In this document: in pieces, positions 1-64,000 of the stretch | How positions within the stretch are numbered: position 1 is the stretch's first letter | Layout: every line of letters begins with the position of its first letter | DNA from: Novosphingobium kaempferiae | GTDB taxonomy: Bacteria > Pseudomonadota > Alphaproteobacteria > Sphingomonadales > Sphingomonadaceae | DNA length: 64,000 bases | Assembly (NCBI RefSeq): GCF_021227995.1 | Contig: NZ_CP089301.1 | Coordinates: 5,456,001 to 5,520,000, forward strand | Direction of reading: 5' to 3' | Notes under the pieces: generated by a model | The model's input: only the letters and a program-made list of their open reading frames with translations | Databases searched by the model: none | Told to the model about the DNA's origin: nothing | Position numbers and translations under genes: made by a program

Positions 1-1241
1 CGGGCCGTCTCCATCGTCTTCACCGGATCAGGCTTTCCCAGCCACACAAGCGCCGAGCGCACGATTCGGCTCCAGTCCTCGAAGGACGCAAGCGCCGGAA
101 GCTGATCGGGGTAGCCAGCCGCCGCATAGGCACGGGCCACGACCAGTGCCGCCGCCACGTACTTCCCGCGATCGGAGAGCACCTGATCCATGGGGCTTTT
201 CTTGAACTGCCGCAGTTCCGGGCGTTCCATGTTGGGATCGAGCGAGCACAACACCACGCGGCGCGTCATATCGCCGACAAGGTGGATGTTGTTGCCCGTG
301 GCGAAGGTTGTAGCCCGGCTCTCGATCCGCATGAGCTTTGAAGATCCCAGCACGCGTGGCTCGACGATGGGACGCTCGATCATCTGACACAGAAAGTCCC
401 CTCCAAGATCGCCATTCACGTTGTCGATCGAGATGATGGCCTGCCCGCCCAAGAGAGCCGACACCAAGCGCTTTTCGGTTTCGGCCTCATCACGTCCAGC
501 AGCCATCACGGGCGCGCGCTGCCCGATGCTGATGGCCGCCGCGAGGTCGATGATGTAGCTCTTGCCTGAGCCTGCTACTGGCGCGCTGGTGACGTGCATG
601 GGGGCAACCTGCATCGCGCCGCGCACAACCGGCGTGATGAGGCCCGAGAGGGCCACCGAGCGGCTTGCCTCATCGACGAACGGGAACTCGTCCAGCAGCG
701 CGTTGAGGAATGCCAGGGCCTTCAAGGCATCTGCGCGGGTAGGCTGCTCGGGGATCGCAGGAAGACGTGGCGGGTCCATGAGCAGAAGCTGCGTCTGGGC
801 ATCGTAGCCGGGCGTCGAAAGGATCGTGCCGTCCGGGCGCAGCGTCGGTGTCGTGATGACCCCGGCCAGCCTCGGGAACTGCCATTCGCCATCGCGGGAA
901 AGGATCGTCGCGGCGACGGGCCGGGGCGGGTCGGTGATGACCATGCGCTTCTTGCGGGCGTCGAACCTCTCCCAGTCTGCCTCGCGGGAAAGGTGATCGA
1001 CCAGGGTATCTGCCGTGACTTCAGCCAAGCGCGCGACCTTTGTCTTGTGGCCATGAGCGGCAGGCAACTCATCGACGATCGGGCGTACGAGACCGCCACG
1101 CACATAGAGCGGAGAACCGGCGCCGATCAGCGCGCGCTCTCCCTCCGATGCCATGAGGTGCAATTCGCCAGCGCGCACAGTGATGAGCGGGCGGGGCGGG
1201 TTTGATACGACGGCGATATTCGAATTCGGACGTGCGCTCAT
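1..1241 (-). CDS. P-loop helicase/primase-associated ATPase of an integrated element, partial
   Basis: Reading frame open from an ATG at 1241 to the left edge (413 codons, C-terminus missing). It begins MSARPNSNIAVV and has a Walker A-like segment APVAGSGKSYII near residue 225, an acidic Walker B-like stretch (IISIDN) about 55 residues later, and an Arg-rich segment DISRRVVLCSLD followed by NMERPELRQF. This layout matches the ATPase/helicase-like proteins found next to CHC2 primases in phage-like and integrative elements. The start overlaps the upstream primase stop by ATGA, so the two are translationally coupled. Likely role: unwinding or loading at the element's own origin. The ATPase assignment is good; helicase activity is inferred. 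Confidence 0.75.
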   Translation of the reverse strand, partial: MSARPNSNIAVVSNPPRPLITVRAGELHLMASEGERALIGAGSPLYVRGGLVRPIVDELPAAHGHKTKVARLAEVTADTLVDHLSREADWERFDARKKRMVITDPPRPVAATILSRDGEWQFPRLAGVITTPTLRPDGTILSTPGYDAQTQLLLMDPPRLPAIPEQPTRADALKALAFLNALLDEFPFVDEASRSVALSGLITPVVRGAMQVAPMHVTSAPVAGSGKSYIIDLAAAISIGQRAPVMAAGRDEAETEKRLVSALLGGQAIISIDNVNGDLGGDFLCQMIERPIVEPRVLGSSKLMRIESRATTFATGNNIHLVGDMTRRVVLCSLDPNMERPELRQFKKSPMDQVLSDRGKYVAAALVVARAYAAAGYPDQLPALASFEDWSRIVRSALVWLGKPDPVKTMETA

Positions 1242-2158
1242 TTCCCGAGCCTCCCCATCAGCTCGGCATTGAAATCCTTGGCCCCTACCGGGAAGATCGC
1301 GCGGCTGCTGATCCCGCGCGTCCGGTAGGCATCAATTGCAGAATCGGCCCCGGTGCGGCCCGCCTCGTCGGAATCGCCGCCGACGGTCACGTGGGACACC
1401 AGCGAGGGGAAACGCATCTTCGGCATGTTGCCCGCGCCTGCCGCCACCCAAACGGCACGGCCCATCTCCTGCTGGAGCGTCAGACCATCTTCGAGCCCTT
1501 CGCAGACCATCAGGTCGCACGCCGCAGGTGCAAGACGGACGGCGCCGCCTGAGATCCGGCCGAGCGAGAGCTTTGGCTTGCGGACGTTCGCCTTTCCGCG
1601 CCCGTCGGCTGCAAGGTAGGTCCGCTGGATGCCGCACAGGCGGTTGTCAGCCCCGGTGATGACGGCGATCAGGCAGGGATGCTTCTGGCCGTGGTTGCCA
1701 TAGGTCAGCCAAGTGAAGCGGATGGTTTCGGGAATTGCGAGGTCCAGGCCGCGGAACCGCAGATAGGCTTCAGCCAGGGTGCCCGTAGCCGGAGACGCCG
1801 CCCGCCAGATGGTGCGGGCTTCCTCGATTCGCTCTTCCTTCGTCCGCTCCGGCGCATCAACGATCGGCTTCACGGCCACGGCAGGCATGTCACCAGCGGC
1901 GAGCATGGCGGCAGCTTCGCGGAACTCGATCTGATGCAACTCGCGCAAGAAGTCGATCACGTCGCCGCCCTTGCCGCAGCCGAAACAGTACCAGCGCTTG
2001 CCGCCGCTGTAGATCGACAGGCTCGGAGAGCGGTCATTGTGGAACGGGCAGCAACATTTCCACTCGTCGCCAGCGGCATGCAATGGGACCACGGCGCCGA
2101 TGATCTGCGGGAGCGGGTTCGCTGCGGCCACAGCCGCGACATTGACGAGCATGTTCAT
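1238..2158 (-). CDS. CHC2 zinc-finger / Toprim DNA primase of an integrated element
   Basis: 306 aa. Residues 35-61 hold a primase zinc-binding module (Cys cluster 35-37, His40, then CFGC at 58-61). The C-terminal half carries a Toprim domain with the acidic motif CEGLEDG around Glu220 and GGDSDEAG around 261-268, followed by KDFN. Such short primases lack the DnaG helicase-binding domain and are typical of satellite phages and integrative elements. The ATG at 2158 was chosen because it overlaps the preceding stop as ATGA; a longer frame exists but would overlap the upstream gene by 70 bp. It should make RNA primers for element replication together with the downstream ATPase. Confidence 0.88.
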   Translation of the reverse strand: MNMLVNVAAVAAANPLPQIIGAVVPLHAAGDEWKCCCPFHNDRSPSLSIYSGGKRWYCFGCGKGGDVIDFLRELHQIEFREAAAMLAAGDMPAVAVKPIVDAPERTKEERIEEARTIWRAASPATGTLAEAYLRFRGLDLAIPETIRFTWLTYGNHGQKHPCLIAVITGADNRLCGIQRTYLAADGRGKANVRKPKLSLGRISGGAVRLAPAACDLMVCEGLEDGLTLQQEMGRAVWVAAGAGNMPKMRFPSLVSHVTVGGDSDEAGRTGADSAIDAYRTRGISSRAIFPVGAKDFNAELMGRLGK

Positions 2159-2607
2159 GCGCGCCCTCCCTTCACGGTAGCGATGGTCAATGGCCGTCCA
2201 GGCGCCAGCTTGCGGATGAGTTCTGCCCACTCGGCCTCGAACTCGGGCTGCGTCTCGATCAGCAGGGCGTTCCTGCGCGCCGTCGATGCGGCGAACGCCA
2301 TCGCGTCGTAGACTGGCTCCAACGCGGCGCAGGAGATGACTGCGAAGGTGTGCGAGGCGCGGATGATCCGACGGACCGACGGCATGTGGAAACCCGCAGG
2401 CCCGAGAGCCTCGTGCAGGTCATCACCGATGATAGTGATGGCCGAGCGCTTCCGATCGACGGGCAGCCGGAATGCCTCGCCGCTCTGGCCGACGAACATG
2501 AGCCCCACCTTATAGTCGCGCACCGCTTCGAGGATCGGGACCAGGTGAGGTTCCGCCTCGTCCAGCTTCCGGTCGATGTGGGCGCGGGAGAGCGTCGAAT
2601 GGATCAC
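2155..2607 (-). CDS. Hypothetical protein of the element operon
   Basis: 150 aa starting at a GTG (2607) that overlaps the preceding stop as GTGA, the same coupling used along this operon. No family is recognised. The N-terminal part is charged (SRAHIDRKLDEAEPHL), the middle has a beta-rich stretch with GQSGEAFRLPVDRKRSAITI, and the C-terminal third is helical. It sits directly upstream of the primase, so a role in element replication or its control is likely but not shown by the sequence. Confidence 0.7.
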   Translation of the reverse strand: MIHSTLSRAHIDRKLDEAEPHLVPILEAVRDYKVGLMFVGQSGEAFRLPVDRKRSAITIIGDDLHEALGPAGFHMPSVRRIIRASHTFAVISCAALEPVYDAMAFAASTARRNALLIETQPEFEAEWAELIRKLAPGRPLTIATVKGGRA

Positions 2608-2927
2608 TGGGGAGCCCTCCCGAGCTGGAGCACAGCGACCCAAACGATGGCGTTCTTGCCATTGGCATTGCGTCGGCGGGCACCACTGTCCCGGATCAAG
2701 CCAAGAGCCCGAAGTTCGGTGGTTCTTGGTTGCAAAGAATCGCGGTGGATGCCGACAGCGGCGACCAATTCGTTCGTCGTCAGGCCTCGGCTACCGGCGG
2801 CGCGAATAGCCCGCAGGGCGACGCGCTGGAGATGCCCCACGGACATCTCGATAGCCTCCGCAGCCTCAATGGACGTGTCGATGCCACGATGGCCAGGGGC
2901 ATGAGGATAGATCGGTTCGTGGATCAC
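2604..2927 (-). CDS. Small winged-helix-like protein of the element operon
   Basis: 107 aa from a GTG at 2927 overlapping the upstream stop (GTGA). Residues about 30-85 read as a winged helix: helix HLQRVALRAIRAAG, then GLTTNELVAAVGIHRDSLQPRTTELRALGLI, a typical recognition helix and wing. It probably binds DNA as a local regulator or as a replication accessory. The alternative upstream start would overlap the preceding gene by more than 60 bp and is less likely. Confidence 0.68.
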   Translation of the reverse strand: MIHEPIYPHAPGHRGIDTSIEAAEAIEMSVGHLQRVALRAIRAAGSRGLTTNELVAAVGIHRDSLQPRTTELRALGLIRDSGARRRNANGKNAIVWVAVLQLGRAPQ

Positions 2928-3124
2928 GAGCGGTCTCCCTCTGCGAGCTTGGGCAAGCCAGCACGCTCCAGCAGCGTCGCCAGCCATTCGATCTGCGCCG
3001 AGGTGAGCGGCTTGGGATCGACGGCAGTCTGACCGAGGAACGAGCCTGCCTTGCGCGTCAGGTGCTGATCGGAGTTTAGCAGAGCGAGCGCGGCGGACTG
3101 TGGCGTCGTGAAGGGATCAGCCAT
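2924..3124 (-). CDS. Small hypothetical protein
   Basis: 66 aa, ATG at 3124, overlapping the end of the preceding gene by 8 bp. The C-terminal half (LTSAQIEWLATLLERAGLP) reads as an amphipathic helix pair; similar short proteins occur in front of element primases. Function unknown. The tight coupling on both sides is the main support for it being a real gene. Confidence 0.6.
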   Translation of the reverse strand: MADPFTTPQSAALALLNSDQHLTRKAGSFLGQTAVDPKPLTSAQIEWLATLLERAGLPKLAEGDRS

Positions 3125-3329
3125 GAGCGCCTCCCCATGCGAGGGCGGCGATGGTGCGCGCGCGACCGTCAGGAAGACCGAAGAGGCGAACGAGCCGTTG
3201 CGCCTGCTGTCCGATCAGATTATCCTCGTCAGTGCTGCTGTAGAGGAAATTTGTGGGGGCCTGCACCACGCCAATGGTGCGGGCCTTTCGCGTCTTACGG
3301 GGCGACGCAGCCCTCGCGGTGGTGCGCAC
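3117..3329 (-). CDS. Small basic hypothetical protein
   Basis: 70 aa from a GTG at 3329, six bases after the stop of the AlpA-like gene. The N-terminus is strongly basic (RTTARAASPRKTRKART); the rest contains FLYSSTDEDNLIGQQAQRLVRLFGLP. No family recognised. It is kept because it fills the gap in an otherwise gapless operon and overlaps the next start by 8 bp. Confidence 0.5.
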   Translation of the reverse strand: MRTTARAASPRKTRKARTIGVVQAPTNFLYSSTDEDNLIGQQAQRLVRLFGLPDGRARTIAALAWGGAHG

Positions 3330-3335
3330 GGCGGT

Positions 3336-3503
3336 TCACGCGGCCTGATCCACGAGGGCGCGGATGCTGGCAGTCTTCACGAGGGTGCGGCGGCCGACCT
3401 TCACGGTTTCCAGCTTTCCCTGTCCGATCAGGTCGTAAATCTTGGTCCGACCGAGGCCGATTGCCTTCTTCGTATCGTCGATAGTGAGGGTGAGGGGTTC
3501 CAT
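3336..3503 (-). CDS. AlpA/excisionase-like helix-turn-helix protein
   Basis: 55 aa (MEPLTLTIDD...). The segment DDTKKAIGLGRTKIYDLIGQ followed by GKLETVKVGRRTLVKTASI is the small MerR-like DNA-binding fold of the AlpA/excisionase (HTH_17) family. The ATG at 3503 is preceded by a good ribosome site (AAGGAGCGACAG); the longer frame upstream has no such site. It heads the minus-strand operon of small proteins, primase and ATPase, as AlpA does in P4-like elements, and probably activates the element's integrase or primase operon. Confidence 0.82.
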   Translation of the reverse strand: MEPLTLTIDDTKKAIGLGRTKIYDLIGQGKLETVKVGRRTLVKTASIRALVDQAA

Positions 3504-3612
3504 CTGTCGCTCCTTCGAGCCAGCGAACACTGGCGGGCGACAGCGAATTAACGCTCGATCCGAAGGCAAATCCAAGGAAACGAAATCAAATCTTTTCCAA
3601 ACCTACTTCCCG

Positions 3613-3878
3613 TTACCGAGCAAAGCCCTTTGCTGCGCGATAGCGAGCGCCGTCACCTGCGAGATCGCCTAATGGCGACGCGCTTGCCGCGAGGCGCTTT
3701 GCAACCTGAATGTGGTAGTTGTACGGTCGATCACCGAGGGTAGATTGAAGCGGTGCTCTCCATTTTCTGATGGTATCCCAAGGAACCCCAAACGCTGCGG
3801 ATATTGCGTCGTGGCGCGCGGCAGGTTTTTCCCCCTTTTCCTTGAGCCAGGCATCCCATTGAAGGGCACGTAATTCTG
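3613..3878 (-). pseudogene. N-terminally truncated helix-turn-helix-like element protein
   Basis: An open frame of 87 codons ends in TAA at 3613-3615 and has no start; it is cut at 3878/3879, exactly where glycosyltransferase homology begins on the other strand. The residual protein reads ELRALQWDAWLKEKG, then HDAISAAFGVPWDTIRKWR, which looks like a helix-turn-helix, then a helical tail. Base composition and strand match the element to the left. It may be a regulator of that element. Its truncation marks the left side of the rearrangement. The 109 bp to the AlpA-like start should hold that operon's promoter, but no clear -35/-10 pair is visible. Confidence 0.55.
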
Positions 3879-4187
3879 TTCGTCGCCCCGTCGCGCTACG
3901 AATCCTTCGGGCTGATCTATGTGGAGGCGATGACGTTCGCCAAGCCGGTGGTCGGGCTGGCGGTGGGGGGCGTGGTCGACGTGGTCGACCACGGCGTGAA
4001 CGGCCTTCTGGTGGAGCGGGACGATCCCGCGCTGCTCGGCGAGGCGATTGCCCGTCTGGTGGATGATCCGGTCGCCCGGATGCGCATGGGGCAGGCTGGT
4101 CGCGCCCTGTACGAACAAAAATTTAATATAGAAAAGATGGTTGAAGGCACCGAGAACTGTTTCAGGAAGGTGGCATTCGCCCGATGA
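3879..4187 (+). pseudogene. 3' fragment (last 102 codons) of bifunctional GT2-GT4 glycosyltransferase
   Basis: The frame starts abruptly with FVAPSRYESFGL and runs to TGA at 4185-4187. It matches the C-terminal 102 residues of the intact paralogue ending at 8256 (FVAPSRYESFGLIFVEAM), including the GT4 donor-site E-x7-E region (ESFGLIYVE). The missing 642 residues are at 42599-44524, which stops exactly at CDI, the residues that precede FVAPSR in the paralogue. No start codon or ribosome site lies in front. So this is the other half of one gene, separated by 36 kb in the window or joined if 3879-44524 is a circle. Confidence 0.93.
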
Positions 4188-4212
4188 CCGGCGCACCACC
4201 GAGGAGAACAAG

Positions 4213-4290
4213 ATGCTGAACAGTCGTGCTGGAATGATAGACTGCAACGGCTTCCACGCCGTCCGCCAGCCGGGAGCGGTCGCCGCCTGA
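4213..4290 (+). CDS. Possible 25-residue leader or small protein
   Basis: MLNSRAGMIDCNGF..., 25 codons, preceded by a good ribosome site (GAGGAGAACAAG) and ending in TGA that overlaps the ATG of the following methyltransferase gene (TGATG). The architecture fits a translated leader that couples translation to the next gene. No homologue is recognised, and the ribosome site could simply be a chance match in high-GC DNA. Confidence 0.35.
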   Translation: MLNSRAGMIDCNGFHAVRQPGAVAA

Positions 4291-5960
4291 TGGGTATCGT
4301 ATCCTACGCCCAGAATTTCGAGGACGTCATTCTCTGGCGGGCGCTCGGGCATATTCCGAACGGCACTTACGTCGATGTCGGCGCACATCATCCCGACATC
4401 GATTCCGTCAGCCGGGCCTTCCACGACCACGGCTGGCACGGCGTCCACGTCGAGCCGGGGCCGGAGGTCGCCCGGTTGCTGCGCGACAAGCGGCCCGGCG
4501 ACATGGTGGTGCAGGCCATCGTCTCGAACGAGAGGGGCGTCAGGCCCTTCTTCGAGACGCCGGGCGGCGGCCTTTCGACGGCGGACCGCGAAGTGGCGGA
4601 CTTCCACCTGGGGCAGCAGCATGCTCCGGTCGTGGCCACCAGCGTCGTCTCGATCACGCTGGACGACCTGCTCGACCAGGTTCCGGGGGATGACATCCAC
4701 TGGATGAAGATCGACGTCGAGGGCTTCGAGCGGCAGGTGCTGGAGTCCTGGCAGACATCGCCACGCCGGCCGTGGATCGTCGTGGTCGAGGCCACGTATC
4801 CGAAGACGCGCACCCCGACATATGGCGAATGGGAGGACATCGTCCTCTCCAAGGGGTACAGCTTCGCCTACGACGACGGCCTCAACCGCTTCTACCTCAG
4901 CGACAGCCATGCCGAGCTGCGCGAAAGCCTGATCCATCCGCCGAACATCTTCGACGAGTTCCAGATCGAACCCAGCGGCGGCTCGGTCTTCTCGCAGGAC
5001 ATGAAGGCGTTCATGGAAGGCGAGATCTTCGCCCGTGACCGGCGCATCGCCGGGATCGAGGGCGAACTTGCCCGATCGCGCGCGGAGCTGCACGCCGCGT
5101 TGCAGCAGCATGCGCAGCAGCACATGCTGCACGAGCAGTCGAGGAAGGCGTGGCAGGAGGCGACCGCGCGCGCCGACGAACTGGTCGTGCGTCTGGTGGA
5201 GCGCGAGACGAACATTGCCGAGATGAAGGCGGCGCTCGAAGAGCTTCGCCTGCGCGAGGTCCTGACGCGCAGCCTGGTGTCCCGCTCGCTCGCGGACCGG
5301 TCGCTGCCCTGGCCGCTGCGGGTCTGGCGCCGGCACGGGAACGGTTCGGCGCTGGGCGGGCTGCTGGCGCTGCCCGACGGCGATTTCGTCGACGGCGCCT
5401 ATCGCGCGATCCTCGGGCGCGATGCGGACCCGCACGGGAGGACGCATTACCTCGTCCGGCTTGCCCACGGGCGCAGCCGGTCGTGGCTGCTGGAAGACCT
5501 GGCCGCTTCCGCCGAAGCCCGCGCCCATGCGACGGGGAGCGACCTTGCCGGGCTGGCCGACGAGGACTTCGTCGATGCCGCCTACCGGCGGGCGCTGGGT
5601 CGCCCGTCCGATCACGAGGGCAGGGCGCACCACACCGAGCGGCTTCAGGCCGGGCTCGCGCGGGCGGAATTGCTGAAGGTACTGCGCGCTTCCGCCGAGG
5701 GGCGCGCTCATGACGACGGCATCGGGCAGGAGATCGACGATCTCCTGCAGCGCCGTCGCAGCCCGCTGGGCTGGCGGACATGGCTGCACCCCGATCCCCT
5801 GCCGCCGCTGCTCGCCGGCGCCGGGCGCGAAAGTGCCGGGCAGGCGCGGGCCGACGAGCAGGGCAGCGCCGCGCTGGTCGATCCCGCAGAGATGCGGCAC
5901 CTTCAGGACAAGGTCAGTCTGCTGGCCGCAGCGATCGAGGGGGTCGGCTCCCGTCAGTGA
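4290..5960 (+). CDS. FkbM-family methyltransferase with coiled coil and two DUF4214 repeats
   Basis: 556 aa. Residues about 10-205 form an FkbM methyltransferase: SAM-binding GTYVDVGAHHPDIDS, then IHWMKIDVEGFERQVLESW, a family hallmark. Residues about 245-320 are a Glu/Ala/Arg-rich coiled coil. Residues about 355-475 hold two DUF4214 repeats with the cores DFVDGAYRAILGRDAD and DFVDAAYRRALGRPSD. The tail (HLQDKVSLLAAAIEGV) resembles that of the DUF4214 protein at 41853. FkbM enzymes O-methylate sugars or lipids; DUF4214 is common in surface-glycan and S-layer-related proteins of alphaproteobacteria. It lies between two copies of the bifunctional glycosyltransferase, so it probably methylates the glycan they make. 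Confidence 0.88.
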   Translation: MGIVSYAQNFEDVILWRALGHIPNGTYVDVGAHHPDIDSVSRAFHDHGWHGVHVEPGPEVARLLRDKRPGDMVVQAIVSNERGVRPFFETPGGGLSTADREVADFHLGQQHAPVVATSVVSITLDDLLDQVPGDDIHWMKIDVEGFERQVLESWQTSPRRPWIVVVEATYPKTRTPTYGEWEDIVLSKGYSFAYDDGLNRFYLSDSHAELRESLIHPPNIFDEFQIEPSGGSVFSQDMKAFMEGEIFARDRRIAGIEGELARSRAELHAALQQHAQQHMLHEQSRKAWQEATARADELVVRLVERETNIAEMKAALEELRLREVLTRSLVSRSLADRSLPWPLRVWRRHGNGSALGGLLALPDGDFVDGAYRAILGRDADPHGRTHYLVRLAHGRSRSWLLEDLAASAEARAHATGSDLAGLADEDFVDAAYRRALGRPSDHEGRAHHTERLQAGLARAELLKVLRASAEGRAHDDGIGQEIDDLLQRRRSPLGWRTWLHPDPLPPLLAGAGRESAGQARADEQGSAALVDPAEMRHLQDKVSLLAAAIEGVGSRQ

Positions 5961-6018
5961 ACGTCGATGCCCGGTGGCGGCCGGGCGTGGGCGGTTTTGG
6001 TTTTAGGTGCGAAAAATC

Positions 6019-8256
6019 ATGTCGGATGTGCCTCAGGCATTCTCTTCCCCGGTCGGGCTGCCGACCGTCTCTGTCGTCATCTGCACGGCCGATCGCGCGG
6101 AATCGCTCGACCGGACCCTGCAGAGCCTGCGCCAGTTGCGGTACGAGCGGTTCGAGGTCGTCGTGGTCGACGGTTCGCGCGACGGGCGGAGCGCCGAAGT
6201 CGCCGCGCGGCATGCCGGGTTCATCCGGTACACCACCTGTCCCGAGCTGAACCTTTCGATGTCGCGCAACATCGGCATCGCCCATGCCCGCGGCGACATC
6301 GTGGCGTTCATCGACGACGACGCCATTCCCGAGCCGGACTGGCTGGACCTGCTGCTGACCGGCTACGACGATCCCGACGTCGCGCAGGTCGGCGGCTTCA
6401 TCCGCGACAATCGCGGCATCGACTTCCAGTGCCGCTACGTCACCGTCGACCGGCTCGGCGATGGCACGCACCACGAGGATCTGTCCGGGGTGGAGCTGGG
6501 CGACGACCGCTTCCTGGGGCTGACCGGCACCAACTTCTCGGCGCGGCGCGACCGGCTGCTGGCAATCGGCGGCTTCGACGAGGAATATGCCTATTTCCTC
6601 GACGAGACCGACGTCACCGTGCGCCTGAACGACCGGGGCTGGGGGGCCGCGATCGTTCCCGAGGCGGAAATCCATCACAAGTACGAAGCCAGCCACATGC
6701 GCACGGCCACGCGCGTGCCCCGCACCATGTACCCGCAGCTACGTTCGAAGGCTTACTTCTGCTGCGTCCACGGTCGCCGCAACCATTCGCTCGACGCGAT
6801 CACCGATCACCTCGCGGACCTGATCGAGAAGGAACGCAGGTGGAAGACCGACCTTCTCGTGGATGGACAGGCCGACGAGGAGACCGTGGCGCGCCTGATC
6901 GGCGAAGTGGAGCGCGGCGCACATGACGGCATGCGCGATGCATTCCTCTATCGCTCCCCGCGCGGGATGACCGCTGCGCAGCTTGAGCAGACGGCCCAGG
7001 CGCAATTCCATGCGTTTCCGCTGCCGTTGGCTGCGGGCGACCGGCTGCGGATATGCCTGCTGTCGCAGGACTATCCACCGGTCGGCAACGGCGGGATCGG
7101 GCAGTGGACCCGGGAGATGGCCACGGGCCTTGCGGCGCGCGGGCATGAAGTCACGGTGATCTGTCGCAGCGAAACCGACTATCCCTACATCGACTTCATC
7201 GACGGGGTCTGGGTGCATCGCATCACCGAGCAGGTCGACGTGGGCGACCACGCCGTTCGCGAGGACGTGCCCGCCGCCCTGTGGAACTACAGCGCCTCGA
7301 TCGAAGCGGAAATCCGGCGTATCCAGGACCGTCGCCGGTTCCAGGTGGTGTGCGGGCCGCTGTTCGATCTCGAACCGCTGGCGGTGCTTCGCCGGTCGGG
7401 CATTCCCACCGTGGTCAGCCTGCAGACGACGTACAGGCTGGCGCTGCCGCACAAGCCGGACTGGCTGGACAACGCCTCGTATCGCAAGAATCACGTCGAC
7501 AGGGTGATCGCGAAGGAGGGGGATCTGCTGGCGAACGCGCCCTTCATCCTCGCCAATACCCCCGGCCTGATCGCGGATCTCGAGGCGGGCTATGCGGTGC
7601 GCCTGACGCCGGACCGGGTCACCACCATCGGCCACGGGATCGAGGATCTCGCGCGCGGGATCGTGCCGATGCCGGCGGCCCCGGACCGGGTGCGGCTGCT
7701 GTTCGTCGGACGCCTGGAACTGCGCAAGGGGGCGGACATCCTGCTCGATGCGCTGCCGGGGTTGCTGCGAGATCATCCGCAGCTGGACGTCGATATCGTC
7801 GGGGACGACCAGCAGGTCATCGGCAAGGACACGCTGCGCCGCACGTTCGAGGAGCGCTGCCGGCGCGACGGTGTCGATACGGCCCGCGTGACGTTCCACG
7901 GCGCCGTATCCCGCGAGGATCTGCTGCGCCATTATGCGGGCTGCGACATCTTCGTCGCCCCGTCACGCTATGAATCCTTCGGCCTCATCTTCGTCGAGGC
8001 CATGATCTTCGCCAAGCCGGTTGTCGGGATCGCCGTGGGCGGCGTCGTCGACGTGGTGGCCGACGGCGTCAACGGACTGCTCATCCCCCGCGACGATCCA
8101 GCCATGCTGGCCGACGCCCTGGCGCAACTGATCCGCGATCCGGAACGCAGGCGCGCCATGGGTCGCGCGGGCCGTGCGGCCTACGAAGAGAAATTCCGAA
8201 TGGAAGCGATGATCGACGCCAGCGAAGCCTACTTCAGGAAAGTCGCGGGACACTGA
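6019..8256 (+). CDS. Bifunctional glycosyltransferase, GT2 domain fused to GT4 domain
   Basis: 745 aa. N-terminal half: GT-A family 2 fold starting LPTVSVVICTADRAESLDRT, with AFIDDDAIPEPDW (DxD-type metal site near residue 100) and FDEEYAYFLDETDVTVRL. Residues about 350-745: GT-B family 4 fold, beginning ICLLSQDYPPVGNGGIG, with LLFVGRLELRKGADILLDAL and PSRYESFGLIFVEAM (E-x7-E donor site). Two transferases in one chain suggest sequential addition of two sugars. ATG 6019 was preferred to the GTG at 6007 because AGGTG lies at a suitable distance. The split copy (42599-44524 plus 3879-4187) is a close paralogue. Confidence 0.92.
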   Translation: MSDVPQAFSSPVGLPTVSVVICTADRAESLDRTLQSLRQLRYERFEVVVVDGSRDGRSAEVAARHAGFIRYTTCPELNLSMSRNIGIAHARGDIVAFIDDDAIPEPDWLDLLLTGYDDPDVAQVGGFIRDNRGIDFQCRYVTVDRLGDGTHHEDLSGVELGDDRFLGLTGTNFSARRDRLLAIGGFDEEYAYFLDETDVTVRLNDRGWGAAIVPEAEIHHKYEASHMRTATRVPRTMYPQLRSKAYFCCVHGRRNHSLDAITDHLADLIEKERRWKTDLLVDGQADEETVARLIGEVERGAHDGMRDAFLYRSPRGMTAAQLEQTAQAQFHAFPLPLAAGDRLRICLLSQDYPPVGNGGIGQWTREMATGLAARGHEVTVICRSETDYPYIDFIDGVWVHRITEQVDVGDHAVREDVPAALWNYSASIEAEIRRIQDRRRFQVVCGPLFDLEPLAVLRRSGIPTVVSLQTTYRLALPHKPDWLDNASYRKNHVDRVIAKEGDLLANAPFILANTPGLIADLEAGYAVRLTPDRVTTIGHGIEDLARGIVPMPAAPDRVRLLFVGRLELRKGADILLDALPGLLRDHPQLDVDIVGDDQQVIGKDTLRRTFEERCRRDGVDTARVTFHGAVSREDLLRHYAGCDIFVAPSRYESFGLIFVEAMIFAKPVVGIAVGGVVDVVADGVNGLLIPRDDPAMLADALAQLIRDPERRRAMGRAGRAAYEEKFRMEAMIDASEAYFRKVAGH

Positions 8257-8299
8257 ATGCCGGCGAATGGGCGGGCTATTTGATTTGCGAGGGTGTGTG

Positions 8300-9223
8300 A
8301 TGTTCAAGAGTAAAGTTCACGACGACAACGAAAGTCTCGATGTGCTTCAAAAGCAGATCCAGGCCTTGCAGGCATCCATAGGTACGCTCACGCAGACTGT
8401 AGATCATCTGCTGAATGTCGCCACCGAGACCCGCCAGCTTGTAGGCCCGTTCGGCACGCCCATGCCGGACGGATCGATGCTCGTGCAGACGATTCACGGC
8501 GTCAAGTTCCTGATCGACCCGAACGACCGGATAATGGCGCCGCAGCTCATCATCTACCGGCAATGGGAAGCGGAGATGACGCGTCTGTTCCTCCATAACC
8601 TCGATCCGTCGACTGTTTTCGTCGATGTCGGCGCCAACTTCGGATATTTCACGGTACTTGGTGCCAACCGCATTGGCGCGTCAGGCTCGGGGCAAGTCTA
8701 CGCCTATGAACCAAACCCGCGCCTCGTCCCGCTCCTGCGGGCCAATTGCGAGATCAACTGGTCGATGGCGCCGGTCACGATCAGCGATGCGGCGGTCGGC
8801 GCCGGGGAAGGCAGCGCGACGATCTCCGTTCCCCTGAACGGCGCGGCGAACGCTACGCTATCGGACGTCGGCGGAGACTGCGCCAGGCATGACGTGAAGG
8901 TCGTCTCTCTGGACGACAGTCTGCCGGAGGACCTCAAGGTCGATTGGCTCAAGATCGATGTGGAGGGTCACGAACTCGGAGTCCTGCAGGGCGCGCGGCG
9001 CGTCATCGCCAGATCGCCGGACGTCAGGATCGTCATGGAGTGGTCGGTCAACCAGATGCGCGACGCGGGAGTATCGGCCGACGACATGATCGCGATGTTC
9101 CGGGAACTCGGGCTGGTGGCGGCTTCGGTCCCCGACAGCGGAAGAATTTCGGACACCGAAGTGATCCGGTTCGATCGCCTCGGTGAAATTGCCTACGACA
9201 ATATCCTGCTGTGGAGACCGTAG
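8300..9223 (+). CDS. FkbM-family methyltransferase with N-terminal coiled coil
   Basis: 307 aa from the ATG at 8300 (GAGGGTGTGTG in front). Residues about 10-45 form a short coiled coil (LDVLQKQIQALQASIGTLTQ). The remainder is an FkbM methyltransferase: TVFVDVGANFGYFTVLGAN for SAM binding, then VDWLKIDVEGHELGVLQGA. It ends the reconstructed operon of glycosyl- and methyltransferases and is followed by a strong hairpin terminator. Expected role: O-methylation of a sugar in the capsule or a related surface glycan. The acceptor cannot be read from sequence. Confidence 0.88.
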   Translation: MFKSKVHDDNESLDVLQKQIQALQASIGTLTQTVDHLLNVATETRQLVGPFGTPMPDGSMLVQTIHGVKFLIDPNDRIMAPQLIIYRQWEAEMTRLFLHNLDPSTVFVDVGANFGYFTVLGANRIGASGSGQVYAYEPNPRLVPLLRANCEINWSMAPVTISDAAVGAGEGSATISVPLNGAANATLSDVGGDCARHDVKVVSLDDSLPEDLKVDWLKIDVEGHELGVLQGARRVIARSPDVRIVMEWSVNQMRDAGVSADDMIAMFRELGLVAASVPDSGRISDTEVIRFDRLGEIAYDNILLWRP

Positions 9224-9261
9224 GATAGCTGTCCCGGCGGGTTCCGGCATGACGACCCGAA

Positions 9262-9290
9262 CCATTGCCCGGCGCGAAGCCGGGCAATGG
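9262..9290. terminator. Bidirectional hairpin terminator between convergent genes
   Basis: Perfect 12-bp stem CCATTGCCCGGC / GCCGGGCAATGG with the 5-nt loop GCGAA, located between the stop at 9223 (+) and the stop at 9302 (-). There is no T-tract on either side, but position and stem strength fit a shared terminator. Confidence 0.75.
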
Positions 9291-9301
9291 TCGAGCGGCG
9301 T

Positions 9302-10018
9302 TCAGGCCGCCTTGCGGGCGATCATGAACTTCGAATACGGATCGAAGGCGCGGGAATAGACGACGATGTCGCAGTCGACGTATTCCTTCACGATGGCGCC
9401 GAGCGTCTCGTTGGGGACGTCGTCGCAGACCAGCCAGCCACCCGGGGCGAGCAGCGTGTTGATCGCGGCCGAGTAAGACCGGACTTCTTTCTCGTCATGC
9501 AGGGTGTCGCAGAAGATCATGGAATAGCGATCCCGCTTCGGAACGTGCAGGAAGTTTCCGCGGATGAACGTGGTTACGTACTTCAGCAGGCCTGCCCGGC
9601 GGATATTCTCGATGAGAGCGCCCATGCTCCCGCCGGTGCAGTGTATGTTCCTGACGATCTCGTCGTCGTCGACGAACTCGGAAAAGTCGTTGTCGAACAG
9701 CTCTTTCCACTCGGCGATCGACGTCGGCCCATAGTCGATCGTGTCGAACGATTTGGCGTTGGAGGCGTCCCTTACGCCGGCGGCGATGGCAAGCGTGGAC
9801 CGGCCCAGCCAGGGACCGATTTCCAGAATGTCGCCTGCAATGTTCTTGGCGATATTGTACAGGACGTTGACTTCCGTTCCGTTCGTCCAGCCATGCGGGA
9901 AGAACCTTCCATCTACGGAGCAGCCTTCGAGCTTTCCGAAATCAATGCCTCCATTTGCGAAAATCGTGTCGATCATAACCGTGTCGATCATCCAGGTCCC
10001 TGTTGGTACGAAATTCAC
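9302..10018 (-). CDS. Class I SAM-dependent methyltransferase (Methyltransf_24 type)
   Basis: 238 aa from a GTG at 10018 overlapping the upstream stop as GTGA. Residues about 60-80 (GDILEIGPWLGRSTLAIAAG) form the SAM-binding motif I; FDTIDYGP follows as the acidic strand 2, and RYSMIFCDTLHDEKEVRSY plus LLAPGGWLVCDDVPN mark motifs II and III with the DTLH metal-binding-like segment. Small-molecule or sugar O-methyltransferases have this arrangement. It is the last gene of the minus-strand capsule-export operon (kpsE-kpsM-kpsT-GT-MT-MT), so it probably decorates the exported polysaccharide. Confidence 0.82.
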   Translation of the reverse strand: MNFVPTGTWMIDTVMIDTIFANGGIDFGKLEGCSVDGRFFPHGWTNGTEVNVLYNIAKNIAGDILEIGPWLGRSTLAIAAGVRDASNAKSFDTIDYGPTSIAEWKELFDNDFSEFVDDDEIVRNIHCTGGSMGALIENIRRAGLLKYVTTFIRGNFLHVPKRDRYSMIFCDTLHDEKEVRSYSAAINTLLAPGGWLVCDDVPNETLGAIVKEYVDCDIVVYSRAFDPYSKFMIARKAA

Positions 10019-10776
10019 CTTCTCGCGTAGATCGTCGCGCCGACGATGCCGCCGTGGTCGATGTGGTCGAGGTACAGCCGCCTGAGGCCGGCGCGGTAGA
10101 ACAGGCCCACGACCCGCGAGAGGTCGTAGTCGTGCATGATCATCACCCCTTCCGGGATCTTCCGGCGCCGCCTGAAGGGACGGGGCGGGCGCACGCCGCC
10201 CTCGTCGTCGATGATGAGGCGGGCGCCGACCGAATTCTCGTGATGGACGGTCCGGCCGAACATGATCTGGATGGTGGCGCCGCCGTCCGGCCCCACCCGG
10301 TCGAGCAACTCGGCGATGATGTCGTAGCCGCGTTCGGGCGGGATGTGCTGGAGCACGATGGCCGAGACCACCCAGTCGAACGGCTCGTGGGGGATGGCAT
10401 CGAGGAAGCGCAGGCCCGGATGCGGGTGCCTGCGCGCCTCGGCCAGCATGCCCGGCGAGATGTCGACGCCGGTGGCGGTTCCCGTCAGCGCGGCGAGCGG
10501 GGCGGTAAGGCGGCCGACGCCGCAGCCGAAGTCGAGCGCCGAGCGAGGCTCGAAGGGCCCGAAGATCTCGCGCATGCGGTCGATGAAATGGTTGATGTCG
10601 CCTTCGCCGGAGCGGAAGAATTCGGCGCGTGCATCCTCATCGAGGTTCTCGCGCTTGAACCGGTCGGCGGTCAGGACTCCGAAGAAGGGCTCCGTCTCGC
10701 CGATGATCTGCCAGTCGCGGTCGGTGTCCCGGATCGGTTCGTCGGATCGAAAGCCCGACAGCAGGCGCTTTAGCAT
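10015..10776 (-). CDS. Class I SAM-dependent methyltransferase
   Basis: 253 aa from ATG 10776, with AGGGGAATTC in front; longer in-frame starts lack a ribosome site. Motif I is SALDFGCGVGRLTAPLAAL near residue 75, followed by GVDISPGMLAEA and DWVVSAIVLQHIPPE. The C-terminal 70 residues include a basic PPRPFRRRRKIPEG and an unusual acceptor-side region. It is coupled by GTGA to the next methyltransferase. Two adjacent methyltransferases in a capsule operon suggest two methyl modifications of the glycan. The acceptors are unknown. Confidence 0.82.
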   Translation of the reverse strand: MLKRLLSGFRSDEPIRDTDRDWQIIGETEPFFGVLTADRFKRENLDEDARAEFFRSGEGDINHFIDRMREIFGPFEPRSALDFGCGVGRLTAPLAALTGTATGVDISPGMLAEARRHPHPGLRFLDAIPHEPFDWVVSAIVLQHIPPERGYDIIAELLDRVGPDGGATIQIMFGRTVHHENSVGARLIIDDEGGVRPPRPFRRRRKIPEGVMIMHDYDLSRVVGLFYRAGLRRLYLDHIDHGGIVGATIYARR

Positions 10777-10852
10777 GAATTCCCCTAACCCCTTGGAACA
10801 TGGCTTGATATGGTCCGCCCGAGGCTTTGTCATGCCCTTGCGGGAACTGTCA

Positions 10853-12121
10853 TCAACTCTTTGCGTCCAGCGCCGCCAGCAACATGCGGGCCGAGACGCG
10901 CCAGTCCTCGGAGGGAACGGAGACCGGGATTTGACCTGCCTGTGCCGCCTCGAACCACGCCCGCGCCGCATCGGCCAGAACCCGCGGCGAGGCGTCCGCC
11001 GCGAAGAAGTGGACGCCGCGACCCTCGTGGATGCGGAACACCGGCAGGTCGCGCGCGAGCACGGGCTTGCCATGGCCGAGCGCCTCGATCAGCGGGAGGC
11101 CGAAGCCCTCGCCGTGGGAGGCGATGACGACGCCGGTGCAGGCTTCGTAGATCGCGAAAAGCTCGGCATCGCCGACGTCGTCGAACCACAGCAGCCGGGA
11201 ACCGTGCTCGGGGTGGTTCACGATGAGGTCGCGCAGCAGATCGACCTGCCAGCCCAGGCGGCCCACCAGCACCAGCCTGTCCTGCCGCCCGCGCGCCCAC
11301 AGCAGTTCGAAGGCGGCGATGACGGCGGCATGGCCCTTGCGCGGCTCCAGCGTGCCGACCATCAGCGCGAACGGTGCGGTCGTGTCGAAGCGCGCCGCCA
11401 CGGGCTCGCCCTGAGGGGCATCGGGCGCCTCCAGGATCGCGTGGCCCATCGGCAGCACCTGCGTGCGGAACCCGCGCGTCAGGCCGTGGACGCGGCTGAG
11501 GGCGCAGCGCAGTTCGGCTTCGGTCTGGGGTGAGTTGCACAGGAAGCCGTCGGCGATCCCGGCCAGCACGCCGAGCCAGGCGCCGTAGCGGATGACCGTG
11601 TTGCGCGAGAACCATTCCGGGCGGTCGAGCGGCAGCAGGTCGTGGACGAGGAACCACAGCGCGCCGCCGTCGCGCCGGAAGCGGGCGAGCTGGCGGCGGT
11701 GGCGGCGCACCGCGTCGAGCGAATAGTCCAGCCCCACGAAGACGTCGCCGGGCCGCGCGCGCATCTCCTCGCCGACCGGGCGGGCGAGGTCGGGCACGGG
11801 CCATGCGATCTCGAAGTAGCGCCGCTTGCGGCGGGCCGACACGAAGCGGATGTCCCAGCCTGCGGGCGCCTCGTCGAGCAGCGCCAGCGCCAGCGCGCGC
11901 ACGACGCGCTGGATGCCGGTCCCGGCATCGTGGTTGCTGATGACCGCCATGTCGATGAACAGCCGGGGCCTGTCCGCGTGCGCCGCGACGGGCAGGGCAG
12001 GGCCTGAAGCAGGGGCGGGAGCCGTCCGCTGCCGGTTCCGGCGCGCGCGCGCCACGCGCAGGGCGCGCCAGTCCAGCGCCTGCTCGATCCGATGGGGCAG
12101 AAGTTCGAGGAATGTCCGCAT
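10853..12121 (-). CDS. GT4-family glycosyltransferase
   Basis: 422 aa, ATG 12121. Residues about 50-70 (RLFIDMAVISNHDAGTGIQR) begin the GT-B N-terminal domain; FLVHDLLPLDRPEWF follows. The C-terminal domain contains FALMVGTLEPRKGHAAVIAAF and SHGEGFGLPLIEALGHGKPVL, the GT4 E-x7-E donor-binding region. A sister protein with the same VHDLIPIE and GTIEPRKNH signatures is encoded at 28180-29412. It sits between the capsule ABC transporter ATPase and the methyltransferases and should add a sugar to the capsule repeat or linker. The start is the only ATG that fits downstream of the ATPase stop. Confidence 0.87.
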   Translation of the reverse strand: MRTFLELLPHRIEQALDWRALRVARARRNRQRTAPAPASGPALPVAAHADRPRLFIDMAVISNHDAGTGIQRVVRALALALLDEAPAGWDIRFVSARRKRRYFEIAWPVPDLARPVGEEMRARPGDVFVGLDYSLDAVRRHRRQLARFRRDGGALWFLVHDLLPLDRPEWFSRNTVIRYGAWLGVLAGIADGFLCNSPQTEAELRCALSRVHGLTRGFRTQVLPMGHAILEAPDAPQGEPVAARFDTTAPFALMVGTLEPRKGHAAVIAAFELLWARGRQDRLVLVGRLGWQVDLLRDLIVNHPEHGSRLLWFDDVGDAELFAIYEACTGVVIASHGEGFGLPLIEALGHGKPVLARDLPVFRIHEGRGVHFFAADASPRVLADAARAWFEAAQAGQIPVSVPSEDWRVSARMLLAALDAKS

Positions 12122-12159
12122 GGTGCGTGGAAGAAGCGCCGGCGTGCCGGGCGGCCTTC

Positions 12160-12825
12160 TCAGCCTTCCCCGATGTGCAGGTTGCGCAAGTGCGCCTCGT
12201 GCGCCTCGTCGAACTCGGGATAGAACACGAGGTCGCCTTCGTGGAGGACGGCGAAGCGCCGGCAGTGCCTCCGGACGTATTCCAGGTCGTGCGAGATGAT
12301 GAGCATGGCCCGGTCCCGGCGCTTGCCGAACAGCTCCTCCTCGCACTTCTCGTAGAACTTGGCGTCGCCGACCGCGGTGATCTCGTCGATCAGGTAGCAG
12401 TCGAACTCGATGATCATCGAGATCGCGAAGGCGAGGCGCGCGCGCATGCCCGACGAATAGTTGCGCACCGGCTCGCGCAGGTAGGCGCCGAGTTCGGTGA
12501 ACTCGTAGACGAAGTCGATGTTGTGCTCGGTGCGCTGGTTGTAGATGCGGCTGATGAACCGCACGTTGTCGAGGCCCGTCAGCGTGTTCTGGAACGCGCC
12601 GCCGAACGCCAGCGGCCACGATACCGTCATGTCGCGGGTGACCTCGCCCGCGGTCGGACGCTCGGCGCCGCTGACGAGACGGATCAGCGTGGACTTGCCC
12701 GCGCCGTTGCGGCCCAGGATGCCCAGCTTCTCGCCGCGATCCAGCGTGAACGAGATGTCGTTCAGCACCACCCGGTCGCCGGAGCGCGTCGGGTAGACCT
12801 TGTGGACGTTGTCGAGGCGGATCAT
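12160..12825 (-). CDS. kpsT: Capsule polysaccharide ABC transporter ATPase KpsT
   Basis: 221 aa. Walker A GILGRNGAGKSTLIRL (about residues 36-50), signature NYSSGMRARLAFAISM, Walker B FDCYLIDEITAVGDAKF and switch His in LIISHDLEYVRRH. The short length without the C-terminal carbohydrate-binding domain of Wzt, and the characteristic EITAVGDAKF, place it with KpsT/CtrD of group 2-like capsule export. The start overlaps the permease stop as ATGA. With KpsM it moves the lipid-linked polysaccharide across the inner membrane. Confidence 0.94.
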   Translation of the reverse strand: MIRLDNVHKVYPTRSGDRVVLNDISFTLDRGEKLGILGRNGAGKSTLIRLVSGAERPTAGEVTRDMTVSWPLAFGGAFQNTLTGLDNVRFISRIYNQRTEHNIDFVYEFTELGAYLREPVRNYSSGMRARLAFAISMIIEFDCYLIDEITAVGDAKFYEKCEEELFGKRRDRAMLIISHDLEYVRRHCRRFAVLHEGDLVFYPEFDEAHEAHLRNLHIGEG

Positions 12826-13619
12826 TCCGGGGTGATCTCGCGGTTGGCGACGGCGACCTGCGCCAGCGCCAGCAGGGTCAGGACCGCACAGCAGCCGATC
12901 AGGTAGGGGATGTCGTAGTGGGCGCGGATATGGGCGCCGAAGTAGCCTTCGCGCACCAGTTCCACGCCGTTCACCATCGGCACGTAGAGCACGTAGCGCT
13001 GCGCTTCGGGCGGCAGGGCATCGACCATGAACGCGGCGCCCGACAACGGGAAGGTGAGGTAGGACAGCGGGTGCCAGATCTTCTCGACCAGTTCGCTCTT
13101 CTCGGACAGCGCGCCCAGGAAGACGGCGAGGCTGGCGCCGAACCACGCGATCGACAGCCATCCCGCGACGATCGTCATGACGTCCTCGGGCGGTTCCAGC
13201 CATCCGATCGAGATGTAGAACAGCGACAGCGTGACGAACGAGATCGTCGCGCCGCCGCCCTCGAGTATCAGGCGGGCGAGGAAGATGTCGATGACCCGCA
13301 CGTTGCGGTGGTACATCAGCGACAGGTTCGGCTCGATCGCGCCGATGCAGCGCGCGGGCATGTTGCGCCACAGCAGCACGGCCGAATAGCCGGTCAGCGC
13401 GAAGGCGACGATCGGCAGGTTCGAGCCGTGGACCGACTTGGCCAGCGTCCACAGGATGGTGACGCCGGTGGTGAACAGCATCGGCTCGACGAACAGCCAC
13501 AGGAAGCCGATGTTGTGCCGCCCGTAGCGCGTCAGGATCTCGCGCATCAGCAGCGCGTGGATCACGCGCCACTGGACGCTTGCGCTGCGGCCTATCGCGG
13601 AAAGCTGGGAAAGAGCCAC
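12822..13619 (-). CDS. kpsM: Capsule polysaccharide ABC transporter permease KpsM
   Basis: 265 aa, GTG start at 13619 with GAGG eight bases upstream. Starts with the cytoplasmic helix of this family (VIHALLMREILTRYGRHNIGF), followed by about six membrane segments, for example FLWLFVEPMLFTTGVTILWTL and LIGCCAVLTLLALAQVAVA. The ALLMREILTRYG motif is typical of KpsM/CtrC/RkpT2 permeases. Coupled to kpsT by ATGA and preceded by kpsE with 10 bp between them: one export operon. Confidence 0.94.
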   Translation of the reverse strand: MALSQLSAIGRSASVQWRVIHALLMREILTRYGRHNIGFLWLFVEPMLFTTGVTILWTLAKSVHGSNLPIVAFALTGYSAVLLWRNMPARCIGAIEPNLSLMYHRNVRVIDIFLARLILEGGGATISFVTLSLFYISIGWLEPPEDVMTIVAGWLSIAWFGASLAVFLGALSEKSELVEKIWHPLSYLTFPLSGAAFMVDALPPEAQRYVLYVPMVNGVELVREGYFGAHIRAHYDIPYLIGCCAVLTLLALAQVAVANREITPE

Positions 13620-13629
13620 GGTGCGCGCC

Positions 13630-14739
13630 TCAGTCCTTGTGCTCCAGCATCCCGGCCAGCAGCATGCTCAGGATACCCCATGCGATGAGGCCGAGCACCA
13701 GCGTGGCGAGGATGCCGCGCAGGCGGCGCGGTTCGAGCGCGTCGTCGGGCATGTTCGGCTCGACGATGCGTTCCACGTAGGCCTGCTTGCGGCGCGCCTC
13801 GTTTCGTGCGTCCTCGAGCGAGACCAGGGCGCTGGCGAGCTGCTTTTCGGCGAACAGGTTGTCGAGCTGCAGGCGCTGGTACTCGGCCGCCTGCGACGAG
13901 AGCGAGCGCTTGCCGCCGGCGACCTGCCCGGTCTGCTCGTCGATCTCGGAGGCGATGCCGCGCACGCGCGTCTCGAGCGCCTCGATCTGCGGGTTCTGCG
14001 GCGCCAGCGCGCGCAGTTCGCGCAGCTGCGTGCGCGTCGTTATCAGTTCGTCCTGCAGCTTGGAGATCATCTGCAGCTGGATCGTCGCCTGTTTCTCGGG
14101 ATCGACCACGCCCTGGCGGTTGCGATAGAGCGCGAGCGCCACCGAGGCGTCCTCCGACTTCTTCCTCGCCTCGTCCACTTCGGCCTGCGCGAAGCGGATG
14201 AGATCCTGGCGGCCCCGGGTGTTGAGCTTGTTGACCGTGGCTTCCGCCATCTCGAGCAGGCGCTCGTTGAAGCGGCGGGCATCGCGCGCGGTGTAGCCGC
14301 GCACGGTCAGCGTCACGATCGAGGAGGTGGTGTCGTGCTCGACGTCCACCTTCTTCTCGTAATACTTGTAGAGATCCTCGAACTTTCCTTCCATGCCCGA
14401 CGCATTGTAGCGGTCGAACACGGAGATCGAGGGGGCGCCGTAGGCCTTGGCGAATTCCTGCTTCGCGTTCAGCGCCTGGAGCGCATCGCGCGAGAGCACG
14501 TAGTTCTGCGCGGCGTAGATCTCGTCACCGGCATTGGCGAAGCCGCTGCTCTTGAGCAGCATCCCGAGGCCGGTGGTGGAGGGCTTGTCCGGGCTGCGCA
14601 CGACGAACTGCGATTCCGACACATAGACGTCGGAAGCGAATATTCCGAAATACAAGATGGACAGGGCAGTCGGGATCAGGACCGTTATCCAGAACAGCGG
14701 GCCGGCGGACATGATCTTCTTGGAAATGGTATTCATCAT
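13630..14739 (-). CDS. kpsE: Capsule export inner-membrane co-polymerase KpsE
   Basis: 369 aa. Membrane segments at both ends (about 13-33, PLFWITVLIPTALSILYFG, and about 340-365, GILATLVLGLIAWGILSML) enclose a large periplasmic region with long coiled coils (about 160-320), the layout of the PCP-3/KpsE/CtrB/BexC family. DVYVSESQFVVRSPDKP after the first membrane helix is the family's conserved N-terminal segment. It links the KpsMT transporter to the outer-membrane KpsD-like exporter encoded divergently at 15121. First gene of the minus-strand export operon. Confidence 0.93.
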   Translation of the reverse strand: MMNTISKKIMSAGPLFWITVLIPTALSILYFGIFASDVYVSESQFVVRSPDKPSTTGLGMLLKSSGFANAGDEIYAAQNYVLSRDALQALNAKQEFAKAYGAPSISVFDRYNASGMEGKFEDLYKYYEKKVDVEHDTTSSIVTLTVRGYTARDARRFNERLLEMAEATVNKLNTRGRQDLIRFAQAEVDEARKKSEDASVALALYRNRQGVVDPEKQATIQLQMISKLQDELITTRTQLRELRALAPQNPQIEALETRVRGIASEIDEQTGQVAGGKRSLSSQAAEYQRLQLDNLFAEKQLASALVSLEDARNEARRKQAYVERIVEPNMPDDALEPRRLRGILATLVLGLIAWGILSMLLAGMLEHKD

Positions 14740-15120
14740 TCGCAGTTACGTTCGTGCCTTAGGTGCCGGGTTTCCCGGGCAGGCGGTGTCGGCGCGAAGG
14801 TGGTTCCTTCCGGCATCGACAGGGGGCTTGCCCTTCGGATCGTCTCGAGGCGGCCCCCGTGAGTGTCGGCGGCTTCTAGCTGCCATCGTTTCGGGCGTCC
14901 AGCCCGCGACGGCAGGCATCGCCCCGGGACACGCCAAGCCTGTGGCTAAACGGGAGCCGTTCCGGGCAGGTCGCGAGGTCGCCTGCGCAGCCCTTCAAAG
15001 GCGCTGAAAAGTGCCGCAGACCGGACGGGCTTTCTTGATCTGTGCCCCCGCTTGCGCCATAGCGCAGGCCTGCCTGCCTGGGAAATGCCAAGCTTCACTC
15101 CTGCAGTTGTCTGATTTACC
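14740..15120. promoter_or_regulatory. Divergent kpsE / kpsD control region
   Basis: 381 bp without a plausible gene between divergent kpsE and kpsD. Both operons must be transcribed from here. No strong sigma-70-like pair or ribosome site stands out, and the kpsD ATG has no clear Shine-Dalgarno. Frames inside have composition typical of noncoding high-GC DNA. Confidence 0.55.
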
Positions 15121-16299
15121 ATGAAAAAAGAATATCTACTTTCTCGGGCGATGGTTGCGGCCTGCATGGCCGGCATGCTTTCGGCCTGTGCCGTCGCGCC
15201 TGCCAGCGGCCCTTCGGCGCGCAGCGTCGGCAATGCCCCGGACGCCGCCCGCAACGGCTATGACATCAAGGTCATCGACGTGACCGATGCGGTCGCGCGC
15301 CGCCTGCTCGCGACGGACCGAAAGTCCGCGTTCTCGGAAAACCTCGGCGAAGGCCGCGCGATCGGATCGACGATCGGCAAGGGCGACGTCCTCGACATCG
15401 GCATCTGGGAAGCCCCGCCCGCCGCGCTGTTCGGCGTTTCCGCCCCCGATCCCAGGATGTCCTCGTCCGGCGCCACCGCGCGCGGAACCTCGCTGCCCGA
15501 ACAGATGGTCGACAGCGACGGGCGCATCGTCATTCCCTTCGTGGGCAACGTGCAGGCCGCCGGCCGCACGCCCCAGGACATCGCGCGCGAGATCACCGCG
15601 CGTCTCGCCGGCAAGGCGCATCAGCCGCAGGCCATCGTGCGCCTCGTGCGCAATGCCACTGCGGCGGTCACCGTCGTCGGCGATGTCGGCGGCAGCACCC
15701 GCGTGCCGCTGAGCGCCCGGGGCGAGCGCGTGCTCGACGTGCTCGCCAGCGCGGGCGGCGCCAGGCAGCCGGTGAACAAGACCATGGTGCGCATCACGCG
15801 CGGCGCCCAGACGTCGGCGATGCCGCTCGAAGCGGTGATCCGCGATCCGCGGCAGAACGTCATCCTCCAGCCCGACGACGTGATGACGGTGCTGTTCCAG
15901 CCCTACAGCTTCGTCGCGCTGGGTGCGACCAACCGCAACGAGGAAGTGCCCTTCGAGGCGACCGGCGTGACGCTGGTCCAGGCGCTCGGCCGCGTCGCCG
16001 GCCTGCAGGATGCGCGCGCCGACGTGAAGGGCGTGTTCCTGTTCCGGCTCGAGGATCCCGCCGCGCTGGCGCCCGAGGAGCAGGCGAACGCAAGGCTGAC
16101 GCCGGACGGCAAGGTTCCCGTGATCTACCGGATCAACATGAAGGATCCGGCGATGTTCTTCGTCGCGCAGGGCTTCCCGATCCGCGACAGGGACGTGCTC
16201 TACGTGTCCAACGCGCCGCTGGCCGATTTCCAGAAGTTCGTGAACGTGATCTATTCGACCCTGCTGCCGGTTGCGACGACCATCACCGTGACGCAGTGA
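15121..16299 (+). CDS. kpsD: Outer-membrane capsule exporter lipoprotein, KpsD/Wza-like (OPX family)
   Basis: 392 aa. Lipoprotein signal with lipobox LSAC (Cys23). Residues about 80-170 carry the polysaccharide export (PES) domain: IGKGDVLDIGIWEAPPAALF, then VDSDGRIVIPFVGNVQAAGRT. SLBB-like segments follow (VTVVGDVGGSTRVPLSARG; FVALGATNRNEEVPFEATG). The C-terminus (FVNVIYSTLLPVATTITVTQ) is a short amphipathic end. Length equals CtrA/BexD rather than the longer E. coli KpsD. Transcribed away from kpsE. Forms the outer-membrane exit channel for the capsule. It converges with the recombinase gene 10 bp downstream. Confidence 0.92.
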   Translation: MKKEYLLSRAMVAACMAGMLSACAVAPASGPSARSVGNAPDAARNGYDIKVIDVTDAVARRLLATDRKSAFSENLGEGRAIGSTIGKGDVLDIGIWEAPPAALFGVSAPDPRMSSSGATARGTSLPEQMVDSDGRIVIPFVGNVQAAGRTPQDIAREITARLAGKAHQPQAIVRLVRNATAAVTVVGDVGGSTRVPLSARGERVLDVLASAGGARQPVNKTMVRITRGAQTSAMPLEAVIRDPRQNVILQPDDVMTVLFQPYSFVALGATNRNEEVPFEATGVTLVQALGRVAGLQDARADVKGVFLFRLEDPAALAPEEQANARLTPDGKVPVIYRINMKDPAMFFVAQGFPIRDRDVLYVSNAPLADFQKFVNVIYSTLLPVATTITVTQ

Positions 16300-16309
16300 C
16301 GATGACGGC

Positions 16310-17269
16310 CTAGAGCCGCACCCGCTCCACTTCGGCCAGCGTGATGTCGTCGCGGCGGCGATCGTAGAGCTGGGTGGTGCGGGTGGAGGCGTGGTTGGCC
16401 ATGGCCGCCGCGTTCTCCAGCGTGCCGCCGTTCTTCAGATATGTCGTGATGCCGGTGGCGCGGAAGGTGTGGTTGCCGATCCGCGTGGCGATGCCTGCCG
16501 CCTCGGCGCGGCGGCGGACCATGGCGAAGGCGTCGGGCTGGGTGAGCGGCCGGTCGCCGAGCTGCTTGGTCTTGCGGTCTAGGGCGCGGAACAGCGGGGC
16601 CTTTGCGTTGCCGGGGATGCTGCCGGGATCGCTGGCGTCGAGGTAGGCGGTCAGGTACTCGTCCAGCAGGTGGTGGCAGGGCATCTCGTGCCGCTTGCCC
16701 CCCTTCTCGTGCAGCCGCACCCACAGGCGGCGGCCCTGCACGAAGACGTCCTCCCGCTTCATCGCCAGCGCCGCCCCGATCCGCGCGAAGCTGTAGACCA
16801 TGAGCGCGATCAGCGCGCGGTCGCGCAAGCCTGTCGGCGCGGCAAGGTCGATGCTCTCGATAAGAGCGCGCGCTTCCTCCCCCTCCAGCACCGGCGTCCG
16901 CCCGGTCCGCGCCGAATGGGAAGGACCGCGCACCGAGGACGCCGGGTTGAACGGCACGACCTGCCCGGTCACCAGCCAGTCGAACAGATGCCGCACCGCC
17001 GCCAGACGCTGCTTGACGGTCGGCGCGGAAAGCGACTGTCCCAGCTCCTCGATCCAGCCCGCGACATGGATCGGCGCGATGCTCGGCAGATCGCGCACGC
17101 CATGCCGGTGGCACCAGGCGAGAAAATCGCGCGAGGCGCGCGCATAGGCGCGGCGCGTGTTGGGATTGCGGATGGCGGCGGCGAAGAATTCGAGGAAGCG
17201 AATCCGCGCTTCGGGTGATGCCTCTTTTATGATCGGCACCTGTGCGGGTGAAAGTGCGAGCTGTGTCAT
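16310..17269 (-). CDS. Tyrosine recombinase (XerC/D-like)
   Basis: 319 aa. N-terminal SAM-like core-binding domain (about 20-110; NTRRAYARASRDFLAWC) and a C-terminal catalytic domain with the active residues visible: Arg in SFARIGAALAMKRED, Lys in LHEKGGKRHEMP, H-x-x-R in NHTFRATGITTYL, His in ANHASTRTTQLYDRR, with nucleophile Tyr in QLYDRR. In plasmids such recombinases resolve multimers. A dif-like sequence lies 75 bp upstream of its start. ATG 17269 is kept because there is no longer plausible start. Confidence 0.9.
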   Translation of the reverse strand: MTQLALSPAQVPIIKEASPEARIRFLEFFAAAIRNPNTRRAYARASRDFLAWCHRHGVRDLPSIAPIHVAGWIEELGQSLSAPTVKQRLAAVRHLFDWLVTGQVVPFNPASSVRGPSHSARTGRTPVLEGEEARALIESIDLAAPTGLRDRALIALMVYSFARIGAALAMKREDVFVQGRRLWVRLHEKGGKRHEMPCHHLLDEYLTAYLDASDPGSIPGNAKAPLFRALDRKTKQLGDRPLTQPDAFAMVRRRAEAAGIATRIGNHTFRATGITTYLKNGGTLENAAAMANHASTRTTQLYDRRRDDITLAEVERVRL

Positions 17270-17343
17270 GCCGGTTCCGCTCAGGGCGCCTTGGGTATCG
17301 CTAGGTTCAGTTCAGTCACCCTGTCTGGCGCATAATCAGTCCA

Positions 17344-17361
17344 TGATAAAGGACATTATCA
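17344..17361. other. Candidate dif-like recombination core site
   Basis: TGATAA-AGGACA-TTATCA: inverted 6-bp arms around a 6-bp centre, the inner ATAA/TTAT layout of XerC/XerD sites. It lies between the tyrosine recombinase gene and the higBA operon. A plasmid resolution or pdif-like site is inferred; it could instead be an operator. Confidence 0.4.
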
Positions 17362-17377
17362 CAGAATGATCGGTGGT

Positions 17378-17422
17378 ATTTCCCGTTTTGGGAAAATCAC
17401 GCTTGTTTCCCGTCTTGGGAAA
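17378..17422. promoter_or_regulatory. Tandem palindromic operators upstream of higBA
   Basis: Two copies of TTTCCC-N5-GGGAAA (17379-17395 with centre GTTTT; 17406-17422 with centre GTCTT), centres 27 bp apart, ending 17 bp before the toxin start. Paired palindromes of this kind are typical binding sites for an antitoxin repressor; the antitoxin encoded at 17760 has a helix-turn-helix. Confidence 0.65.
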
Positions 17423-17439
17423 GTGTAGGCATTCCTCCC

Positions 17440-17742
17440 ATGAGGATCATCGCGAGGAACCGGTTGGTCGCCTTCTGGGAACGCCATCCGGGGACCGAGC
17501 GGTCCCTGCGGCACTGGTTCGAAGTGGCGGAAGCGGCCAGCTGGGCGGGTCCGCTCGACGTGATGGCCGATTTCTCGAAGGCGAAGGCGCTCAACGGCGA
17601 GCGCGTCCGCTTCGAGGTGGCAGGCGGCGACTATCGCATGGTGGTCGCCTTCGACTGGAGGCGGTCGATCGCCTTCGTGAAATTCCTCGGCACCCACGCC
17701 GAATACGACAGGATCGACGCCCTGCGCGTCAGCCTGTTCTGA
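17440..17742 (+). CDS. higB: HigB-family mRNA interferase toxin
   Basis: 100 aa: MRIIARNRLVAFWERHPG at the start and WAGPLDVMADFSKAKALNGERVRFEVAGG in the middle are characteristic of HigB toxins that cleave mRNA at the ribosome; the last third (YRMVVAFDWRRSIAFVKFLGTHAEYDRI) contains the family's conserved H-x-x-Y-D. Toxin precedes antitoxin, as in higBA. Two palindromes in front suggest autoregulation. Located between the recombinase and the RPA initiator, it should stabilise the plasmid. Confidence 0.92.
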   Translation: MRIIARNRLVAFWERHPGTERSLRHWFEVAEAASWAGPLDVMADFSKAKALNGERVRFEVAGGDYRMVVAFDWRRSIAFVKFLGTHAEYDRIDALRVSLF

Positions 17743-17759
17743 TCTCAGGAGACGCGCGG

Positions 17760-18125
17760 ATGCACATCCGACCCATCAAGACCGACGAGGACCACGAGGC
17801 GGCGCTGCGCCTGATCGAGGAACTCTGGGGCGCCGAGGAAGGCAGCGAGGAGGGCGACCGGCTCGACGTGCTGGTGACGCTGGTGGAAGCCTACGAGCGC
17901 GACCGCTGGCCGATCGCGGCGCTCGACCCGGTGGGCGCGATCGAGGCGGCCATGGCGATGAACGGCCACAGCCGCGCCGACCTTGCCGCGCTGGTGGGCC
18001 AGTCGCGCGCGACCGAGATCCTCGGCCGCAAGCGCGCGCTGACATTGCCGATGATCCGCAAGATCGCGCGCGCCTGGCATGTGCCCGAAAGGGTGCTGGT
18101 TCAGGAGTATGCGCTCAATGCGTGA
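17760..18125 (+). CDS. higA: HigA-family antitoxin with helix-turn-helix
   Basis: 121 aa, ATG 17760 with AGGAG eight bases upstream, 17 bp after higB. The C-terminal 55 residues hold an HTH (SRADLAALVGQSRATEILGRKRALTLPMIRKIA); the N-terminal half is acidic (TDEDHEAALRLIEELWGAEEG) and presumably wraps the toxin. Its gene ends 88 bp before the RPA initiator and 28 bp before an iteron. Confidence 0.9.
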   Translation: MHIRPIKTDEDHEAALRLIEELWGAEEGSEEGDRLDVLVTLVEAYERDRWPIAALDPVGAIEAAMAMNGHSRADLAALVGQSRATEILGRKRALTLPMIRKIARAWHVPERVLVQEYALNA

Positions 18126-18153
18126 GGGCGGCTCGAACGTGAAAGGGCGTGAA

Positions 18154-18173
18154 TTCGTGCTTTCGAGTAGAAA
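18154..18173 (-). repeat. Single iteron upstream of the RPA gene
   Basis: TTCGTGCTTTCGAGTAGAAA, the reverse complement of the 20-bp iteron consensus TTYCTACTCGAWAGCACGAA found five times at 38377-38524. It lies 40 bp before the initiator gene and is probably an autoregulatory operator. Confidence 0.8.
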
Positions 18174-18212
18174 TTACCCACAGGCCGCGCAGGCCGGGGA
18201 AGGGCACGGAAA

Positions 18213-19100
18213 ATGACGGAAACTCCACTCCCCATGCCGCAGGGCGAGCTGTTCCTGCTCGACAGCCCGCTGACCGGCGAGATCCGCGGCGAACGCTCGC
18301 TGATGGCGTTCCCGTTCTTCGCGCTGTCCAAGAACGCCTGGATGAAGCCGCTGGCCTACGCCACGCCCTCGGTCTCGATCGAGGTGCGGCCCAGCGCACG
18401 GGGCGTCGCGACGATCTATGACAAGGAAATTGTCCTTTATATTGCGAGTCTTATGGCGTCGAAGATCGACGACGGGGACGCCGTCTCGCAGGACTTCACG
18501 TTCACCGCGCATGACCTTTTCAGCGTCACCGGATCGAACCACTCGGCGCGCTCCTATTCGCGCCTCGCGGACGCGCTGGAGCGGCTGCAGGGCACGCAGA
18601 TCCGCACCAACATCGAGGCCGGCGGAGAGGGCGAGGAGGGCTTCTTCTCGTGGCTCTCCGAAGCGCGACTGCAATATGCAAGGTCGGGGAAGAAGGGCGA
18701 AAAACGGCTGAAAGCCGTCAAGGTTCGTCTCTGCGACTGGCTGTTTCGCGCCATCCTGCGCGACCGGCAGGTGCTCGACTACGCGCACACCTACTTCCAG
18801 CTCGGCCCGATCGAGCGGCGCATCTACGAAGTGGCGCGCAGCACCTGCGTCGAGGGCGAGGCGCTGGAAATCGACCTTGCGACCTTCCGCCTGCAGATCG
18901 GATTCCAGAACCAGCTCTCCAATTTCCGCGTGGCGATGCGCCAGATCGTCGCCGAAAACGCCATCCCGGACTATGACTTGCAGCTGGTTGAGGAACCTGA
19001 AGATACTGAAAATACAGGAAAACGCGGGAGAAAATCGACCAAGGCCAAGGTCGTGATCCGGCGACGTTCGAAGGTGGCTGGGCAGCTTGCAATGGACTGA
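18213..19100 (+). CDS. repA: Plasmid replication initiator protein (RPA family)
   Basis: 295 aa. Begins with the signature of the alphaproteobacterial replication initiator protein A family: LMAFPFFALSKNAWMKPL, then GVATIYDKEIVLYIASLM and FTAHDLFSVTGSNHSARSYSRLADALERLQGTQI (first winged-helix region), and YFQLGPIERRIYEVARSTC in the second half. The tail is basic (GKRGRKSTKAKVVIRRRSK). Single iterons in opposite orientation flank the gene at 18154 and 19141, identical in core to the five-iteron array 20 kb away. It should bind those iterons and open the origin. Confidence 0.93.
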   Translation: MTETPLPMPQGELFLLDSPLTGEIRGERSLMAFPFFALSKNAWMKPLAYATPSVSIEVRPSARGVATIYDKEIVLYIASLMASKIDDGDAVSQDFTFTAHDLFSVTGSNHSARSYSRLADALERLQGTQIRTNIEAGGEGEEGFFSWLSEARLQYARSGKKGEKRLKAVKVRLCDWLFRAILRDRQVLDYAHTYFQLGPIERRIYEVARSTCVEGEALEIDLATFRLQIGFQNQLSNFRVAMRQIVAENAIPDYDLQLVEEPEDTENTGKRGRKSTKAKVVIRRRSKVAGQLAMD

Positions 19101-19140
19101 TCGTGGTCTGCGCACGGTGTGGCGAATTTCCAGAATTTAA

Positions 19141-19160
19141 TTCCTACTCGAAAGCACGAA
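19141..19160 (+). repeat. Single iteron downstream of the RPA gene
   Basis: TTCCTACTCGAAAGCACGAA, identical to the first copy of the origin array at 38377. It lies 40 bp after the RPA stop in opposite orientation to the upstream copy. The 189 bp between the RPA stop and rmlC contain no other recognisable feature. Confidence 0.85.
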
Positions 19161-19289
19161 TTTTCAAGGCTGCCGGAAGGTGGCTCCGTCATAGGGCGTG
19201 GCCGTGCAAGTCCCAGCGACATGACACGGCCGACGGACGAAGCCATGTCCTTCCCGGTTTGCCGAGCGAACTAAGGTGAAAGGCAGGAC

Positions 19290-19865
19290 ATGGAGATCAG
19301 GGCCCTCGACATTCCCGGCGTCATGCTGGTCACGCCGCGCCACATCGGCGACGAGCGCGGCTACTTCGCCGAAACCTTCCGCGCCGACGTCTTCGCGCGG
19401 GAATGCGGAGACTGGACCTTCGTGCAGGACAACGAGTCCCGCAGCGCGAAGGCGGGCACCATCCGCGGGCTCCACTTCCAGAGCGAACCGCATGCGCAGG
19501 GCAAGCTGGTGCGCTGCACAGCGGGCGCGCTGTTCGACGTGGCGGTGGACATCCGCGCCGGCTCGCCCACTTACGGGCAGTGGGTGGGGGAGACGCTGAC
19601 GCCGGAGAATGGCCGCCAGATGTGGGTGCCTCCGGGTTTTGCCCACGGGTTTTGCTCGCTCGAGCCGGATACGGTGATCTGCTACAAGGTCACCGGCTAC
19701 TACAGTGCCGCGTGCGACAAGGGGCTCGCCTGGGACGACCCGGCGATCGGCGTCGCCTGGCCGGACGTGGCCGACCCGGAAACCCTTTCGGGCAAGGACC
19801 GCAAGCAGCCGCTGCTGGCGGACCTGCCCGAGTATTTCGCCTGGAGTCAGAGAGCTTATGCATGA
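19290..19865 (+). CDS. rmlC: dTDP-4-dehydrorhamnose 3,5-epimerase
   Basis: 191 aa cupin enzyme. Shows the family order: IPGVMLVTPRHIGDERGYFAETF, VQDNESRSAKAGTIRGLHFQ (catalytic His in GLHFQ), GALFDVAVDIRAGSPTYG, and VPPGFAHGFCSLEPDTVICYKVTGYY with the catalytic Tyr. Third step of dTDP-L-rhamnose synthesis. Followed directly by rmlD with overlapping ends. rmlA and rmlB are not in the window, so the dTDP-glucose branch must be supplied by another replicon. Confidence 0.95.
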   Translation: MEIRALDIPGVMLVTPRHIGDERGYFAETFRADVFARECGDWTFVQDNESRSAKAGTIRGLHFQSEPHAQGKLVRCTAGALFDVAVDIRAGSPTYGQWVGETLTPENGRQMWVPPGFAHGFCSLEPDTVICYKVTGYYSAACDKGLAWDDPAIGVAWPDVADPETLSGKDRKQPLLADLPEYFAWSQRAYA

Positions 19866-20769
19866 CGGCGTTTACTCTGACGGTCCGGCGCTGCGGATCG
19901 CGGTGACCGGCAAGGCCGGGCAGGTCGTCACCGCGCTCGTCGAGCGCGCCGCCGCTGCCGGGCATCAGGTGATCGCGCTTGGCCGCCCCGAACTGGACCT
20001 TGCCGATCCCGCTTCGATCATGTGCGCGCTGGAGGCAGCGACGCCCGATGTGGTGATCTCGACCGCCGCCTATACCGCCGTGGACAAGGCCGAGGGGGAG
20101 CGCGACCTTGCCCATGCCGTGAACGCGGCGGGCGCGGGCGCGGTGGCGCGCGCCGCCCGGAGGCTGGGCGTGCCGCTGGTCCATGTCTCGACCGACTACG
20201 TGTTCGACGGGATGCTGGACCGCCCTTACGTGGAAAGCGATCCCGTCGGCCCGACCGGCGTCTACGGCGCATCCAAGCTGGCGGGCGAGCGCGCCGTGCT
20301 GGCCGAGCATGGCGACAACAGCGCGGTGCTGCGCATCGCCTGGGTCTACAGCCCCTTCGGCGGCAATTTCGTCAAGACCATGCTGCGTCTTGCCGGGGAC
20401 CGCGACGAGATCGCGGTGGTCGCCGACCAGCGCGGCAATCCGACCAGTGCGCTGGATATCGCCGATGGTATCCTGATGGTAGCCGCCAACCTTGTCGCCA
20501 GCGACGACCCCGATCTGCGCGGGGTGTTCCACATGACTGCGGGCGGCGAGGCGAGCTGGGCCGACTTCGCACAGGGCATCTTCGCGGCCTCGGCGGCGCA
20601 GGGCGGCCCGTCGGCGCGGGTGCGGCCGATCACTACCGCCGAGTATCCGACCCCGGCGACGAGGCCCGCGAATTCGCGGCTCGACTGCACGCGGATCGCC
20701 CGGATCCATGGCGTTGCACTGCCTGACTGGCGCGGTTCGCTGGATGCCGTGGTCGCGCGGCTGACCTGA
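19858..20769 (+). CDS. rmlD: dTDP-4-dehydrorhamnose reductase
   Basis: 303 aa. NAD(P)-binding TGKAGQVVTAL at the N-terminus, the extended-SDR S/Y-x3-K site (VSTDYVFDG and YGASKLAGERAVL), and RIAWVYSPFGGNFVKTML, all typical of RmlD. Start ATG 19858 overlaps rmlC by 8 bp; the ATG at 19862 is in another frame. It makes dTDP-L-rhamnose. Ends 14 bp from the convergent oxygenase gene. Confidence 0.94.
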   Translation: MHDGVYSDGPALRIAVTGKAGQVVTALVERAAAAGHQVIALGRPELDLADPASIMCALEAATPDVVISTAAYTAVDKAEGERDLAHAVNAAGAGAVARAARRLGVPLVHVSTDYVFDGMLDRPYVESDPVGPTGVYGASKLAGERAVLAEHGDNSAVLRIAWVYSPFGGNFVKTMLRLAGDRDEIAVVADQRGNPTSALDIADGILMVAANLVASDDPDLRGVFHMTAGGEASWADFAQGIFAASAAQGGPSARVRPITTAEYPTPATRPANSRLDCTRIARIHGVALPDWRGSLDAVVARLT

Positions 20770-20783
20770 CGGCGGGCCGCTTT

Positions 20784-21800
20784 TCAGTCCGTCGGGCGCC
20801 GGGTTCCCACCGGGCGCCACGGCTGGCCGATGCGCTTTTCCAGCCTGTCGCGCGCGGACCAGAGCCAGTTCACGCGGCGCTCGGCGATGCCCGGCAGGCT
20901 GAGCAGGTCGCCGCCCAGCCACATCAGGAAGGGGTTGCGGCGGGCATAGGACCATATCTCGACGCGTTCGCCAGACCGTGCCGAGAGGCCGCGCGCGTGG
21001 AAGCCGAGGGTGTCGGCGACCACCAGCGTATTGCCGGGCACCGCTAGCGCCTCCGCGTCGCCAAGCTTCATTGCCGCCAGATCCTGCGCCGAAACCCGCG
21101 GAGAACCACGCGCCGAGAGCCGGTCTATGGCGCGTGGGTCGGCCAGCGAGCGCTGCCGCTCCCAAGCGAGCCGCTCGGGCGTGAAGCGGTGCGAGCCGCG
21201 CACATACGTGAACGGCCCTTCGTCCTCCGCCACCGGATTGAGGAACAGCCAGGCCTTGAGCGAGGAGTGGAAGCTGTCCGCGTGGAGGGTCTCCTGCGGG
21301 TCCGGCTCGTTGCCCTCGAAGTGGCTGACGATGGTCTGGATGTAGTGCAGCGGCGTCGTGCGGAAGCCGGCGACGTAGTGGAACAGCGCCACGACATCCT
21401 CGCGCTCCAGCAGCGCACGCAGCGCCGGGATCGCGGCGAGCATGTCCAGGTCGATCGCCAGCCTGCGGGTGATGGCATCGCCCTGCCGCATCTCGCGCGC
21501 GGGGCCTTCGTAGGCCAGCAGCGCCGCGCGCAGCGTCGGGAACTCGGCCGGGGGCACGATGTCGGGAATGGCGACGAAGCCGTCGCGGTCGAACGCCTCG
21601 CGCCAGTCGGCTCGCACTTTGCCCGCAAGCCGCCGCCGCCGCCAAGAACAGAGCCCTGCCGCCAGTCTGACCCGCGCGACGTGCAGCCCGCGCGCGTTGA
21701 GGCGGCGCGAGCCGATCAGCGGGTTGTCGAGGAAGCTCTTGGCGCCCGTCAGCAGCTGTGCCGCCCAGACCGGAGCCATCAGCACCTTGGCGATTTTCAC
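20784..21800 (-). CDS. Phytanoyl-CoA dioxygenase (PhyH)-family protein
   Basis: 338 aa from the GTG at 21800 (AAGAGA in front); an in-frame TTG five codons earlier is possible. Fe(II)/2-oxoglutarate fold with the iron-binding H-x-D in ETLHADSFHSSLKAWLFLNPV and the distal His in DTLGFHARGLSARSGERVEIW; the N-terminal FDRDGFVAIPDIVPP is the family opening. PhyH-like proteins in glycan loci are thought to hydroxylate lipids or sugars. Between rmlD and a toxin-antitoxin pair, so a role in modifying the capsule or its lipid anchor is inferred only. Confidence 0.82.
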   Translation of the reverse strand: MKIAKVLMAPVWAAQLLTGAKSFLDNPLIGSRRLNARGLHVARVRLAAGLCSWRRRRLAGKVRADWREAFDRDGFVAIPDIVPPAEFPTLRAALLAYEGPAREMRQGDAITRRLAIDLDMLAAIPALRALLEREDVVALFHYVAGFRTTPLHYIQTIVSHFEGNEPDPQETLHADSFHSSLKAWLFLNPVAEDEGPFTYVRGSHRFTPERLAWERQRSLADPRAIDRLSARGSPRVSAQDLAAMKLGDAEALAVPGNTLVVADTLGFHARGLSARSGERVEIWSYARRNPFLMWLGGDLLSLPGIAERRVNWLWSARDRLEKRIGQPWRPVGTRRPTD

Positions 21801-21821
21801 GGCATTCTCTTTCAATTCAGG

Positions 21822-22145
21822 TCACGCAATGTCGAGGAAGACCGCTAGCGAACGCGTCACCGACAGCATCGTTTCGGCGTCCAGTTGACCGATGGTTGCG
21901 CCGATCCGCTCGCGTTTCACCGACATGGCCTTGTCGACCATGACCTGCGAGGGCTTGCGCAGGCCGTTATCGGGTGTCGGCGCCACGGGCACGCGGATCA
22001 GCGGCGCGTCCACCGGCGTGCCGGAGAGCAGCAGCACCGTCAGCGTGCCGGTCGCATCGAAGCGGTCGGACTGGACGACGAGGGCCGGGCGCGGCTTGCC
22101 GAAATCGCCTGGCGCCGCGATCGTCACGAGATCGCCGCGTTTCAC
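21822..22145 (-). CDS. MazF/PemK-family mRNA interferase toxin
   Basis: 107 aa: VKRGDLVTIAAPGDFGKPRPALVVQSD is the classic MazF/PemK opening (R-G-D-x-V and K-x-R-P-x-L-V), followed by the beta-barrel SGTPVDAPLIRVPVAP and ending QLDAETMLSVTRSLAVFL. GTG start at 22145 overlaps the antitoxin stop as GTGA. Second toxin-antitoxin module of the plasmid. Confidence 0.92.
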   Translation of the reverse strand: MKRGDLVTIAAPGDFGKPRPALVVQSDRFDATGTLTVLLLSGTPVDAPLIRVPVAPTPDNGLRKPSQVMVDKAMSVKRERIGATIGQLDAETMLSVTRSLAVFLDIA

Positions 22146-22363
22146 TCGTCTTCGGCGTCCAGGTCGACGAGCGCGGCGTCAAGGAAGTCGTCGAGGTCGG
22201 CATCGGTGGTATCGGCAGCAGCGACGGCGAGGGCCTGCCTGCGGCATTCTTCGGCAAACCCGGGCCTGCGCGTGTCCGGCACCCAGATCTGGATCGGACG
22301 CAGCCCCGCGGCACGCAGCGCATCGCGGCGCTTCCGGACGCGTTCGCTGACAGGTGCGGGCAT
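22142..22363 (-). CDS. Antitoxin of the MazF module (DUF3018-like)
   Basis: 73 aa, ATG 22363 with AAGGAG in front. SERVRKRRDALRAAGLRPIQIWVPDTRRP is the N-terminal DNA-binding signature of the short antitoxins that accompany MazF toxins in alphaproteobacteria; the C-terminus is very acidic (DTTDADLDDFLDAALVDLDAEDE), the part that should occupy the toxin. A 12-bp palindrome lies 20 bp upstream. Confidence 0.88.
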   Translation of the reverse strand: MPAPVSERVRKRRDALRAAGLRPIQIWVPDTRRPGFAEECRRQALAVAAADTTDADLDDFLDAALVDLDAEDE

Positions 22364-22382
22364 GGCGTGCTCCTTGGCAATC

Positions 22383-22394
22383 GTTACATGTAAC
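22383..22394. promoter_or_regulatory. Palindromic operator of the mazEF-like module
   Basis: Perfect palindrome GTTACATGTAAC immediately upstream of the antitoxin ribosome site; probably the autoregulatory operator. Confidence 0.6.
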
Positions 22395-22440
22395 ATAATG
22401 CCGGACCGGTGGGGAGGCAAGGGAATGCCTCCCGCACTCC

Positions 22441-23268
22441 TCACCCCTTCACCACTGCGTCGATCGCCATCATCCGCGCCCAGAGGGCCTCGAACTGGTC
22501 GAGCGGCAGGGCGTTGGGGCCGTCGGACAGCGCCTTGTCGGGGTCCGGGTGGGTCTCCATGAACACGCCCGCGACGCCTGCCGCCACGGCCGCGCGGGCC
22601 AGCAGCGGCACGTATTCGCGCTGGCCGCCCGAACGCTCGCCAAGGCCGCCGGGTTGCTGCACCGAATGGGTCGCATCGAACACCACCGGGCAGCCGGTCT
22701 CGGCCATGATCGACAGGCCGCGCATGTCGGAGACGAGCGTGTTGTAGCCGAACGAGGTGCCGCGCTCGCACAGCAGGAAGGCGTCCGGGTCATGCCCCGC
22801 CGCCTCGGCTGCGTTGCGGGCCTTGGCGACGACCTGCTTCATGTCGCCGGGCGCCATGAACTGCGCCTTCTTGATGTTGACCGGCTTGCCCGAGGCGGCG
22901 ACGGCGGCGATGAAGTCGGTCTGGCGGGCGAGGAACGCGGGCGTCTGGAGCACGTCGACCACTTCGGCCACGGCCTTGACCTGGGCCGCTTCATGCACGT
23001 CGGTGATGACCGGCAGGCCGGTCTCGGCGCGCACTTTCTCCAGGATGCGCAGGCCCTCGTCCATGCCGAGGCCGCGGAACGACTTGTCCGAGCTGCGGTT
23101 GGCCTTGTCGAACGAACTCTTGAAGATCAGGAACAGACCGAGCCGCCGAGCGGTCGCAGCAAGCGTTTCGGCGACGGAAAGCGTCAGTTCCTCGCTTTCG
23201 ATGACGCATGGTCCCGCAATCGCGAATATGGGGGTCTGGGGGCCTACGGCGTTTCCGCAGAGGATCAT
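22441..23268 (-). CDS. kdsA: 3-deoxy-8-phosphooctulonate synthase (Kdo-8-phosphate synthase)
   Basis: 275 aa TIM-barrel enzyme condensing arabinose 5-phosphate and phosphoenolpyruvate. Hallmarks: [85 protein letters not shown] and [13 protein letters not shown]. The metal-independent or Asn-type variant is suggested by NIKKAQF (no Cys in the first loop). Supplies Kdo for the capsule linker together with kdsD and kdsB; divergent from kdsD. Confidence 0.95.
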
Positions 23269-23459
23269 GGGTGATGCCTTGACTGGTTGAATTGCTGAAA
23301 CAGGGTGGTGCGCCCGATGCCATGCGGCCAGGGCGATGCGCCTTAAGGGGCTTCCCTAAGCCGGGAATGAAACTTCTGGCAATCCCTCTCTGGTTCAAAT
23401 AATGGTCCAGATTCCTGCCTGCTTGCGGGTAGCCGAATAACAAAAAGACACAGAACGAT

Positions 23460-24446
23460 ATGAAGAGCGCTTTCTTCCAGACGCGATATGCCGCTTCGGC
23501 ACTGAAGACCCTCGATATCGAGATGCAGGCGCTGGAAACGCTGAAGACCGCGCTGCAGGGCCCCGACCTCAGCCGCGAGGTCGAACGGGCCATCGCGGCT
23601 CTGGCGGCCACGCGCGGCCGCGTCATCGTCACCGGCATGGGCAAGAGTGGTCATATCGCGCGCAAGATCGCCGCGACCATGCGCTCCACCGGCACTTCGG
23701 CGCTGTACCTCCACCCCGGCGAGGCGAGCCACGGCGACCTTGGCGTCATCACCAAGCAGGACGTGGTGCTGGCCATCACCTGGTCGGGCGAGACTGCCGA
23801 GCTGGGCGACATCCTGCACTACTGCAACCACTACGGTGTGACGCTGATCGTCGCCACCAGCCATGCGGAAAGCACCGCAGCGCGCGCGGCGGACATCGCC
23901 CTCATCATGCCGCCGGTGCGCGAGGCCTGCCCGAACGAGCTGGCGCCGACCTCCTCCACCACCATCCAGCTCGTGCTGGGCGATGCGCTGGCGGTGGCGC
24001 TGATCGAGGCGCGCGGTTTCACGTCCTCCGACTTCCGCGTGTTTCACCCTGGCGGCAAGCTGGGCGCGCAGCTTTCCACCGTGGGCGAGATCATGGGCAC
24101 CGGCGACGCCATCCCGCGCGTCGGCGGCGACGCCTCGCTCACCAGCGCCACCATCGAGATGAGCCGCAAGCGCTACGGCTGCACCGCCGTCGTGGACGCT
24201 GACGACCGGCTCATCGGCGCCTTCACCGACGGCGACCTGCGCCGCTGCATCACGGTGCATGACCTCAACGACAACATCGGCCTGCACATGTCGGTAAACC
24301 CGCTGACCGTGTCGGCGGACACGCTGGCCTCCGACGCGCTGCGCATTCTCAACGAGAACGCGGTTTCGGTGCTGTTCGTGGTCGATGCGGGCAAGCTGGT
24401 GGGCATCGTCCACATGCACGACATCGTGCGGACCGGGGTGGCCTGA
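23460..24446 (+). CDS. kdsD: Arabinose-5-phosphate isomerase (KdsD/KpsF)
   Basis: 328 aa. SIS domain: RVIVTGMGKSGHIARKIAATMRSTGT and HPGEASHGDLGVITKQDVVLAITWSGET; then LGDALAVALIEARGFTSSDFRVFHPGGKLG, the KpsF/KdsD signature. Two CBS domains fill the C-terminus (about 205-328). Converts ribulose 5-phosphate to arabinose 5-phosphate, the kdsA substrate. The 191-bp gap to kdsA should hold both promoters. Together with kdsA and kdsB it gives the plasmid its own CMP-Kdo supply. Confidence 0.95.
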   Translation: MKSAFFQTRYAASALKTLDIEMQALETLKTALQGPDLSREVERAIAALAATRGRVIVTGMGKSGHIARKIAATMRSTGTSALYLHPGEASHGDLGVITKQDVVLAITWSGETAELGDILHYCNHYGVTLIVATSHAESTAARAADIALIMPPVREACPNELAPTSSTTIQLVLGDALAVALIEARGFTSSDFRVFHPGGKLGAQLSTVGEIMGTGDAIPRVGGDASLTSATIEMSRKRYGCTAVVDADDRLIGAFTDGDLRRCITVHDLNDNIGLHMSVNPLTVSADTLASDALRILNENAVSVLFVVDAGKLVGIVHMHDIVRTGVA

Positions 24447-24459
24447 GGCGTCCGCGACG

Positions 24460-24849
24460 TCAGCGGATCTGCACGACATCCACGCCAATGGCTTCGGCAA
24501 CGAGGCTCCACTGCCTGTCGCACGTCCAGCTCGCCAGCCCGTCGCGCTGCGCCAGGGCAAGGCAGTAGCGGTCGCCGAGCGAGAGCCCGGCCTCCGCCGT
24601 CAGCGCGCGCAGGCGACCGGCGATGCGCGACAGCGCGTGGTCGGCGGGCACGATCTCGATCGGCAGCGGGTCCAGCATCGCGTCGATGGTGGCGGGCGGC
24701 ATGCCGAGGTGCGCGTAATGGCTGACGACTTCGGCATAGTTCACCGCGCACATGCGGGTGGACGCTATCGCCTCCGCGACCCTATCGGCGCCCGGTTCCG
24801 CGTTCAGCATGGCGATCAGCGCGGACGCATCCAGCACGATGCCGGTCAT
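24460..24849 (-). CDS. vapC: VapC-family PIN-domain ribonuclease toxin
   Basis: 129 aa PIN domain: acidic residues in IVLDASALIAMLNAEPG, NYAEVVSHYA, LSLGDRYCLALAQRDGL and TCDRQW. Start overlaps the antitoxin stop by 4 bp. Third toxin-antitoxin module; converges with kdsD 14 bp away. Confidence 0.93.
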   Translation of the reverse strand: MTGIVLDASALIAMLNAEPGADRVAEAIASTRMCAVNYAEVVSHYAHLGMPPATIDAMLDPLPIEIVPADHALSRIAGRLRALTAEAGLSLGDRYCLALAQRDGLASWTCDRQWSLVAEAIGVDVVQIR

Positions 24850-25091
24850 TCGCCGCTGTCTTCCCGGCGGCCGGCAAGGAAGCTTGCGGCATCGGCGGCG
24901 GGCTGTCCCGCCGCATACTGCCGGGCAAGGGCCTGTGCGCGGGCAACGGCCTGCGCGGCGGTGCGCATGACGATGCCGTCCTCGGTCTCCTCAAGGAAGA
25001 TCGCTCCGCCATCGACGAGGCCGAGCCGCTTGCGGATCTCGGCGGGAAGGCTCATGCGCCCGTTCGGCGTTATGTTGACCTGAATGGTCAT
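24846..25091 (-). CDS. vapB: AbrB/MazE-fold antitoxin (VapB)
   Basis: 81 aa. Swapped-hairpin AbrB fold at residues 1-48: QVNITPNGRMSLPAEIRKRLGL, GGAIFLEETEDGIVMRT. The C-terminal helix region (QALARQYAAGQPAADAASFLAGRRED) should bind VapC. Probably autoregulates the operon from the 125-bp gap to kdsB. Confidence 0.92.
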   Translation of the reverse strand: MTIQVNITPNGRMSLPAEIRKRLGLVDGGAIFLEETEDGIVMRTAAQAVARAQALARQYAAGQPAADAASFLAGRREDSGE

Positions 25092-25163
25092 GCATGCCTC
25101 ATTCGATCATATATGCCACTGATTGCAGCTTATGCCATGAAACGCGATGAATTGCCATCAACC

Positions 25164-25191
25164 CCGCTCAGGCTGAGCTTGTCGAAGCCCC
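25164..25191. repeat. Short intergenic repeat (GAGCTTGTCGAAG type)
   Basis: CCGCTCAGGCTGAGCTTGTC followed by GAAGCCCC matches half of the palindromic CTGAGCTTGTCGAAG repeat that is widespread in sphingomonad and other proteobacterial intergenic DNA. Only one arm is present. Confidence 0.5.
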
Positions 25192-25216
25192 CCGCGTTCG
25201 GGCATTGACGCCACCG

Positions 25217-26035
25217 ATGACCATCTCCCCCGCCCTCATCGTCGTTCCCGCGCGCTACGGATCGACGCGGCTGCCCGGCAAGCCGCTGCTGCCCATCGCC
25301 GGGCGCACGTTGCTGGAGCGCGTCCACGCGGTCGCCCGCGCCGCCGCCGATCTCGCGGGCGGGTGCGCGGTGGTGGTCGCGACCGACGACGCGCGCATCG
25401 CCGAACATGCCCGCCAGATCGGCGCGGAGGTGGCGATGACGGCGGCGGAGCTGGACTCCGGCTCCTCGCGCGCCTGCGCCGCCGCGCGCTCTCGGGGTGT
25501 GCTGCCCGAACTTGTCATCAACCTGCAGGGCGACGCGCCGTTCGTGCCGCCTGCGGTGGTGGCGGGGCTGATCGCGACGCTGCGCGAAGGCGGTGCGGAC
25601 GTGGCGACGCCGGTCTACCGGCTCGACTGGGAGCGCCTCGAAGCCTTGCGCAAACACAAGGAAACCGCGCCTTTCAGCGGCACTACCTGCATCCGGGGCG
25701 CGGACGGGCGGGCGCTGTGGTTCTCCAAGACCATCGTCCCCGCCCTGCGTGACGAGGCGAAGCTGCGCGCCGCCGGGCCGCTTTCGCCGGTTTGGCAGCA
25801 CATGGGCCTCTACGGCTACCGCATGGCCGCGCTGGATTGGTTTGCCGCCGCGCCGCAGAGCGCCTACGAGGTGCTGGAGGGGCTGGAACAGCTGCGCTTC
25901 CTCGAAGGCGGGCGCTCGATCGCGACGGTGGAGGTCGCCCCGCCGAGCCATGCGATGTCGGGGATCGACACCCCGGCGGACCTCGCGCTGGCGGAGGAAG
26001 CCATCGCGCGGCTAGGCGATCCGTTCCCGGCCTGA
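25217..26035 (+). CDS. kdsB: CMP-Kdo synthetase (KdsB/KpsU)
   Basis: 272 aa nucleotidyltransferase: LIVVPARYGSTRLPGKPLLPIAGRTLLERV, CAVVVATDDARIAEHA, VINLQGDAPFVPP and HMGLYGYRMAALDWF. The QGDAPFV form (rather than QGDEP) is seen in part of the family. ATG 25217 was preferred to an upstream TTG. Activates Kdo with CTP for KpsC and KpsS. It is followed 13 bp later by a histidine-phosphatase gene. Confidence 0.94.
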   Translation: MTISPALIVVPARYGSTRLPGKPLLPIAGRTLLERVHAVARAAADLAGGCAVVVATDDARIAEHARQIGAEVAMTAAELDSGSSRACAAARSRGVLPELVINLQGDAPFVPPAVVAGLIATLREGGADVATPVYRLDWERLEALRKHKETAPFSGTTCIRGADGRALWFSKTIVPALRDEAKLRAAGPLSPVWQHMGLYGYRMAALDWFAAAPQSAYEVLEGLEQLRFLEGGRSIATVEVAPPSHAMSGIDTPADLALAEEAIARLGDPFPA

Positions 26036-26048
26036 TACCGCGCATCCG

Positions 26049-26636
26049 ATGTTCGTTATCGTCCGACACGGCAATACCTTCGAGGCCGGCGAGCCGCCGC
26101 GCCGCATCGGCGCGCGCACCGACCTGCCGCTGACCGCCGCGGGGCTGGCGCAGGCCGACGCGCTGGGCGCGCATTTCGCGGCGCAGAACCTCGGTTTCCT
26201 GCGGGTTCTGGCCTCCCCCCTCGCCCGCACCCGCCAGACGGCGGATGCGATCCTCGCCCACCTGCCCGGCGCGCCCGAGGCCGAACCGGTCGACTGGCTG
26301 CGCGAGATCGACCATGGCCCCGACGAGGACCGCACCGAGCCCGAAGTCCTTGCCCGCATCGGCGCAGAGGCGCTGGCGGCGTGGGATGCGCGCGCGGAGC
26401 CGCCGCCGGGCTGGACGGTGGACGCGGAGGTGCGGATCGCCGCCTGGCGCGCGCTGTTTTCCGGGGATCACGGCCCGACCCTCCTCGTCACCAGCAACGG
26501 CGCGGCGCGGTTCGCGCTGATCGCGGCGGGGCTCGAGGTGCCGGGTGGAATGAAGCTGGCGACGGGCTCCTACGGCATCATCCGCAGAGGTGAGGATGGC
26601 GTGCTCGGCCTGGCCGAATGGAGCGTCAGACCGTGA
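26049..26636 (+). CDS. Histidine-phosphatase (phosphoglycerate mutase-like) family protein with altered active site
   Basis: 195 aa. N-terminal FVIVRHGNT is the RHG motif with the phosphorylated His; ASPLARTRQTADAIL follows as expected. The second catalytic His, normally in a V-x-H-G motif, is replaced: the segment reads LLVTSNGAARFAL, with Asn. It sits between kdsB and kpsC, overlapping the latter. A phosphatase for a Kdo precursor is an attractive idea because kdsC is absent here, but the substitution leaves activity uncertain. Confidence 0.85.
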   Translation: MFVIVRHGNTFEAGEPPRRIGARTDLPLTAAGLAQADALGAHFAAQNLGFLRVLASPLARTRQTADAILAHLPGAPEAEPVDWLREIDHGPDEDRTEPEVLARIGAEALAAWDARAEPPPGWTVDAEVRIAAWRALFSGDHGPTLLVTSNGAARFALIAAGLEVPGGMKLATGSYGIIRRGEDGVLGLAEWSVRP

Positions 26637-28183
26637 GTTTTCCGCCGATCCTGCGCTCTCCCCCGTTTCCCGGGGGAAGCTCCGGGGTGTCCCTCCCCGC
26701 CTCTCAGGGCAATGCTCCGGGCGACCCCGCCGCGCTGTTCGCCCTGGTGCGCGAGGCGCGTGTCGGGGGGGACTTCTGGGCCGCGCCCGCACGGGCCGAG
26801 CATCGCGTCGCCATCGTGCGCAGGCCGCTGAATACCAAGGATTATCCTGAGGTCGATCCATGGTCCGTGCTGCTCCATGCGCAGCGTCTGGAGGCGCACG
26901 GCGATGACGAGTGGATCGTCCTCGCCCGCGTCACCGGGCTGGCGGTGGAGGTGCTGTCGCCGGGCCGCTTCGGTGCTCCGGGCGACGATGCGGCCAAGCT
27001 CGACCGGCTTGCGGCAGAGGCGCTGACCTGCGCGCAATGGCGCGATCCGTTCACCGGTGGGCCTTCCACCATCGCGGCGGTGGTGGAGCTGCTGGCGCTG
27101 TGGCGCAGCACGCTGGAGGCCAACCGGCCGATCCTCGCCGCCTGCGGCATGGCATGGTGGAAGCGCGCGGAAATCCGCCGTTTCCTCTGGCATCCGGCGC
27201 ACCGTCTGGCCATCGTGCCGTCCGCCGACCGGGCCTTGCAGATCGCCCGCCGGGGCGGCGGCGCGGTCGCCATCTGGCCCTCGCGCGTCTCCCCTGCCCT
27301 CATCGAGAAGGCCCGCGCCGAAGGCGTGCCGTTGGTGCGCGTGGAGGACGGTTTCGTGCGCTCCGTCGGCCTAGGCGTGGACCTCGTGCCGCCGTCTTCC
27401 GTGGTCGTCGACGCCACCGGCATCCATTTCGACCCCTCGCAACCCAGCGATCTCGAAGCGGTACTGAACGGCACAGAGATGCACCCAAGGGTGCTTGAAC
27501 GGGCCAGAGCGCTGCGCGAGACGATCGTGAAGGCGGGCATCAGCAAGTATGCGGCGGACCTGACCGCGACGCTGCCGGAACGCGATCCGAACCGCCGTCT
27601 CGTCCTCGTCACCGGGCAGGTCGAGGACGACATGTCGGTCCTCGCCGCGGGCGGTGGTCCCGGCTCCAACCTCGCCCTCCTGCGCCGCGCCCGCGAACTG
27701 GAACCCGATGCCGAGATCTGGTTCCGCCCGCACCCCGACGTCGACGCCGGGCACCGCAAGGGCGCGGTCCCCGATGCCGAGGCGCTCGCCCATGCCGACC
27801 GGGTCGTGCGCGGCGGCGGCATGGCGCCGCTGCTCGATGCGGTGGACGCGGTGCATGTGCTGACCTCGCTCGCCGGGTTCGAGGCGCTGATGCGCGGGCG
27901 GGAGGTGACGTGCCACGGCGTCCCGTTCTATGCGGGCTGGGGCCTGACCCGCGATCTGGGCGCCGTGCCCGAACGGCGCACCCGCACGCTCACCCTCGAT
28001 GCGCTGGTGGCGGGGGTGCTGATCCTCTACCCGCGCTATCTCGATCCCGTGACCGGCCTGCCCTGCCCGCCCGAGGTGCTGGTCGGCCGCATGGCGACGC
28101 AGAGCGCAACCAATCGCCTGGGCTGGATCGCGCCGCTGCGCCGCTGGCAGGGCAGGCTGATGAACCTGATCCGCAGAAAATGA
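26633..28183 (+). CDS. kpsC: Capsule lipid-linker beta-Kdo transferase, single-module KpsC
   Basis: 516 aa from the GTG at 26633, which overlaps the preceding stop as GTGA; an ATG at 26618 is an alternative. Residues about 185-490 match one Kdo-transferase module of KpsC: VRVEDGFVRSVGLGVDL, PSDLEAVLNG, LVTGQVEDDMSVL, WFRPHPDVDAGHRKG, LTSLAGFEALMRGREVTCHG and PFYAGWGL. E. coli KpsC (about 675 aa) has two such modules; here only one is seen, most like the C-terminal one, after an unrelated N-terminal 170 residues. Builds the poly-Kdo linker on a lipid with KpsS. Confidence 0.9.
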   Translation: MSFPPILRSPPFPGGSSGVSLPASQGNAPGDPAALFALVREARVGGDFWAAPARAEHRVAIVRRPLNTKDYPEVDPWSVLLHAQRLEAHGDDEWIVLARVTGLAVEVLSPGRFGAPGDDAAKLDRLAAEALTCAQWRDPFTGGPSTIAAVVELLALWRSTLEANRPILAACGMAWWKRAEIRRFLWHPAHRLAIVPSADRALQIARRGGGAVAIWPSRVSPALIEKARAEGVPLVRVEDGFVRSVGLGVDLVPPSSVVVDATGIHFDPSQPSDLEAVLNGTEMHPRVLERARALRETIVKAGISKYAADLTATLPERDPNRRLVLVTGQVEDDMSVLAAGGGPGSNLALLRRARELEPDAEIWFRPHPDVDAGHRKGAVPDAEALAHADRVVRGGGMAPLLDAVDAVHVLTSLAGFEALMRGREVTCHGVPFYAGWGLTRDLGAVPERRTRTLTLDALVAGVLILYPRYLDPVTGLPCPPEVLVGRMATQSATNRLGWIAPLRRWQGRLMNLIRRK

Positions 28184-29412
28184 CCGTAATCCTCGACATA
28201 TCCCGCCTGATCTCGCGCCTGCGCTATTCGACGCCCTCGGGCGTGGACCGCGTCGAGATGGCCTATGCGCGCGGCCTGCTGGCGCATTACGGCGACGACC
28301 TCGCCTTCGCCGCCGTCCACCCCTCGGGGCTCTATGGCCGCCTGAAGCGCGATGCCGCGCGCGCCTACCTCGACGAGCTGGAACGCCGCTGGGCGAGCGA
28401 GGAGGACGCGCCGCGCCAGCGTTCGCTCGCCTCGGTCATGCCGCAGCTTGCCGCGCTGCTGCCGACGAGCAAGGGTGTGGGCAGCGGGGGCATCGGCTCG
28501 GGCGCGGAGGGCGGGGCCGTCTACGTGCAAGCCTCGCCCCACCACCTGACCAATTCTGCCAAGGTCCACCGCATCCTCGGGCGCGAGCGGGCGCGGTTCC
28601 TCTGCCTCGTCCACGATCTCATCCCGATCGAGTTTCCCGAGTACGCCCGCCCCTCCGGCGCGGCGCTGCACCGGCGGCGGATCGAGACGATCGCCTCGGC
28701 CATCGCGGCGAGCGGCGGCGCGGCGGTGGTCAATTCCGCCGCCACCGGGCGCTCGCTGGAGCCCTGGCTCGTGCCCGGCACCCCGGTCCACGTTGCGCTG
28801 CTCGGCACCGAGGCCCTTCCCGCAGCCCTGCCCGAGAAGTCGCCGGACGAACCAAACACGGACGGGCGCCCCTACTTCGTGTGCCTCGGCACCATCGAGC
28901 CGCGCAAGAACCACCTCTTGCTGCTCCACCTCTGGCGGCATCTGGCCGAGACCCTGCCGCCCGGGCAGGTTCCGCGCCTGATCGTCATCGGCCGCCGGGG
29001 CTGGGAGAACGAGCAGATCGTCGACATGCTGGAGCGCTGCCCCGGCCTCGTCGGCAACGTGGAGGAACTCGGCGGCTGCCCCGACGCGCGCCTCTCCGCC
29101 CTGCTGCGCGGCGCGCGGGCGCTGCTGATGCCCTCGTTCGCCGAAGGCTACGGGATGCCGGTGGCCGAGGCGCTCTCGGTCGGCACCCCGGTCATCGCCA
29201 GCGACCTGGCGGCGCTGCGCGAAGTGGGCGGCGCGGTGCCCGACTACCTCGACCCGCTCGACGGTCCGGGCTGGCAGGCCATGATCCTCGACCACGCCGC
29301 GCGCGGGCCTGCCCACGCCGCGCAGATGGCGCGCCTGCCGGGCTGGCACAACCCGAGCTGGGCCGAGCACATGGCCATCGTCGCGAAGGCGATCGAGGGG
29401 CTGCGGGCATGA
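28180..29412 (+). CDS. GT4-family glycosyltransferase
   Basis: 410 aa, ATG 28180 overlapping the kpsC stop (ATGA). N-terminal MTVILDISRLISRLRYSTPSGVDRVEMAYA starts a GT-B domain; LVHDLIPIEFPEYARP, YFVCLGTIEPRKNHLLLLHLW and MPSFAEGYGMPVAEALSVGTPVI (E-x7-E) mark the GT4 fold. Related in architecture to the enzyme at 10853-12121. Coupled to kpsC, so it may add the first repeat-unit sugar to the Kdo linker; acceptor unknown. Confidence 0.88.
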   Translation: MTVILDISRLISRLRYSTPSGVDRVEMAYARGLLAHYGDDLAFAAVHPSGLYGRLKRDAARAYLDELERRWASEEDAPRQRSLASVMPQLAALLPTSKGVGSGGIGSGAEGGAVYVQASPHHLTNSAKVHRILGRERARFLCLVHDLIPIEFPEYARPSGAALHRRRIETIASAIAASGGAAVVNSAATGRSLEPWLVPGTPVHVALLGTEALPAALPEKSPDEPNTDGRPYFVCLGTIEPRKNHLLLLHLWRHLAETLPPGQVPRLIVIGRRGWENEQIVDMLERCPGLVGNVEELGGCPDARLSALLRGARALLMPSFAEGYGMPVAEALSVGTPVIASDLAALREVGGAVPDYLDPLDGPGWQAMILDHAARGPAHAAQMARLPGWHNPSWAEHMAIVAKAIEGLRA

Positions 29413-29456
29413 CATGCGCCATTGACGCATACGCCATTGACGCATAGATTGGTGCC

Positions 29457-29797
29457 GTGACCGCCTTGCAGACCGTCGTCGAGCTGCCGGAGTTCATCCG
29501 GCGCGCCAGGGCGATCATGAGCGATGACGAACGCATGGCACTGGTCAACCATGTCGCCGCGCGGCCGGAATCCGGGATGTCGCTGGGGGTGGTCTGCGCA
29601 AGATGCGTATTGCGCGCAAGGGCGGTGGCAAGAGCGGAGGGTTTCGCACCGTCTACGTGTTCGGGGGGCTGCACATGCCGATCTTTCTCCTCACGGTCTT
29701 CGCCAAGAACGAGAAGGACAACCTGACAAGGGCCGAACAGGCCGCCGCAGTGGAACTGAGCAAGCTCCTCGTCGCGCGCTATGGAGAAAGACAGTGA
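29457..29797 (+). pseudogene. RelE/HigB-type toxin gene with a -1 frameshift
   Basis: Codons from GTG/ATG near 29457 give MTALQTVVELPEFIRRARAIM...AARPESG; the rest of a RelE/HigB-2 toxin continues in another frame as DVAGGGLRKMRIARKGGGKSGGFRTVYVF to TGA at 29797. Insertion of one G in the GGG run at 29574-29576 would join them into one 114-aa toxin. Either the toxin is inactive in this strain or a base is missing from the sequence. The intact antitoxin follows with overlapping GTGA. Confidence 0.82.
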
Positions 29798-30081
29798 GTG
29801 CCTACGACAGCATCATGCAGGGCCTGAGCGAAGCGCTGGACCATGCGCAGGGCAAGGACATCGGCGCGCAGGTGCATGACGTCGTGGTGCCCGCCGTCGA
29901 CGTCGCCGCGATCCGCGCCAGCACCGGGCTTTCGCAGGGCGATTTCGCGCGCAGCATCGGCGTGGCGAAGGGCACCCTGCTCAACTGGGAACAGGGCCGC
30001 CGCCACCCCACCGGCCCCGCGCAGGTGCTGCTGGCGATGATCGCGCGCAAACCCTCGCTGGTGAGTGAACTGCTGGGCTGA
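29794..30081 (+). CDS. XRE-family antitoxin (HigA-2-like)
   Basis: 95 aa from the GTG at 29794 overlapping the toxin stop. The helix-turn-helix is VAAIRASTGLSQGDFARSIGVAKGTLLNWEQGRRHPTGPA, the usual form in antitoxins that follow RelE-type toxins. With the toxin frame broken it may be an orphan antitoxin that still protects against related toxins. Confidence 0.88.
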   Translation: MSAYDSIMQGLSEALDHAQGKDIGAQVHDVVVPAVDVAAIRASTGLSQGDFARSIGVAKGTLLNWEQGRRHPTGPAQVLLAMIARKPSLVSELLG

Positions 30082-30124
30082 GAGTATCGGCGGTCGGTTG
30101 CCGGCGACTGCGGGCTGTCCGGAT

Positions 30125-30144
30125 ACGCCCCATAGCGGACCTTG
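30125..30144 (+). repeat. Direct repeat, left copy
   Basis: ACGCCCCATAGCGGACCTTG, repeated with two mismatches at 30532-30551. The two copies bracket the low-GC gene at 30177-30497. Confidence 0.55.
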
Positions 30145-30176
30145 CTTCTCTCAAGCTCCACTGGCAGCAAGTCAGC

Positions 30177-30497
30177 ATGACCACGCTTCTTCAAATCGTC
30201 GCAACTGACGTGCTTTATTACCATGATGCCGACGAGAGAGCGTTTTTTGAATGGCTGGACCGTATGGCCTTTGTCGCGGATTATCACGGCGAAGTGAGGG
30301 ATTTGTTCATCAATCTCAATCGATCTCCAACGGATGATGATATGTGGGAGATCATCGGCTTCTGTCGCAGATACGGCATTAATATGACGCAGCTTGCTAA
30401 ATTCGAGACGCCTGAAAACACTGCATGGCTACGTGACAATACGATGATTTGGCACCGAGAAATATTCGGCAGCCTGAGCGAAGCGAACGGCAACTAA
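30177..30497 (+). CDS. Hypothetical protein of lower GC content
   Basis: 106 aa, MTTLLQIVATDVLYYHDADERAFFEWLDRM..., acidic, no membrane segment or recognised family. It is clearly more AT-rich than its neighbours and lies between two 20-bp direct repeats, which suggests recent acquisition. Size, acidity and position beside a toxin-antitoxin locus would suit an immunity or antitoxin protein, but nothing in the sequence proves it. No good ribosome site is visible before the ATG. Confidence 0.6.
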   Translation: MTTLLQIVATDVLYYHDADERAFFEWLDRMAFVADYHGEVRDLFINLNRSPTDDDMWEIIGFCRRYGINMTQLAKFETPENTAWLRDNTMIWHREIFGSLSEANGN

Positions 30498-30531
30498 CCA
30501 CCCCTTGCGGACAAAATCTGCCAGTCAGCAC

Positions 30532-30551
30532 ACGCCCCCTAGCGGACGTTG
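30532..30551 (+). repeat. Direct repeat, right copy
   Basis: ACGCCCCCTAGCGGACGTTG; partner of the copy at 30125. A shorter relative (CCACCCCTTGCGGAC) lies at 30499-30513. Confidence 0.55.
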
Positions 30552-30569
30552 GGTGAGCCCCGCTTGGAA

Positions 30570-30748
30570 GAAAGAAAAGGGTTCGCGCGGAGGCGCGGAG
30601 GCGCAGAGGTGTCGCTTTGAGCCGCAGGCTCATTCCATGATCCGACAGAGCGTAAACCGCAGCCTCGAAAGCAAAAGCAGCTTCGCCGCAAGGGCTGATC
30701 CTCCGCGTCTCCGCGCCTCTGCGTGATTCCTCTTTTATTCTTTTCGAT
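30570..30748. repeat. Inverted-repeat intergenic element (MITE-like)
   Basis: About 180 bp bounded by imperfect inverted arms: left AAAGGGTTCGCGCGGAGGCG then CGGAGGCGCAGAGG, right CCTCCGCGTCTCCGCGCCTC then TGCGTGATTCCTCTTTTATT. Arms built of GCGGAGGCGCAGAGG units are a familiar dispersed repeat in proteobacterial intergenic DNA. No coding capacity of its own is evident. Confidence 0.65.
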
Positions 30749-30791
30749 CATCGCTGGTGAGCGAACTGCCGGGCCGAAGGTGTCGGCGGGA

Positions 30792-31895
30792 TCAGGACTT
30801 CACGAGGTCGAGCGTCCTCTCGATATCGTCGATGTCGGCGGTGAAGGCCTCGTCATGGCCTTCGCCGATGACGACCGCGAAATCCTGCTCCTGCCGGTCG
30901 GTCAGCATCTTCATCACGGAAACCGCCCGCGTCGGCGGGAAGATGGCGAGGGCGCAGCATCCGGGCGGCATCACCGCGAAACCGTGGTTGAGATGGCTGC
31001 CCTCGACACCGGCGACGACACGGGCATTCGCGCAGACGTGTGCGATTTCATCGACGCTCGCGTGGCTGGGATCGAGGATCTGGAAACCGCGTGAGCGGCC
31101 GAGCCGCTCGGCGATGTGCCACTCGTTGCGCAGCACGCGCGGGTCGCCGGTATTGCCCCGCAGCAGGAACACGCCCGGGTGCTCGGGCATGGCATCGCGG
31201 GCCAGCCGGTCGCGAATGGCATCGGCGCGGCGACGCTTGTGCTGGTTGTTGGAGGCATCGTCGAAGATGTGCAGCTCGCGGAACCACGCGCTCGATCCCC
31301 GCTCCGGGGCCATGCCGAGCCGGGCCTCGTAATCGGCCTTGTGGCCGGTCGGTTGGCCGGTGGTGAACGGGTGTCCGGTTTCCTCCGCCAGTCGGTAGGT
31401 GGGGCAGTCGTTCGCGAGCCATAGCCCGAACCAGCGGTTGCCCATCCAGCTTTCGTAGATGGAGGCGGTGTCGAATTCGCGCGCGGGCCGCGCCGCGGGC
31501 GTCCATCCGGCGCGCTGCCGCAGGGGCCGCACGGCGCTTTCGGCATAGAGCGTACCGTCGCTGAGCAGCACGTTCTTGAGGCGGTAGCCCATCGTCGCGC
31601 CCTGCATCGACGCGAAGCCGCCCCTGAAGTCGCGCAGGACCTCTTCCACGGAACCGAATTCCGAGCCACGGATGCGGTCGAGCTGGCCCGGCAGACAGAT
31701 CGCCGGACGCACGATCACTTCCGTGCCGGGTGCGATCTGCCAGGAATCGGTGGCGGCGGAGAGCAGTTCGGCGCGGGGACGACGCAGCAGCCTGTTGACC
31801 GCGAATGCGGCGGGCCGAAACGACATGCGCGGCGCGACTGCCGGCTTGCGATCGGATGTCCGGCCCCCGGGGGCTGCATCGGGCGATGCGTACAT
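30792..31895 (-). CDS. GT61 (DUF563)-family glycosyltransferase
   Basis: 367 aa from ATG 31895 (GGGAG eight bases upstream). Conserved blocks of the family: WFGLWLANDCPTYRLAEE, RELHIFDDASNNQHKRRRADAIRDRL, GVFLLRGNTGDPRVLRNEWHIAERL, and GVEGSHLNHGFAVMPPGCCALAIFPP (the GxxGSxLxH motif near the donor site). GT61 enzymes in bacterial polysaccharide loci transfer xylose, arabinose or related sugars. It is separated from the rest of the capsule genes by a toxin-antitoxin locus and repeats. The 245 bp upstream are AT-rich and hold no gene. Confidence 0.87.
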   Translation of the reverse strand: MYASPDAAPGGRTSDRKPAVAPRMSFRPAAFAVNRLLRRPRAELLSAATDSWQIAPGTEVIVRPAICLPGQLDRIRGSEFGSVEEVLRDFRGGFASMQGATMGYRLKNVLLSDGTLYAESAVRPLRQRAGWTPAARPAREFDTASIYESWMGNRWFGLWLANDCPTYRLAEETGHPFTTGQPTGHKADYEARLGMAPERGSSAWFRELHIFDDASNNQHKRRRADAIRDRLARDAMPEHPGVFLLRGNTGDPRVLRNEWHIAERLGRSRGFQILDPSHASVDEIAHVCANARVVAGVEGSHLNHGFAVMPPGCCALAIFPPTRAVSVMKMLTDRQEQDFAVVIGEGHDEAFTADIDDIERTLDLVKS

Positions 31896-32140
31896 GCAAA
31901 TACTCCCGCTTTGAGTATGCCAGTCAAGCACACTCAAGTCGCAGGAAGTATCCGTAATATTCGGACCATTCTGCCTTTAGCATATGCCCGAAGAAAAAGA
32001 AAGAATTATTTCTACAATATTGCTGAAGCGTAAGACAGTTTCATTCTGCGTCGTATCAGCCGTGCTCCAGTGGACTGCCTGTCTCCTGCCTGCGGGACGC
32101 GCCGATACATGTCGCCGTCGTCGCAGTGATGCGGGCGGCC

Positions 32141-33286
32141 TCAGTTCCCGAACCGCCCCGTCGTGTCGTAGCGCAGCGAGGTATAGGGCACCTGCAGATA
32201 GTCGAGCACCGAGTACGCCGCCCGGCCGATGCGCGACCCGGACTTGGCGAAGAGCAGTTCGCCCAGGTTCAGGCCGACGCCGACGAACAGGTGGCGCTTG
32301 GGGGTGATCCCCCTGTCCCGGTCGCTGTTGAGGAAGTCGCTGGCGTAGTAGCCGACCTGGAGGTCGAGGTACTTCAGCGGGCTGCGCTCCAGCCCCTCGA
32401 ACCCGGCGCCCTTCAGCGAGAACATGAAGCGCTGCTGCTCGTAGTGCTTCTTGCCGACGTGGCTGTAGATGTTGCCGTTGGGGATGATCTCCAGCTTGAA
32501 GGCCACCTTTTCCTTGAGGCCGGGCACCGTGTTGCGCAGCACCGAGAAGGCGGCGCCGGCGATGTTCATCGTCACGTCCTGCATCGAATAGCCGCTGTCG
32601 GGCTCGATCGCGTCGGAGATCTCGTTGATCGCCATCAGCCCTGCGGCGAGGATGCCCGCGGTCAGCGCATCGCCTTCCGAGCCGCCGGTGTTGCGGTGGA
32701 TGCGGTAGTGCAGCAGCTCGGCGATGAGGTAGGTGTTGTAGGCGTGGGTGAGCTTGTCGACGCCGATGTTGTGGGTGTCCTTGCCGAACCACCCCTCGTC
32801 CTTGAAGTGGAAGCCGGTGGTCGGCTTGAACAGCTTGGGGATCGACTGCGCGCCGACGTAGGCGCTCAGCAGCGCGAGCTCGGTGCCGACCGCGCCGGTC
32901 TGGCGGAAGAAGCCGCGATGCGTGGAAAATTCGCGCGGGACGTGGCCGTTGGCGTCGCGCGGCGGCGGGCCGTCGGTGATCGAAGGCGCGGCGGCGGGGT
33001 CGGACGGCGACGGCGGTGCGGGCGGGCCGTAGGCGGCGGGCGCGGGCTGCGCCTCCTGCGGCAGCGCGGCGAGGCGCGCCTCGGTCGCGGCGCCGCGTTC
33101 GGCGCGGGCGATGTCGTCGAGATCCCAGTGCTCCGGGGCGATGCCGGCGAGGGTTTGCGGTGCCGCGATCCGGAACGGCGCGTTTTCCTCCGGAATGGAG
33201 CTTTCCAGCGCCTCGGCGCAGGCCGGAGTGGCCGTGAGGCAGGCGAACAGCCCCATCGCCGTCCAGCACCCGTAGCGGTTCCTCAT
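32141..33286 (-). CDS. Secreted DUF2279-family protein
   Basis: 381 aa with a signal peptide (MRNRYGCWTAMGLFACLTA, cleavage near TPACAEA) and a Pro/Ala-rich stretch about 75-115. The core, DTHNIGVDKLTHAYNTYLIAEL and INEISDAIEPDSGYSMQDVTMNIAGAAFSV, is the DUF2279 (YfiM-like) pattern; the C-terminal 120 residues are beta-rich (LKYLDLQVGYYASDFLN, KRHLFVGVGLNLGELL), suggesting an outer-membrane or periplasmic beta structure. Function unknown; such proteins are frequent in polysaccharide loci. M at 33286 was chosen for its signal peptide. Confidence 0.78.
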   Translation of the reverse strand: MRNRYGCWTAMGLFACLTATPACAEALESSIPEENAPFRIAAPQTLAGIAPEHWDLDDIARAERGAATEARLAALPQEAQPAPAAYGPPAPPSPSDPAAAPSITDGPPPRDANGHVPREFSTHRGFFRQTGAVGTELALLSAYVGAQSIPKLFKPTTGFHFKDEGWFGKDTHNIGVDKLTHAYNTYLIAELLHYRIHRNTGGSEGDALTAGILAAGLMAINEISDAIEPDSGYSMQDVTMNIAGAAFSVLRNTVPGLKEKVAFKLEIIPNGNIYSHVGKKHYEQQRFMFSLKGAGFEGLERSPLKYLDLQVGYYASDFLNSDRDRGITPKRHLFVGVGLNLGELLFAKSGSRIGRAAYSVLDYLQVPYTSLRYDTTGRFGN

Positions 33287-33622
33287 CGCATTCCCTGTCG
33301 CAGCGCGTTCCATCGCCGGGCGCCTGCGGGACGAGCCCGCGCGGCGACCGAGGCCGTGGCCGGTCCCCCCGCTGCCGGAGGCCGGTCCGGAAGAAAATCA
33401 TCCGGAATGAACTGTTTTTAATGCCGTGAGACGATCTTGCCAGCGTTTTGTCATCGAAGAGTCATGGTTTGCCGGACGGGCCGATTCACCATGACGCTGA
33501 GATCGCTGCGGAATTCGTCCTTGTGGCGGTTCACACACCGCCTGTGCGCTCAACCCCTGCGCAGGGGCGACGGGAAAGAATGGAACAGGGTAGCGCCAGC
33601 CCTATCGGCCAGCGCCGCGTCC
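33287..33622. other. Intergenic region without a recognisable gene
   Basis: 336 bp between two minus-strand genes. It must contain the promoter of the DUF2279 gene and the end of the hydroxylase transcript; I see no convincing ORF, hairpin terminator or repeat. Confidence 0.5.
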
Positions 33623-34234
33623 TCAGCGCTTGAGCGAGGTGATCCGCGATCCGAACACGCGGTCCCAGAAGATCGCCGAGATCGCGAAGTTGCCTTCGTC
33701 GTCGACGTAGTGGTGGCGCATGTGGTGGCGCTTGAGCATCGCGCCGATGCGGCCGCGCATGGGGAACTGGTGGCAGGCGTAATGCACCGCGTCGTAGATC
33801 ACGTAGCCGGTCATGAAGCCGAGGAACGCCCAGGTTCCCGCCATGCCCAGCGCCGCCTCGCACCCTGCCCAGACGAGCAGGCCGACACCGATGCTCACCG
33901 GCAGCGGCATGAGGCCGCGCATCGGGTCGTTCGGACTGTCGTGGTGGTTGCCGTGGATCAGGAACACCAGCCAGCGCACCGCCTTCACCTTGCTGTCGAG
34001 GTGGAACAGGTAGCGGTGCATCGCATACTCGAACAGCGTCCACGCCATGAGGCCCACGGCGACCAGCGCGAGGGCCTGCAGCGGGCTCGCCCAGCCCCAC
34101 CCGGCCCATGCGATCAGCGGGAGCAGCACCGCCCAGCTCACCGCGAAGGTTCGCGGCGAGATCAGGGTAAGCTTTTCCAGGCGCTCGCTTTTGAACAACC
34201 GGATGCGTTGCGGACTGGAAACCGGAGCAGGCAT
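33623..34234 (-). CDS. Fatty-acid hydroxylase / sterol desaturase-family membrane protein
   Basis: 203 aa. Four membrane segments and the di-iron histidine clusters of the superfamily: HRYLFH, HGNHHDSPND, HYACHQF and HHMRHHY. ATG 34234 gives the usual length; longer frames have no better start. Hydroxylates a lipid chain; in this locus the lipid anchor of the capsule or a membrane sphingolipid is a reasonable target (inference). Divergent from the SDR gene. Confidence 0.88.
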   Translation of the reverse strand: MPAPVSSPQRIRLFKSERLEKLTLISPRTFAVSWAVLLPLIAWAGWGWASPLQALALVAVGLMAWTLFEYAMHRYLFHLDSKVKAVRWLVFLIHGNHHDSPNDPMRGLMPLPVSIGVGLLVWAGCEAALGMAGTWAFLGFMTGYVIYDAVHYACHQFPMRGRIGAMLKRHHMRHHYVDDEGNFAISAIFWDRVFGSRITSLKR

Positions 34235-34331
34235 TGCGGGCGATGCTGGACAGGAGGGCAGCTTGGCTGTCAAGTCGAAATGCCTCCAGGCGGGGTTAAC
34301 ATGTGACAGGAAGAATGAGGAAACGGCAATC

Positions 34332-35114
34332 ATGGGGATGACGGAATCGTTTGCCCCCACCCGTATTTTGGTGACCGGCGCCTCGGGCGGGCTCGGTGGG
34401 GCGCTGGCGCGGCACTATGCGAAGGCCGGTGTCCGGTTGTCCCTGTGGGGCCGCGATCCGGCGCGCCTGGCGGCGATCGCGGCGGATTGCCGGGCTGCGG
34501 GGGCGCAGGCGCAGGTGCGCTCGCTCGATATCGGCGACGTCGACGCGGCGCTGGCGGCGCTGGCGGAGGACGACGCGGAAGAACGGTTCGATCTGGCGCT
34601 ATTCGCCTCGGGCCGGGGCGACGTGCGCGCGGCGGGCGACCTCGTCGAGGACGCGGCGATGGTGGCGCGGATGGGCACGGTCAACTTCACCGCCCCTGCC
34701 GCGCTCTCGGCGGCGTTGGCGGCGCGGATGGCGGAGCGGAAATCGGGCCGCATCGTGCTGGTCGGCTCGGCGGCGGCGTTCCACGCCCTGCCCTTCGCGG
34801 CGGCCTATTCGGGCACCAAGGCGGGCCTCGCGCGCTTCGCCGACGCGCTGCGGATCGGCGTCGCGCGCCACGGGGTGAGCGTGACGCTGGTCTCCCCCGG
34901 CTTCATCGACACTGCCGCAGGCCGCAAGGTGCCGGGGCCCAAGCCGATGCTGATGACGGCGGACGCGGTGGCCGCACGCATCGCCAGGGCGGCGGTGCGG
35001 CGGCAGGCGCACCTCGTCCTGCCCTGGCCTTTCATCGCGCTGCGCTGGCTCGACCGCCTGCTCCCCCGCCTCCTGCGCGACCGCGTGCTGGGCGGCCTGG
35101 CCCCGCCGGGGTGA
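34332..35114 (+). CDS. Short-chain dehydrogenase/reductase
   Basis: 260 aa classical SDR: TGASGGLGGALARHYAKAG (NAD(P)-binding), LALFASGRGDVRAAG in place of NNAG, catalytic Ser in VLVGSAAAFHALPFAAAYSGTKAGLARF with Y-x3-K, and SPGFIDTAAG. The C-terminus ends in a hydrophobic/basic stretch (LPWPFIALRWLDRLLPRLLRD) that may attach to the membrane, as in SDRs acting on lipids. Possibly works with the neighbouring hydroxylase on a lipid substrate. Confidence 0.87.
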   Translation: MGMTESFAPTRILVTGASGGLGGALARHYAKAGVRLSLWGRDPARLAAIAADCRAAGAQAQVRSLDIGDVDAALAALAEDDAEERFDLALFASGRGDVRAAGDLVEDAAMVARMGTVNFTAPAALSAALAARMAERKSGRIVLVGSAAAFHALPFAAAYSGTKAGLARFADALRIGVARHGVSVTLVSPGFIDTAAGRKVPGPKPMLMTADAVAARIARAAVRRQAHLVLPWPFIALRWLDRLLPRLLRDRVLGGLAPPG

Positions 35115-35294
35115 CGCAGTTCCTCCCCGGTACGGGGAGGGGGACCATGCGAAGCATGGTGGAGGGGCACGCGGCGGATCGCCGGACCTCGCCGCGCGCG
35201 CCTTGCAAAAGCGCGGTCCTTCGAGGGTACGCGATCCTGCGCGTGCCCCTCCACCACCCTGCGGGCGGTCCCCCTCCCCCGGTGGGGGAGGAAT
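35115..35294. repeat. GGGGAGGGGGACC-type inverted repeat element
   Basis: Left arm GCAGTTCCTCCCCGGTACGG with CATGGTGGAGGGGCACGCG; right arm CGCGTGCCCCTCCACCACCC with GGTCCCCCTCCCCCGGTGGG and GGAGGAATTC. The arms are inverted copies around an about 60-bp centre. This is a widespread dispersed alphaproteobacterial element, here placed between two convergent genes where it may also terminate transcription. Confidence 0.7.
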
Positions 35295-36761
35295 TCAGTG
35301 TCCCAGCACTTGCCCGAGGATCGCGTGGTGCAGTTCCGCAGGGGTGAGGTCTTCGCGGCGGTTGTCTCCCGGCAGCACCCTGCCCGCAGAGTCCATCCGC
35401 AGCATCACGTAGGGCGTGTGCCGGTCTCCGCCCGGAGCGGTCGCGCCGGGGATGCTGGGGCGGTGGTCGCCGAAGAACACCAGCAATGCCGGGCGCCCCA
35501 GCGCCGCCATCCGCGCCGAAAGCGTCGCCAGCATCACGTCGCCCTTGCGGACGAGGTGCATGTAGCCTTCCACCAGCTCAACCCCCGCCTCGGTCTCCCA
35601 GGGCCCGTGGTTCTCGATGGTGACGGCGTAGAGCAGCGTCGGCTGCGTCGCGGCCTCGGCCAGCGCCATGATCTCGTCCGCCATCGCCGCGTCGGTGACG
35701 TAGCGGCCCTCCCCCGGCCCCGGCGGGGCGAAGCGGTCCTCGCCGACCAGCGCGGCGAAGCCGCCCGCGGGCATGATCCGGTCGCGGCCGTAGAAGCGCA
35801 TGTCGTGCGGGTGGACGAACAGGCTGCGCCATGTCGGGCCGAGCCTTGCGGGCAGCGCGTAGGAGCCCTCTCCGGTGGCGGTAAGGTACGGATCGTAGCG
35901 GCGGAAGCCGAGCGCGGCCTCGTCGCGCCCGAACAGGACGCCGTACTCGGTGCGCATGGTATAGGCGCCGAAGCCGCTGACGTTCAGGTTGCCCCACCGG
36001 CAGGCCGAGGCGCGCGCGGCCTCCAGCGCGGGCAGCGCCAGCGCCGGATCGCCGAACAGTTCGACCGGATCGGCGAAGCTCTCGCACTGGATGACGATCA
36101 CCAGTTCGGGGGCATCTGTCTCAGCCTGCCGGGCGACGGCCGCACATGGCGCCGGATCGCGCCCGGCGCGCCAGCGCAGCCAGTAGAGCAGCAGCACCGG
36201 CAGCAGGCCATGGCGGCAGGTGTCGGCATGGGCGTCGGGCACTTGCGCCAGCGCGCGCCAGGGCGGCAGGCGCAGCGAGAGCGCGAGCGCGAGGAGCCCT
36301 CCCCCCATGAGCACGAGGCCGCTGAGGTGCGCCGCCGCGTCCGCGATCGAAAGCCACGCGACGAGGCCGAGCAGCACCGCGCCGACGATGCCGGCCGCCA
36401 CCCGCTGCCACACCGCCACGGCGGAAAGATAAAACTGGGGATGGCGGAACACCGCGCCGATCAACGCCAGGTCCGAAAACAGCAACGGTTCGCCGAGCAT
36501 GGCGTGCTTGGCGTTGGAGGCGACCGCGAGCAGCGCCTGCACCGCCAGCGCCAGCACCATCGCCACCGCGCCGTTGCCGCAGATCGCGAGGAACCCGCCG
36601 TAGAGCGCCGTCGTCATGCAGGCGAGCAGCCAGAGCCCCGCGCCGCTGCGCAGGAATCCGGGATTTTCGCCGCCCTGCAAGGACTTGCGCGGCCGCACCA
36701 GCGCGTCCAGCAGCCCTGCGCCGATGAGGCTTGCCGCGAATGTCGGTCCGTCGAAGGTCAC
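35295..36761 (-). CDS. LTA synthase-like membrane sulfatase / phosphoglycerol transferase
   Basis: 488 aa, GTG start 36761. About five membrane segments in residues 1-190, then a soluble alkaline-phosphatase-fold domain: VIVIQCESFADPVELFG (metal-binding start), SGFGAYTMRTEYGVLFG with the expected catalytic Thr position, FVHPHDMRFYGRDRIMPAGG, YAVTIENHGPWE and LVFFGDHRPSIPG (metal-binding DH). Proteins of this type transfer phosphoglycerol or phosphoethanolamine groups. In a capsule locus it may add such a group to the polysaccharide. Confidence 0.86.
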   Translation of the reverse strand: MTFDGPTFAASLIGAGLLDALVRPRKSLQGGENPGFLRSGAGLWLLACMTTALYGGFLAICGNGAVAMVLALAVQALLAVASNAKHAMLGEPLLFSDLALIGAVFRHPQFYLSAVAVWQRVAAGIVGAVLLGLVAWLSIADAAAHLSGLVLMGGGLLALALSLRLPPWRALAQVPDAHADTCRHGLLPVLLLYWLRWRAGRDPAPCAAVARQAETDAPELVIVIQCESFADPVELFGDPALALPALEAARASACRWGNLNVSGFGAYTMRTEYGVLFGRDEAALGFRRYDPYLTATGEGSYALPARLGPTWRSLFVHPHDMRFYGRDRIMPAGGFAALVGEDRFAPPGPGEGRYVTDAAMADEIMALAEAATQPTLLYAVTIENHGPWETEAGVELVEGYMHLVRKGDVMLATLSARMAALGRPALLVFFGDHRPSIPGATAPGGDRHTPYVMLRMDSAGRVLPGDNRREDLTPAELHHAILGQVLGH

Positions 36762-37025
36762 TGTCTGCGTGGCACCATCACTTGGCCCCCGTGCGGGCCG
36801 ACAGGCGTGCAGGCGGGGGTGGGGACGGGCTCATAGCGGGCGCGGCCAAGGCTGTCATCAGGCGACTCCGTCCTCTCCCATGCAGGGCATGCGCGCGCGG
36901 CTCGGGCTTGCCGCATGGCGTCGGCGGGACTAACGCTCGTCGGGACATGCCACGCAGGCCGGGCGGCGCAAGTGCCTGCCGCCACGCAGGTTTACGTATG
37001 TCACCACGGAGCACGGGTTTTCCGA

Positions 37026-38330
37026 ATGCCTGAATATCGAACCACGGCAACCGGACCTTCAGCCGGATTTTCGAGCGGACCCTCGGGGTTCGCAAGCGGG
37101 CGCGAGCCCGCGCCGCGCAAGCGCACCGTGCTGCTGCTCCAGGGCCTGATGGGGCCGCTGTTCCGCCGTCTCGGCCAGGGGCTGATCGCCGCCGGGCACC
37201 AGGTCCACAAGGTCAACTTCAACGGCGGCGACCGCGCGTTCTGGCGGCTGCCCAATGGCATCGACTATCGCGGCACGCTGGCCGACTGGCCCGATGCCTT
37301 CGCCGCGCTGGTCGACGAGATCGGCGCGACCGACGTCGTGCTGTTCGGCGACTGCCGCGACCATCACATGCCCGCGATCCGCATCTGCCGCGATCTGGGC
37401 GTGCCGGTCCACGTCTTCGAGGAAGGCTATATCCGGCCCGACTGGGTGACGCTGGAGCTGGGGGGCGTCAACGGCCACTCCTCGCTGCCGCGCGACCCGG
37501 CGTGGTATCGCGCGACCGCGGCCGCCCTCCCCCCGGTACCGCCCCATGCGCAAGTGCCCTCCTCGTTCCGCCGCCGCGCGCTCGAAGGGCTCGGCTACAA
37601 CGTCGCCGACGTGCTCAGCCGCTGGTACTATCCGGGCTGGAGCAACCATCGCCCCTGGCATCCGGTAGTCGAGGGCATGGGCTGGTTCCGCAAGCTGCGC
37701 CGCCGCAAGGAGCGCGAAGGCTCTGCCGCCGTGCTGATGGCGCGGCTGACGGCGTCCAGGGCGCCCTACTTCCTGTTCCCGCTGCAACTCGATTCCGACG
37801 CGCAGATCCGCCTGCACTCGCCTTTCGCCGGGATCGCCGATGCGCTGAGGCTGGTGATCGGCTCGTTCGCTGCGCATGCCCCCGCTGGCACGCGCCTGGT
37901 GGTCAAGGAGCACCCGCTCGACAACGGCGTGCGCGACTGGCGGCAGGTGACGGCGGACATGGCCGCGCTGTTCGGCGTGGAGGACCGCGTCGACTACCTT
38001 GCCTGGGGGGATATCGTGGCGGTCACGCGCGGCGCGCAGGGCGTCGTCACGATCAACAGCACCAGCGGCACTTTCGCGCTCGCCGAGGGGCTGCCGGTGG
38101 TGGTGCTGGGCCATGCGGTCTACGACATCGCCGACATCACCTATCAGAACGGCATCGACGCCTTCTGGAACGATCCCGTGCCCCCCTCGCCCGAGACTTT
38201 CGCGGCGTTCCGGCGGGTGCTGATCGAGCGCTGCCTGATCCCCGGCGGCTTCTTCTCCGAAGAGGCGCTGGAGAAGGTGGTGCGCCATGCCGTCGCCCGC
38301 CTCGAAGGCCACCCGATCGCCCCCGAATGA
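37026..38330 (+). CDS. kpsS: Capsule lipid-linker Kdo transferase KpsS
   Basis: 434 aa, ATG 37026. Signature blocks of KpsS/LipB: VLLLQGLMGPLFRRLGQGLIAAGHQVHKVNFNGGD, LFGDCRDHHMPAIRICRDLGVPVHVFEEGYIRPDWVTLE, FPLQLDSDAQIRLHSPF, LVVKEHPLD, and TINSTSGTFALAEGLPVVVLG. Adds the first beta-Kdo to the phosphatidylglycerol anchor before KpsC extends the linker. It lies just upstream of the iteron array, about 9 kb from kpsC. Confidence 0.94.
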   Translation: MPEYRTTATGPSAGFSSGPSGFASGREPAPRKRTVLLLQGLMGPLFRRLGQGLIAAGHQVHKVNFNGGDRAFWRLPNGIDYRGTLADWPDAFAALVDEIGATDVVLFGDCRDHHMPAIRICRDLGVPVHVFEEGYIRPDWVTLELGGVNGHSSLPRDPAWYRATAAALPPVPPHAQVPSSFRRRALEGLGYNVADVLSRWYYPGWSNHRPWHPVVEGMGWFRKLRRRKEREGSAAVLMARLTASRAPYFLFPLQLDSDAQIRLHSPFAGIADALRLVIGSFAAHAPAGTRLVVKEHPLDNGVRDWRQVTADMAALFGVEDRVDYLAWGDIVAVTRGAQGVVTINSTSGTFALAEGLPVVVLGHAVYDIADITYQNGIDAFWNDPVPPSPETFAAFRRVLIERCLIPGGFFSEEALEKVVRHAVARLEGHPIAPE

Positions 38331-38376
38331 GGGGCGCGTAAGGCGGCGCGGGGGGTGATTCGCGGACTCTCGCGAA

Positions 38377-38524
38377 TTCCTACTCGAAAGCACGAAGTTT
38401 GCCGCCAATTGCTACTCGATAGCACGAATTGCGCGGCGAATTTCTACGCGATAGCACGAATGCGTTCGGCAATTTCTATCTGAAAGCACGAACGAATTTT
38501 CATTTTCCTACTCGATAGCACGAA
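38377..38524 (+). repeat. Origin iteron array: five 20-bp iterons with exact 32-bp period
   Basis: Copies start at 38377, 38409, 38441, 38473 and 38505: TTCCTACTCGAAAGCACGAA; TTGCTACTCGATAGCACGAA; TTTCTACGCGATAGCACGAA; TTTCTATCTGAAAGCACGAA; TTCCTACTCGATAGCACGAA. The 32-bp spacing is three helical turns, so bound proteins would line up on one face. The same sequence flanks the RPA gene at 18154 and 19141. This is the most likely vegetative origin of the plasmid. Confidence 0.9.
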
Positions 38525-38651
38525 CCGTATTGGGTTCCGCCCGGTGGGGATTGCTGCGAAAATTGTCCGATTGAAGTGGAGCCATCCGGCTGCGCTGCAA
38601 CGTGGCGATCCGGGCAGCCGGATTCTGGAAAAAGGACAGGCCGTGATCACC

Positions 38652-38737
38652 TAAAAGAAAGCCCGGCACGAAGGCCGGGCATCCTGATGAGGCAAGGACA
38701 AGCGTCGCCAAACGCTCACCCGAAAACAACCACTTCG
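38652..38737 (-). ncRNA. Antisense (countertranscript) RNA against the rep leader
   Basis: Minus-strand transcript of about 86 nt predicted from a sigma-70-like promoter (38744-38772) to an intrinsic terminator: stem GCCCGGC/GCCGGGC (38674-38680 with 38661-38667) followed by TTTCTTTT (38653-38660). Inside it, AGCGT-TTGGCG-ACGCT (38716-38701) forms a stem-loop whose loop UUGGCG fits the YUNR U-turn motif of kissing antisense RNAs. It is complementary to the leader of the Rep-like gene starting at 38836, as in CopA-type copy-number control. Confidence 0.75.
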
Positions 38738-38743
38738 GCTGTC

Positions 38744-38772
38744 CTTATACCCCATCCCGAAACCGTTTTCAA
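38744..38772 (-). promoter_or_regulatory. Promoter of the antisense RNA
   Basis: On the minus strand: -35 TTGAAA (38772-38767), 17-bp spacer, -10 TATAAG (38749-38744). The best sigma-70-like match I see in the plasmid segment. Confidence 0.75.
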
Positions 38773-38835
38773 GGATGCGCGCTTCGCGCCACGCCCTCTT
38801 TTTGTCTCGATGACGGCCCTCCCGTGGAGGGACGA

Positions 38836-39702
38836 ATGGCGACGCATACCCTGAACATGGCGCTTGCCGCCGCACTCGGCGGCGTAAGGCCCGCCCGCAA
38901 GGCGCGCTCGGGCGCCCCGCACCGTACCGGCGCGCGCGTGCTGCGCGGCAGCGTCGAGGCGGGCACTTTCGAGCATGCCTTCTTCGTGACGCCCGGCAAG
39001 GGCGAGACCGACCGCCTGCTGCGCGCCGCGCGCCGCATCCTCGATGCCGGACGCCAGCTGCGCCGCGAGGCGCGCGAGGGGACGCGCACCCTCACCCCGG
39101 CCGAGCATGTACTCACCACCCTCACCGCCGCGAGCGTGCGCGTCTTCGAGGAGATCCTGACGCTCTCGCGCCTCAACGGCGGCCGCGTCTTCCCGAGCTA
39201 CGACCACCTTGCCGAAGCGACCAGCCTCGGCCGCGCCACGGTGGCGCGCGCGCTGAAGATCCTCGAAGGCATCGGCTTCCTCGTGCGCCAGCGCCGCTTC
39301 AGGCGGATCGAGGACGCCGAGGGTCCGGGGCCGCGCTACGAGCAGACCTCGAACGCCTACCGCGCCTTCCTGCCGAAGATCGTCATGGACTACCTACCGC
39401 GCTGGATGCGCCCTGCCCCCGCGCCCGACGATGCCCTGCACCGCGAGGAAGCCCACGCCGAGGACATGGAGGCGATGGTCAGGTCTCTCACCTGCCGCGA
39501 ACTCGCCGAGGCCCATGTCGGCGGCGCGCTCGGCAAGGTTCTCGCCCGCTTGGGCGCGGCGATCGACGCGGCTTCGGATCGCCAGGAGCGCGAGTCTCAA
39601 ACCGATACGCAACCGCTACCTGATTTCATCAGAACAAGGGAATATGGAGTGGACCTGGACGGTCCACGCCTGAATGTCTGGCGACACGGACGCCGGAAAT
39701 GA
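38836..39702 (+). CDS. Winged-helix plasmid replication-associated (Rep-like) protein
   Basis: 288 aa, ATG 38836 with GGAGGGACGA in front. Residues about 105-158 are a winged helix: EEILTLSRLNGGRVFPSYDH, LAEATSLGRATVARALKILE, GIGFLVRQRRFRR. The N-terminal 40 residues are basic and the C-terminal part helical. It follows the iteron array and an antisense RNA gene and precedes the partition genes, the place of a rep gene. Since an RPA initiator is also present, this may be a second initiator or an origin regulator; copy-control RNA in its leader favours the first. Confidence 0.75.
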   Translation: MATHTLNMALAAALGGVRPARKARSGAPHRTGARVLRGSVEAGTFEHAFFVTPGKGETDRLLRAARRILDAGRQLRREAREGTRTLTPAEHVLTTLTAASVRVFEEILTLSRLNGGRVFPSYDHLAEATSLGRATVARALKILEGIGFLVRQRRFRRIEDAEGPGPRYEQTSNAYRAFLPKIVMDYLPRWMRPAPAPDDALHREEAHAEDMEAMVRSLTCRELAEAHVGGALGKVLARLGAAIDAASDRQERESQTDTQPLPDFIRTREYGVDLDGPRLNVWRHGRRK

Positions 39703-39765
39703 CACCATGAACCTGCCAACCCACTTCCTGGCCGCAAGGGCCGACGCACCGCTGCGCGGCGCGAG

Positions 39766-39782
39766 TGTTCCCGGGGGGAACA
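39766..39782. repeat. TGTTCCC-GGG-GGGAACA palindrome
   Basis: 17-bp inverted repeat 64 bp after the rep stop. It could be a hairpin or protein-binding site. The 232 bp between 39703 and 39934 otherwise hold only a weak 52-codon frame (ATG 39707) that I do not annotate. Confidence 0.4.
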
Positions 39783-39867
39783 AGCCGAGGCGGCATCGCG
39801 CGGAGCGAGCCTTGTCCTGTTCCGGGAGGTTGGTGCTGCTTGGAGGATATCCTGATGATACGTAGTA

Positions 39868-39904
39868 GCTATGCGATAGCTATCAGCTATCCGTTTGATA
39901 GCGC
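39868..39904. repeat. Partition-type repeats, left cluster
   Basis: TAGCTAT-GC-GATAGCTATC-AG-CTATC-CGTTT-GATAGC: closely packed copies of the GATAGCTA/TAGCTATC motif also found around the parA operon at 40257-40298 and 41415-41436. Candidate centromere or operator half-sites. Confidence 0.6.
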
Positions 39905-39934
39905 CCTGCCCTCCCCCACGGAGTTTCCTGCGGA

Positions 39935-40234
39935 ATGATGTATCTGGAGCACATCCTCGCGGCCCTCGCTCTGCAACTGGCGGTGGGTCTTCTCACCCGC
40001 AACTGGTGGGCCGGCGCGGCGCTGGCGAGCGCCTACTTCATCGGCCGCGAGATCGCCCAGGCCGAATATCGCTGGATCGAGATGTTCGGGCACGGCCTGC
40101 GTGCCAACATGCCATGGTGGGGACCGTTCGACCTGCGCGTCTGGCCCAAGGCGGATCAGTGGATCGACTGGATCGGGCCGGTCGTCACGACCTGCACCCT
40201 CGCCCGCTTCATGAGTCGGCGTCGATATCTTTAA
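39935..40234 (+). CDS. Small membrane protein of unknown function
   Basis: 99 aa. Hydrophobic N-terminal segment (LEHILAALALQLAVGLL, ALASAYFIGREIA) and a hydrophobic C-terminal one (WIGPVVTTCTLARFM) separated by a Trp-rich loop with ANMPWWGPFDLRVWPKADQW. Similar short proteins occur on plasmids and phages of sphingomonads as I recall them. Converges with the RHH gene; its 3' end lies within the palindrome GATATCTTTAAGATATC (40224-40240). Confidence 0.6.
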   Translation: MMYLEHILAALALQLAVGLLTRNWWAGAALASAYFIGREIAQAEYRWIEMFGHGLRANMPWWGPFDLRVWPKADQWIDWIGPVVTTCTLARFMSRRRYL

Positions 40235-40256
40235 GATATCTCAATAGTACCATAAC

Positions 40257-40298
40257 GATATCGGGTAGCTATCGCCTATCGGATAGCTACCCGATATC
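40257..40298. repeat. 42-bp perfect palindrome next to the partition operon
   Basis: Arms of 17 bp, GATATCGGGTAGCTATC and GATAGCTACCCGATATC, around GCCTATCG. Only 2 bp after the RHH stop. Contains the same GTAGCTATC motif as the other two clusters. No T-tract, so a protein-binding centromere site is at least as likely as a terminator. Confidence 0.75.
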
Positions 40299-40300
40299 CA

Positions 40301-40696
40301 TCATTTGCCGCCCGATTGCTCCAGCGCTGCCAGTGCGCGCTCCAGAACGGCGCCGAGCGGGAGGTCCAGTTCGTCGGCGATGCGGTAGAGCGCGGTGATC
40401 GTCTCCTCCGTGGCCTTGATGTTGATCTGCTGGTTGCGACCGGTGGTGCGGCGGCGCGGCTGACGGACCGGTGCGGGGGCCGGATTCGGGGGAGGGGGCG
40501 CGACCGCTGCCTTCTCGCGTTTCGCGGGCTTTGCCGGGGCCGCCGGGGCAGGGGAGGGGGCGCCCTCGGTGCGCGCCTTGCGGCTCGGGAAGCCGCTTGC
40601 CTGCGCGATCTCCTCGATCGCTTCGGCCGGAACCGGCTTGGGGGAGGGCGGGGCGGCGAAATCATCGAGGTTGCCGAAAGGGTTAGCACGGCTCAT
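40301..40696 (-). CDS. Ribbon-helix-helix partition partner (ParB-like centromere-binding protein)
   Basis: 131 aa. N-terminal helix (RANPFGNLDDFAAPPSPKPVPAEAIEEI), a Pro/Ala-rich linker about 35-80, and a C-terminal RHH domain: RNQQINIKATEETITALYRIADELDLPLGAVLERALAAL. Start overlaps the parA stop (ATGA). Small RHH proteins partner type Ib ParA ATPases and bind repeated DNA sites, which are plentiful here. The 131-aa length is greater than classical ParG/omega. Confidence 0.82.
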   Translation of the reverse strand: MSRANPFGNLDDFAAPPSPKPVPAEAIEEIAQASGFPSRKARTEGAPSPAPAAPAKPAKREKAAVAPPPPNPAPAPVRQPRRRTTGRNQQINIKATEETITALYRIADELDLPLGAVLERALAALEQSGGK

Positions 40697-41391
40697 CGGG
40701 CAGTCTCCACTTCACCGGCGGCGGGCGTGCGCGCGGCGCGCAGCCGCTCGATCACTTCGGCGGCGAACTGCTCGGCATTGGCCTGCGCCTTGTCGAGATT
40801 GGAGACCTCGCGCGGGTCGAGGTTCTCCAGCGTCTGCTGGAACGAGAACACCGCGCGGAACGCCTCGCGCTCGTTGAGCTGGCTTTCGAACACCGGCACC
40901 CCGGCATCGAGCAGCCCGCCCTGGATGTGCCCCATCGTGCGGGTGCGGATGATCGGCGAGGTGCGCGTCAGCAGCACGCCGTAGGGTACCGCGCGGCCCG
41001 TCATCTTCTCGTGCTGCTTGAGCACGCGGATGGCGCGGCTCGCCTGTTCGGCGTCGAGCTGCGAGCCCTGCATCGGGATCACCACGAGATCGGCCTGGCT
41101 GACCGCGAGCAGCACGATCTTGGCCGCGGTGCCCTCTAGGTCGACGACGACGAAGGGCGTCGTCGCCGCCGCTTCCTCGATCCGGTCGATCACGTTGTCC
41201 TCGTCCACGTCGGCTAGGATCGAGAGCGTGTCGGGCAGCTGCGCGCCCTTGCTCCAGGCGGCGATGGGGTGGTTGGGGTCGGCATCGACCACGGTGACGG
41301 GCGCGGCGCGCGCCAGCTCCGAGGCGAGCAGCAGGGCGGCGGTGGTCTTGCCCACGCCCCCCTTGGGACTGACGAAGACGACGGTCGGCAT
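40693..41391 (-). CDS. parA: ParA-family partition ATPase (type Ib)
   Basis: 232 aa. Deviant Walker A FVSPKGGVGKTTAALLLASEL at the very N-terminus (no HTH extension, hence type Ib), Walker A' VVDADPNHPIAAW, and Walker B FVVVDLEGTAAKIVLLAVSQADLVVIPMQGSQLDAEQA. Drives plasmid segregation with the RHH protein. Repeats upstream of its start at 41415-41436 should serve as operator and possibly centromere. Confidence 0.93.
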   Translation of the reverse strand: MPTVVFVSPKGGVGKTTAALLLASELARAAPVTVVDADPNHPIAAWSKGAQLPDTLSILADVDEDNVIDRIEEAAATTPFVVVDLEGTAAKIVLLAVSQADLVVIPMQGSQLDAEQASRAIRVLKQHEKMTGRAVPYGVLLTRTSPIIRTRTMGHIQGGLLDAGVPVFESQLNEREAFRAVFSFQQTLENLDPREVSNLDKAQANAEQFAAEVIERLRAARTPAAGEVETAR

Positions 41392-41414
41392 GGACGATTC
41401 CCCTTTCGCAGTAC

Positions 41415-41500
41415 CGGATAGCTAGCTGGTAGCTACCATGTCAATTCACGAAGACGTTCCGGATAACATGAGATACCATCGAAGTACCATGAATGGTATC
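41415..41500. promoter_or_regulatory. parA promoter region with palindromic repeats
   Basis: GGATAGCTAGCTGGTAGCTACC (41415-41436) repeats the GTAGCTA motif, and GATACCAT...ATGGTATC (41472-41479 / 41493-41500) forms a further inverted repeat. Probably the autoregulatory and partition site of the parA operon. Confidence 0.65.
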
Positions 41501-41852
41501 CACAGGATATCTTTGATCTGGCCGCGCGACCGCTTCGCTTAGGCGCCGTCATATGGACGCGCCGAAGGGCAGTCGCTATGGCACAATTCCTGCTCGCATA
41601 TCGCGCCATCCGCGTGTGCGGGCCGCAATCGAGCAACAAGGCTTCAATGTGGGAATACCGAACCGGAAGCGATCGTTGCGGTCCAGTCCCGCCGGAAATG
41701 CGGTCGGCTCCGGAGCTGTGCGATGAACCGGTGCGGTGGCTTTGGCACGCGCCTCGTCGATCTGATCCTGGCCGCAGCGATCGCGCACCCGCCTTCCAGT
41801 ACACCTGCACAAGCGTCGAATTGAACGACACGACTTACCCGGAACCAAAGAC
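41501..41852. other. Region upstream of the DUF4214-GT operon, no gene seen
   Basis: 352 bp. The only plus-strand frame (from 41578) has the composition of a chance ORF. The region should carry the promoter of the DUF4214 / glycosyltransferase operon; I cannot place -35 and -10 boxes with confidence. Confidence 0.45.
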
Positions 41853-42530
41853 ATGACCATTGCGGAACTCGTTTCCCTGCAAGACGAGGCGTTCCTCCAC
41901 GAAGCGTACCGCCTCGTGCTGGGGCGCGAGATCGACACTTCCGGCCTTGAAGGATACCGCCGCAAGCTTGCGCAGGGGCGCAGCAGGCAGTCCGTCCTGG
42001 TGGCGCTGGCGCGTTCGAAGGAAGCGCAGGCGCGGTTTGCGCCGCCCGCGCTGTTCGAGCTGTCGGACGAGGCTTTCGTGGACGCCGTCTATGTCCGCAT
42101 GCTCGGCCGCAATGCCGATGCGGACGGCATGCGCCACTATCTTGGCCAGCTCGGCAGGCACGGCGACCGGATGAGGATCCTGCGCGGCATTGGCGCCTCG
42201 GAAGAAGCCCGCCGGCATGATCCGCGGGGATGGTCGTTCCGCCGCGAACTCGACGACCTGATCCGCCGCGAGACCAGTCTTCTGGGCTGGCGCAGGCTGC
42301 TGCCGGAGGTCCGGGGCAGGGCACCTTCGGCGCGCGGCTCCTCGCAGGGGGAGATGGCCGTGTTCGCCAAGGAAATGCTGCAGGTCCAGCGCGAGGAGAA
42401 CGCCGCGCTCAAGGACCAGATCATGCTTCTCGCCAGCGCGATCGAGGGGCTCGCCGCCGCGCAGAAGCGCGACGCCGCCCGCATCGATGCGCTGATCGCG
42501 GCCCGCGACGCTGCGGGGCTCTCCGCCTGA
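41853..42530 (+). CDS. DUF4214-domain protein with C-terminal coiled coil
   Basis: 225 aa. Two DUF4214 repeats: DEAFLHEAYRLVLGREIDTSGLEGY and DEAFVDAVYVRMLGRNADADGMRHY. Residues about 165-215 are a coiled coil (EMLQVQREENAALKDQIMLL, ASAIEGLAAAQKRDAARIDAL). The C-terminus resembles that of the FkbM-DUF4214 protein at 4290, so the two are relatives, this one without the methyltransferase. It precedes the split glycosyltransferase by 68 bp, as the other precedes its glycosyltransferase by 58 bp. May scaffold or anchor the glycosyltransferase. Confidence 0.83.
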   Translation: MTIAELVSLQDEAFLHEAYRLVLGREIDTSGLEGYRRKLAQGRSRQSVLVALARSKEAQARFAPPALFELSDEAFVDAVYVRMLGRNADADGMRHYLGQLGRHGDRMRILRGIGASEEARRHDPRGWSFRRELDDLIRRETSLLGWRRLLPEVRGRAPSARGSSQGEMAVFAKEMLQVQREENAALKDQIMLLASAIEGLAAAQKRDAARIDALIAARDAAGLSA

Positions 42531-42598
42531 GCGCGGCAGCCTTACCCTCTACCCGAAACAGTGGAACCCCGGTCGGGATGCATCCCGACAGATCACAT

Positions 42599-44524
42599 AT
42601 GACCAACCCAGCCCTTTTCCCCGCTTCGCCCAAGTCCGTATCCATCGTGATCGCAACCGCCGGCCGGGCGCTGTCGCTGGACCGGACCCTGCAGAGCCTG
42701 CGCCAGCTGCGCTACCCGCTGTTCGAGGTGATCGTCGTCCTCGGCCCGTCGCCGGACGATTCCGCACGGATCGTCGCGCGGCATGCCGATTTCGTCCGCC
42801 TCGGCACGATCGACAGGCTCAACCTGTCGGCGGCGCGCAACATCGGCCTCGCCATGGCCCGCGGCGACATCGTGGCGTTCATCGACGATGACGCCATACC
42901 CGAGCCGGACTGGCTGGACCTGCTGCTGACCGGCTACGACGATCCCGACGTCGCGCAGGTCGGCGGATTCATCCGCGACAATCGCGGCATCGACTTCCAG
43001 GCGAAGTATCTGGTGGTGGACCGCTTCGGGGATTCGGCCGAGAGCGAAGGCGCCCCCGAGAACCTCGGCGACGACCGCTTCCTCGCACTGACCGGCACCA
43101 ACTTCTCGGCGTGGCGCGACCGGCTGCTGGCGATCGGCGGCTTCGACGAGGAGTACGCCTACTTCCTCGACGAAACCGACGTCACCGTGCGCCTGCACGA
43201 CCGGGGCTGGACTTCCGCGATCGTTCCCGAGGCGGAGATCCACCACAAGTACGAAGCCAGCCACATGCGGACCGAGACCCGCGTGCCGCGCACCATGTAC
43301 CCGACGGCGCGCTCCAAGGCGTACTTCTGCTGCGTTCACGGCGGCCGCCAGCGCCCGCTGCACGAGGTCATGGCCTATCTTGCCGATTTCGTTCGCAAGG
43401 AGCGGGCCTGGAAGGGCGACCTGTTCCGGTACGGCCATGCGGACCAGGCCACCGTCGACCGGCTGATCGAGGAAGTCGAGCGCGGTGTGCGCGACGGCGT
43501 GCGCGATGCCTTCCTGTACCACGGCCCGCAAGGCCTGCTGGCGGACCCGTCCGCCGAATTCACGGGAGACCCGGCGCAGTTCCACCGGTTCGCGCTGCCG
43601 CTGGCGGCGCAGGACCGGCTGCGGCTCTGCTTCCTGTCGCAGGACTATCCGCCGGTGGGCAACGGCGGCATCGGCCAGTGGACCCGCGAGATGGCCATCG
43701 GCCTCGCCGCGCGCGGGCACGAGGTCACGGTGATCTGCCGCAGCGAGACGGATTTTCCCTATATCGACTTCATCGACGGGGTCTGGGTCCATCGCATCGT
43801 CGTCAGTCCTGCCGATCCGGCGCAGGCCGAGCGCGAGGACGTGCCGCTGACGCTGCTGAACTACAGCGCCTCGGCGGCGGCGGAGATCGAGCGCATCCAG
43901 TCGCGCCGCCGGTTCCAGGTGGTCTGCGGCCCGCTCTTCGATCTCGAACCGCTGGCCGCGCTGCGCAACCTCGACATCCCGACGGTCGTCAGCCTCCAGA
44001 CGACCTACAAGCTCGCCCTGCCGCACAAGCCTGACTGGCTGGGCAACGCGTGGTATCGCAAGTCCCACGTCGACAAGGTCATCGCGAAAGAAAAGGAATT
44101 GCTGGAAACGGCCCCTTTCATCCTGGCGAACACCGGCGCGCTGGTCGCCGACCTGGAGGCGGGCTACGCCGTCTCGCTGAAGCCGGACAGGGTGACGATC
44201 GTCCCTCACGGGATCGAGGATCTCGCGCGCGGGGTCGAACCCATGGCGGCGCAGCCGGGCGTGGTGCGGCTGCTGTTCGTCGGGCGACTGGAACTGCGCA
44301 AGGGTGCCGATCTCCTGCTCGATGCGCTGCCCGGCCTGCTGCGCGATCATCCGCAGCTCGAAGTGGACATCGTGGGCGACGATGGCCTGGTGATCGACGG
44401 CGAGACGTTGCGCCATCGGTACGAGGCGCGCTGGCGCGATGCCGGGCTCGACATGCGGCGGGTGACGTTCCACGGCGCCGTATCCCGCGAGGATCTGCTG
44501 CGCCACTATGCGAGCTGCGACATC
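42599..44524 (+). pseudogene. 5' part (642 codons) of bifunctional GT2-GT4 glycosyltransferase
   Basis: From ATG 42599: MTNPALFPASPKSVSIVIATAGRALSLDRT. GT2 domain with AFIDDDAIPEPDWLDLLL and FDEEYAYFLDETDVTVRL; GT4 domain with LCFLSQDYPPVGNGGIG and LLFVGRLELRKGADLLLDALPGLL. Homology to the paralogue at 6019-8256 stops after HYASCDI at 44524; the frame continues through unrelated antisense autotransporter sequence to 45511, giving a false 970-aa ORF. The missing 102 C-terminal residues, including the donor-binding E-x7-E, are at 3879-4187. As it stands the GT4 half is inactive. Confidence 0.94.
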
Positions 44525-44525
44525 G
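44524..44525. other. Right rearrangement junction
   Basis: GCTGCGACATC ends the glycosyltransferase and GTCGAGGCTGTAGG begins the autotransporter (read on the minus strand). The matching left junction is 3878/3879. No transposase, target duplication or shared repeat is seen at either point. Confidence 0.85.
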
Positions 44526-47500
44526 TCGAGGCTGTAGGTCGTGTCGCCGATCGCCTGCGACTGGTCGCGGTTCATGACGCCGCCGTAGACCTGACCCCAG
44601 ACACGCGTGTCTGCACCTTCAACGTCGCGCAGTTCGGTCATGTGGCTGCTCCACGCCTGTGCGGACTGATCCCAGATCGCCTGCGCGCCCTCGCCCAGCT
44701 TGGCCAGACGATAGACGCCCGCGCCCGCCTGGGAGGTGAGGCCGAAGCTGCCCGCATTGTAGGCCAGCGTGTAGTGGACGAGGCCGACTTCGGTCTGCGC
44801 CATGTGGAACGCGGTGGACGAACTGCCCGCGCCGACCTTGACCAGTTCGATGGGCTTGGAGAGCAGCGTCGCGTCCTTGCTCAACTGGTTGAGCACGATG
44901 CCGGTCGAGCCGGTTGCGGCGCCCTGGATCACCAGATTGTCGGCCAGACCATTGTTCACGTCCAGAGCCAGCAGGGCATTGCCCGAACCGACGTAATTGC
45001 CGGTGAGAGTCAGCGTGTCACCGACCGCGCCGCTGCGCAGGTCGATGGTGCCGCTGTTCTCGAAGCGCTCAAGCCCCTTCAGCGTGACCGAGGTTCCAGC
45101 CGCTGCCCGCGCTTCGTTGGCGAGGTTGCGCACCACCAGCGTGCCGCTATTGAGCAGCAAGTCGTCGCCGTCCCCGAAGTCGCTGTCGCCCATGGCGAGG
45201 AACTTGCCGGAATTGACGAAGGTGTCCTTCTGGTTGGTGAGACGCAGGTCGCCTTCGATCAGGCCACTGTTGTTGATCGTGACGGCGTGATTGCCGGAAG
45301 TCGGCTGCCCCGCCTCGTTCAGCGGATTGAAGACATAGATCGTATAGCCATCGCCCTTGTTGTTGATGGTGCCGGCGTTGTTGATGGTCGAGCCTTCCGC
45401 GCCAAAGATGGCGATCGAATAGCCCGGGCCGGTCAATTCGCCGACGGATCCCACCTTGCCGCCACCCGTGACCGTCGCGCCCTTGAGCACATTCAGAACG
45501 CTCGTTCCTGAGCCCGCAGACAGTTCGACGGCATGATAGTCCTGCGATACGACGCTGCCACGAACCGTCAGTTCTGCGCTGGTGACGGCGGCAACGATCA
45601 CGCCGCCGTGCTTCGATGCTACATTACCGACTTCGATCTTTGCGGTGTCCACCTGTACAAAAATACCGTGACCATCTGCAGTGACGGAATTCGCCTTGAT
45701 GCTCAAATCGATCGCTTGGCTGACAATACCGTTGGCAAAATCACCCTTCGCAACAACCTTGTCCGCGAGAACATCGACGGCGCCCAGATTGTTGTTGGCA
45801 CCAATGCCGGTCGAGAATGCACCAGATACATATACGTCGGCAGCGGCAACTGTAACCGTTGGAGTTGCTTCGTCAGCGAGAGCAACGACGGGTGCCGCGT
45901 CGCGGTAGCGACGACGGGAGTACACCGCTGCAGCAATACCACCACTGCGGTCGCCGAAGGCGCTTACCTTGCCGGTAGAGATTACGGTGATGTCATCCTT
46001 GGAAGCCGAAACGGCGCGAATACCGGATGATGCTCCACCTTCGACGCTGACTGTTCCGGCGTTCGTCACCTTTATCGGGCTTCCTGAACGGGTGCCGGTG
46101 CGAAGATAGATGCCGACCGAGCCGTAGTCCGCTTCGACTTCGATGGAACCCTTGTTCGTCACCGACAAAGGCCCATCGCCAAGTGCGAGCACGCCGTAGG
46201 CGTTGAGTGCGCCGGACATCGAGATGGCGCCGGTGGTGGTGATCTCGACGCCGTCCTGCGTACTGAACCCGCGAACGGCCGCCGCGAAGCGGCCATGAGC
46301 AGACACGTTGTTTGCGTGAATCACCGCCTTGCCACCCAGCGCAGCGGCGTAGATACCGCTTGCTTCGTGGCCCTCGGTGGAAACCGTGCCAGTGACATTC
46401 ACCGTCACGTTCTCACCGAGCGCATAGATACCCGTCGGAACGCGCGCCGGGACGTACGTATCGTCGATCCAGCGACCGGACAATGTTTCGCCCCGCGTCG
46501 TGACGTTCTGCGCATTCACCGTCACGTCGCCGTAGTTTGCGAAGGCCAGAATGCCGGCAGAGCCGTCACCCCAGGTCACGACTGAGCCTACATCTATGTC
46601 GATGTTACCGTCCGAATTGATCGCAACGAGCGCGTCGGACTGCATTCCGACGGTCTGGATGGAATCGACCGCTATTTTGATATTTCCTGAAGCCGCCCCG
46701 CCCTCGTATGCCAGGCCACGGCTATTCGCATAGACGCCGACTGACCCAGCGCCGCGTGTAAGCACGGAATCCTGCTCGATCGAGACATCGCCGCCCAAGG
46801 CATAAGCAAAAATGCCCCATGAGTTGGCACCGGTGGTGTCAATCTCCCCTTGAGCGCCATCGATAGTGATGCCGTCTAAGGCTATGGCGTAAATCGCATC
46901 AGAGGAATTATAGCCGCCGGTCGATATCTCGCCATTGTTATGAACGGCAATCGTCCCACCGGAAATTGCGATAATTCCTCGCGCATAGTCGCCGGCCACC
47001 TTGATGGCCTCATTGATCGTGATATCGAGCGCATTGCCTCTGCCGTAACTGGTTGCATAAATGCCAGCCGCTTCAAGCGCGCTCGTTTCGATATTGTCGA
47101 CCGCAATGGTGACGTTCTCGCCCGCTGCAAGAATACCGAAGCCGGAACCGGTCGTCGTCACGCTGCCGGCAGTGACCGTCACATCGTCTGAAGCGAGGGC
47201 GAGGATGCCCGTACCGAGCGTGCCGTTCAGCGTCACGTCGTCCACGTCGATGGCAACGTTCTTGCCGCTCGCCGAGATACCGGTTGCCTCATAATTGTTG
47301 GACGCGATCGAGCCGGCCTTGATTGTCACGTCACCACGTACCGCAGAGACGCCGATGCCTGCGCCTTCCACGGCGCCTGCATTGATCGAAACGTCGCCAT
47401 CGAACGTGTAGGCGAATATCCCGGCGCTGACGTCGCCGGTGGTCTTGACACTGCCGACGTTGATCGAGACATCACCGTTGATCGCGGTGTTGACTGCGAA

Positions 47501-50500
47501 GATGCCGACTGCCTCCTTGCCCGCCGTCTCCACTGATCCCGCGTCGATGGAGATAGAATTGTCCCGGCCGTCGCTATAGGCGTAGATACCGTGGGCACCG
47601 TCGCCGGTGGTCTTGACCGTATCCACCTTGATGACGGTGTCCATCTGGGTGCCAAGCGCCACCGTCAGGATACCGTAGGAGTCCTTGCCTGCGGTGGACA
47701 CGCTGCCCACATCGACCGAAATCGATTGCCCGTACGACCGCGACGAACCTCCCGTCAGGGCCATGATCCCGTGTGAGGAGTCACCCTTGGTGCTGACGCT
47801 GTCACCGGTAATGCTCACGTTGCCGAGGGTCGCCTGGGCATGGATGCCGCGCGAATAGAAGCCCTCGGTCGACACGGTGCCGACCTTGATCGTGTTGTTG
47901 CCGTAAAGGTTGTTGGAGTAGACACCGAAGGCGAAATCACCTTTCGTCTGCACGTCACCCACCGTGATCGAGGTGTTGCCGTCCCGGCCGATGTTGGTCA
48001 CGTAGACGCCGTCCGACCTGTAGCCTGCGGTCGATACGTTGCCCGCGCTGATGGTGATGTCGCGATCCGCCTGGTCCGTGGTCCAGACGTAGTTGCTGTT
48101 GGCGAATATGCCTACCGAGTGATCGCCCTTGGTGCTGACCGAGTCAGCATTTACGATGACGGCAGCGCCCACCGCCTTGATGCCGCCCGCGTCGGAATCC
48201 GGGCCATAACCCTGTCCTTCGGTGACGACCGTGCCAGCATTGATGGTGGCCGTGCCGCCCGTGTAGGCGACGATGCCGCGACCGGCCCCGCCCGTGGTCG
48301 TCAGCGATCCCACATCGACGCTGACGTCGCCGAAGAAGCTCGATGCATAGACGCCGTCCGAACCGTAGCCCGAAGTCGTGATCTTGCCCGCATGAACCGA
48401 TACTGGACCGACATAGGCGTTGGCACGGATTGCGGTCGAAGCGAAGCCCGCAGTCGACACTTCGTCCGCGTTGATGGTGATGCCGCCCGGCAGACCGGCA
48501 ACGTTGTTGGCGGCATAGATGCCGAAGGAATGATAGCCCGTGGTCTTAACGGTGCCGGCGTTGATGGTGATATCGCCGTAGCCGACGGCATGGATACCGA
48601 TGGAATCCTTGCCGGAAGTGCTCACCTGCTGAACGGTTATATTGGTCTTGCCGTCGGCAAAGGTATCGATGCCGTGGGCATTATCACCCATCGTGACGAT
48701 CGTACCGGCGTCGACGGTCACGTCGCCGCCGAACACGCCGGTTTCAGGGTTGTAGCCTCGCAACGCGGCAATCTGGATGCCCGACGAGTGAGCACCCGAA
48801 GTCGTCAGCGAACCGACTTTCACGCTGGCGTTGTTGCCCAGCGCAATGATGTCGACACCGGTCGAACCCTCGCCCTTGGTCGTAATCGTACCTGCATCGA
48901 CAGAGGTCTGGTGTGCAACACCATCGTAGCTGACACTAACCATTTTAACAGCGGTCGAGTCAGATCCGGCGGTCGAAACGGACCCCGCCTTGATGATCGA
49001 GTCACCGGAATCGATGCTTGTGTAAATGCCGTGGCTGAAGTCGCCCGATGTAGCTACCTTGGCGACATCAAGGTTCAGCGCGCCGCGAACCATCGCCGAC
49101 TGGAAGCCGGCAGCGAAATCACCGCTGGTGGTCAGTCCGCCGGTAATGATGAAATTCTGCTCCGCATCCACTCCGCCGACGAGCATCGCCGGAGAATGGT
49201 CGCCCACCGTGCTGATCGACCCGATCGTAGCTTCGAGCGTTCCGCCGTTCTTGACGATCGTAAGTCCAATAGCATCGCGACCGCGCGCGACGTCGCCACG
49301 TGTCTCGATGCTGCCGATGTCGATCGTGGCATTGCCTTCGGTATTGTAGAGGATCACGCCGCGCGAAAGGTCGCCATCGCTGACCACGGTCCCGAGGTCG
49401 ATCGACACGTCGCCATTGACCTTAGCCACCACGCCCGCCGTGTTCGTGCCGCTGGTCGTGACGCTGTCGGCCTTGATCGCCAGCGTGCGCCCCTCGACGA
49501 CGTAGCCCGTCGAGCCGCCGACATAGATGCCGACCGAGCTTGTGCCGGAAGTGGCGACGTCCCCGGCGTCAACTGTGACCTGGGCGGCATTGCTATACGC
49601 CATGATGTTGACGGCATTCGAGAAATCGCCGTGCGTCGTTACCGTCCCGACAGTCAGATCGACATTGCCGTAGACGCTGACAGCAGCAAGACCGGCCGAA
49701 CTCGCACCGCTAGTCTCGACCGTATCGGCGGACAACGAAATGTTCCCGAACCCGCCCGCGTAGGCTCCCCAGGCGTTATCGCCCGTGGTGACGATATCGC
49801 CCGCCGATACCTTCGTTTCTCCCATGGTGAGATTGGTGGCCAGGATACCGTCGGAAGCGTAACCGCTTGTAGCGATGGCGCCTGCATGAATGGTCAGGTC
49901 GGCAGGGGCGCCAAGGAGAGCCTGACCGGTCTCCGGATCGAAGTCGGGACTCTGCCCTGCCTGTGCATCAATGCCGACAGAATAGTCCCCGTGCGTGGTG
50001 ACCGACCCCACATCGACGGTCAGGCTGCCGGAGACGGTCCGCCCGAGCACCCCACGCGAGTAAAATCCGTCAGTCTCGACACTGTCGGCCGACACATGGA
50101 TAGCGCCGCTGTAGCCGATGGCGCGGATGCCGTCCGCATAGTCGCCGGTAGTCTTGACTGCGCCAGCCTTCACGTCGATCGCACCGGACACGCTGCCTGC
50201 GGCGATGCCGTGGGCCTCGAAGCCCTGCGTGGTCACGTCGCCGACGTGGATGGTCAGGTCGCCCGTGCTCGTGTGTCCCGCGACGCCGATCGAGCCTGCA
50301 CCATGCGTGGCGATCGTGCTCGCGCCATCGGCGATCAGCGAGGCGGCGCCGCCGGAGAAATTGCTGACCGTGACGCCATTCACGTAATCGTCGCCGGTGT
50401 CGACCGAGATGCGGTCGGCAAGATGGACAGTTAGATCCTGCGGCGTGTCCTCGTTGCCGATGACGTACTGGATGCCACCGGGATAGCTGGCTGACGCCGG

Positions 50501-50689
50501 GCAGGTGATCGCGGTGAGGGTCAGCACACCGCAGACCGGAGCCGCCGCTATCGCGGGTACGCTTCCCAGAAGCAGTGCAGCCGCAGCGCCGCTGAGAGTG
50601 GTGCCGAGACGCAGCGCCTGACGGCGGCGGGCCTGAAGGCGGGAAGGTCGCCCGGACTTGATGCTCGAAACAACGCGATCGTCGTGCAC
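44525..50689 (-). pseudogene. Giant autotransporter (type Va) truncated at the start of its beta-barrel
   Basis: 2055 codons from a GTG at 50689 (GGGAG in front). Basic N-region and signal peptide (RRRQALRLGTTLSGAAAALL, LGSVPAIAAA), then about 1,800 residues of repeats built on TTGD-S-GI-A...G...V-GSV-T-G, i.e. a beta-helix passenger, a terminal region with TLKGLERFENSGTIDLRSGA and VWGQVYGGVMNRDQSQAIGD. The barrel should start here, but the gene is cut after YSLDD at 44525. The open frame continues into antisense glycosyltransferase DNA to 42593, a false fusion. Without the barrel it cannot reach the surface. Confidence 0.9.
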
Positions 50690-50908
50690 AATGTGCTCCC
50701 TGGTGACGTCCAGGAGCAATCCACAATCGGATCCCGCACCCACCGACGGACGCCGATGACGATGGCAGACTTCAGAACTGGCTATGGGATCCGACCCGTT
50801 GCCCCCTTTTTGATGCGAGCTGAACGTCGCCATGGGTGCAGACCCGTAAGAAAATTTACGCGGCTGATACGAAAACTTGCGCCCTACCCTCGCAAGATTG
50901 CAATGCGG

Positions 50909-52090
50909 TTACCGTCGAGGGGCGAACCTGAGCAACAGAAAGCCTGTCAGGGCCGATACGAGTGATCCGCCCAGCACGCCGATCTTGACTTGATCGATGT
51001 GCGCGGGGTCATCGAATGCCAGCCCGCCGACGAACAGGCTCATCGTGAAGCCAATGCCGCACAGCAGGCACATCCCGTAAGTCTGCAACCATCCCGCACC
51101 GGCCGGGCGACAGCCCAACCCGAGCCATGCGCTGATCCGCAATGCCAGGAACACCGCCGCCTGCTTGCCCAGGAAAAGCCCGCCGGCCACGCCCATCGGC
51201 AGGGGTGCAAGCACCTGATCGATGCCGATACCTCGAAGCGAGACGCCGGCATTCGCGAAACCGAACAGGGGTACGACCCCGTAGGCCACCCACCGATGGA
51301 GGCCGTGTTCCAGCCGGTGCAGCGGAGACTCGGTGCTCTCCGGCGTGCCGGGAGTGGCCCTGATCGGCACGAAGACCGCAGCGAGCACGCCTGCAACCGT
51401 AGCATGGATGCCCGAAAGGAGGACAGCCAGCCATAGCAATGCGGCAAGCACCATGTAGGGAGCAAGCCGCTGCACGCCTTTTCTGTTGAGCAGGAACATC
51501 GCGGCCAGGATCGCTCCCGCCGCGCCAAGCGCCATTGCGTCGATCGTGTCCGTATAAGCCAGTGCGATCACCGCGACCGCACCCATGTCATCGACGATCG
51601 CGATGGTCGTCAGCAGCAGCTTGAGCGAAGCCGGCACGCGATCGCCCAGCATCGCCATTACGCCGATGGCGAAAGCGATATCGGTTGCCGTGGGGATTGC
51701 CCAACCACGATGCAAGGACGGCTCCGAAGCCGTGACGGAAAGATAGATCAGTGCAGGCACCGCCATTCCTGCTCCGGCGGCGATGGTCGGCAGCACGCGA
51801 TCCGACCATCGTGCGAGTTGCCCGTCCACCAGTTCCCGCTTGATCTCCAGCCCGACGAGCAGGAAAAACAGCGTCATCAGGCCATCGTTGATCCAGTGAG
51901 AGACCGAAAGAGGCCCGAGATATCGATGCAGGTTGTGAAAGTAGGCATCGGCCAAAGGGCTGTTCGCCATGCCGAGCGCAACGGCGGCAGCGGCCATCAG
52001 CAGAATGCCGCCTGCGGCTTCGCTCCTCAGGAAGTCTCTCAGAACGGATCGTGGCCGGCGGATCGCCTCCACGGCAAGCTTCTTCGTCAT
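50909..52090 (-). CDS. nhaA: Na+/H+ antiporter NhaA
   Basis: 393 aa from ATG 52090 (a TTG 22 codons upstream is possible). About 12 membrane segments; hallmarks FFLLVGLEIKRELVDGQL, PALIYL, WAIPTATDIAFAIGVMAMLG and TTIAIVDDMGAVAVIALAY with the two ion-binding Asp residues (IVDDMGA), and CGIGFTMSLFVGGLAF. Exports Na+ for H+ in pH and salt homeostasis. The 219 bp to the autotransporter start and the 257 bp to the adhesin hold no further gene that I can see. Confidence 0.95.
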   Translation of the reverse strand: MTKKLAVEAIRRPRSVLRDFLRSEAAGGILLMAAAAVALGMANSPLADAYFHNLHRYLGPLSVSHWINDGLMTLFFLLVGLEIKRELVDGQLARWSDRVLPTIAAGAGMAVPALIYLSVTASEPSLHRGWAIPTATDIAFAIGVMAMLGDRVPASLKLLLTTIAIVDDMGAVAVIALAYTDTIDAMALGAAGAILAAMFLLNRKGVQRLAPYMVLAALLWLAVLLSGIHATVAGVLAAVFVPIRATPGTPESTESPLHRLEHGLHRWVAYGVVPLFGFANAGVSLRGIGIDQVLAPLPMGVAGGLFLGKQAAVFLALRISAWLGLGCRPAGAGWLQTYGMCLLCGIGFTMSLFVGGLAFDDPAHIDQVKIGVLGGSLVSALTGFLLLRFAPRR

Positions 52091-52347
52091 CCACCCGGCA
52101 TAGTGGGCCTTCCCGCAGATCGCGAGAATAATCAGGCAATTGGCGTGCTTTTCCAAAAGCTCAAGCGGCCAACTGCATCCGTTATAGACCTGCCTTAACC
52201 AAGAAACTTTTCCCTATCCAGCTAAGGCACTTGGCCGCCGCCAAACCCCCTCGAAAACGGATGAAGTCTCGGTTGGAGATTTTCAGCGCGCGATTATCCC
52301 GATCGCCTGATCGGCGAACTCCGGCCGATCGCTGAGGGAGGCGCACG

Positions 52348-55300
52348 ATGCCCGTCGAAGCCAAGATCGCCCCGGATTCCGCAGGTCTTCGGTCCGCACC
52401 GATCCAGACCATCGACGGCGGCATACCTGTACCGCCCGGCGGCAGCGTCGCCCTCGACATCGAACCCTCCGCAGTGTCCAACTTCAGCCGTGAAGGCAGC
52501 GACTTGCTCGTCCACCTCAAGTCGGGCGAGGTGGTGCGCATCGCGAACTTCTACCTCGACCCGACGCGCGCCTCTCACCTACTGCTCGTTAACGACGATC
52601 AGCTCATGGCAGTCGACCTCGCGCAGACCGCAAGCGGCGGCTTAGCTGCGTCCAGCTATGTGCCGATGGACGCCATGGCGGGCTTCAGCGGTCCCGCCGG
52701 CACGGTCGCTGCGGGCGTGACGGCGGGGGCGAGCGGTAGCGCTTTGGGAGCGGGCACGCTCATACCACTGGCCGCGATTGGCGGCGGCGGGCTTGTCGTC
52801 GCTGCTGCCTCGGGCAGCAGCGGAGGTGATAATGACAGCAATTCGCCACCGGATACGACAGCGCCGACGATAGCGACCAACCTCGCCGTCAACACCACGG
52901 GCGATCGCCTTACGGGCGGCGCCGAAGCTGGCGCGACGGTACGCGTTGACGCCAATGGCGACGGTGCCTTCGACTATTCCGTTACCGTAGCCGCAGACGG
53001 CACCTTCTCCGTGCCGCTGACGCCGCCCCTGCTGAATGGCGAAACGCTGAGCGTCATTGTGCGCGACACCGCCGGCAACGTCAGCCCCGCGGCCACCGTC
53101 ACTGCGCCTGACACAACGCCGCCCGCTCCGGCATCGCAACTCAGCATCGCACCCGACGGAACCGGCCTGAGCGGCATCGGCGAGCCGGGCGCCACAGTCA
53201 GCGTGGATGTCGATGGAGACGGGAAACCGGACTATTCGGTCAAGATATCACCCGACGGCACCTTTACGATCCTCTTTCCCGCGCCCGTCGACAACGGGCA
53301 GCAGATCGAGGTCACGATCACAGATCCAGCCGGCAACTCCAGCCCCACCGCCACCATTCTGGCTCCCGACCTGACGCCTCCACCGGCAACCGCACCTTCC
53401 GTCGCGCCTTCGAACGGAATGGAATTCTCCGGGACAGCACAAGCAGGTGTCGCTGTCGTGCTTACCGACGCAGCAGGGAACATCCTCGGGCAGGCAGAAA
53501 TCGCAGCCGACGGCACATGGTCCTTTACACCTCAGACACCACTCGCTGACGGCACTCCTGTCATAGTCTTCGCGGTCAACGCCGAGGGTCAGGCCGGTCC
53601 GACATCGACAGTGATCGTGGATGCCTCTGCGCCTCCTGCCCCGGAATTGCTCCCGTCAAACGGCGAAGCTTTGCAGGGAACTGCCGAAGCCGGTGCCACG
53701 ATCATCCTGACCGACGATGAGGGCACGATAATCGGTCAGGCTACAGTCGATGGCGCCGGAAACTGGTCCTTTACTCCCGCCACGCCCCTGCCCGATGGCA
53801 CGATCGTATCCGCCACAGCATACGACGCCGCGGGTAATGCAAGTCCGCAAGCCACAGTCACCATCGATGGCAATGCCCCCGTCGCCCCAACAATTGCCCC
53901 TACAAATGGCATGACCATTTCAGGGACAGCAGAGGCAGGCACCACGGTCTTCCTTTCCGACAGCGGCGGTAACCTGATCGGCCAGACCAGCGCCGATGAA
54001 AACGGCGTCTGGTCATTCAGCCCGACAGCCCCCCTGCCGGACCTCAGCACCGTGATTGCCGTGGCCCGGGATGCAGCAGGCAATGTCAGCGATCAGACCA
54101 GCGCCACCGTGGATGCTTCGGCACCTGCCACGCCAACCATAGCGCCGTCCGACGGTGGCGTCCTGTCGGGGACCGCCGAAGCAGGATCGATCGTGATCCT
54201 GATCGATGGCAACGGGAATGCTATCGGACAAGTCACGGCAAGCCAGAACGGCAATTGGATTTTTGCGCCGCCTTCTCCGTTGCCGGATGGCACCATAGTC
54301 AACGCGACCTCTCAGGATGCAGCCGGGAACCTTAGCGCAACCGCCAGCATCGTAGTCGATGCGGTTGCACCGGACGCCCCTGTAATTCAACCAACCAACG
54401 GCATCGTGATAAGCGGCAGCGCAGAAGCCGGAGCAATCGTCATTCTATCGGACGGCGACGACAACCCGATCGGACAGGCCGTCGCCAACGCAAGCGGGAT
54501 ATGGTCCTTCACGCCCGCTTCGCCACTGACTGATGGCACGGTAATCACCGCGACCGCTCAGGACGCTGCGGGAAATGCCAGCCCCGCCACAACGGCCATT
54601 GTCGATATGGTCGCACCGGCAACGCCGGTCATCAACGCCTCCAGCGGAACAACTTTTTCCGGGTCCGCCGAAGCTGGAACCACCGTGATCCTGACCGACG
54701 CTTCCGGTAATCCGGTCGGTCAGGTGCTCGTCGATGCATCTGGTCAATGGAGTTTTACGCCGGTATCGTCCCTGCCCGACGGAACCACGGTCAGTGTCGT
54801 CGCTCAGGATGCTGCCGGCAACACAAGTCCCGCATCCAGTACTGTCGTGGACGCCATTGCTCCGCCAATACCAACCATCGACCCGAGCAATGGCATGGTC
54901 TTTACCGGGACTGCTGAAGCAGGCTCGCTGATCACGTTGCGTGACCAAAGCGGCGCAATCATCGGTCAGGCCACAACTGACGGTTCTGGGAATTGGAGCT
55001 TCGTTCCAGTCAACCCATTGCCCGACGGATCGGTGGTCCACGTCGTAGCGCAGGACGCAGCAGGAAACACAAGCGCCGATGTATCGACGACGATCGACGC
55101 AACGGCCCCGCTTGCTCCGACGATCGCTGCCACGAACGGCGTCCTCATTACCGGTACAGCGGAAGCAGGGACTTTGGTCACTCTAAGCGATGACCATGGC
55201 GATCTCATTGGACAAACCATCACGGATGGCATGGGCAACTGGAGTTTCTCGCCTGCCACACCTCTGGCGGACGGCTCCATCGTCCAGGCGACAGCGCAGG

Positions 55301-58131
55301 ATGCAGCTGGTAACGTCAGTTCGCCCGTCAGCACTGCAGTCGATGCGACGGCCCCATCCGCTCCCACTATCGATCCCAGCAACGGCACCGAACTCAACGG
55401 CACCGCCGAGGCTGGCTCTCTGCTTCTTCTGACGGACGGGAACGGTAATGTCATCGGACAGGTGACAACCGACGCATTCGGTTTCTGGACTTTCACGCCT
55501 TCCGCGCCACTGGCCGATGGCACGGTGGTCAACGCCACAGCTCAGGACGCGGCAGGAAACATCAGTTCCCCCGCCACCACGACCGTTGATTCATCACCCC
55601 CGATCGCGCCGACTATCGACCCCACCAATGGCTGGGAAGTGACGGGCACAGGTGAACCTGGTGCCACCGTGGTCCTCATGGATGGCACCGGAAACACGCT
55701 GGCATCGTTCTCGTTAGCCGAATCCGGTTCAGGGCGCATCGCGGTCTACTCCGTGAACGCGACTGCTCCAGACCTCGGTCCGCCCATCGGTGAAGTGTCG
55801 GTGGATACCAACGGAAACTGGGTATTCATCCCGCTGCTGCCGCTTCCCGATGGAACAGTCGTGATCGCCATTTCTATTGATGCTGCCGGCAATGTTGGCG
55901 GTCCCGTGAGCACAGTCGTTGATGGTGTACCGCCGTCCATCCCGACCATCGACCCTACTTCCGGGCTACTCCTGGAAGGCACAGCCGACGCTGGCGTCCT
56001 CCTGCGGCTGACCGATGAATTCGGCAACATGATCGGTCAGACTGTCGCGAATGGTGAAGGAAACTGGAGTTTCACTCCCTCCGTCCTTCTGCCCAATGGC
56101 ACCACGGTCAATGTCGTAGCAATCGACGAAGTCGGCAACGAGAGCCTCCCTGCGACCACGCTCGTCGATTCCATCGCTCCGGCAACGCCGGTGATAGGTG
56201 CCAGCGACGGGACCGTAATCTTCGGCACTGCTGAAGCAGGCTCGTTGGTGACGTTGACCGACAGCCTCGGCCTGGTGATCGGCCAGACCATCACAAACCC
56301 GGATGGCACGTGGACGTTTACGCCTGTCTTGCCCTTACCCAACGCGACCATAATCAACGCCGTGGCGCAGGACGAGGCGGGCAATACGAGCCTGACTGCC
56401 AGCACCGCCATAGACAGCCTGCCACCCACCAGTCCCTTTCTAACTCTATTGGCAAACGGGGAACTGCTCATCGGCACTGCCGAACCCAATAGCCAGGTCC
56501 GCATAATCATCGACGGTGATACGGCAAACGCAATCACCGTTACCGTCGATGGAAGCGGCGGCTTCAATCTGCCTCTCACTGCTCCTCTGATCGCGGGGCA
56601 AACGGTCGAGGCGATAGCGATCGATGCCGCCGGAAACCAAAGTGCGCCCGCACTCCTCATCGCCCCCGATTACGCTCCGCCCGCTTTCACAGTCGTGGAA
56701 GTGGCCGACGGCTGGCTAAATGCGGATGAAGCGGCAAACGGCATCGAGGTCGAGATATCCCTCCGTCCGACCATGCAAGTTGGCCAAATAGTCACCGTAA
56801 CGCTCAATGGCCAAGGCGGCTATCAGGTTCAAGTCTCGCATGAACTGACTTCGGCAGATGTGACTGCGGGTATCGTATTGCTGAATATCTCGCCCGCCGG
56901 CGGCATTGCATCCCTGCCCCAAGGTCCTGCTAACATAACCACATCTATCGACGGCGGCGCATCCTCGGCACCCGACAGTTTCGATATCGACACCATACCC
57001 CCATCCACTCCGGTTCTGTCACTGCTGGCAAGCATTTTGGACATATCCGCCGATCCGGGGACACAATTGACAATATCCGTCGATATCGGCGGAACAGTTG
57101 CCAGTACCGTGGTCGTCGTGGATGGGGCCGGGCTAGCTTCTCTCAATCTGCTGACCGGCCTCGATATCCAACTGGACTGGGCACAACTCCTCGGTGCTCA
57201 GGTTACCGTATCCGGCCAGGATGAGGCAGGCAATGTGAGCGATGTCGCTTCATTGGCGGTGGCGCCCAATATCGAACCACCTGTGGCGATTGGCAATTTC
57301 GGGTTGGCAGTCAGCCTGAATCCCTTCAGTCCGCAATTCGGAGTGACCGGAACGACCGAGCCGGATTCAATCGTCGTTATCCGTGTAGTTACTCCGGCGC
57401 TCAATGTCGAACTTCTGCCGATAATCGCCGATAATTCAGGCCATTTCACGCTGAACCTGCTCAGCCCCGCAATCCTGTCGCAGCTTGGCCTCAACATAAC
57501 CGACATCCTCAACCTGGGATCACAGATTTCGCTCGGCTTCGTCGCGACGGATCCGCAAGGACACGAAAGTGCCTTCTACGGTCTGGCGCTGAGCCCGGCG
57601 GGGTTGTCGCTCAACATCGGCCAGATAGATGTGAACGGAACTCTCGCCGATGACATAATGTCAGGCTCCACCGGTGCCGAGCATATCAACGGCAATAGTG
57701 GCAACGACCTGATCCTCAACGTAGCGACCGGCGATCATGTGCTGGCGGGGCCGGGCAACGACACCATCGAGATAACGGCTGCCAATTTCTCGATCATCGA
57801 TGGGGGCTCAGGTTTCGATACTCTGTGGCTCGCCAATGGGATGGATCTCGATTACGGCCCCGGTGCCGGCACACTTGCCAACATCGAACGGATCGATCTC
57901 GGTTCCGGAGACAACGGCAGCACACTCACTCTCACAGCGAGCGAGATCGATGCCATTACCGATGCGGGTAATACCCTGCAGGTGACAGGCGAAGGAAACG
58001 ACGTTCTTCGCATCGTCGGCGCCATAGATACAGGTACAACGGAGACGCATGACGGCCTTGTCTTCGACGTCTACACGTTCGGTGCGACGACCGTCCTGGT
58101 AGAGGACAATACAGTTCAGGTCGTCGTGTGA
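52348..58131 (+). CDS. BapA-like giant adhesin, type I secreted
   Basis: 1,927 aa, ATG 52348 with GGGAGG in front. Residues 1-110 match the BapA prefix domain (GGSVALDIEPSAVSNFSREG, DLLVHLKSGEVVRIANFYLD, LLLVNDDQLMAVDLA), then a Gly-rich spacer. About 15 consecutive 80-90-residue Ig-like repeats follow, each with GTAEAG-x-V-x-L-x-D and GNWSF-x-P, PLADGT, AQDAAGN, then three diverged ones. The C-terminus has RTX-like nonapeptides (GNSGNDLIL, GPGNDTIEI) and a T1SS target. A biofilm adhesin with its exporter encoded downstream. Confidence 0.93.
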   Translation: MPVEAKIAPDSAGLRSAPIQTIDGGIPVPPGGSVALDIEPSAVSNFSREGSDLLVHLKSGEVVRIANFYLDPTRASHLLLVNDDQLMAVDLAQTASGGLAASSYVPMDAMAGFSGPAGTVAAGVTAGASGSALGAGTLIPLAAIGGGGLVVAAASGSSGGDNDSNSPPDTTAPTIATNLAVNTTGDRLTGGAEAGATVRVDANGDGAFDYSVTVAADGTFSVPLTPPLLNGETLSVIVRDTAGNVSPAATVTAPDTTPPAPASQLSIAPDGTGLSGIGEPGATVSVDVDGDGKPDYSVKISPDGTFTILFPAPVDNGQQIEVTITDPAGNSSPTATILAPDLTPPPATAPSVAPSNGMEFSGTAQAGVAVVLTDAAGNILGQAEIAADGTWSFTPQTPLADGTPVIVFAVNAEGQAGPTSTVIVDASAPPAPELLPSNGEALQGTAEAGATIILTDDEGTIIGQATVDGAGNWSFTPATPLPDGTIVSATAYDAAGNASPQATVTIDGNAPVAPTIAPTNGMTISGTAEAGTTVFLSDSGGNLIGQTSADENGVWSFSPTAPLPDLSTVIAVARDAAGNVSDQTSATVDASAPATPTIAPSDGGVLSGTAEAGSIVILIDGNGNAIGQVTASQNGNWIFAPPSPLPDGTIVNATSQDAAGNLSATASIVVDAVAPDAPVIQPTNGIVISGSAEAGAIVILSDGDDNPIGQAVANASGIWSFTPASPLTDGTVITATAQDAAGNASPATTAIVDMVAPATPVINASSGTTFSGSAEAGTTVILTDASGNPVGQVLVDASGQWSFTPVSSLPDGTTVSVVAQDAAGNTSPASSTVVDAIAPPIPTIDPSNGMVFTGTAEAGSLITLRDQSGAIIGQATTDGSGNWSFVPVNPLPDGSVVHVVAQDAAGNTSADVSTTIDATAPLAPTIAATNGVLITGTAEAGTLVTLSDDHGDLIGQTITDGMGNWSFSPATPLADGSIVQATAQDAAGNVSSPVSTAVDATAPSAPTIDPSNGTELNGTAEAGSLLLLTDGNGNVIGQVTTDAFGFWTFTPSAPLADGTVVNATAQDAAGNISSPATTTVDSSPPIAPTIDPTNGWEVTGTGEPGATVVLMDGTGNTLASFSLAESGSGRIAVYSVNATAPDLGPPIGEVSVDTNGNWVFIPLLPLPDGTVVIAISIDAAGNVGGPVSTVVDGVPPSIPTIDPTSGLLLEGTADAGVLLRLTDEFGNMIGQTVANGEGNWSFTPSVLLPNGTTVNVVAIDEVGNESLPATTLVDSIAPATPVIGASDGTVIFGTAEAGSLVTLTDSLGLVIGQTITNPDGTWTFTPVLPLPNATIINAVAQDEAGNTSLTASTAIDSLPPTSPFLTLLANGELLIGTAEPNSQVRIIIDGDTANAITVTVDGSGGFNLPLTAPLIAGQTVEAIAIDAAGNQSAPALLIAPDYAPPAFTVVEVADGWLNADEAANGIEVEISLRPTMQVGQIVTVTLNGQGGYQVQVSHELTSADVTAGIVLLNISPAGGIASLPQGPANITTSIDGGASSAPDSFDIDTIPPSTPVLSLLASILDISADPGTQLTISVDIGGTVASTVVVVDGAGLASLNLLTGLDIQLDWAQLLGAQVTVSGQDEAGNVSDVASLAVAPNIEPPVAIGNFGLAVSLNPFSPQFGVTGTTEPDSIVVIRVVTPALNVELLPIIADNSGHFTLNLLSPAILSQLGLNITDILNLGSQISLGFVATDPQGHESAFYGLALSPAGLSLNIGQIDVNGTLADDIMSGSTGAEHINGNSGNDLILNVATGDHVLAGPGNDTIEITAANFSIIDGGSGFDTLWLANGMDLDYGPGAGTLANIERIDLGSGDNGSTLTLTASEIDAITDAGNTLQVTGEGNDVLRIVGAIDTGTTETHDGLVFDVYTFGATTVLVEDNTVQVVV

Positions 58132-59402
58132 GCATATCATGCGCAATCCGCAGAACCGCATGGGATTTCTCGCCGATAACTCTCGCGATCATGTTGCTGC
58201 TTACGCCTGCCTTCACGCGGGCGATGACGATCGAGGAAGCGGTGGCGACCGCCATCCTGAACCACCCGTCCATGGCCGCAGCGGCATCGGAAGCGAAGGC
58301 GGCCCATGTCGATGTCGATGTCGCGAAAGCAGGTTACCTGCCATCACTTTCCGCGTCAGGAGGCCCTCGGGACGTTACCCCCGACGAGTGGGCGTATGAA
58401 GTGACCGCCGCACAGATGATCTATGACTGGGGGCAGACGCGAAGCAAGGTGCGAGGCGCCCGCGCGACCGAAAGGCAACGCCAGGAAGAATGGCTGATCG
58501 CACGCGACGAGGCTGCACTCGACGTTATCGAGACTTATCTCGATGTCCTGTTGTATCGACGCCAATGCGAAGTCGATCAAACACAGATTGGCACCCTCGA
58601 AGATCTGGACCGGATGACACGCCTGCGGACCGACAGCGGATACGCAGATCGTAGCGAACCCGACCGCACGGCGCTCGAACTGGCGCGTGCCAGACAGCGT
58701 CTGGCCAGCGATCAGGGAATGGTTCTGGATTCTGTCGCGCAGTTCGATACGCTTGTCGGTGCGCCCGCCGAAGCATTGGTCGAGCCTGCACCTGCTCCCA
58801 TGCTCGGCCAAATCGATAAGACAAACTTCGAAACTCTCATTGAGGCCGCCCCGCTTTACCGCAAAGCGGTCGAAGCCACGAACCATGCACGAGCGCAATA
58901 CGACGAAGCGCGTTCTTCTATTCTGCCTCGCGTCAATGTCGAGGCAACTGCACTCAGCCGGGAAATTGGCGGACGTATGCAGAGCGACGGCATTCTTGCC
59001 CTACGCCTCAGGGTCAATCCCATGCAGGGGCTCTCCGCCTTCGATAGAACCGAAGGCGCTCGCCAACGCATCGCGGCTGCGCAGTGGAATGAAGCTGCCG
59101 CTCGCCGCGACATCGAACGTAAATTGCGCAATCTGACCACCAACGGTGCAGCACTCGTCGAGCAGGCACGGGCGCTGGAACGTCAGGTCGTCGATGCCGC
59201 GCAGTTGAGTCAGGTCTACCGCGAGCAATTCGAGGTCGGCAGGCGGGATATCGTCGATCTCGTGACGATCCAACGCGAGCATTTCGACGCACGGCGGTCC
59301 CTGAACGATGTCCGGCTCCAATTGATACGCATCCAGTATCGCCTGGCGGCCCAATTAGGTTGCTTGGCCGATCTGGTCGAACTTCCGACGGAGATGGAAT
59401 GA
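58128..59402 (+). CDS. TolC-family outer-membrane protein of a type I secretion system
   Basis: 424 aa from the GTG at 58128 overlapping the adhesin stop. Signal peptide (SPITLAIMLLLTPAFTRA), then the TolC repeat: MTIEEAVATAILNHPSMAAA, VTAAQMIYDWGQTRSKV, ILPRVNVEATALSREIGG, and REQFEVGRRDIVDLVTIQREHFDARRSL. Forms the outer-membrane channel for the adhesin. LapE/AggA type. Next gene starts in its stop codon. Confidence 0.93.
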   Translation: MSISCAIRRTAWDFSPITLAIMLLLTPAFTRAMTIEEAVATAILNHPSMAAAASEAKAAHVDVDVAKAGYLPSLSASGGPRDVTPDEWAYEVTAAQMIYDWGQTRSKVRGARATERQRQEEWLIARDEAALDVIETYLDVLLYRRQCEVDQTQIGTLEDLDRMTRLRTDSGYADRSEPDRTALELARARQRLASDQGMVLDSVAQFDTLVGAPAEALVEPAPAPMLGQIDKTNFETLIEAAPLYRKAVEATNHARAQYDEARSSILPRVNVEATALSREIGGRMQSDGILALRLRVNPMQGLSAFDRTEGARQRIAAAQWNEAAARRDIERKLRNLTTNGAALVEQARALERQVVDAAQLSQVYREQFEVGRRDIVDLVTIQREHFDARRSLNDVRLQLIRIQYRLAAQLGCLADLVELPTEME

Positions 59403-61561
59403 CCGAAGCGGCATCCACGAAACGCAGTCCATCGATGCCAGGCCGAGACCCGCTACGAGAGGGCCTCGTTCTCCTTGCAGGGATGCTGGGGCGCCACACG
59501 AGCGCTGGCGAGCTCGCCGATGGACTGCCGTTGGATAACGGAAGACTGCATCTGTCCATGGTCCCGCAGGCAATGCGGAGGCTGGACATTACCGCACGGG
59601 TTCGGGATTCCAGCCTCCCCATTCCCGGCTATCTGCTCCCGTCATTATTGATCTTCAAGGATGGCGAAAGCGCGGTCCTTTCCTCCATCGAAGCAGACTA
59701 TGCGATCTTGCGCCTGCCAAGCGCTGACGGAGGCGTGCAACGAATGCCGGTTGCCGATCTGGCTGGACTGCACAGCGGCACGACAATCTTTGCCAAGGCG
59801 CAGTTTCGTAACGACCATAGCATTCATGGCCCGATTGCCAGAAACGGGCGGCATTGGTTCTTCGGCGCCCTTCGAAGTTATCGCAGAAGCTATCTTGAAG
59901 TCGCGTTGGGCGCGATGATGGCAAACCTGCTTGCTATCGCAACGGCCATTTTCGCCATGCAAGTCTATGATCGCGTCGTACCGAACGCAGCGTTTGATAC
60001 CCTGTGGATTCTCGCAAGCGGAGTGGTCCTCGCCATAGTGTTCGAAGCCCTGCTCCGACATATGCGGGGGCACTTGCTGAACACGATGGGCAAGAGCCTT
60101 GATCTCACGCTATCGACCCAGCTTTTTGCACGGCTCCTCCAGACGCGACTTTCAGCACGCCCCGCAGCTCTCGGATCGTTCACCAGCCAAATCCGTGAGT
60201 TCGAGGGCGTGCGCGAGTTTTTCACATCCTCCAGCGCCGCCATAGCCAGCGACCTGCCCTTTACGCTGATCTTCCTTGGAATCATCGCCTTGATTGGTGG
60301 ATGGGTGGTCATAGTGCCCGTTGCCGCAATCGTACTCATGATACTGCCAAGTCTGCTGATGCAGCGCAGCTTGGCCAGGCTGTCGCGCCAGAGCCTGCGC
60401 GAAGGAGCGATCAAGAACAGCATCTTGATCGAAGCCGTCGAAAACCTCGAAGCTATCAAGTCAGGACGCGGCGAGGGGCGCGCGATGATGATATGGCGAG
60501 CCCTCACCGCCCAACTTGCCGAAACCGCACGCCATAGTCATTCGCTGTCGAGCGCGCTGACATACGGCGCAGCGATGGTGCAACAACTTTGCTACGTCGG
60601 AGTCGTCATATTTGGCGTATTTCTGATCAGCAATGGAGACATGACTGTCGGCGCGTTGGTCGCCTGTTCACTACTCGCTGCGCGGGCTATTGCGCCCATG
60701 GCCCAAGCTGCGGCGATCCTCACACGCTGGCAGCATACGCGCATCGCTTTGGAGGGGCTGGACCAACTCATGGCGGCTCCCGTCGAACGTCCGGAAGCCC
60801 GTATTTTCGCAAGAGTTGAGAAGTTACGCGGAAACTTCACGATAAGCGGTCTCACCGCTCGATACGACGACGGGCCCCCGGTCGTGGATGTCAGGAAACT
60901 GACAATCGATGCCGGCGAGAAATTGGCAATCCTCGGTGGCAACGGCGCGGGCAAGTCAACACTGCTGAGGATTCTGTCCGGCTTTGGCGATGCCAGTTCT
61001 GGCACTATAATGCTTGACGGGATCAACCTCTCCCAGATCGATCCGGCTGACCGCCGCGCTGCGATAGGTTTTCTACCGCAGGATGTCGCCTTGATGCACG
61101 GCTCCTTGCGGGAGAATTTAAATCTCGAGGGTCAGGCAATATCGGATGCTGACATGTATGCCGTACTGGACGACGTCGGATTGGGCCGTTTCGTTCGCGC
61201 CAACCCCCTCGGTCTCGATATGCAGCTTTCGGGAAGCCGCAGCCTGTCAGGAGGGCAGCGCCAAGCGGTAGGACTTGCAAGAGTGGTGCTTCAAGATCCA
61301 CAGATCGTGCTGCTCGACGAACCAACCGCCTTTTTCGATCAAGCTGCAGAAGAACAATTCATAGCCCGCATGAAAAGCTGGCTGGGTAACCGAACGCTGA
61401 TCCTGATCACGCACAAGCGCTCCATGCTCGCTCTGGTCCAGCGCATCGTAGTGATGCGAGACGGCACTGTGGCGATGGATGGCCCCTCGGATGGCATCCT
61501 CTCCAACACCCAGCATAGCGCGCCGATGCGGGTCAAAGCCGAGGCTGCTCATGCAGACTGA
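59399..61561 (+). CDS. Type I secretion ABC transporter (LapB type)
   Basis: 720 aa, ATG 59399 (ATGA overlap). Residues 1-145: degenerate C39-like domain; the usual protease Cys motif is absent. Membrane domain about 165-440 (MANLLAIATAIFAMQVYDRVVPN is the hallmark opening). Nucleotide domain: Walker A LGGNGAGKSTLLRIL, signature SLSGGQRQAVGLARVV, Walker B IVLLDEPTAFFD, and LITHKRS. Energises export of the adhesin. Confidence 0.94.
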   Translation: MTEAASTKRSPSMPGRDPLREGLVLLAGMLGRHTSAGELADGLPLDNGRLHLSMVPQAMRRLDITARVRDSSLPIPGYLLPSLLIFKDGESAVLSSIEADYAILRLPSADGGVQRMPVADLAGLHSGTTIFAKAQFRNDHSIHGPIARNGRHWFFGALRSYRRSYLEVALGAMMANLLAIATAIFAMQVYDRVVPNAAFDTLWILASGVVLAIVFEALLRHMRGHLLNTMGKSLDLTLSTQLFARLLQTRLSARPAALGSFTSQIREFEGVREFFTSSSAAIASDLPFTLIFLGIIALIGGWVVIVPVAAIVLMILPSLLMQRSLARLSRQSLREGAIKNSILIEAVENLEAIKSGRGEGRAMMIWRALTAQLAETARHSHSLSSALTYGAAMVQQLCYVGVVIFGVFLISNGDMTVGALVACSLLAARAIAPMAQAAAILTRWQHTRIALEGLDQLMAAPVERPEARIFARVEKLRGNFTISGLTARYDDGPPVVDVRKLTIDAGEKLAILGGNGAGKSTLLRILSGFGDASSGTIMLDGINLSQIDPADRRAAIGFLPQDVALMHGSLRENLNLEGQAISDADMYAVLDDVGLGRFVRANPLGLDMQLSGSRSLSGGQRQAVGLARVVLQDPQIVLLDEPTAFFDQAAEEQFIARMKSWLGNRTLILITHKRSMLALVQRIVVMRDGTVAMDGPSDGILSNTQHSAPMRVKAEAAHAD

Positions 61562-62741
61562 TGGCATCGTTGCTGAAAACCTGCGCCGCGAACTGAGCGA
61601 TCCGCTTGGAACCGGAACACGCCCTCTGTATCGTCCTCTATTCTGGGCATCGTTGGCCTGCATAATCGTCGCCGTAGGATGGGCTGCGCTTGCCCGTCTT
61701 GACGAAGTGACACGCGGCGAGGGCCGCGTAGTTCCGATCAGTCGTATGCAGAAGATTCAGAGTCTCGAAGGCGGCATATTGGGGGAAATGCTTGTCCACG
61801 AAGGCGACATGGTCGAGCAAGGGCAGTCGCTGCTGCGCCTCGATCCGACGCATTTTCGGACGTCGTTCGAGGAAACCTCCAACCAGTCCGATGTTCTGAA
61901 AGCGGCCATTGCTCGCCTGCATGCCGAAGTCCTCGGCAAGCAAACCATTACCTTTCCTTCCGGGCTACCGCTCAACGGCGCTTTGGCCCGGTCGGAGCGC
62001 GAACTGTTCCTGTCGCGACGCAGCAAGTTGGAGGAAGGTCGGAGCACATTGCAGCAGCAGATTCGCATCGCTCAGGGCCAACTTGCGATCGTGCAGCCGC
62101 TCACCGCACGCAAGGTCGTCAGCGAGATGGAAGCGCTCAAGCTGCGACAGGATATCGCGACGTTCACCGGCAAGCTGGTAGAACTTGAGAACACCTACGC
62201 GCAGGAAGCCTATACCGAGCTGGCCAACAAGCAGGCAGAGCTGAGCGCGCTCAATCCCATCATGCAGCAGCGTGGCGATCAGTTGCGACGCACGGAAATC
62301 CGTTCACCGGTCCGCGGGCGGGTCAATACGGTGCTGGTCAATACTCGCGGTGGCGTGGTGCAGCCTGGCGAGCCGATCATGGAAATCACGCCCATGGACG
62401 ACCGCCTGCTCATCGAAGCGAAAGTGCGGCCGCGTGACGTGGCGTTTCTCGTTCCGGGAATGGCAGCCAAGGTCAAGATAACGGCCTACGACTACACGAT
62501 TTATGGCGACCTCAAGGGCAGGGTCGAGAGGATCAGCGCCGATACGATCGAGGAAGAGACGGTGCATGGCAAGGAGGCCTACTATCAGGTTCTTGTCAGG
62601 ACCGACGGCGCGCATCTTGTCCGGGACGGAAAGCCTCTGCCGATCATTCCCGGCATGGTTGCCGAGGTCGATATCCTGACGGGAAAGCGCAGCGTTTTGA
62701 ACTACTTGCTGCGCCCTCTACTCAAGGCGCGGTTGCACTGA
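61551..62741 (+). CDS. HlyD-family membrane fusion protein
   Basis: 396 aa from ATG 61551, overlapping the ABC gene by 11 bp. One membrane segment at about 27-47 (PLFWASLACIIVAVGWAALA), then VTRGEGRVVPISRMQKIQSLEGGILGEMLVHEGDMVEQGQSLLRLDPT (lipoyl-like), a coiled-coil hairpin and RTEIRSPVRGRVNTVLVNTRGGVVQPGEPIMEITP. The EGGI-x-GEM variant is typical of LapC-type adaptors. Bridges the ABC transporter and the TolC-like channel. Confidence 0.94.
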   Translation: MQTDGIVAENLRRELSDPLGTGTRPLYRPLFWASLACIIVAVGWAALARLDEVTRGEGRVVPISRMQKIQSLEGGILGEMLVHEGDMVEQGQSLLRLDPTHFRTSFEETSNQSDVLKAAIARLHAEVLGKQTITFPSGLPLNGALARSERELFLSRRSKLEEGRSTLQQQIRIAQGQLAIVQPLTARKVVSEMEALKLRQDIATFTGKLVELENTYAQEAYTELANKQAELSALNPIMQQRGDQLRRTEIRSPVRGRVNTVLVNTRGGVVQPGEPIMEITPMDDRLLIEAKVRPRDVAFLVPGMAAKVKITAYDYTIYGDLKGRVERISADTIEEETVHGKEAYYQVLVRTDGAHLVRDGKPLPIIPGMVAEVDILTGKRSVLNYLLRPLLKARLH

Positions 62742-62755
62742 ACGGCTGCGTCAGG

Positions 62756-64000
62756 TCAGGCTGCCGAGCGCTGTTCCGCCTCGTCGCCTTCCGATGGGGC
62801 CGCGTGTCCGCTGATTTCCGCTCCGGCATCCGTTGCAAAGCGCAGGTTCCAGAACGTGGCCGTCACGGAGATCGCAGTGACCACCCAGAACGCCACCGAG
62901 AAGTCACTGAGCGTGGGCGTAGAGCTACCATTGGCCAACATAGCCAGATGCAGGGCCGTCGCAGCGACACAGATACCGAGGGACAGCATCAGTTGCTGGA
63001 AGGTGGAGTAGAATGCCGTGGCGCTGCTCATGTGCTGCTTGTCCACGCCGTCGTAGGCGATCGTGTTGTAGGCCGTGAACTGGAACGACATGAAGAAGCC
63101 GCAGAGCACCAGCACGCAGAACATCGCCCAGGTCGGCCAGCTAGGGCCGAACAGCCCGCAGATCGCATAGCCCGCGGTTGCGATGATGCCGTTCCAGATG
63201 AGCGCCCGGCGGAAACCGAAGCGACGCAGGACGCGGGGTGCAAAGCTCTTCATCGCCAGCGAGCCTATGGCCGTAGCGACGGTGATGGTACCGCTCTTCG
63301 CCGCCGTGAACCCGAGGCCGACCTGCATCATCAGCGGCAGCAGGAACGGCTGGGCGCCCTGCGTTATCCGCGTGATCGAACCGGCGATCACGGACAGCCG
63401 GAACGTGGGATCGCGCAGCAATCCAAGGTCGAGTATCGCCCCCTCTCGCCCGATGGCATGTCGGACGTAGAGCGCTCCGGCGGCGCCGCCGATCACGATC
63501 AGGATCGCCGCCATGGCGCCCTCGCCCGGTCGGCTGACCATTTCGAAGCCGAACAGCAGGCATCCCAGCGATACGCCGCTCAACACGAAACCGCGGGCGT
63601 CGAAACGGCCGGGATCATCCTCGCGGATATTGGCGATGTACCGCCCCACCAGCCAGAAGCCCAGCGCGCCCATCGGCAGGTTGATGTAGAATATCCAGCG
63701 CCAGTCGAGGTAGGTCACGATGAATCCGCCCAGCGGCGGGCCGAGGATCGGCCCGATCAGCGCCGGCACCAGCAGCCACGACATCGCATTGACCATGTCC
63801 CGCTTGGCGACCGACCGCAGCAGGACGAGCCGCCCCACCGGGATCATCATCGCGCCCCCCATGCCCTGCACGAAGCGGGACACCACGATCATCTCGAGCG
63901 TGCGGGATTGCCCGCAGGCGAGGCTTCCGAGAACGAAGAGCAGTATGGCGCTGCGGAACACGGTGCGCGAGCCGAAGCGATCCGCCAGCTTGCCCGACGC
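62756..64000 (-). CDS. MFS drug/proton antiporter, EmrB/DHA2 type, N-terminus beyond the window
   Basis: Open from the right edge to TGA at 62756 (at least 414 aa). Contains the loop 2-3 motif ASGKLADRFGSRTVF, FVQGMGGAMMIPVGRLVLLRSV and IGPILGPPLGGFIVTYLDWRWIFYINLPMGALGF, the DHA2 signature (14-TM drug:H+ antiporters), then many membrane segments. Converges with the HlyD gene 15 bp away. Substrate unknown. Confidence 0.9.
   Translation of the reverse strand, partial: ASGKLADRFGSRTVFRSAILLFVLGSLACGQSRTLEMIVVSRFVQGMGGAMMIPVGRLVLLRSVAKRDMVNAMSWLLVPALIGPILGPPLGGFIVTYLDWRWIFYINLPMGALGFWLVGRYIANIREDDPGRFDARGFVLSGVSLGCLLFGFEMVSRPGEGAMAAILIVIGGAAGALYVRHAIGREGAILDLGLLRDPTFRLSVIAGSITRITQGAQPFLLPLMMQVGLGFTAAKSGTITVATAIGSLAMKSFAPRVLRRFGFRRALIWNGIIATAGYAICGLFGPSWPTWAMFCVLVLCGFFMSFQFTAYNTIAYDGVDKQHMSSATAFYSTFQQLMLSLGICVAATALHLAMLANGSSTPTLSDFSVAFWVVTAISVTATFWNLRFATDAGAEISGHAAPSEGDEAEQRSAA

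Follow-up and report, generated by a model that had tools for sequence, protein, structure and literature searches.

Several plasmids with genes for surface polysaccharides are known from the sphingomonads. Plasmid p5 of Sphingobium xenophagum C1 (NZ_CP022751.1, 62,622 bp) is annotated with an HTH gene, a ParA, a tyrosine recombinase, a polysaccharide export protein, an ABC permease and ATPase, a Wzz-type protein and rhamnose genes, and its wza deletion has been reported to increase cell surface hydrophobicity (PMC10734547). Plasmid unnamed2 of Sphingobium sp. V4 (NZ_CP081003.1, 33,206 bp) is circular, and the 76,820-bp contig JAGHZR010000020.1 of the MAG Novosphingobium sp. BIN1 is probably circular as well, given its 119-bp terminal overlap. 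In the present study, a window of 64,000 nucleotides from the one-contig genome record of Novosphingobium kaempferiae was analysed. The comparison strongly supports the reading of its segment 3879-44524 (40,646 bp) as an opened circle that represents one complete plasmid.

The circle reading starts from a gene for a GT2-GT4 fusion glycosyltransferase (GT). The preliminary description held that one glycosyltransferase gene is divided between the two ends of the segment, which proved right to the base: 42599-44524 (+) encodes the N-terminal 642 residues, and 3879-4187 (+) encodes the C-terminal 102 residues and the stop. As a small correction, the plus frame of the N piece has no stop at 44524 and stays open to 45511 through the antisense of an autotransporter gene. 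Pfam searches found complementary positions in the two pieces, which covered 18-95 and 96-170 of PF00534 and 3-79 and 80-142 of PF13692, and the intact 745-aa paralogue at 6019-8256 (+) matched both profiles without a break. Direct repeats also pair this paralogue with 42636-44122 and with 3879-4071. Moreover, the BIN1 contig carries an intact orthologue, on which the N piece maps to 7565-9490 and the C piece to 9491-9796, each 86% identical and directly abutting. Continuous BIN1 DNA at 6780-9852 aligns to window positions 41811-44524 (78.6%) and then to 3879-4238 (78.8%), with the switch at 9490/9491, so that both ends of the segment map to one point of a relative's DNA. The earlier claim that joining 44524 to 3879 restores a full gene is borne out by these alignments. 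The circle reading follows from this intact orthologue, which lies on a contig with overlapping ends and in the shared order DUF4214-GT-FkbM-GT-exporter-Wza-Xer-RepA, including the upstream DUF4214 protein (41853-42530, +, profile match). If the plasmid is circular, the split gene would be intact in the cell.

The orthologue was present in one of the two closest plasmid relatives. A protein search of public plasmids with the N piece matched 122 records, none covering 80%. DNA searches of public plasmids gave no near match to 3879-12000, and the 24 kb from the middle of the segment hit 36 records, in none of which a single place covered 80%.

The preliminary description also placed an iteron origin, two rep-like genes, parA and a recombinase on the circle, and all of these were recovered. 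An RPA-type replication initiator gene, repA (18213-19100, +), whose product scored 195 bits against PF10134 (cut-off 27) and is 80% identical to that of the V4 plasmid, is preceded by an inverted iteron core (18154-18170, -) and followed just downstream by a single one (19144-19160, +), and an array of five 32-bp iterons lies at 38371-38530 (+). At up to three mismatches the segment holds seven cores, where 0.09 are expected, and none of 100 shuffles reached seven. A plasmid protein with an HTH_36 profile match is encoded at 38824-39702 (+). The partition genes (40304-41391, -) comprise ParA, with a VirC1/CbiA match, and a small partner that is ParB-like by position only; in p5, the neighbour of parA has the annotation 'stability/partitioning determinant'. 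The XerC/D-like tyrosine recombinase (16310-17269, -) scored below the equivalog cut-offs. With an RPA initiator and iterons, the plasmid is, as judged from sequence, an RPA-type iteron plasmid of sphingomonads. Further RPA initiators, sought as markers of other pasted plasmids, were absent from the record besides 18213-19100. In most kin the HTH gene lies 0.4-0.8 kb after repA, and it was found within 1.5 kb downstream in 66 of 81 loci, an arrangement that is common and not strictly defining. Here it lies 19.7 kb from repA, outside that distance, and it is also not near repA in the two closest relatives.

By gene family, both export and synthesis genes for a surface polysaccharide are on the plasmid. 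Polysaccharide export is represented by a KpsT-like ABC ATPase, a KpsM-like ABC-2 permease and a BexC/CtrB/KpsE-like protein (12160-14739, -), the last scoring 365.9 bits against TIGR01010, below the cut-off of 437.5, and by a Wza/KpsD-like Poly_export protein (15121-16299, +). The dTDP-rhamnose genes rfbC and rfbD (19290-20769, +) match those of the V4 plasmid, and rfbC also exceeds the cut-off of TIGR01221. Furthermore, the CMP-Kdo genes KdsA (22441-23268, -), KpsF (23460-24446, +) and KdsB (25205-26035, +) are accompanied by two Capsule_synth proteins, one of the KpsC/KpsS family (26618-28183, +) and one KpsS-like (36915-38330, +; 254 bits, below the equivalog cut-off of 600). An FkbM methyltransferase with a DUF4214 protein (4290-5960, +), a further FkbM methyltransferase (8267-9223, +) and a SAM methyltransferase (10015-11073, -) were also predicted. 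The gene set of a group 2-like capsule locus (KpsM/T/E, export protein, KpsC/S-type and CMP-Kdo) is thus present, with the KpsS and KpsE models below the NCBI cut-offs, and the polymer is probably Kdo-linked. Such a plasmid would replicate from its RPA-type initiator on the 32-bp iterons and be partitioned by ParA and the small partner, and it would encode a capsule or comparable surface polysaccharide, probably linked to Kdo and exported by the ABC transporter, together with rhamnose genes, glycosyltransferases and FkbM methyltransferases.

The left flank (1-3878) is other DNA and carries a CHC2/Toprim primase-like gene (1238-2230, -). For an 87-codon open frame at the left join, neither a Pfam family nor a relative among plasmids and phages was found, and the scan predicted no gene; this frame is not claimed as a truncated gene. 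The right flank begins with an autotransporter passenger of 2103 residues (44525-50833, -), outside the plasmid and cut before its beta-domain. Aligned with an intact 1703-aa paralogue, it reaches residue 1464, and a lone beta-domain piece 190 kb away (record 5,690,062-5,690,790), whose exact join base is uncertain by a few bases, starts at residue 1465; on a second paralogue the corresponding residues are 514 and 515. Such exact matches were obtained with two of the four aligning intact paralogues, and the other two leave 14 and 17 residues between the local alignments. The frame next to the lone piece had no Pfam match. In another passenger of the record, similarity breaks off at the codon where the first one is cut, although the protein alignment continues for two more residues, to 1466; two passengers broken at one codon would be expected from the collapse of a common 3' part into a separate contig.

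A scan for coding breaks that was blind to place marked 44524/44525 as a two-sided break and did not flag 3878/3879; it was the only abutting pair in the 516-kb tail of the record and 1,000 kb of control stretches. At the middle setting, 10 breaks in the tail compare with 8 in the control, a weak signal in which two breaks are the join in question and four lie in the last 12 kb; the lax setting gave 19 and 25. Those last 12 kb contain two IS110-type transposases, one IS30-like transposase and pieces of DUF4915 genes (profile 2-77 and 86-292), and the record ends in a flagellin N-terminus that, read by eye, has no continuation in any forward frame at base 1. Of 40 samples, the 30 with an absolute GC skew above 0.01 formed seven sign runs and the 27 above 0.015 formed five, compared with two and three runs in two control genomes at either threshold; this record was sampled more densely, and every second sample gives five or seven runs at 0.01. 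A test for collapsed repeats with 16S rRNA was uninformative and was dropped because the genomes carry masked stretches: the own genome, with 5,000 N at record 5,682,501-5,687,500, gave no match, and the universal primer pattern matched in only 2 of 41 genomes. The one contig, rated 100% complete, counts against concatenation. Nevertheless, since the right flank and several other places look like butted contig ends, the genome most likely consists of concatenated draft contigs, and the small pieces at its end hint that these may have been sorted by size.

It is therefore most likely that the plasmid came to lie in the "chromosome" through end-to-end pasting of draft pieces and not by integration. 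Of the two alternatives left by the preliminary description, fusion during assembly is supported and integration is not. Integration by illegitimate recombination that cut the glycosyltransferase gene and removed chromosomal DNA at the target site would agree with the uninterrupted contig, with the tyrosine recombinase carried by plasmids of this family and with the integrase and attachment site reported in the description of sphingomonad plasmid pPDL2 (PMC3516476). Yet no shared word of at least 7 bases, as an att site or target duplication, occurs within 60 bases of the two joins, and no shorter duplication was seen by eye in the flank ends. The flanks are also out of frame, with the passenger ending on a full codon at 44525 and the codons of the left open frame two bases out of step. 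Together with the missing passenger part at another apparent butt joint, the paralogue broken at the same codon and the GC skew pattern, this makes integration improbable. A mixed population with a circular plasmid alongside an integrated copy meets the same objections and a single copy in the record, and is less probable still. The search for an empty site gave only short matches in 40 other genomes, both with the left flank and with the right flank's first 1,076 bases; the left flank matched in 8 of 41 genomes including its own (longest elsewhere about 340 bases at 65%), and the right end in 15 of 41 including its own, over 29-113 bases elsewhere.

The two pieces could also derive from two different broken genes with coincidentally matching ends, since another complete glycosyltransferase of this kind begins at a distance of 1.8 kb from the left piece. 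This has hardly any probability: the cut is exact to the base, and the pieces, which share 86% identity with the adjoining halves of a single orthologue in the same gene neighbourhood, are 69% (N) and 58% (C) identical to the paralogue. In addition, a DNA search of the own genome returned, at length, only the split copy and 6019-8256. We consider it highly probable that a one-circle plasmid was cut inside the glycosyltransferase gene when written as a linear contig, which would then have been joined without spacers to other draft contigs into the single 5.698-Mb pseudo-molecule. We infer that the joins are absent from the cell and that this strain carries the plasmid in free form; the gene functions are likewise all predictions. 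On this reading, a plasmid would appear as chromosomal DNA in the record and an intact gene as a broken one, and counts of integrated plasmids or pseudogenes would be misled.

Cargo lies between repA and the iteron array in the window plasmid as well as in its two closest kin, an arrangement that is possibly new; a brief literature search brought up no report of cargo entering between iterons. In the window, 19.2 kb lie between the lone iteron at 19144 and the five-iteron array (here taken as 38380-38524). Three blocks that follow one another in the BIN1 contig are delimited by lone exact iterons; one of these iterons directly precedes rfbC, which is also the arrangement in the window. A 4.3-kb block of this contig is flanked by a 67-bp repeat that includes the iteron. 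We tentatively propose, as a rather doubtful conjecture, that the origin of this lineage doubles as a cargo dock, with capsule modules entering between iterons so that one iteron stays beside repA and the rest of the array lies tens of kilobases away. Iteron-iteron recombination, or the tyrosine recombinase of the plasmid, would allow such plasmids to exchange their surface coats there. The split origin suggests a testable route for this exchange.

The sphingomonad plasmid family in which, according to the report on p5, loss of wza altered cell surface hydrophobicity (PMC10734547) would gain a small member that carries Kdo-capsule genes. By sequence, its known kin are the 33-kb V4 plasmid and p5. 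The former shares RepA (80%), ParA (83%), recombinase (72%), HTH protein (61%), RfbC (80%), RfbD (77%), the exporter set (30-48%) and the same iteron core in five copies, but it is without annotated Kdo genes, matches the GT2-GT4 proteins only distantly (29-31%) and has its array directly between repA and the HTH gene. The RPA initiator of p5 is 78.6% identical to that of the window, whereas p5 differs in a wza-rfbCBDA operon, IS5 and Tn3 transposases, Kdo genes absent from its annotation and an HTH gene about 0.7 kb after repA. The BIN1 contig is about 36 kb larger and holds additional blocks, delimited by lone iterons, between repA and rfbC. Plasmid pP6W2 of Novosphingobium sp. P6W (NZ_CP030355.1, 188,672 bp) shares PhyH, Capsule_synth, GT4, DUF2279, fatty-acid hydroxylase, SDR, sulfatase and KpsS-like genes at about 65-82%, but it is larger, has a MOBF relaxase and only 38-40% alike KpsF and KdsB, and its RepA (62%) lies far from the shared block. 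In another bacterial order, the Roseobacter RepA-I biofilm plasmids, reported to be RepA-type with a rhamnose operon for surface attachment (PMC8224337, PMC9426580), may be likened to it by description, not by sequence, as a parallel in how such plasmids work.

The two ends of the 40,646-bp segment at 3879-44524 carry complementary parts of one glycosyltransferase gene, as the preliminary description had proposed, and the Pfam positions bore out this proposal exactly. The N-terminal piece (42599-44524) covered profile positions 18-95 of PF00534 and 3-79 of PF13692, and the C-terminal piece (3879-4187) covered positions 96-170 and 80-142, respectively, with zero profile positions missing or duplicated between the two. 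The paralogue at 6019-8256, with which both pieces were paired by direct repeats, spanned both parts of the profiles.

Relatives of repA were sought in contigs representing one genome per species; 137 stretches encoded such a relative, and the best 80 of these were used. The third match, from a Novosphingobium MAG (sp. BIN1), was the 76,820-base contig JAGHZR010000020.1, the first and last 119 bases of which were identical, as would be seen if the molecule were circular. Bases 7565-9490 of its reverse strand matched the N-terminal piece (1-642 of 642 residues) and bases 9491-9796 the C-terminal piece (1-102 of 102 residues), each with 86% identity, and the two matches directly abutted at 9490/9491. 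At the DNA level, bases 6780-9852 aligned to window positions 41811-44524 and then 3879-4238, with the switch at the same point. Moreover, the gene order of the contig (DUF4214 protein, glycosyltransferase, FkbM-DUF4214 protein, second glycosyltransferase, methyltransferase, exporter genes, Wza, recombinase and RepA) gave the glycosyltransferase the neighbors expected in the closed window circle. An intact relative thereby closes the circle, which we regard with high confidence as real. The second very close relative, an 83,662-base contig from Novosphingobium sp. 18050, had backbone and capsule genes in common with the window plasmid but was without a terminal overlap, and its match to the split gene was only 25%.

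The opened circular plasmid of the preliminary description therefore stood, and of the two origins offered there for its present position, fusion during assembly was favored over integration. The genome is a single contig of 5,698,134 bases, of which the window is 5,456,001-5,520,000, and the presence of the plasmid in this chromosome record most likely reflects an artefactual concatenation of contigs. From 44525 onward, the right flank encodes an autotransporter passenger in minus-strand orientation. When aligned to an intact paralogue of 1703 aa, this passenger stopped at residue 1464, and a lone beta-domain piece (record 5,690,062-5,690,790) started at residue 1465. With a second paralogue the passenger ended at 514 and the beta-domain piece began at 515, and with two others 14 and 17 residues separated the local alignments. 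The open frame that holds the beta-domain piece is 299 aa long and is not preceded by a passenger. In addition, a second beta-less passenger (record 5,002,465-5,007,530) lost DNA similarity at the same codon and continued into different sequence, and both this passenger and the lone beta-domain piece are apparently at contig joins. Such a pattern, in which two genes are severed at an identical codon and a single matching remainder is present elsewhere, is what an assembler leaves when it collapses two near-identical 3' parts into one contig. Integration of the plasmid into the chromosome was left with little: no word of at least 7 bases was common to the surroundings of both joins (3878/3879 and 44524/44525), and the passenger terminates on a full codon, whereas the codons of the left open frame are two bases out of step. 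Across 40 other genomes, the matches to the flanks were all short (for the right flank, 1,076 bases were used), too short to show an empty site.

Breaks in coding regions were scanned with a codon-pair model that penalizes regions ending without a start or stop, in the last 516,134 bases of the record and in 39 control stretches totaling 1,000,000 bases; any break lying no more than 400 bases from the end of a stretch was discarded. The middle setting gave 10 breaks in the tail versus 8 in the controls, and the lax setting 19 versus 25. Under the strict setting, the tail had 7 breaks and three control stretches (120, 80 and 80 kb) had 0, 1 and 0, respectively, the single control break sitting at a stretch end. 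Of the 10 middle-setting breaks, 6 belong to the join at 44524/44525 or to the final 12 kb, so that the rest of the tail is no richer in breaks than the controls. An abutting pair of breaks occurred only at 44524/44525 in the tail and controls scanned; the scan did not detect the left join at 3878/3879. The GC skew of 40 stretches of the genome changed through 7 sign runs among 30 stretches with |skew| > 0.01 and 5 among 27 with |skew| > 0.015. Of two control genomes, one from the same genus, the first gave 2 runs (19 of 20 stretches above threshold) and the second 3 (17 and 16 of 20) at either threshold; sampling was denser in the study genome, where taking alternate samples reduced the count to 5 or left it at 7 for the 0.01 threshold and gave 5 for 0.015.

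The last 12 kb of the record contains two IS110-type transposases, an IS30-like transposase with HTH_38 and rve, Ig-like repeat DNA, DUF4915 pieces (profile positions 2-77 and 86-292) and, truncated at the record end, the N-terminus of a flagellin, for which inspection by eye found no continuation at base 1 in any forward frame. Close to the record end, exactly 5,000 bases (5,682,501-5,687,500) are masked, perhaps an rRNA operon. The left flank carries a CHC2/Toprim primase-like gene (1238-2230, minus strand) and a small frame (3336-3575, minus strand) that reads by eye like a DNA-binding regulator, suggesting a separate mobile island. At 52348-62741, long plus-strand frames (1927, 424, 733 and 420 aa) of lower GC content (about 0.58-0.64) suggest an exporter that handles a large substrate; the sequence near 60908 resembles the plasmid ABC ATPase gene (inverted repeat I2).

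The plasmid backbone comprises an RPA initiator (PF10134, 195 bits), an HTH_36 protein, ParA and an XerC/D-like recombinase, and seven iteron cores were found in the window versus 0.09 expected. The cargo is a predicted surface-polysaccharide locus with an ABC exporter, KpsE-like and Wza-like export proteins, the CMP-Kdo genes KdsA, KpsF and KdsB, two Capsule_synth proteins, RfbC, RfbD, and glycosyltransferase and FkbM methyltransferase genes. From these gene families we infer that the product would be a Kdo-linked capsule. The plasmid also carries a MazF-like gene (21822-22145) and a MazE/PIN-domain pair (24460-25091), both on the minus strand and probable stability modules. The tRNA-Thr (GGT) reported by ARAGORN at 16932-17005 (minus strand) lies inside the recombinase gene (16310-17269) and is probably a false positive.

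Among 81 loci (the best 80 of 137 repA relatives plus the Sphingobium sp. V4 plasmid), the HTH gene followed repA within 1.5 kb in 66, lay elsewhere in one and was not found within the covered stretch in 14; at loci with higher RepA identity, the iterons were located between repA and the HTH gene. In the window, one iteron (19144) stays next to repA, and the array (38371-38530) and HTH gene are 19.2-19.7 kb away, parted from repA by capsule cargo. This split recurred in the two closest relatives (RepA 87-89%), in which a single iteron follows repA and the array and HTH gene occupy other parts of the contig. A single iteron likewise follows repA at two more distant loci, for which the stretch covered contained no HTH gene. 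The MAG contig also carried lone exact iterons at 30162 and 59053, the second of which is 110 bases ahead of rfbC, and a 67-base repeat that contains the iteron was present at 25873 and 30154. Lone iterons bound cargo blocks in this relative; within flanks of up to 10 kb, none of the other loci among the 80 had a lone iteron separated by over 1.6 kb from the remaining ones. Entry of cargo between iterons would explain the split origin, but three plasmids are too few for such a claim.

The backbone resembles that of the circular V4 plasmid (NZ_CP081003.1; 33,206 bases), with identities of 80% for RepA, 83% for ParA and 72% for the recombinase; no frame in the window matched rfbA or rfbB of that plasmid. 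RepA was also 78.6% identical to that of plasmid p5 (NZ_CP022751.1) of S. xenophagum C1, for which higher cell surface hydrophobicity after wza deletion is reported (PMC10734547). Because of these backbone matches, and because RPA relatives were present in 1,049 of 72,556 plasmid records, this kind of plasmid is already known, and the window plasmid adds to it a member with Kdo genes.
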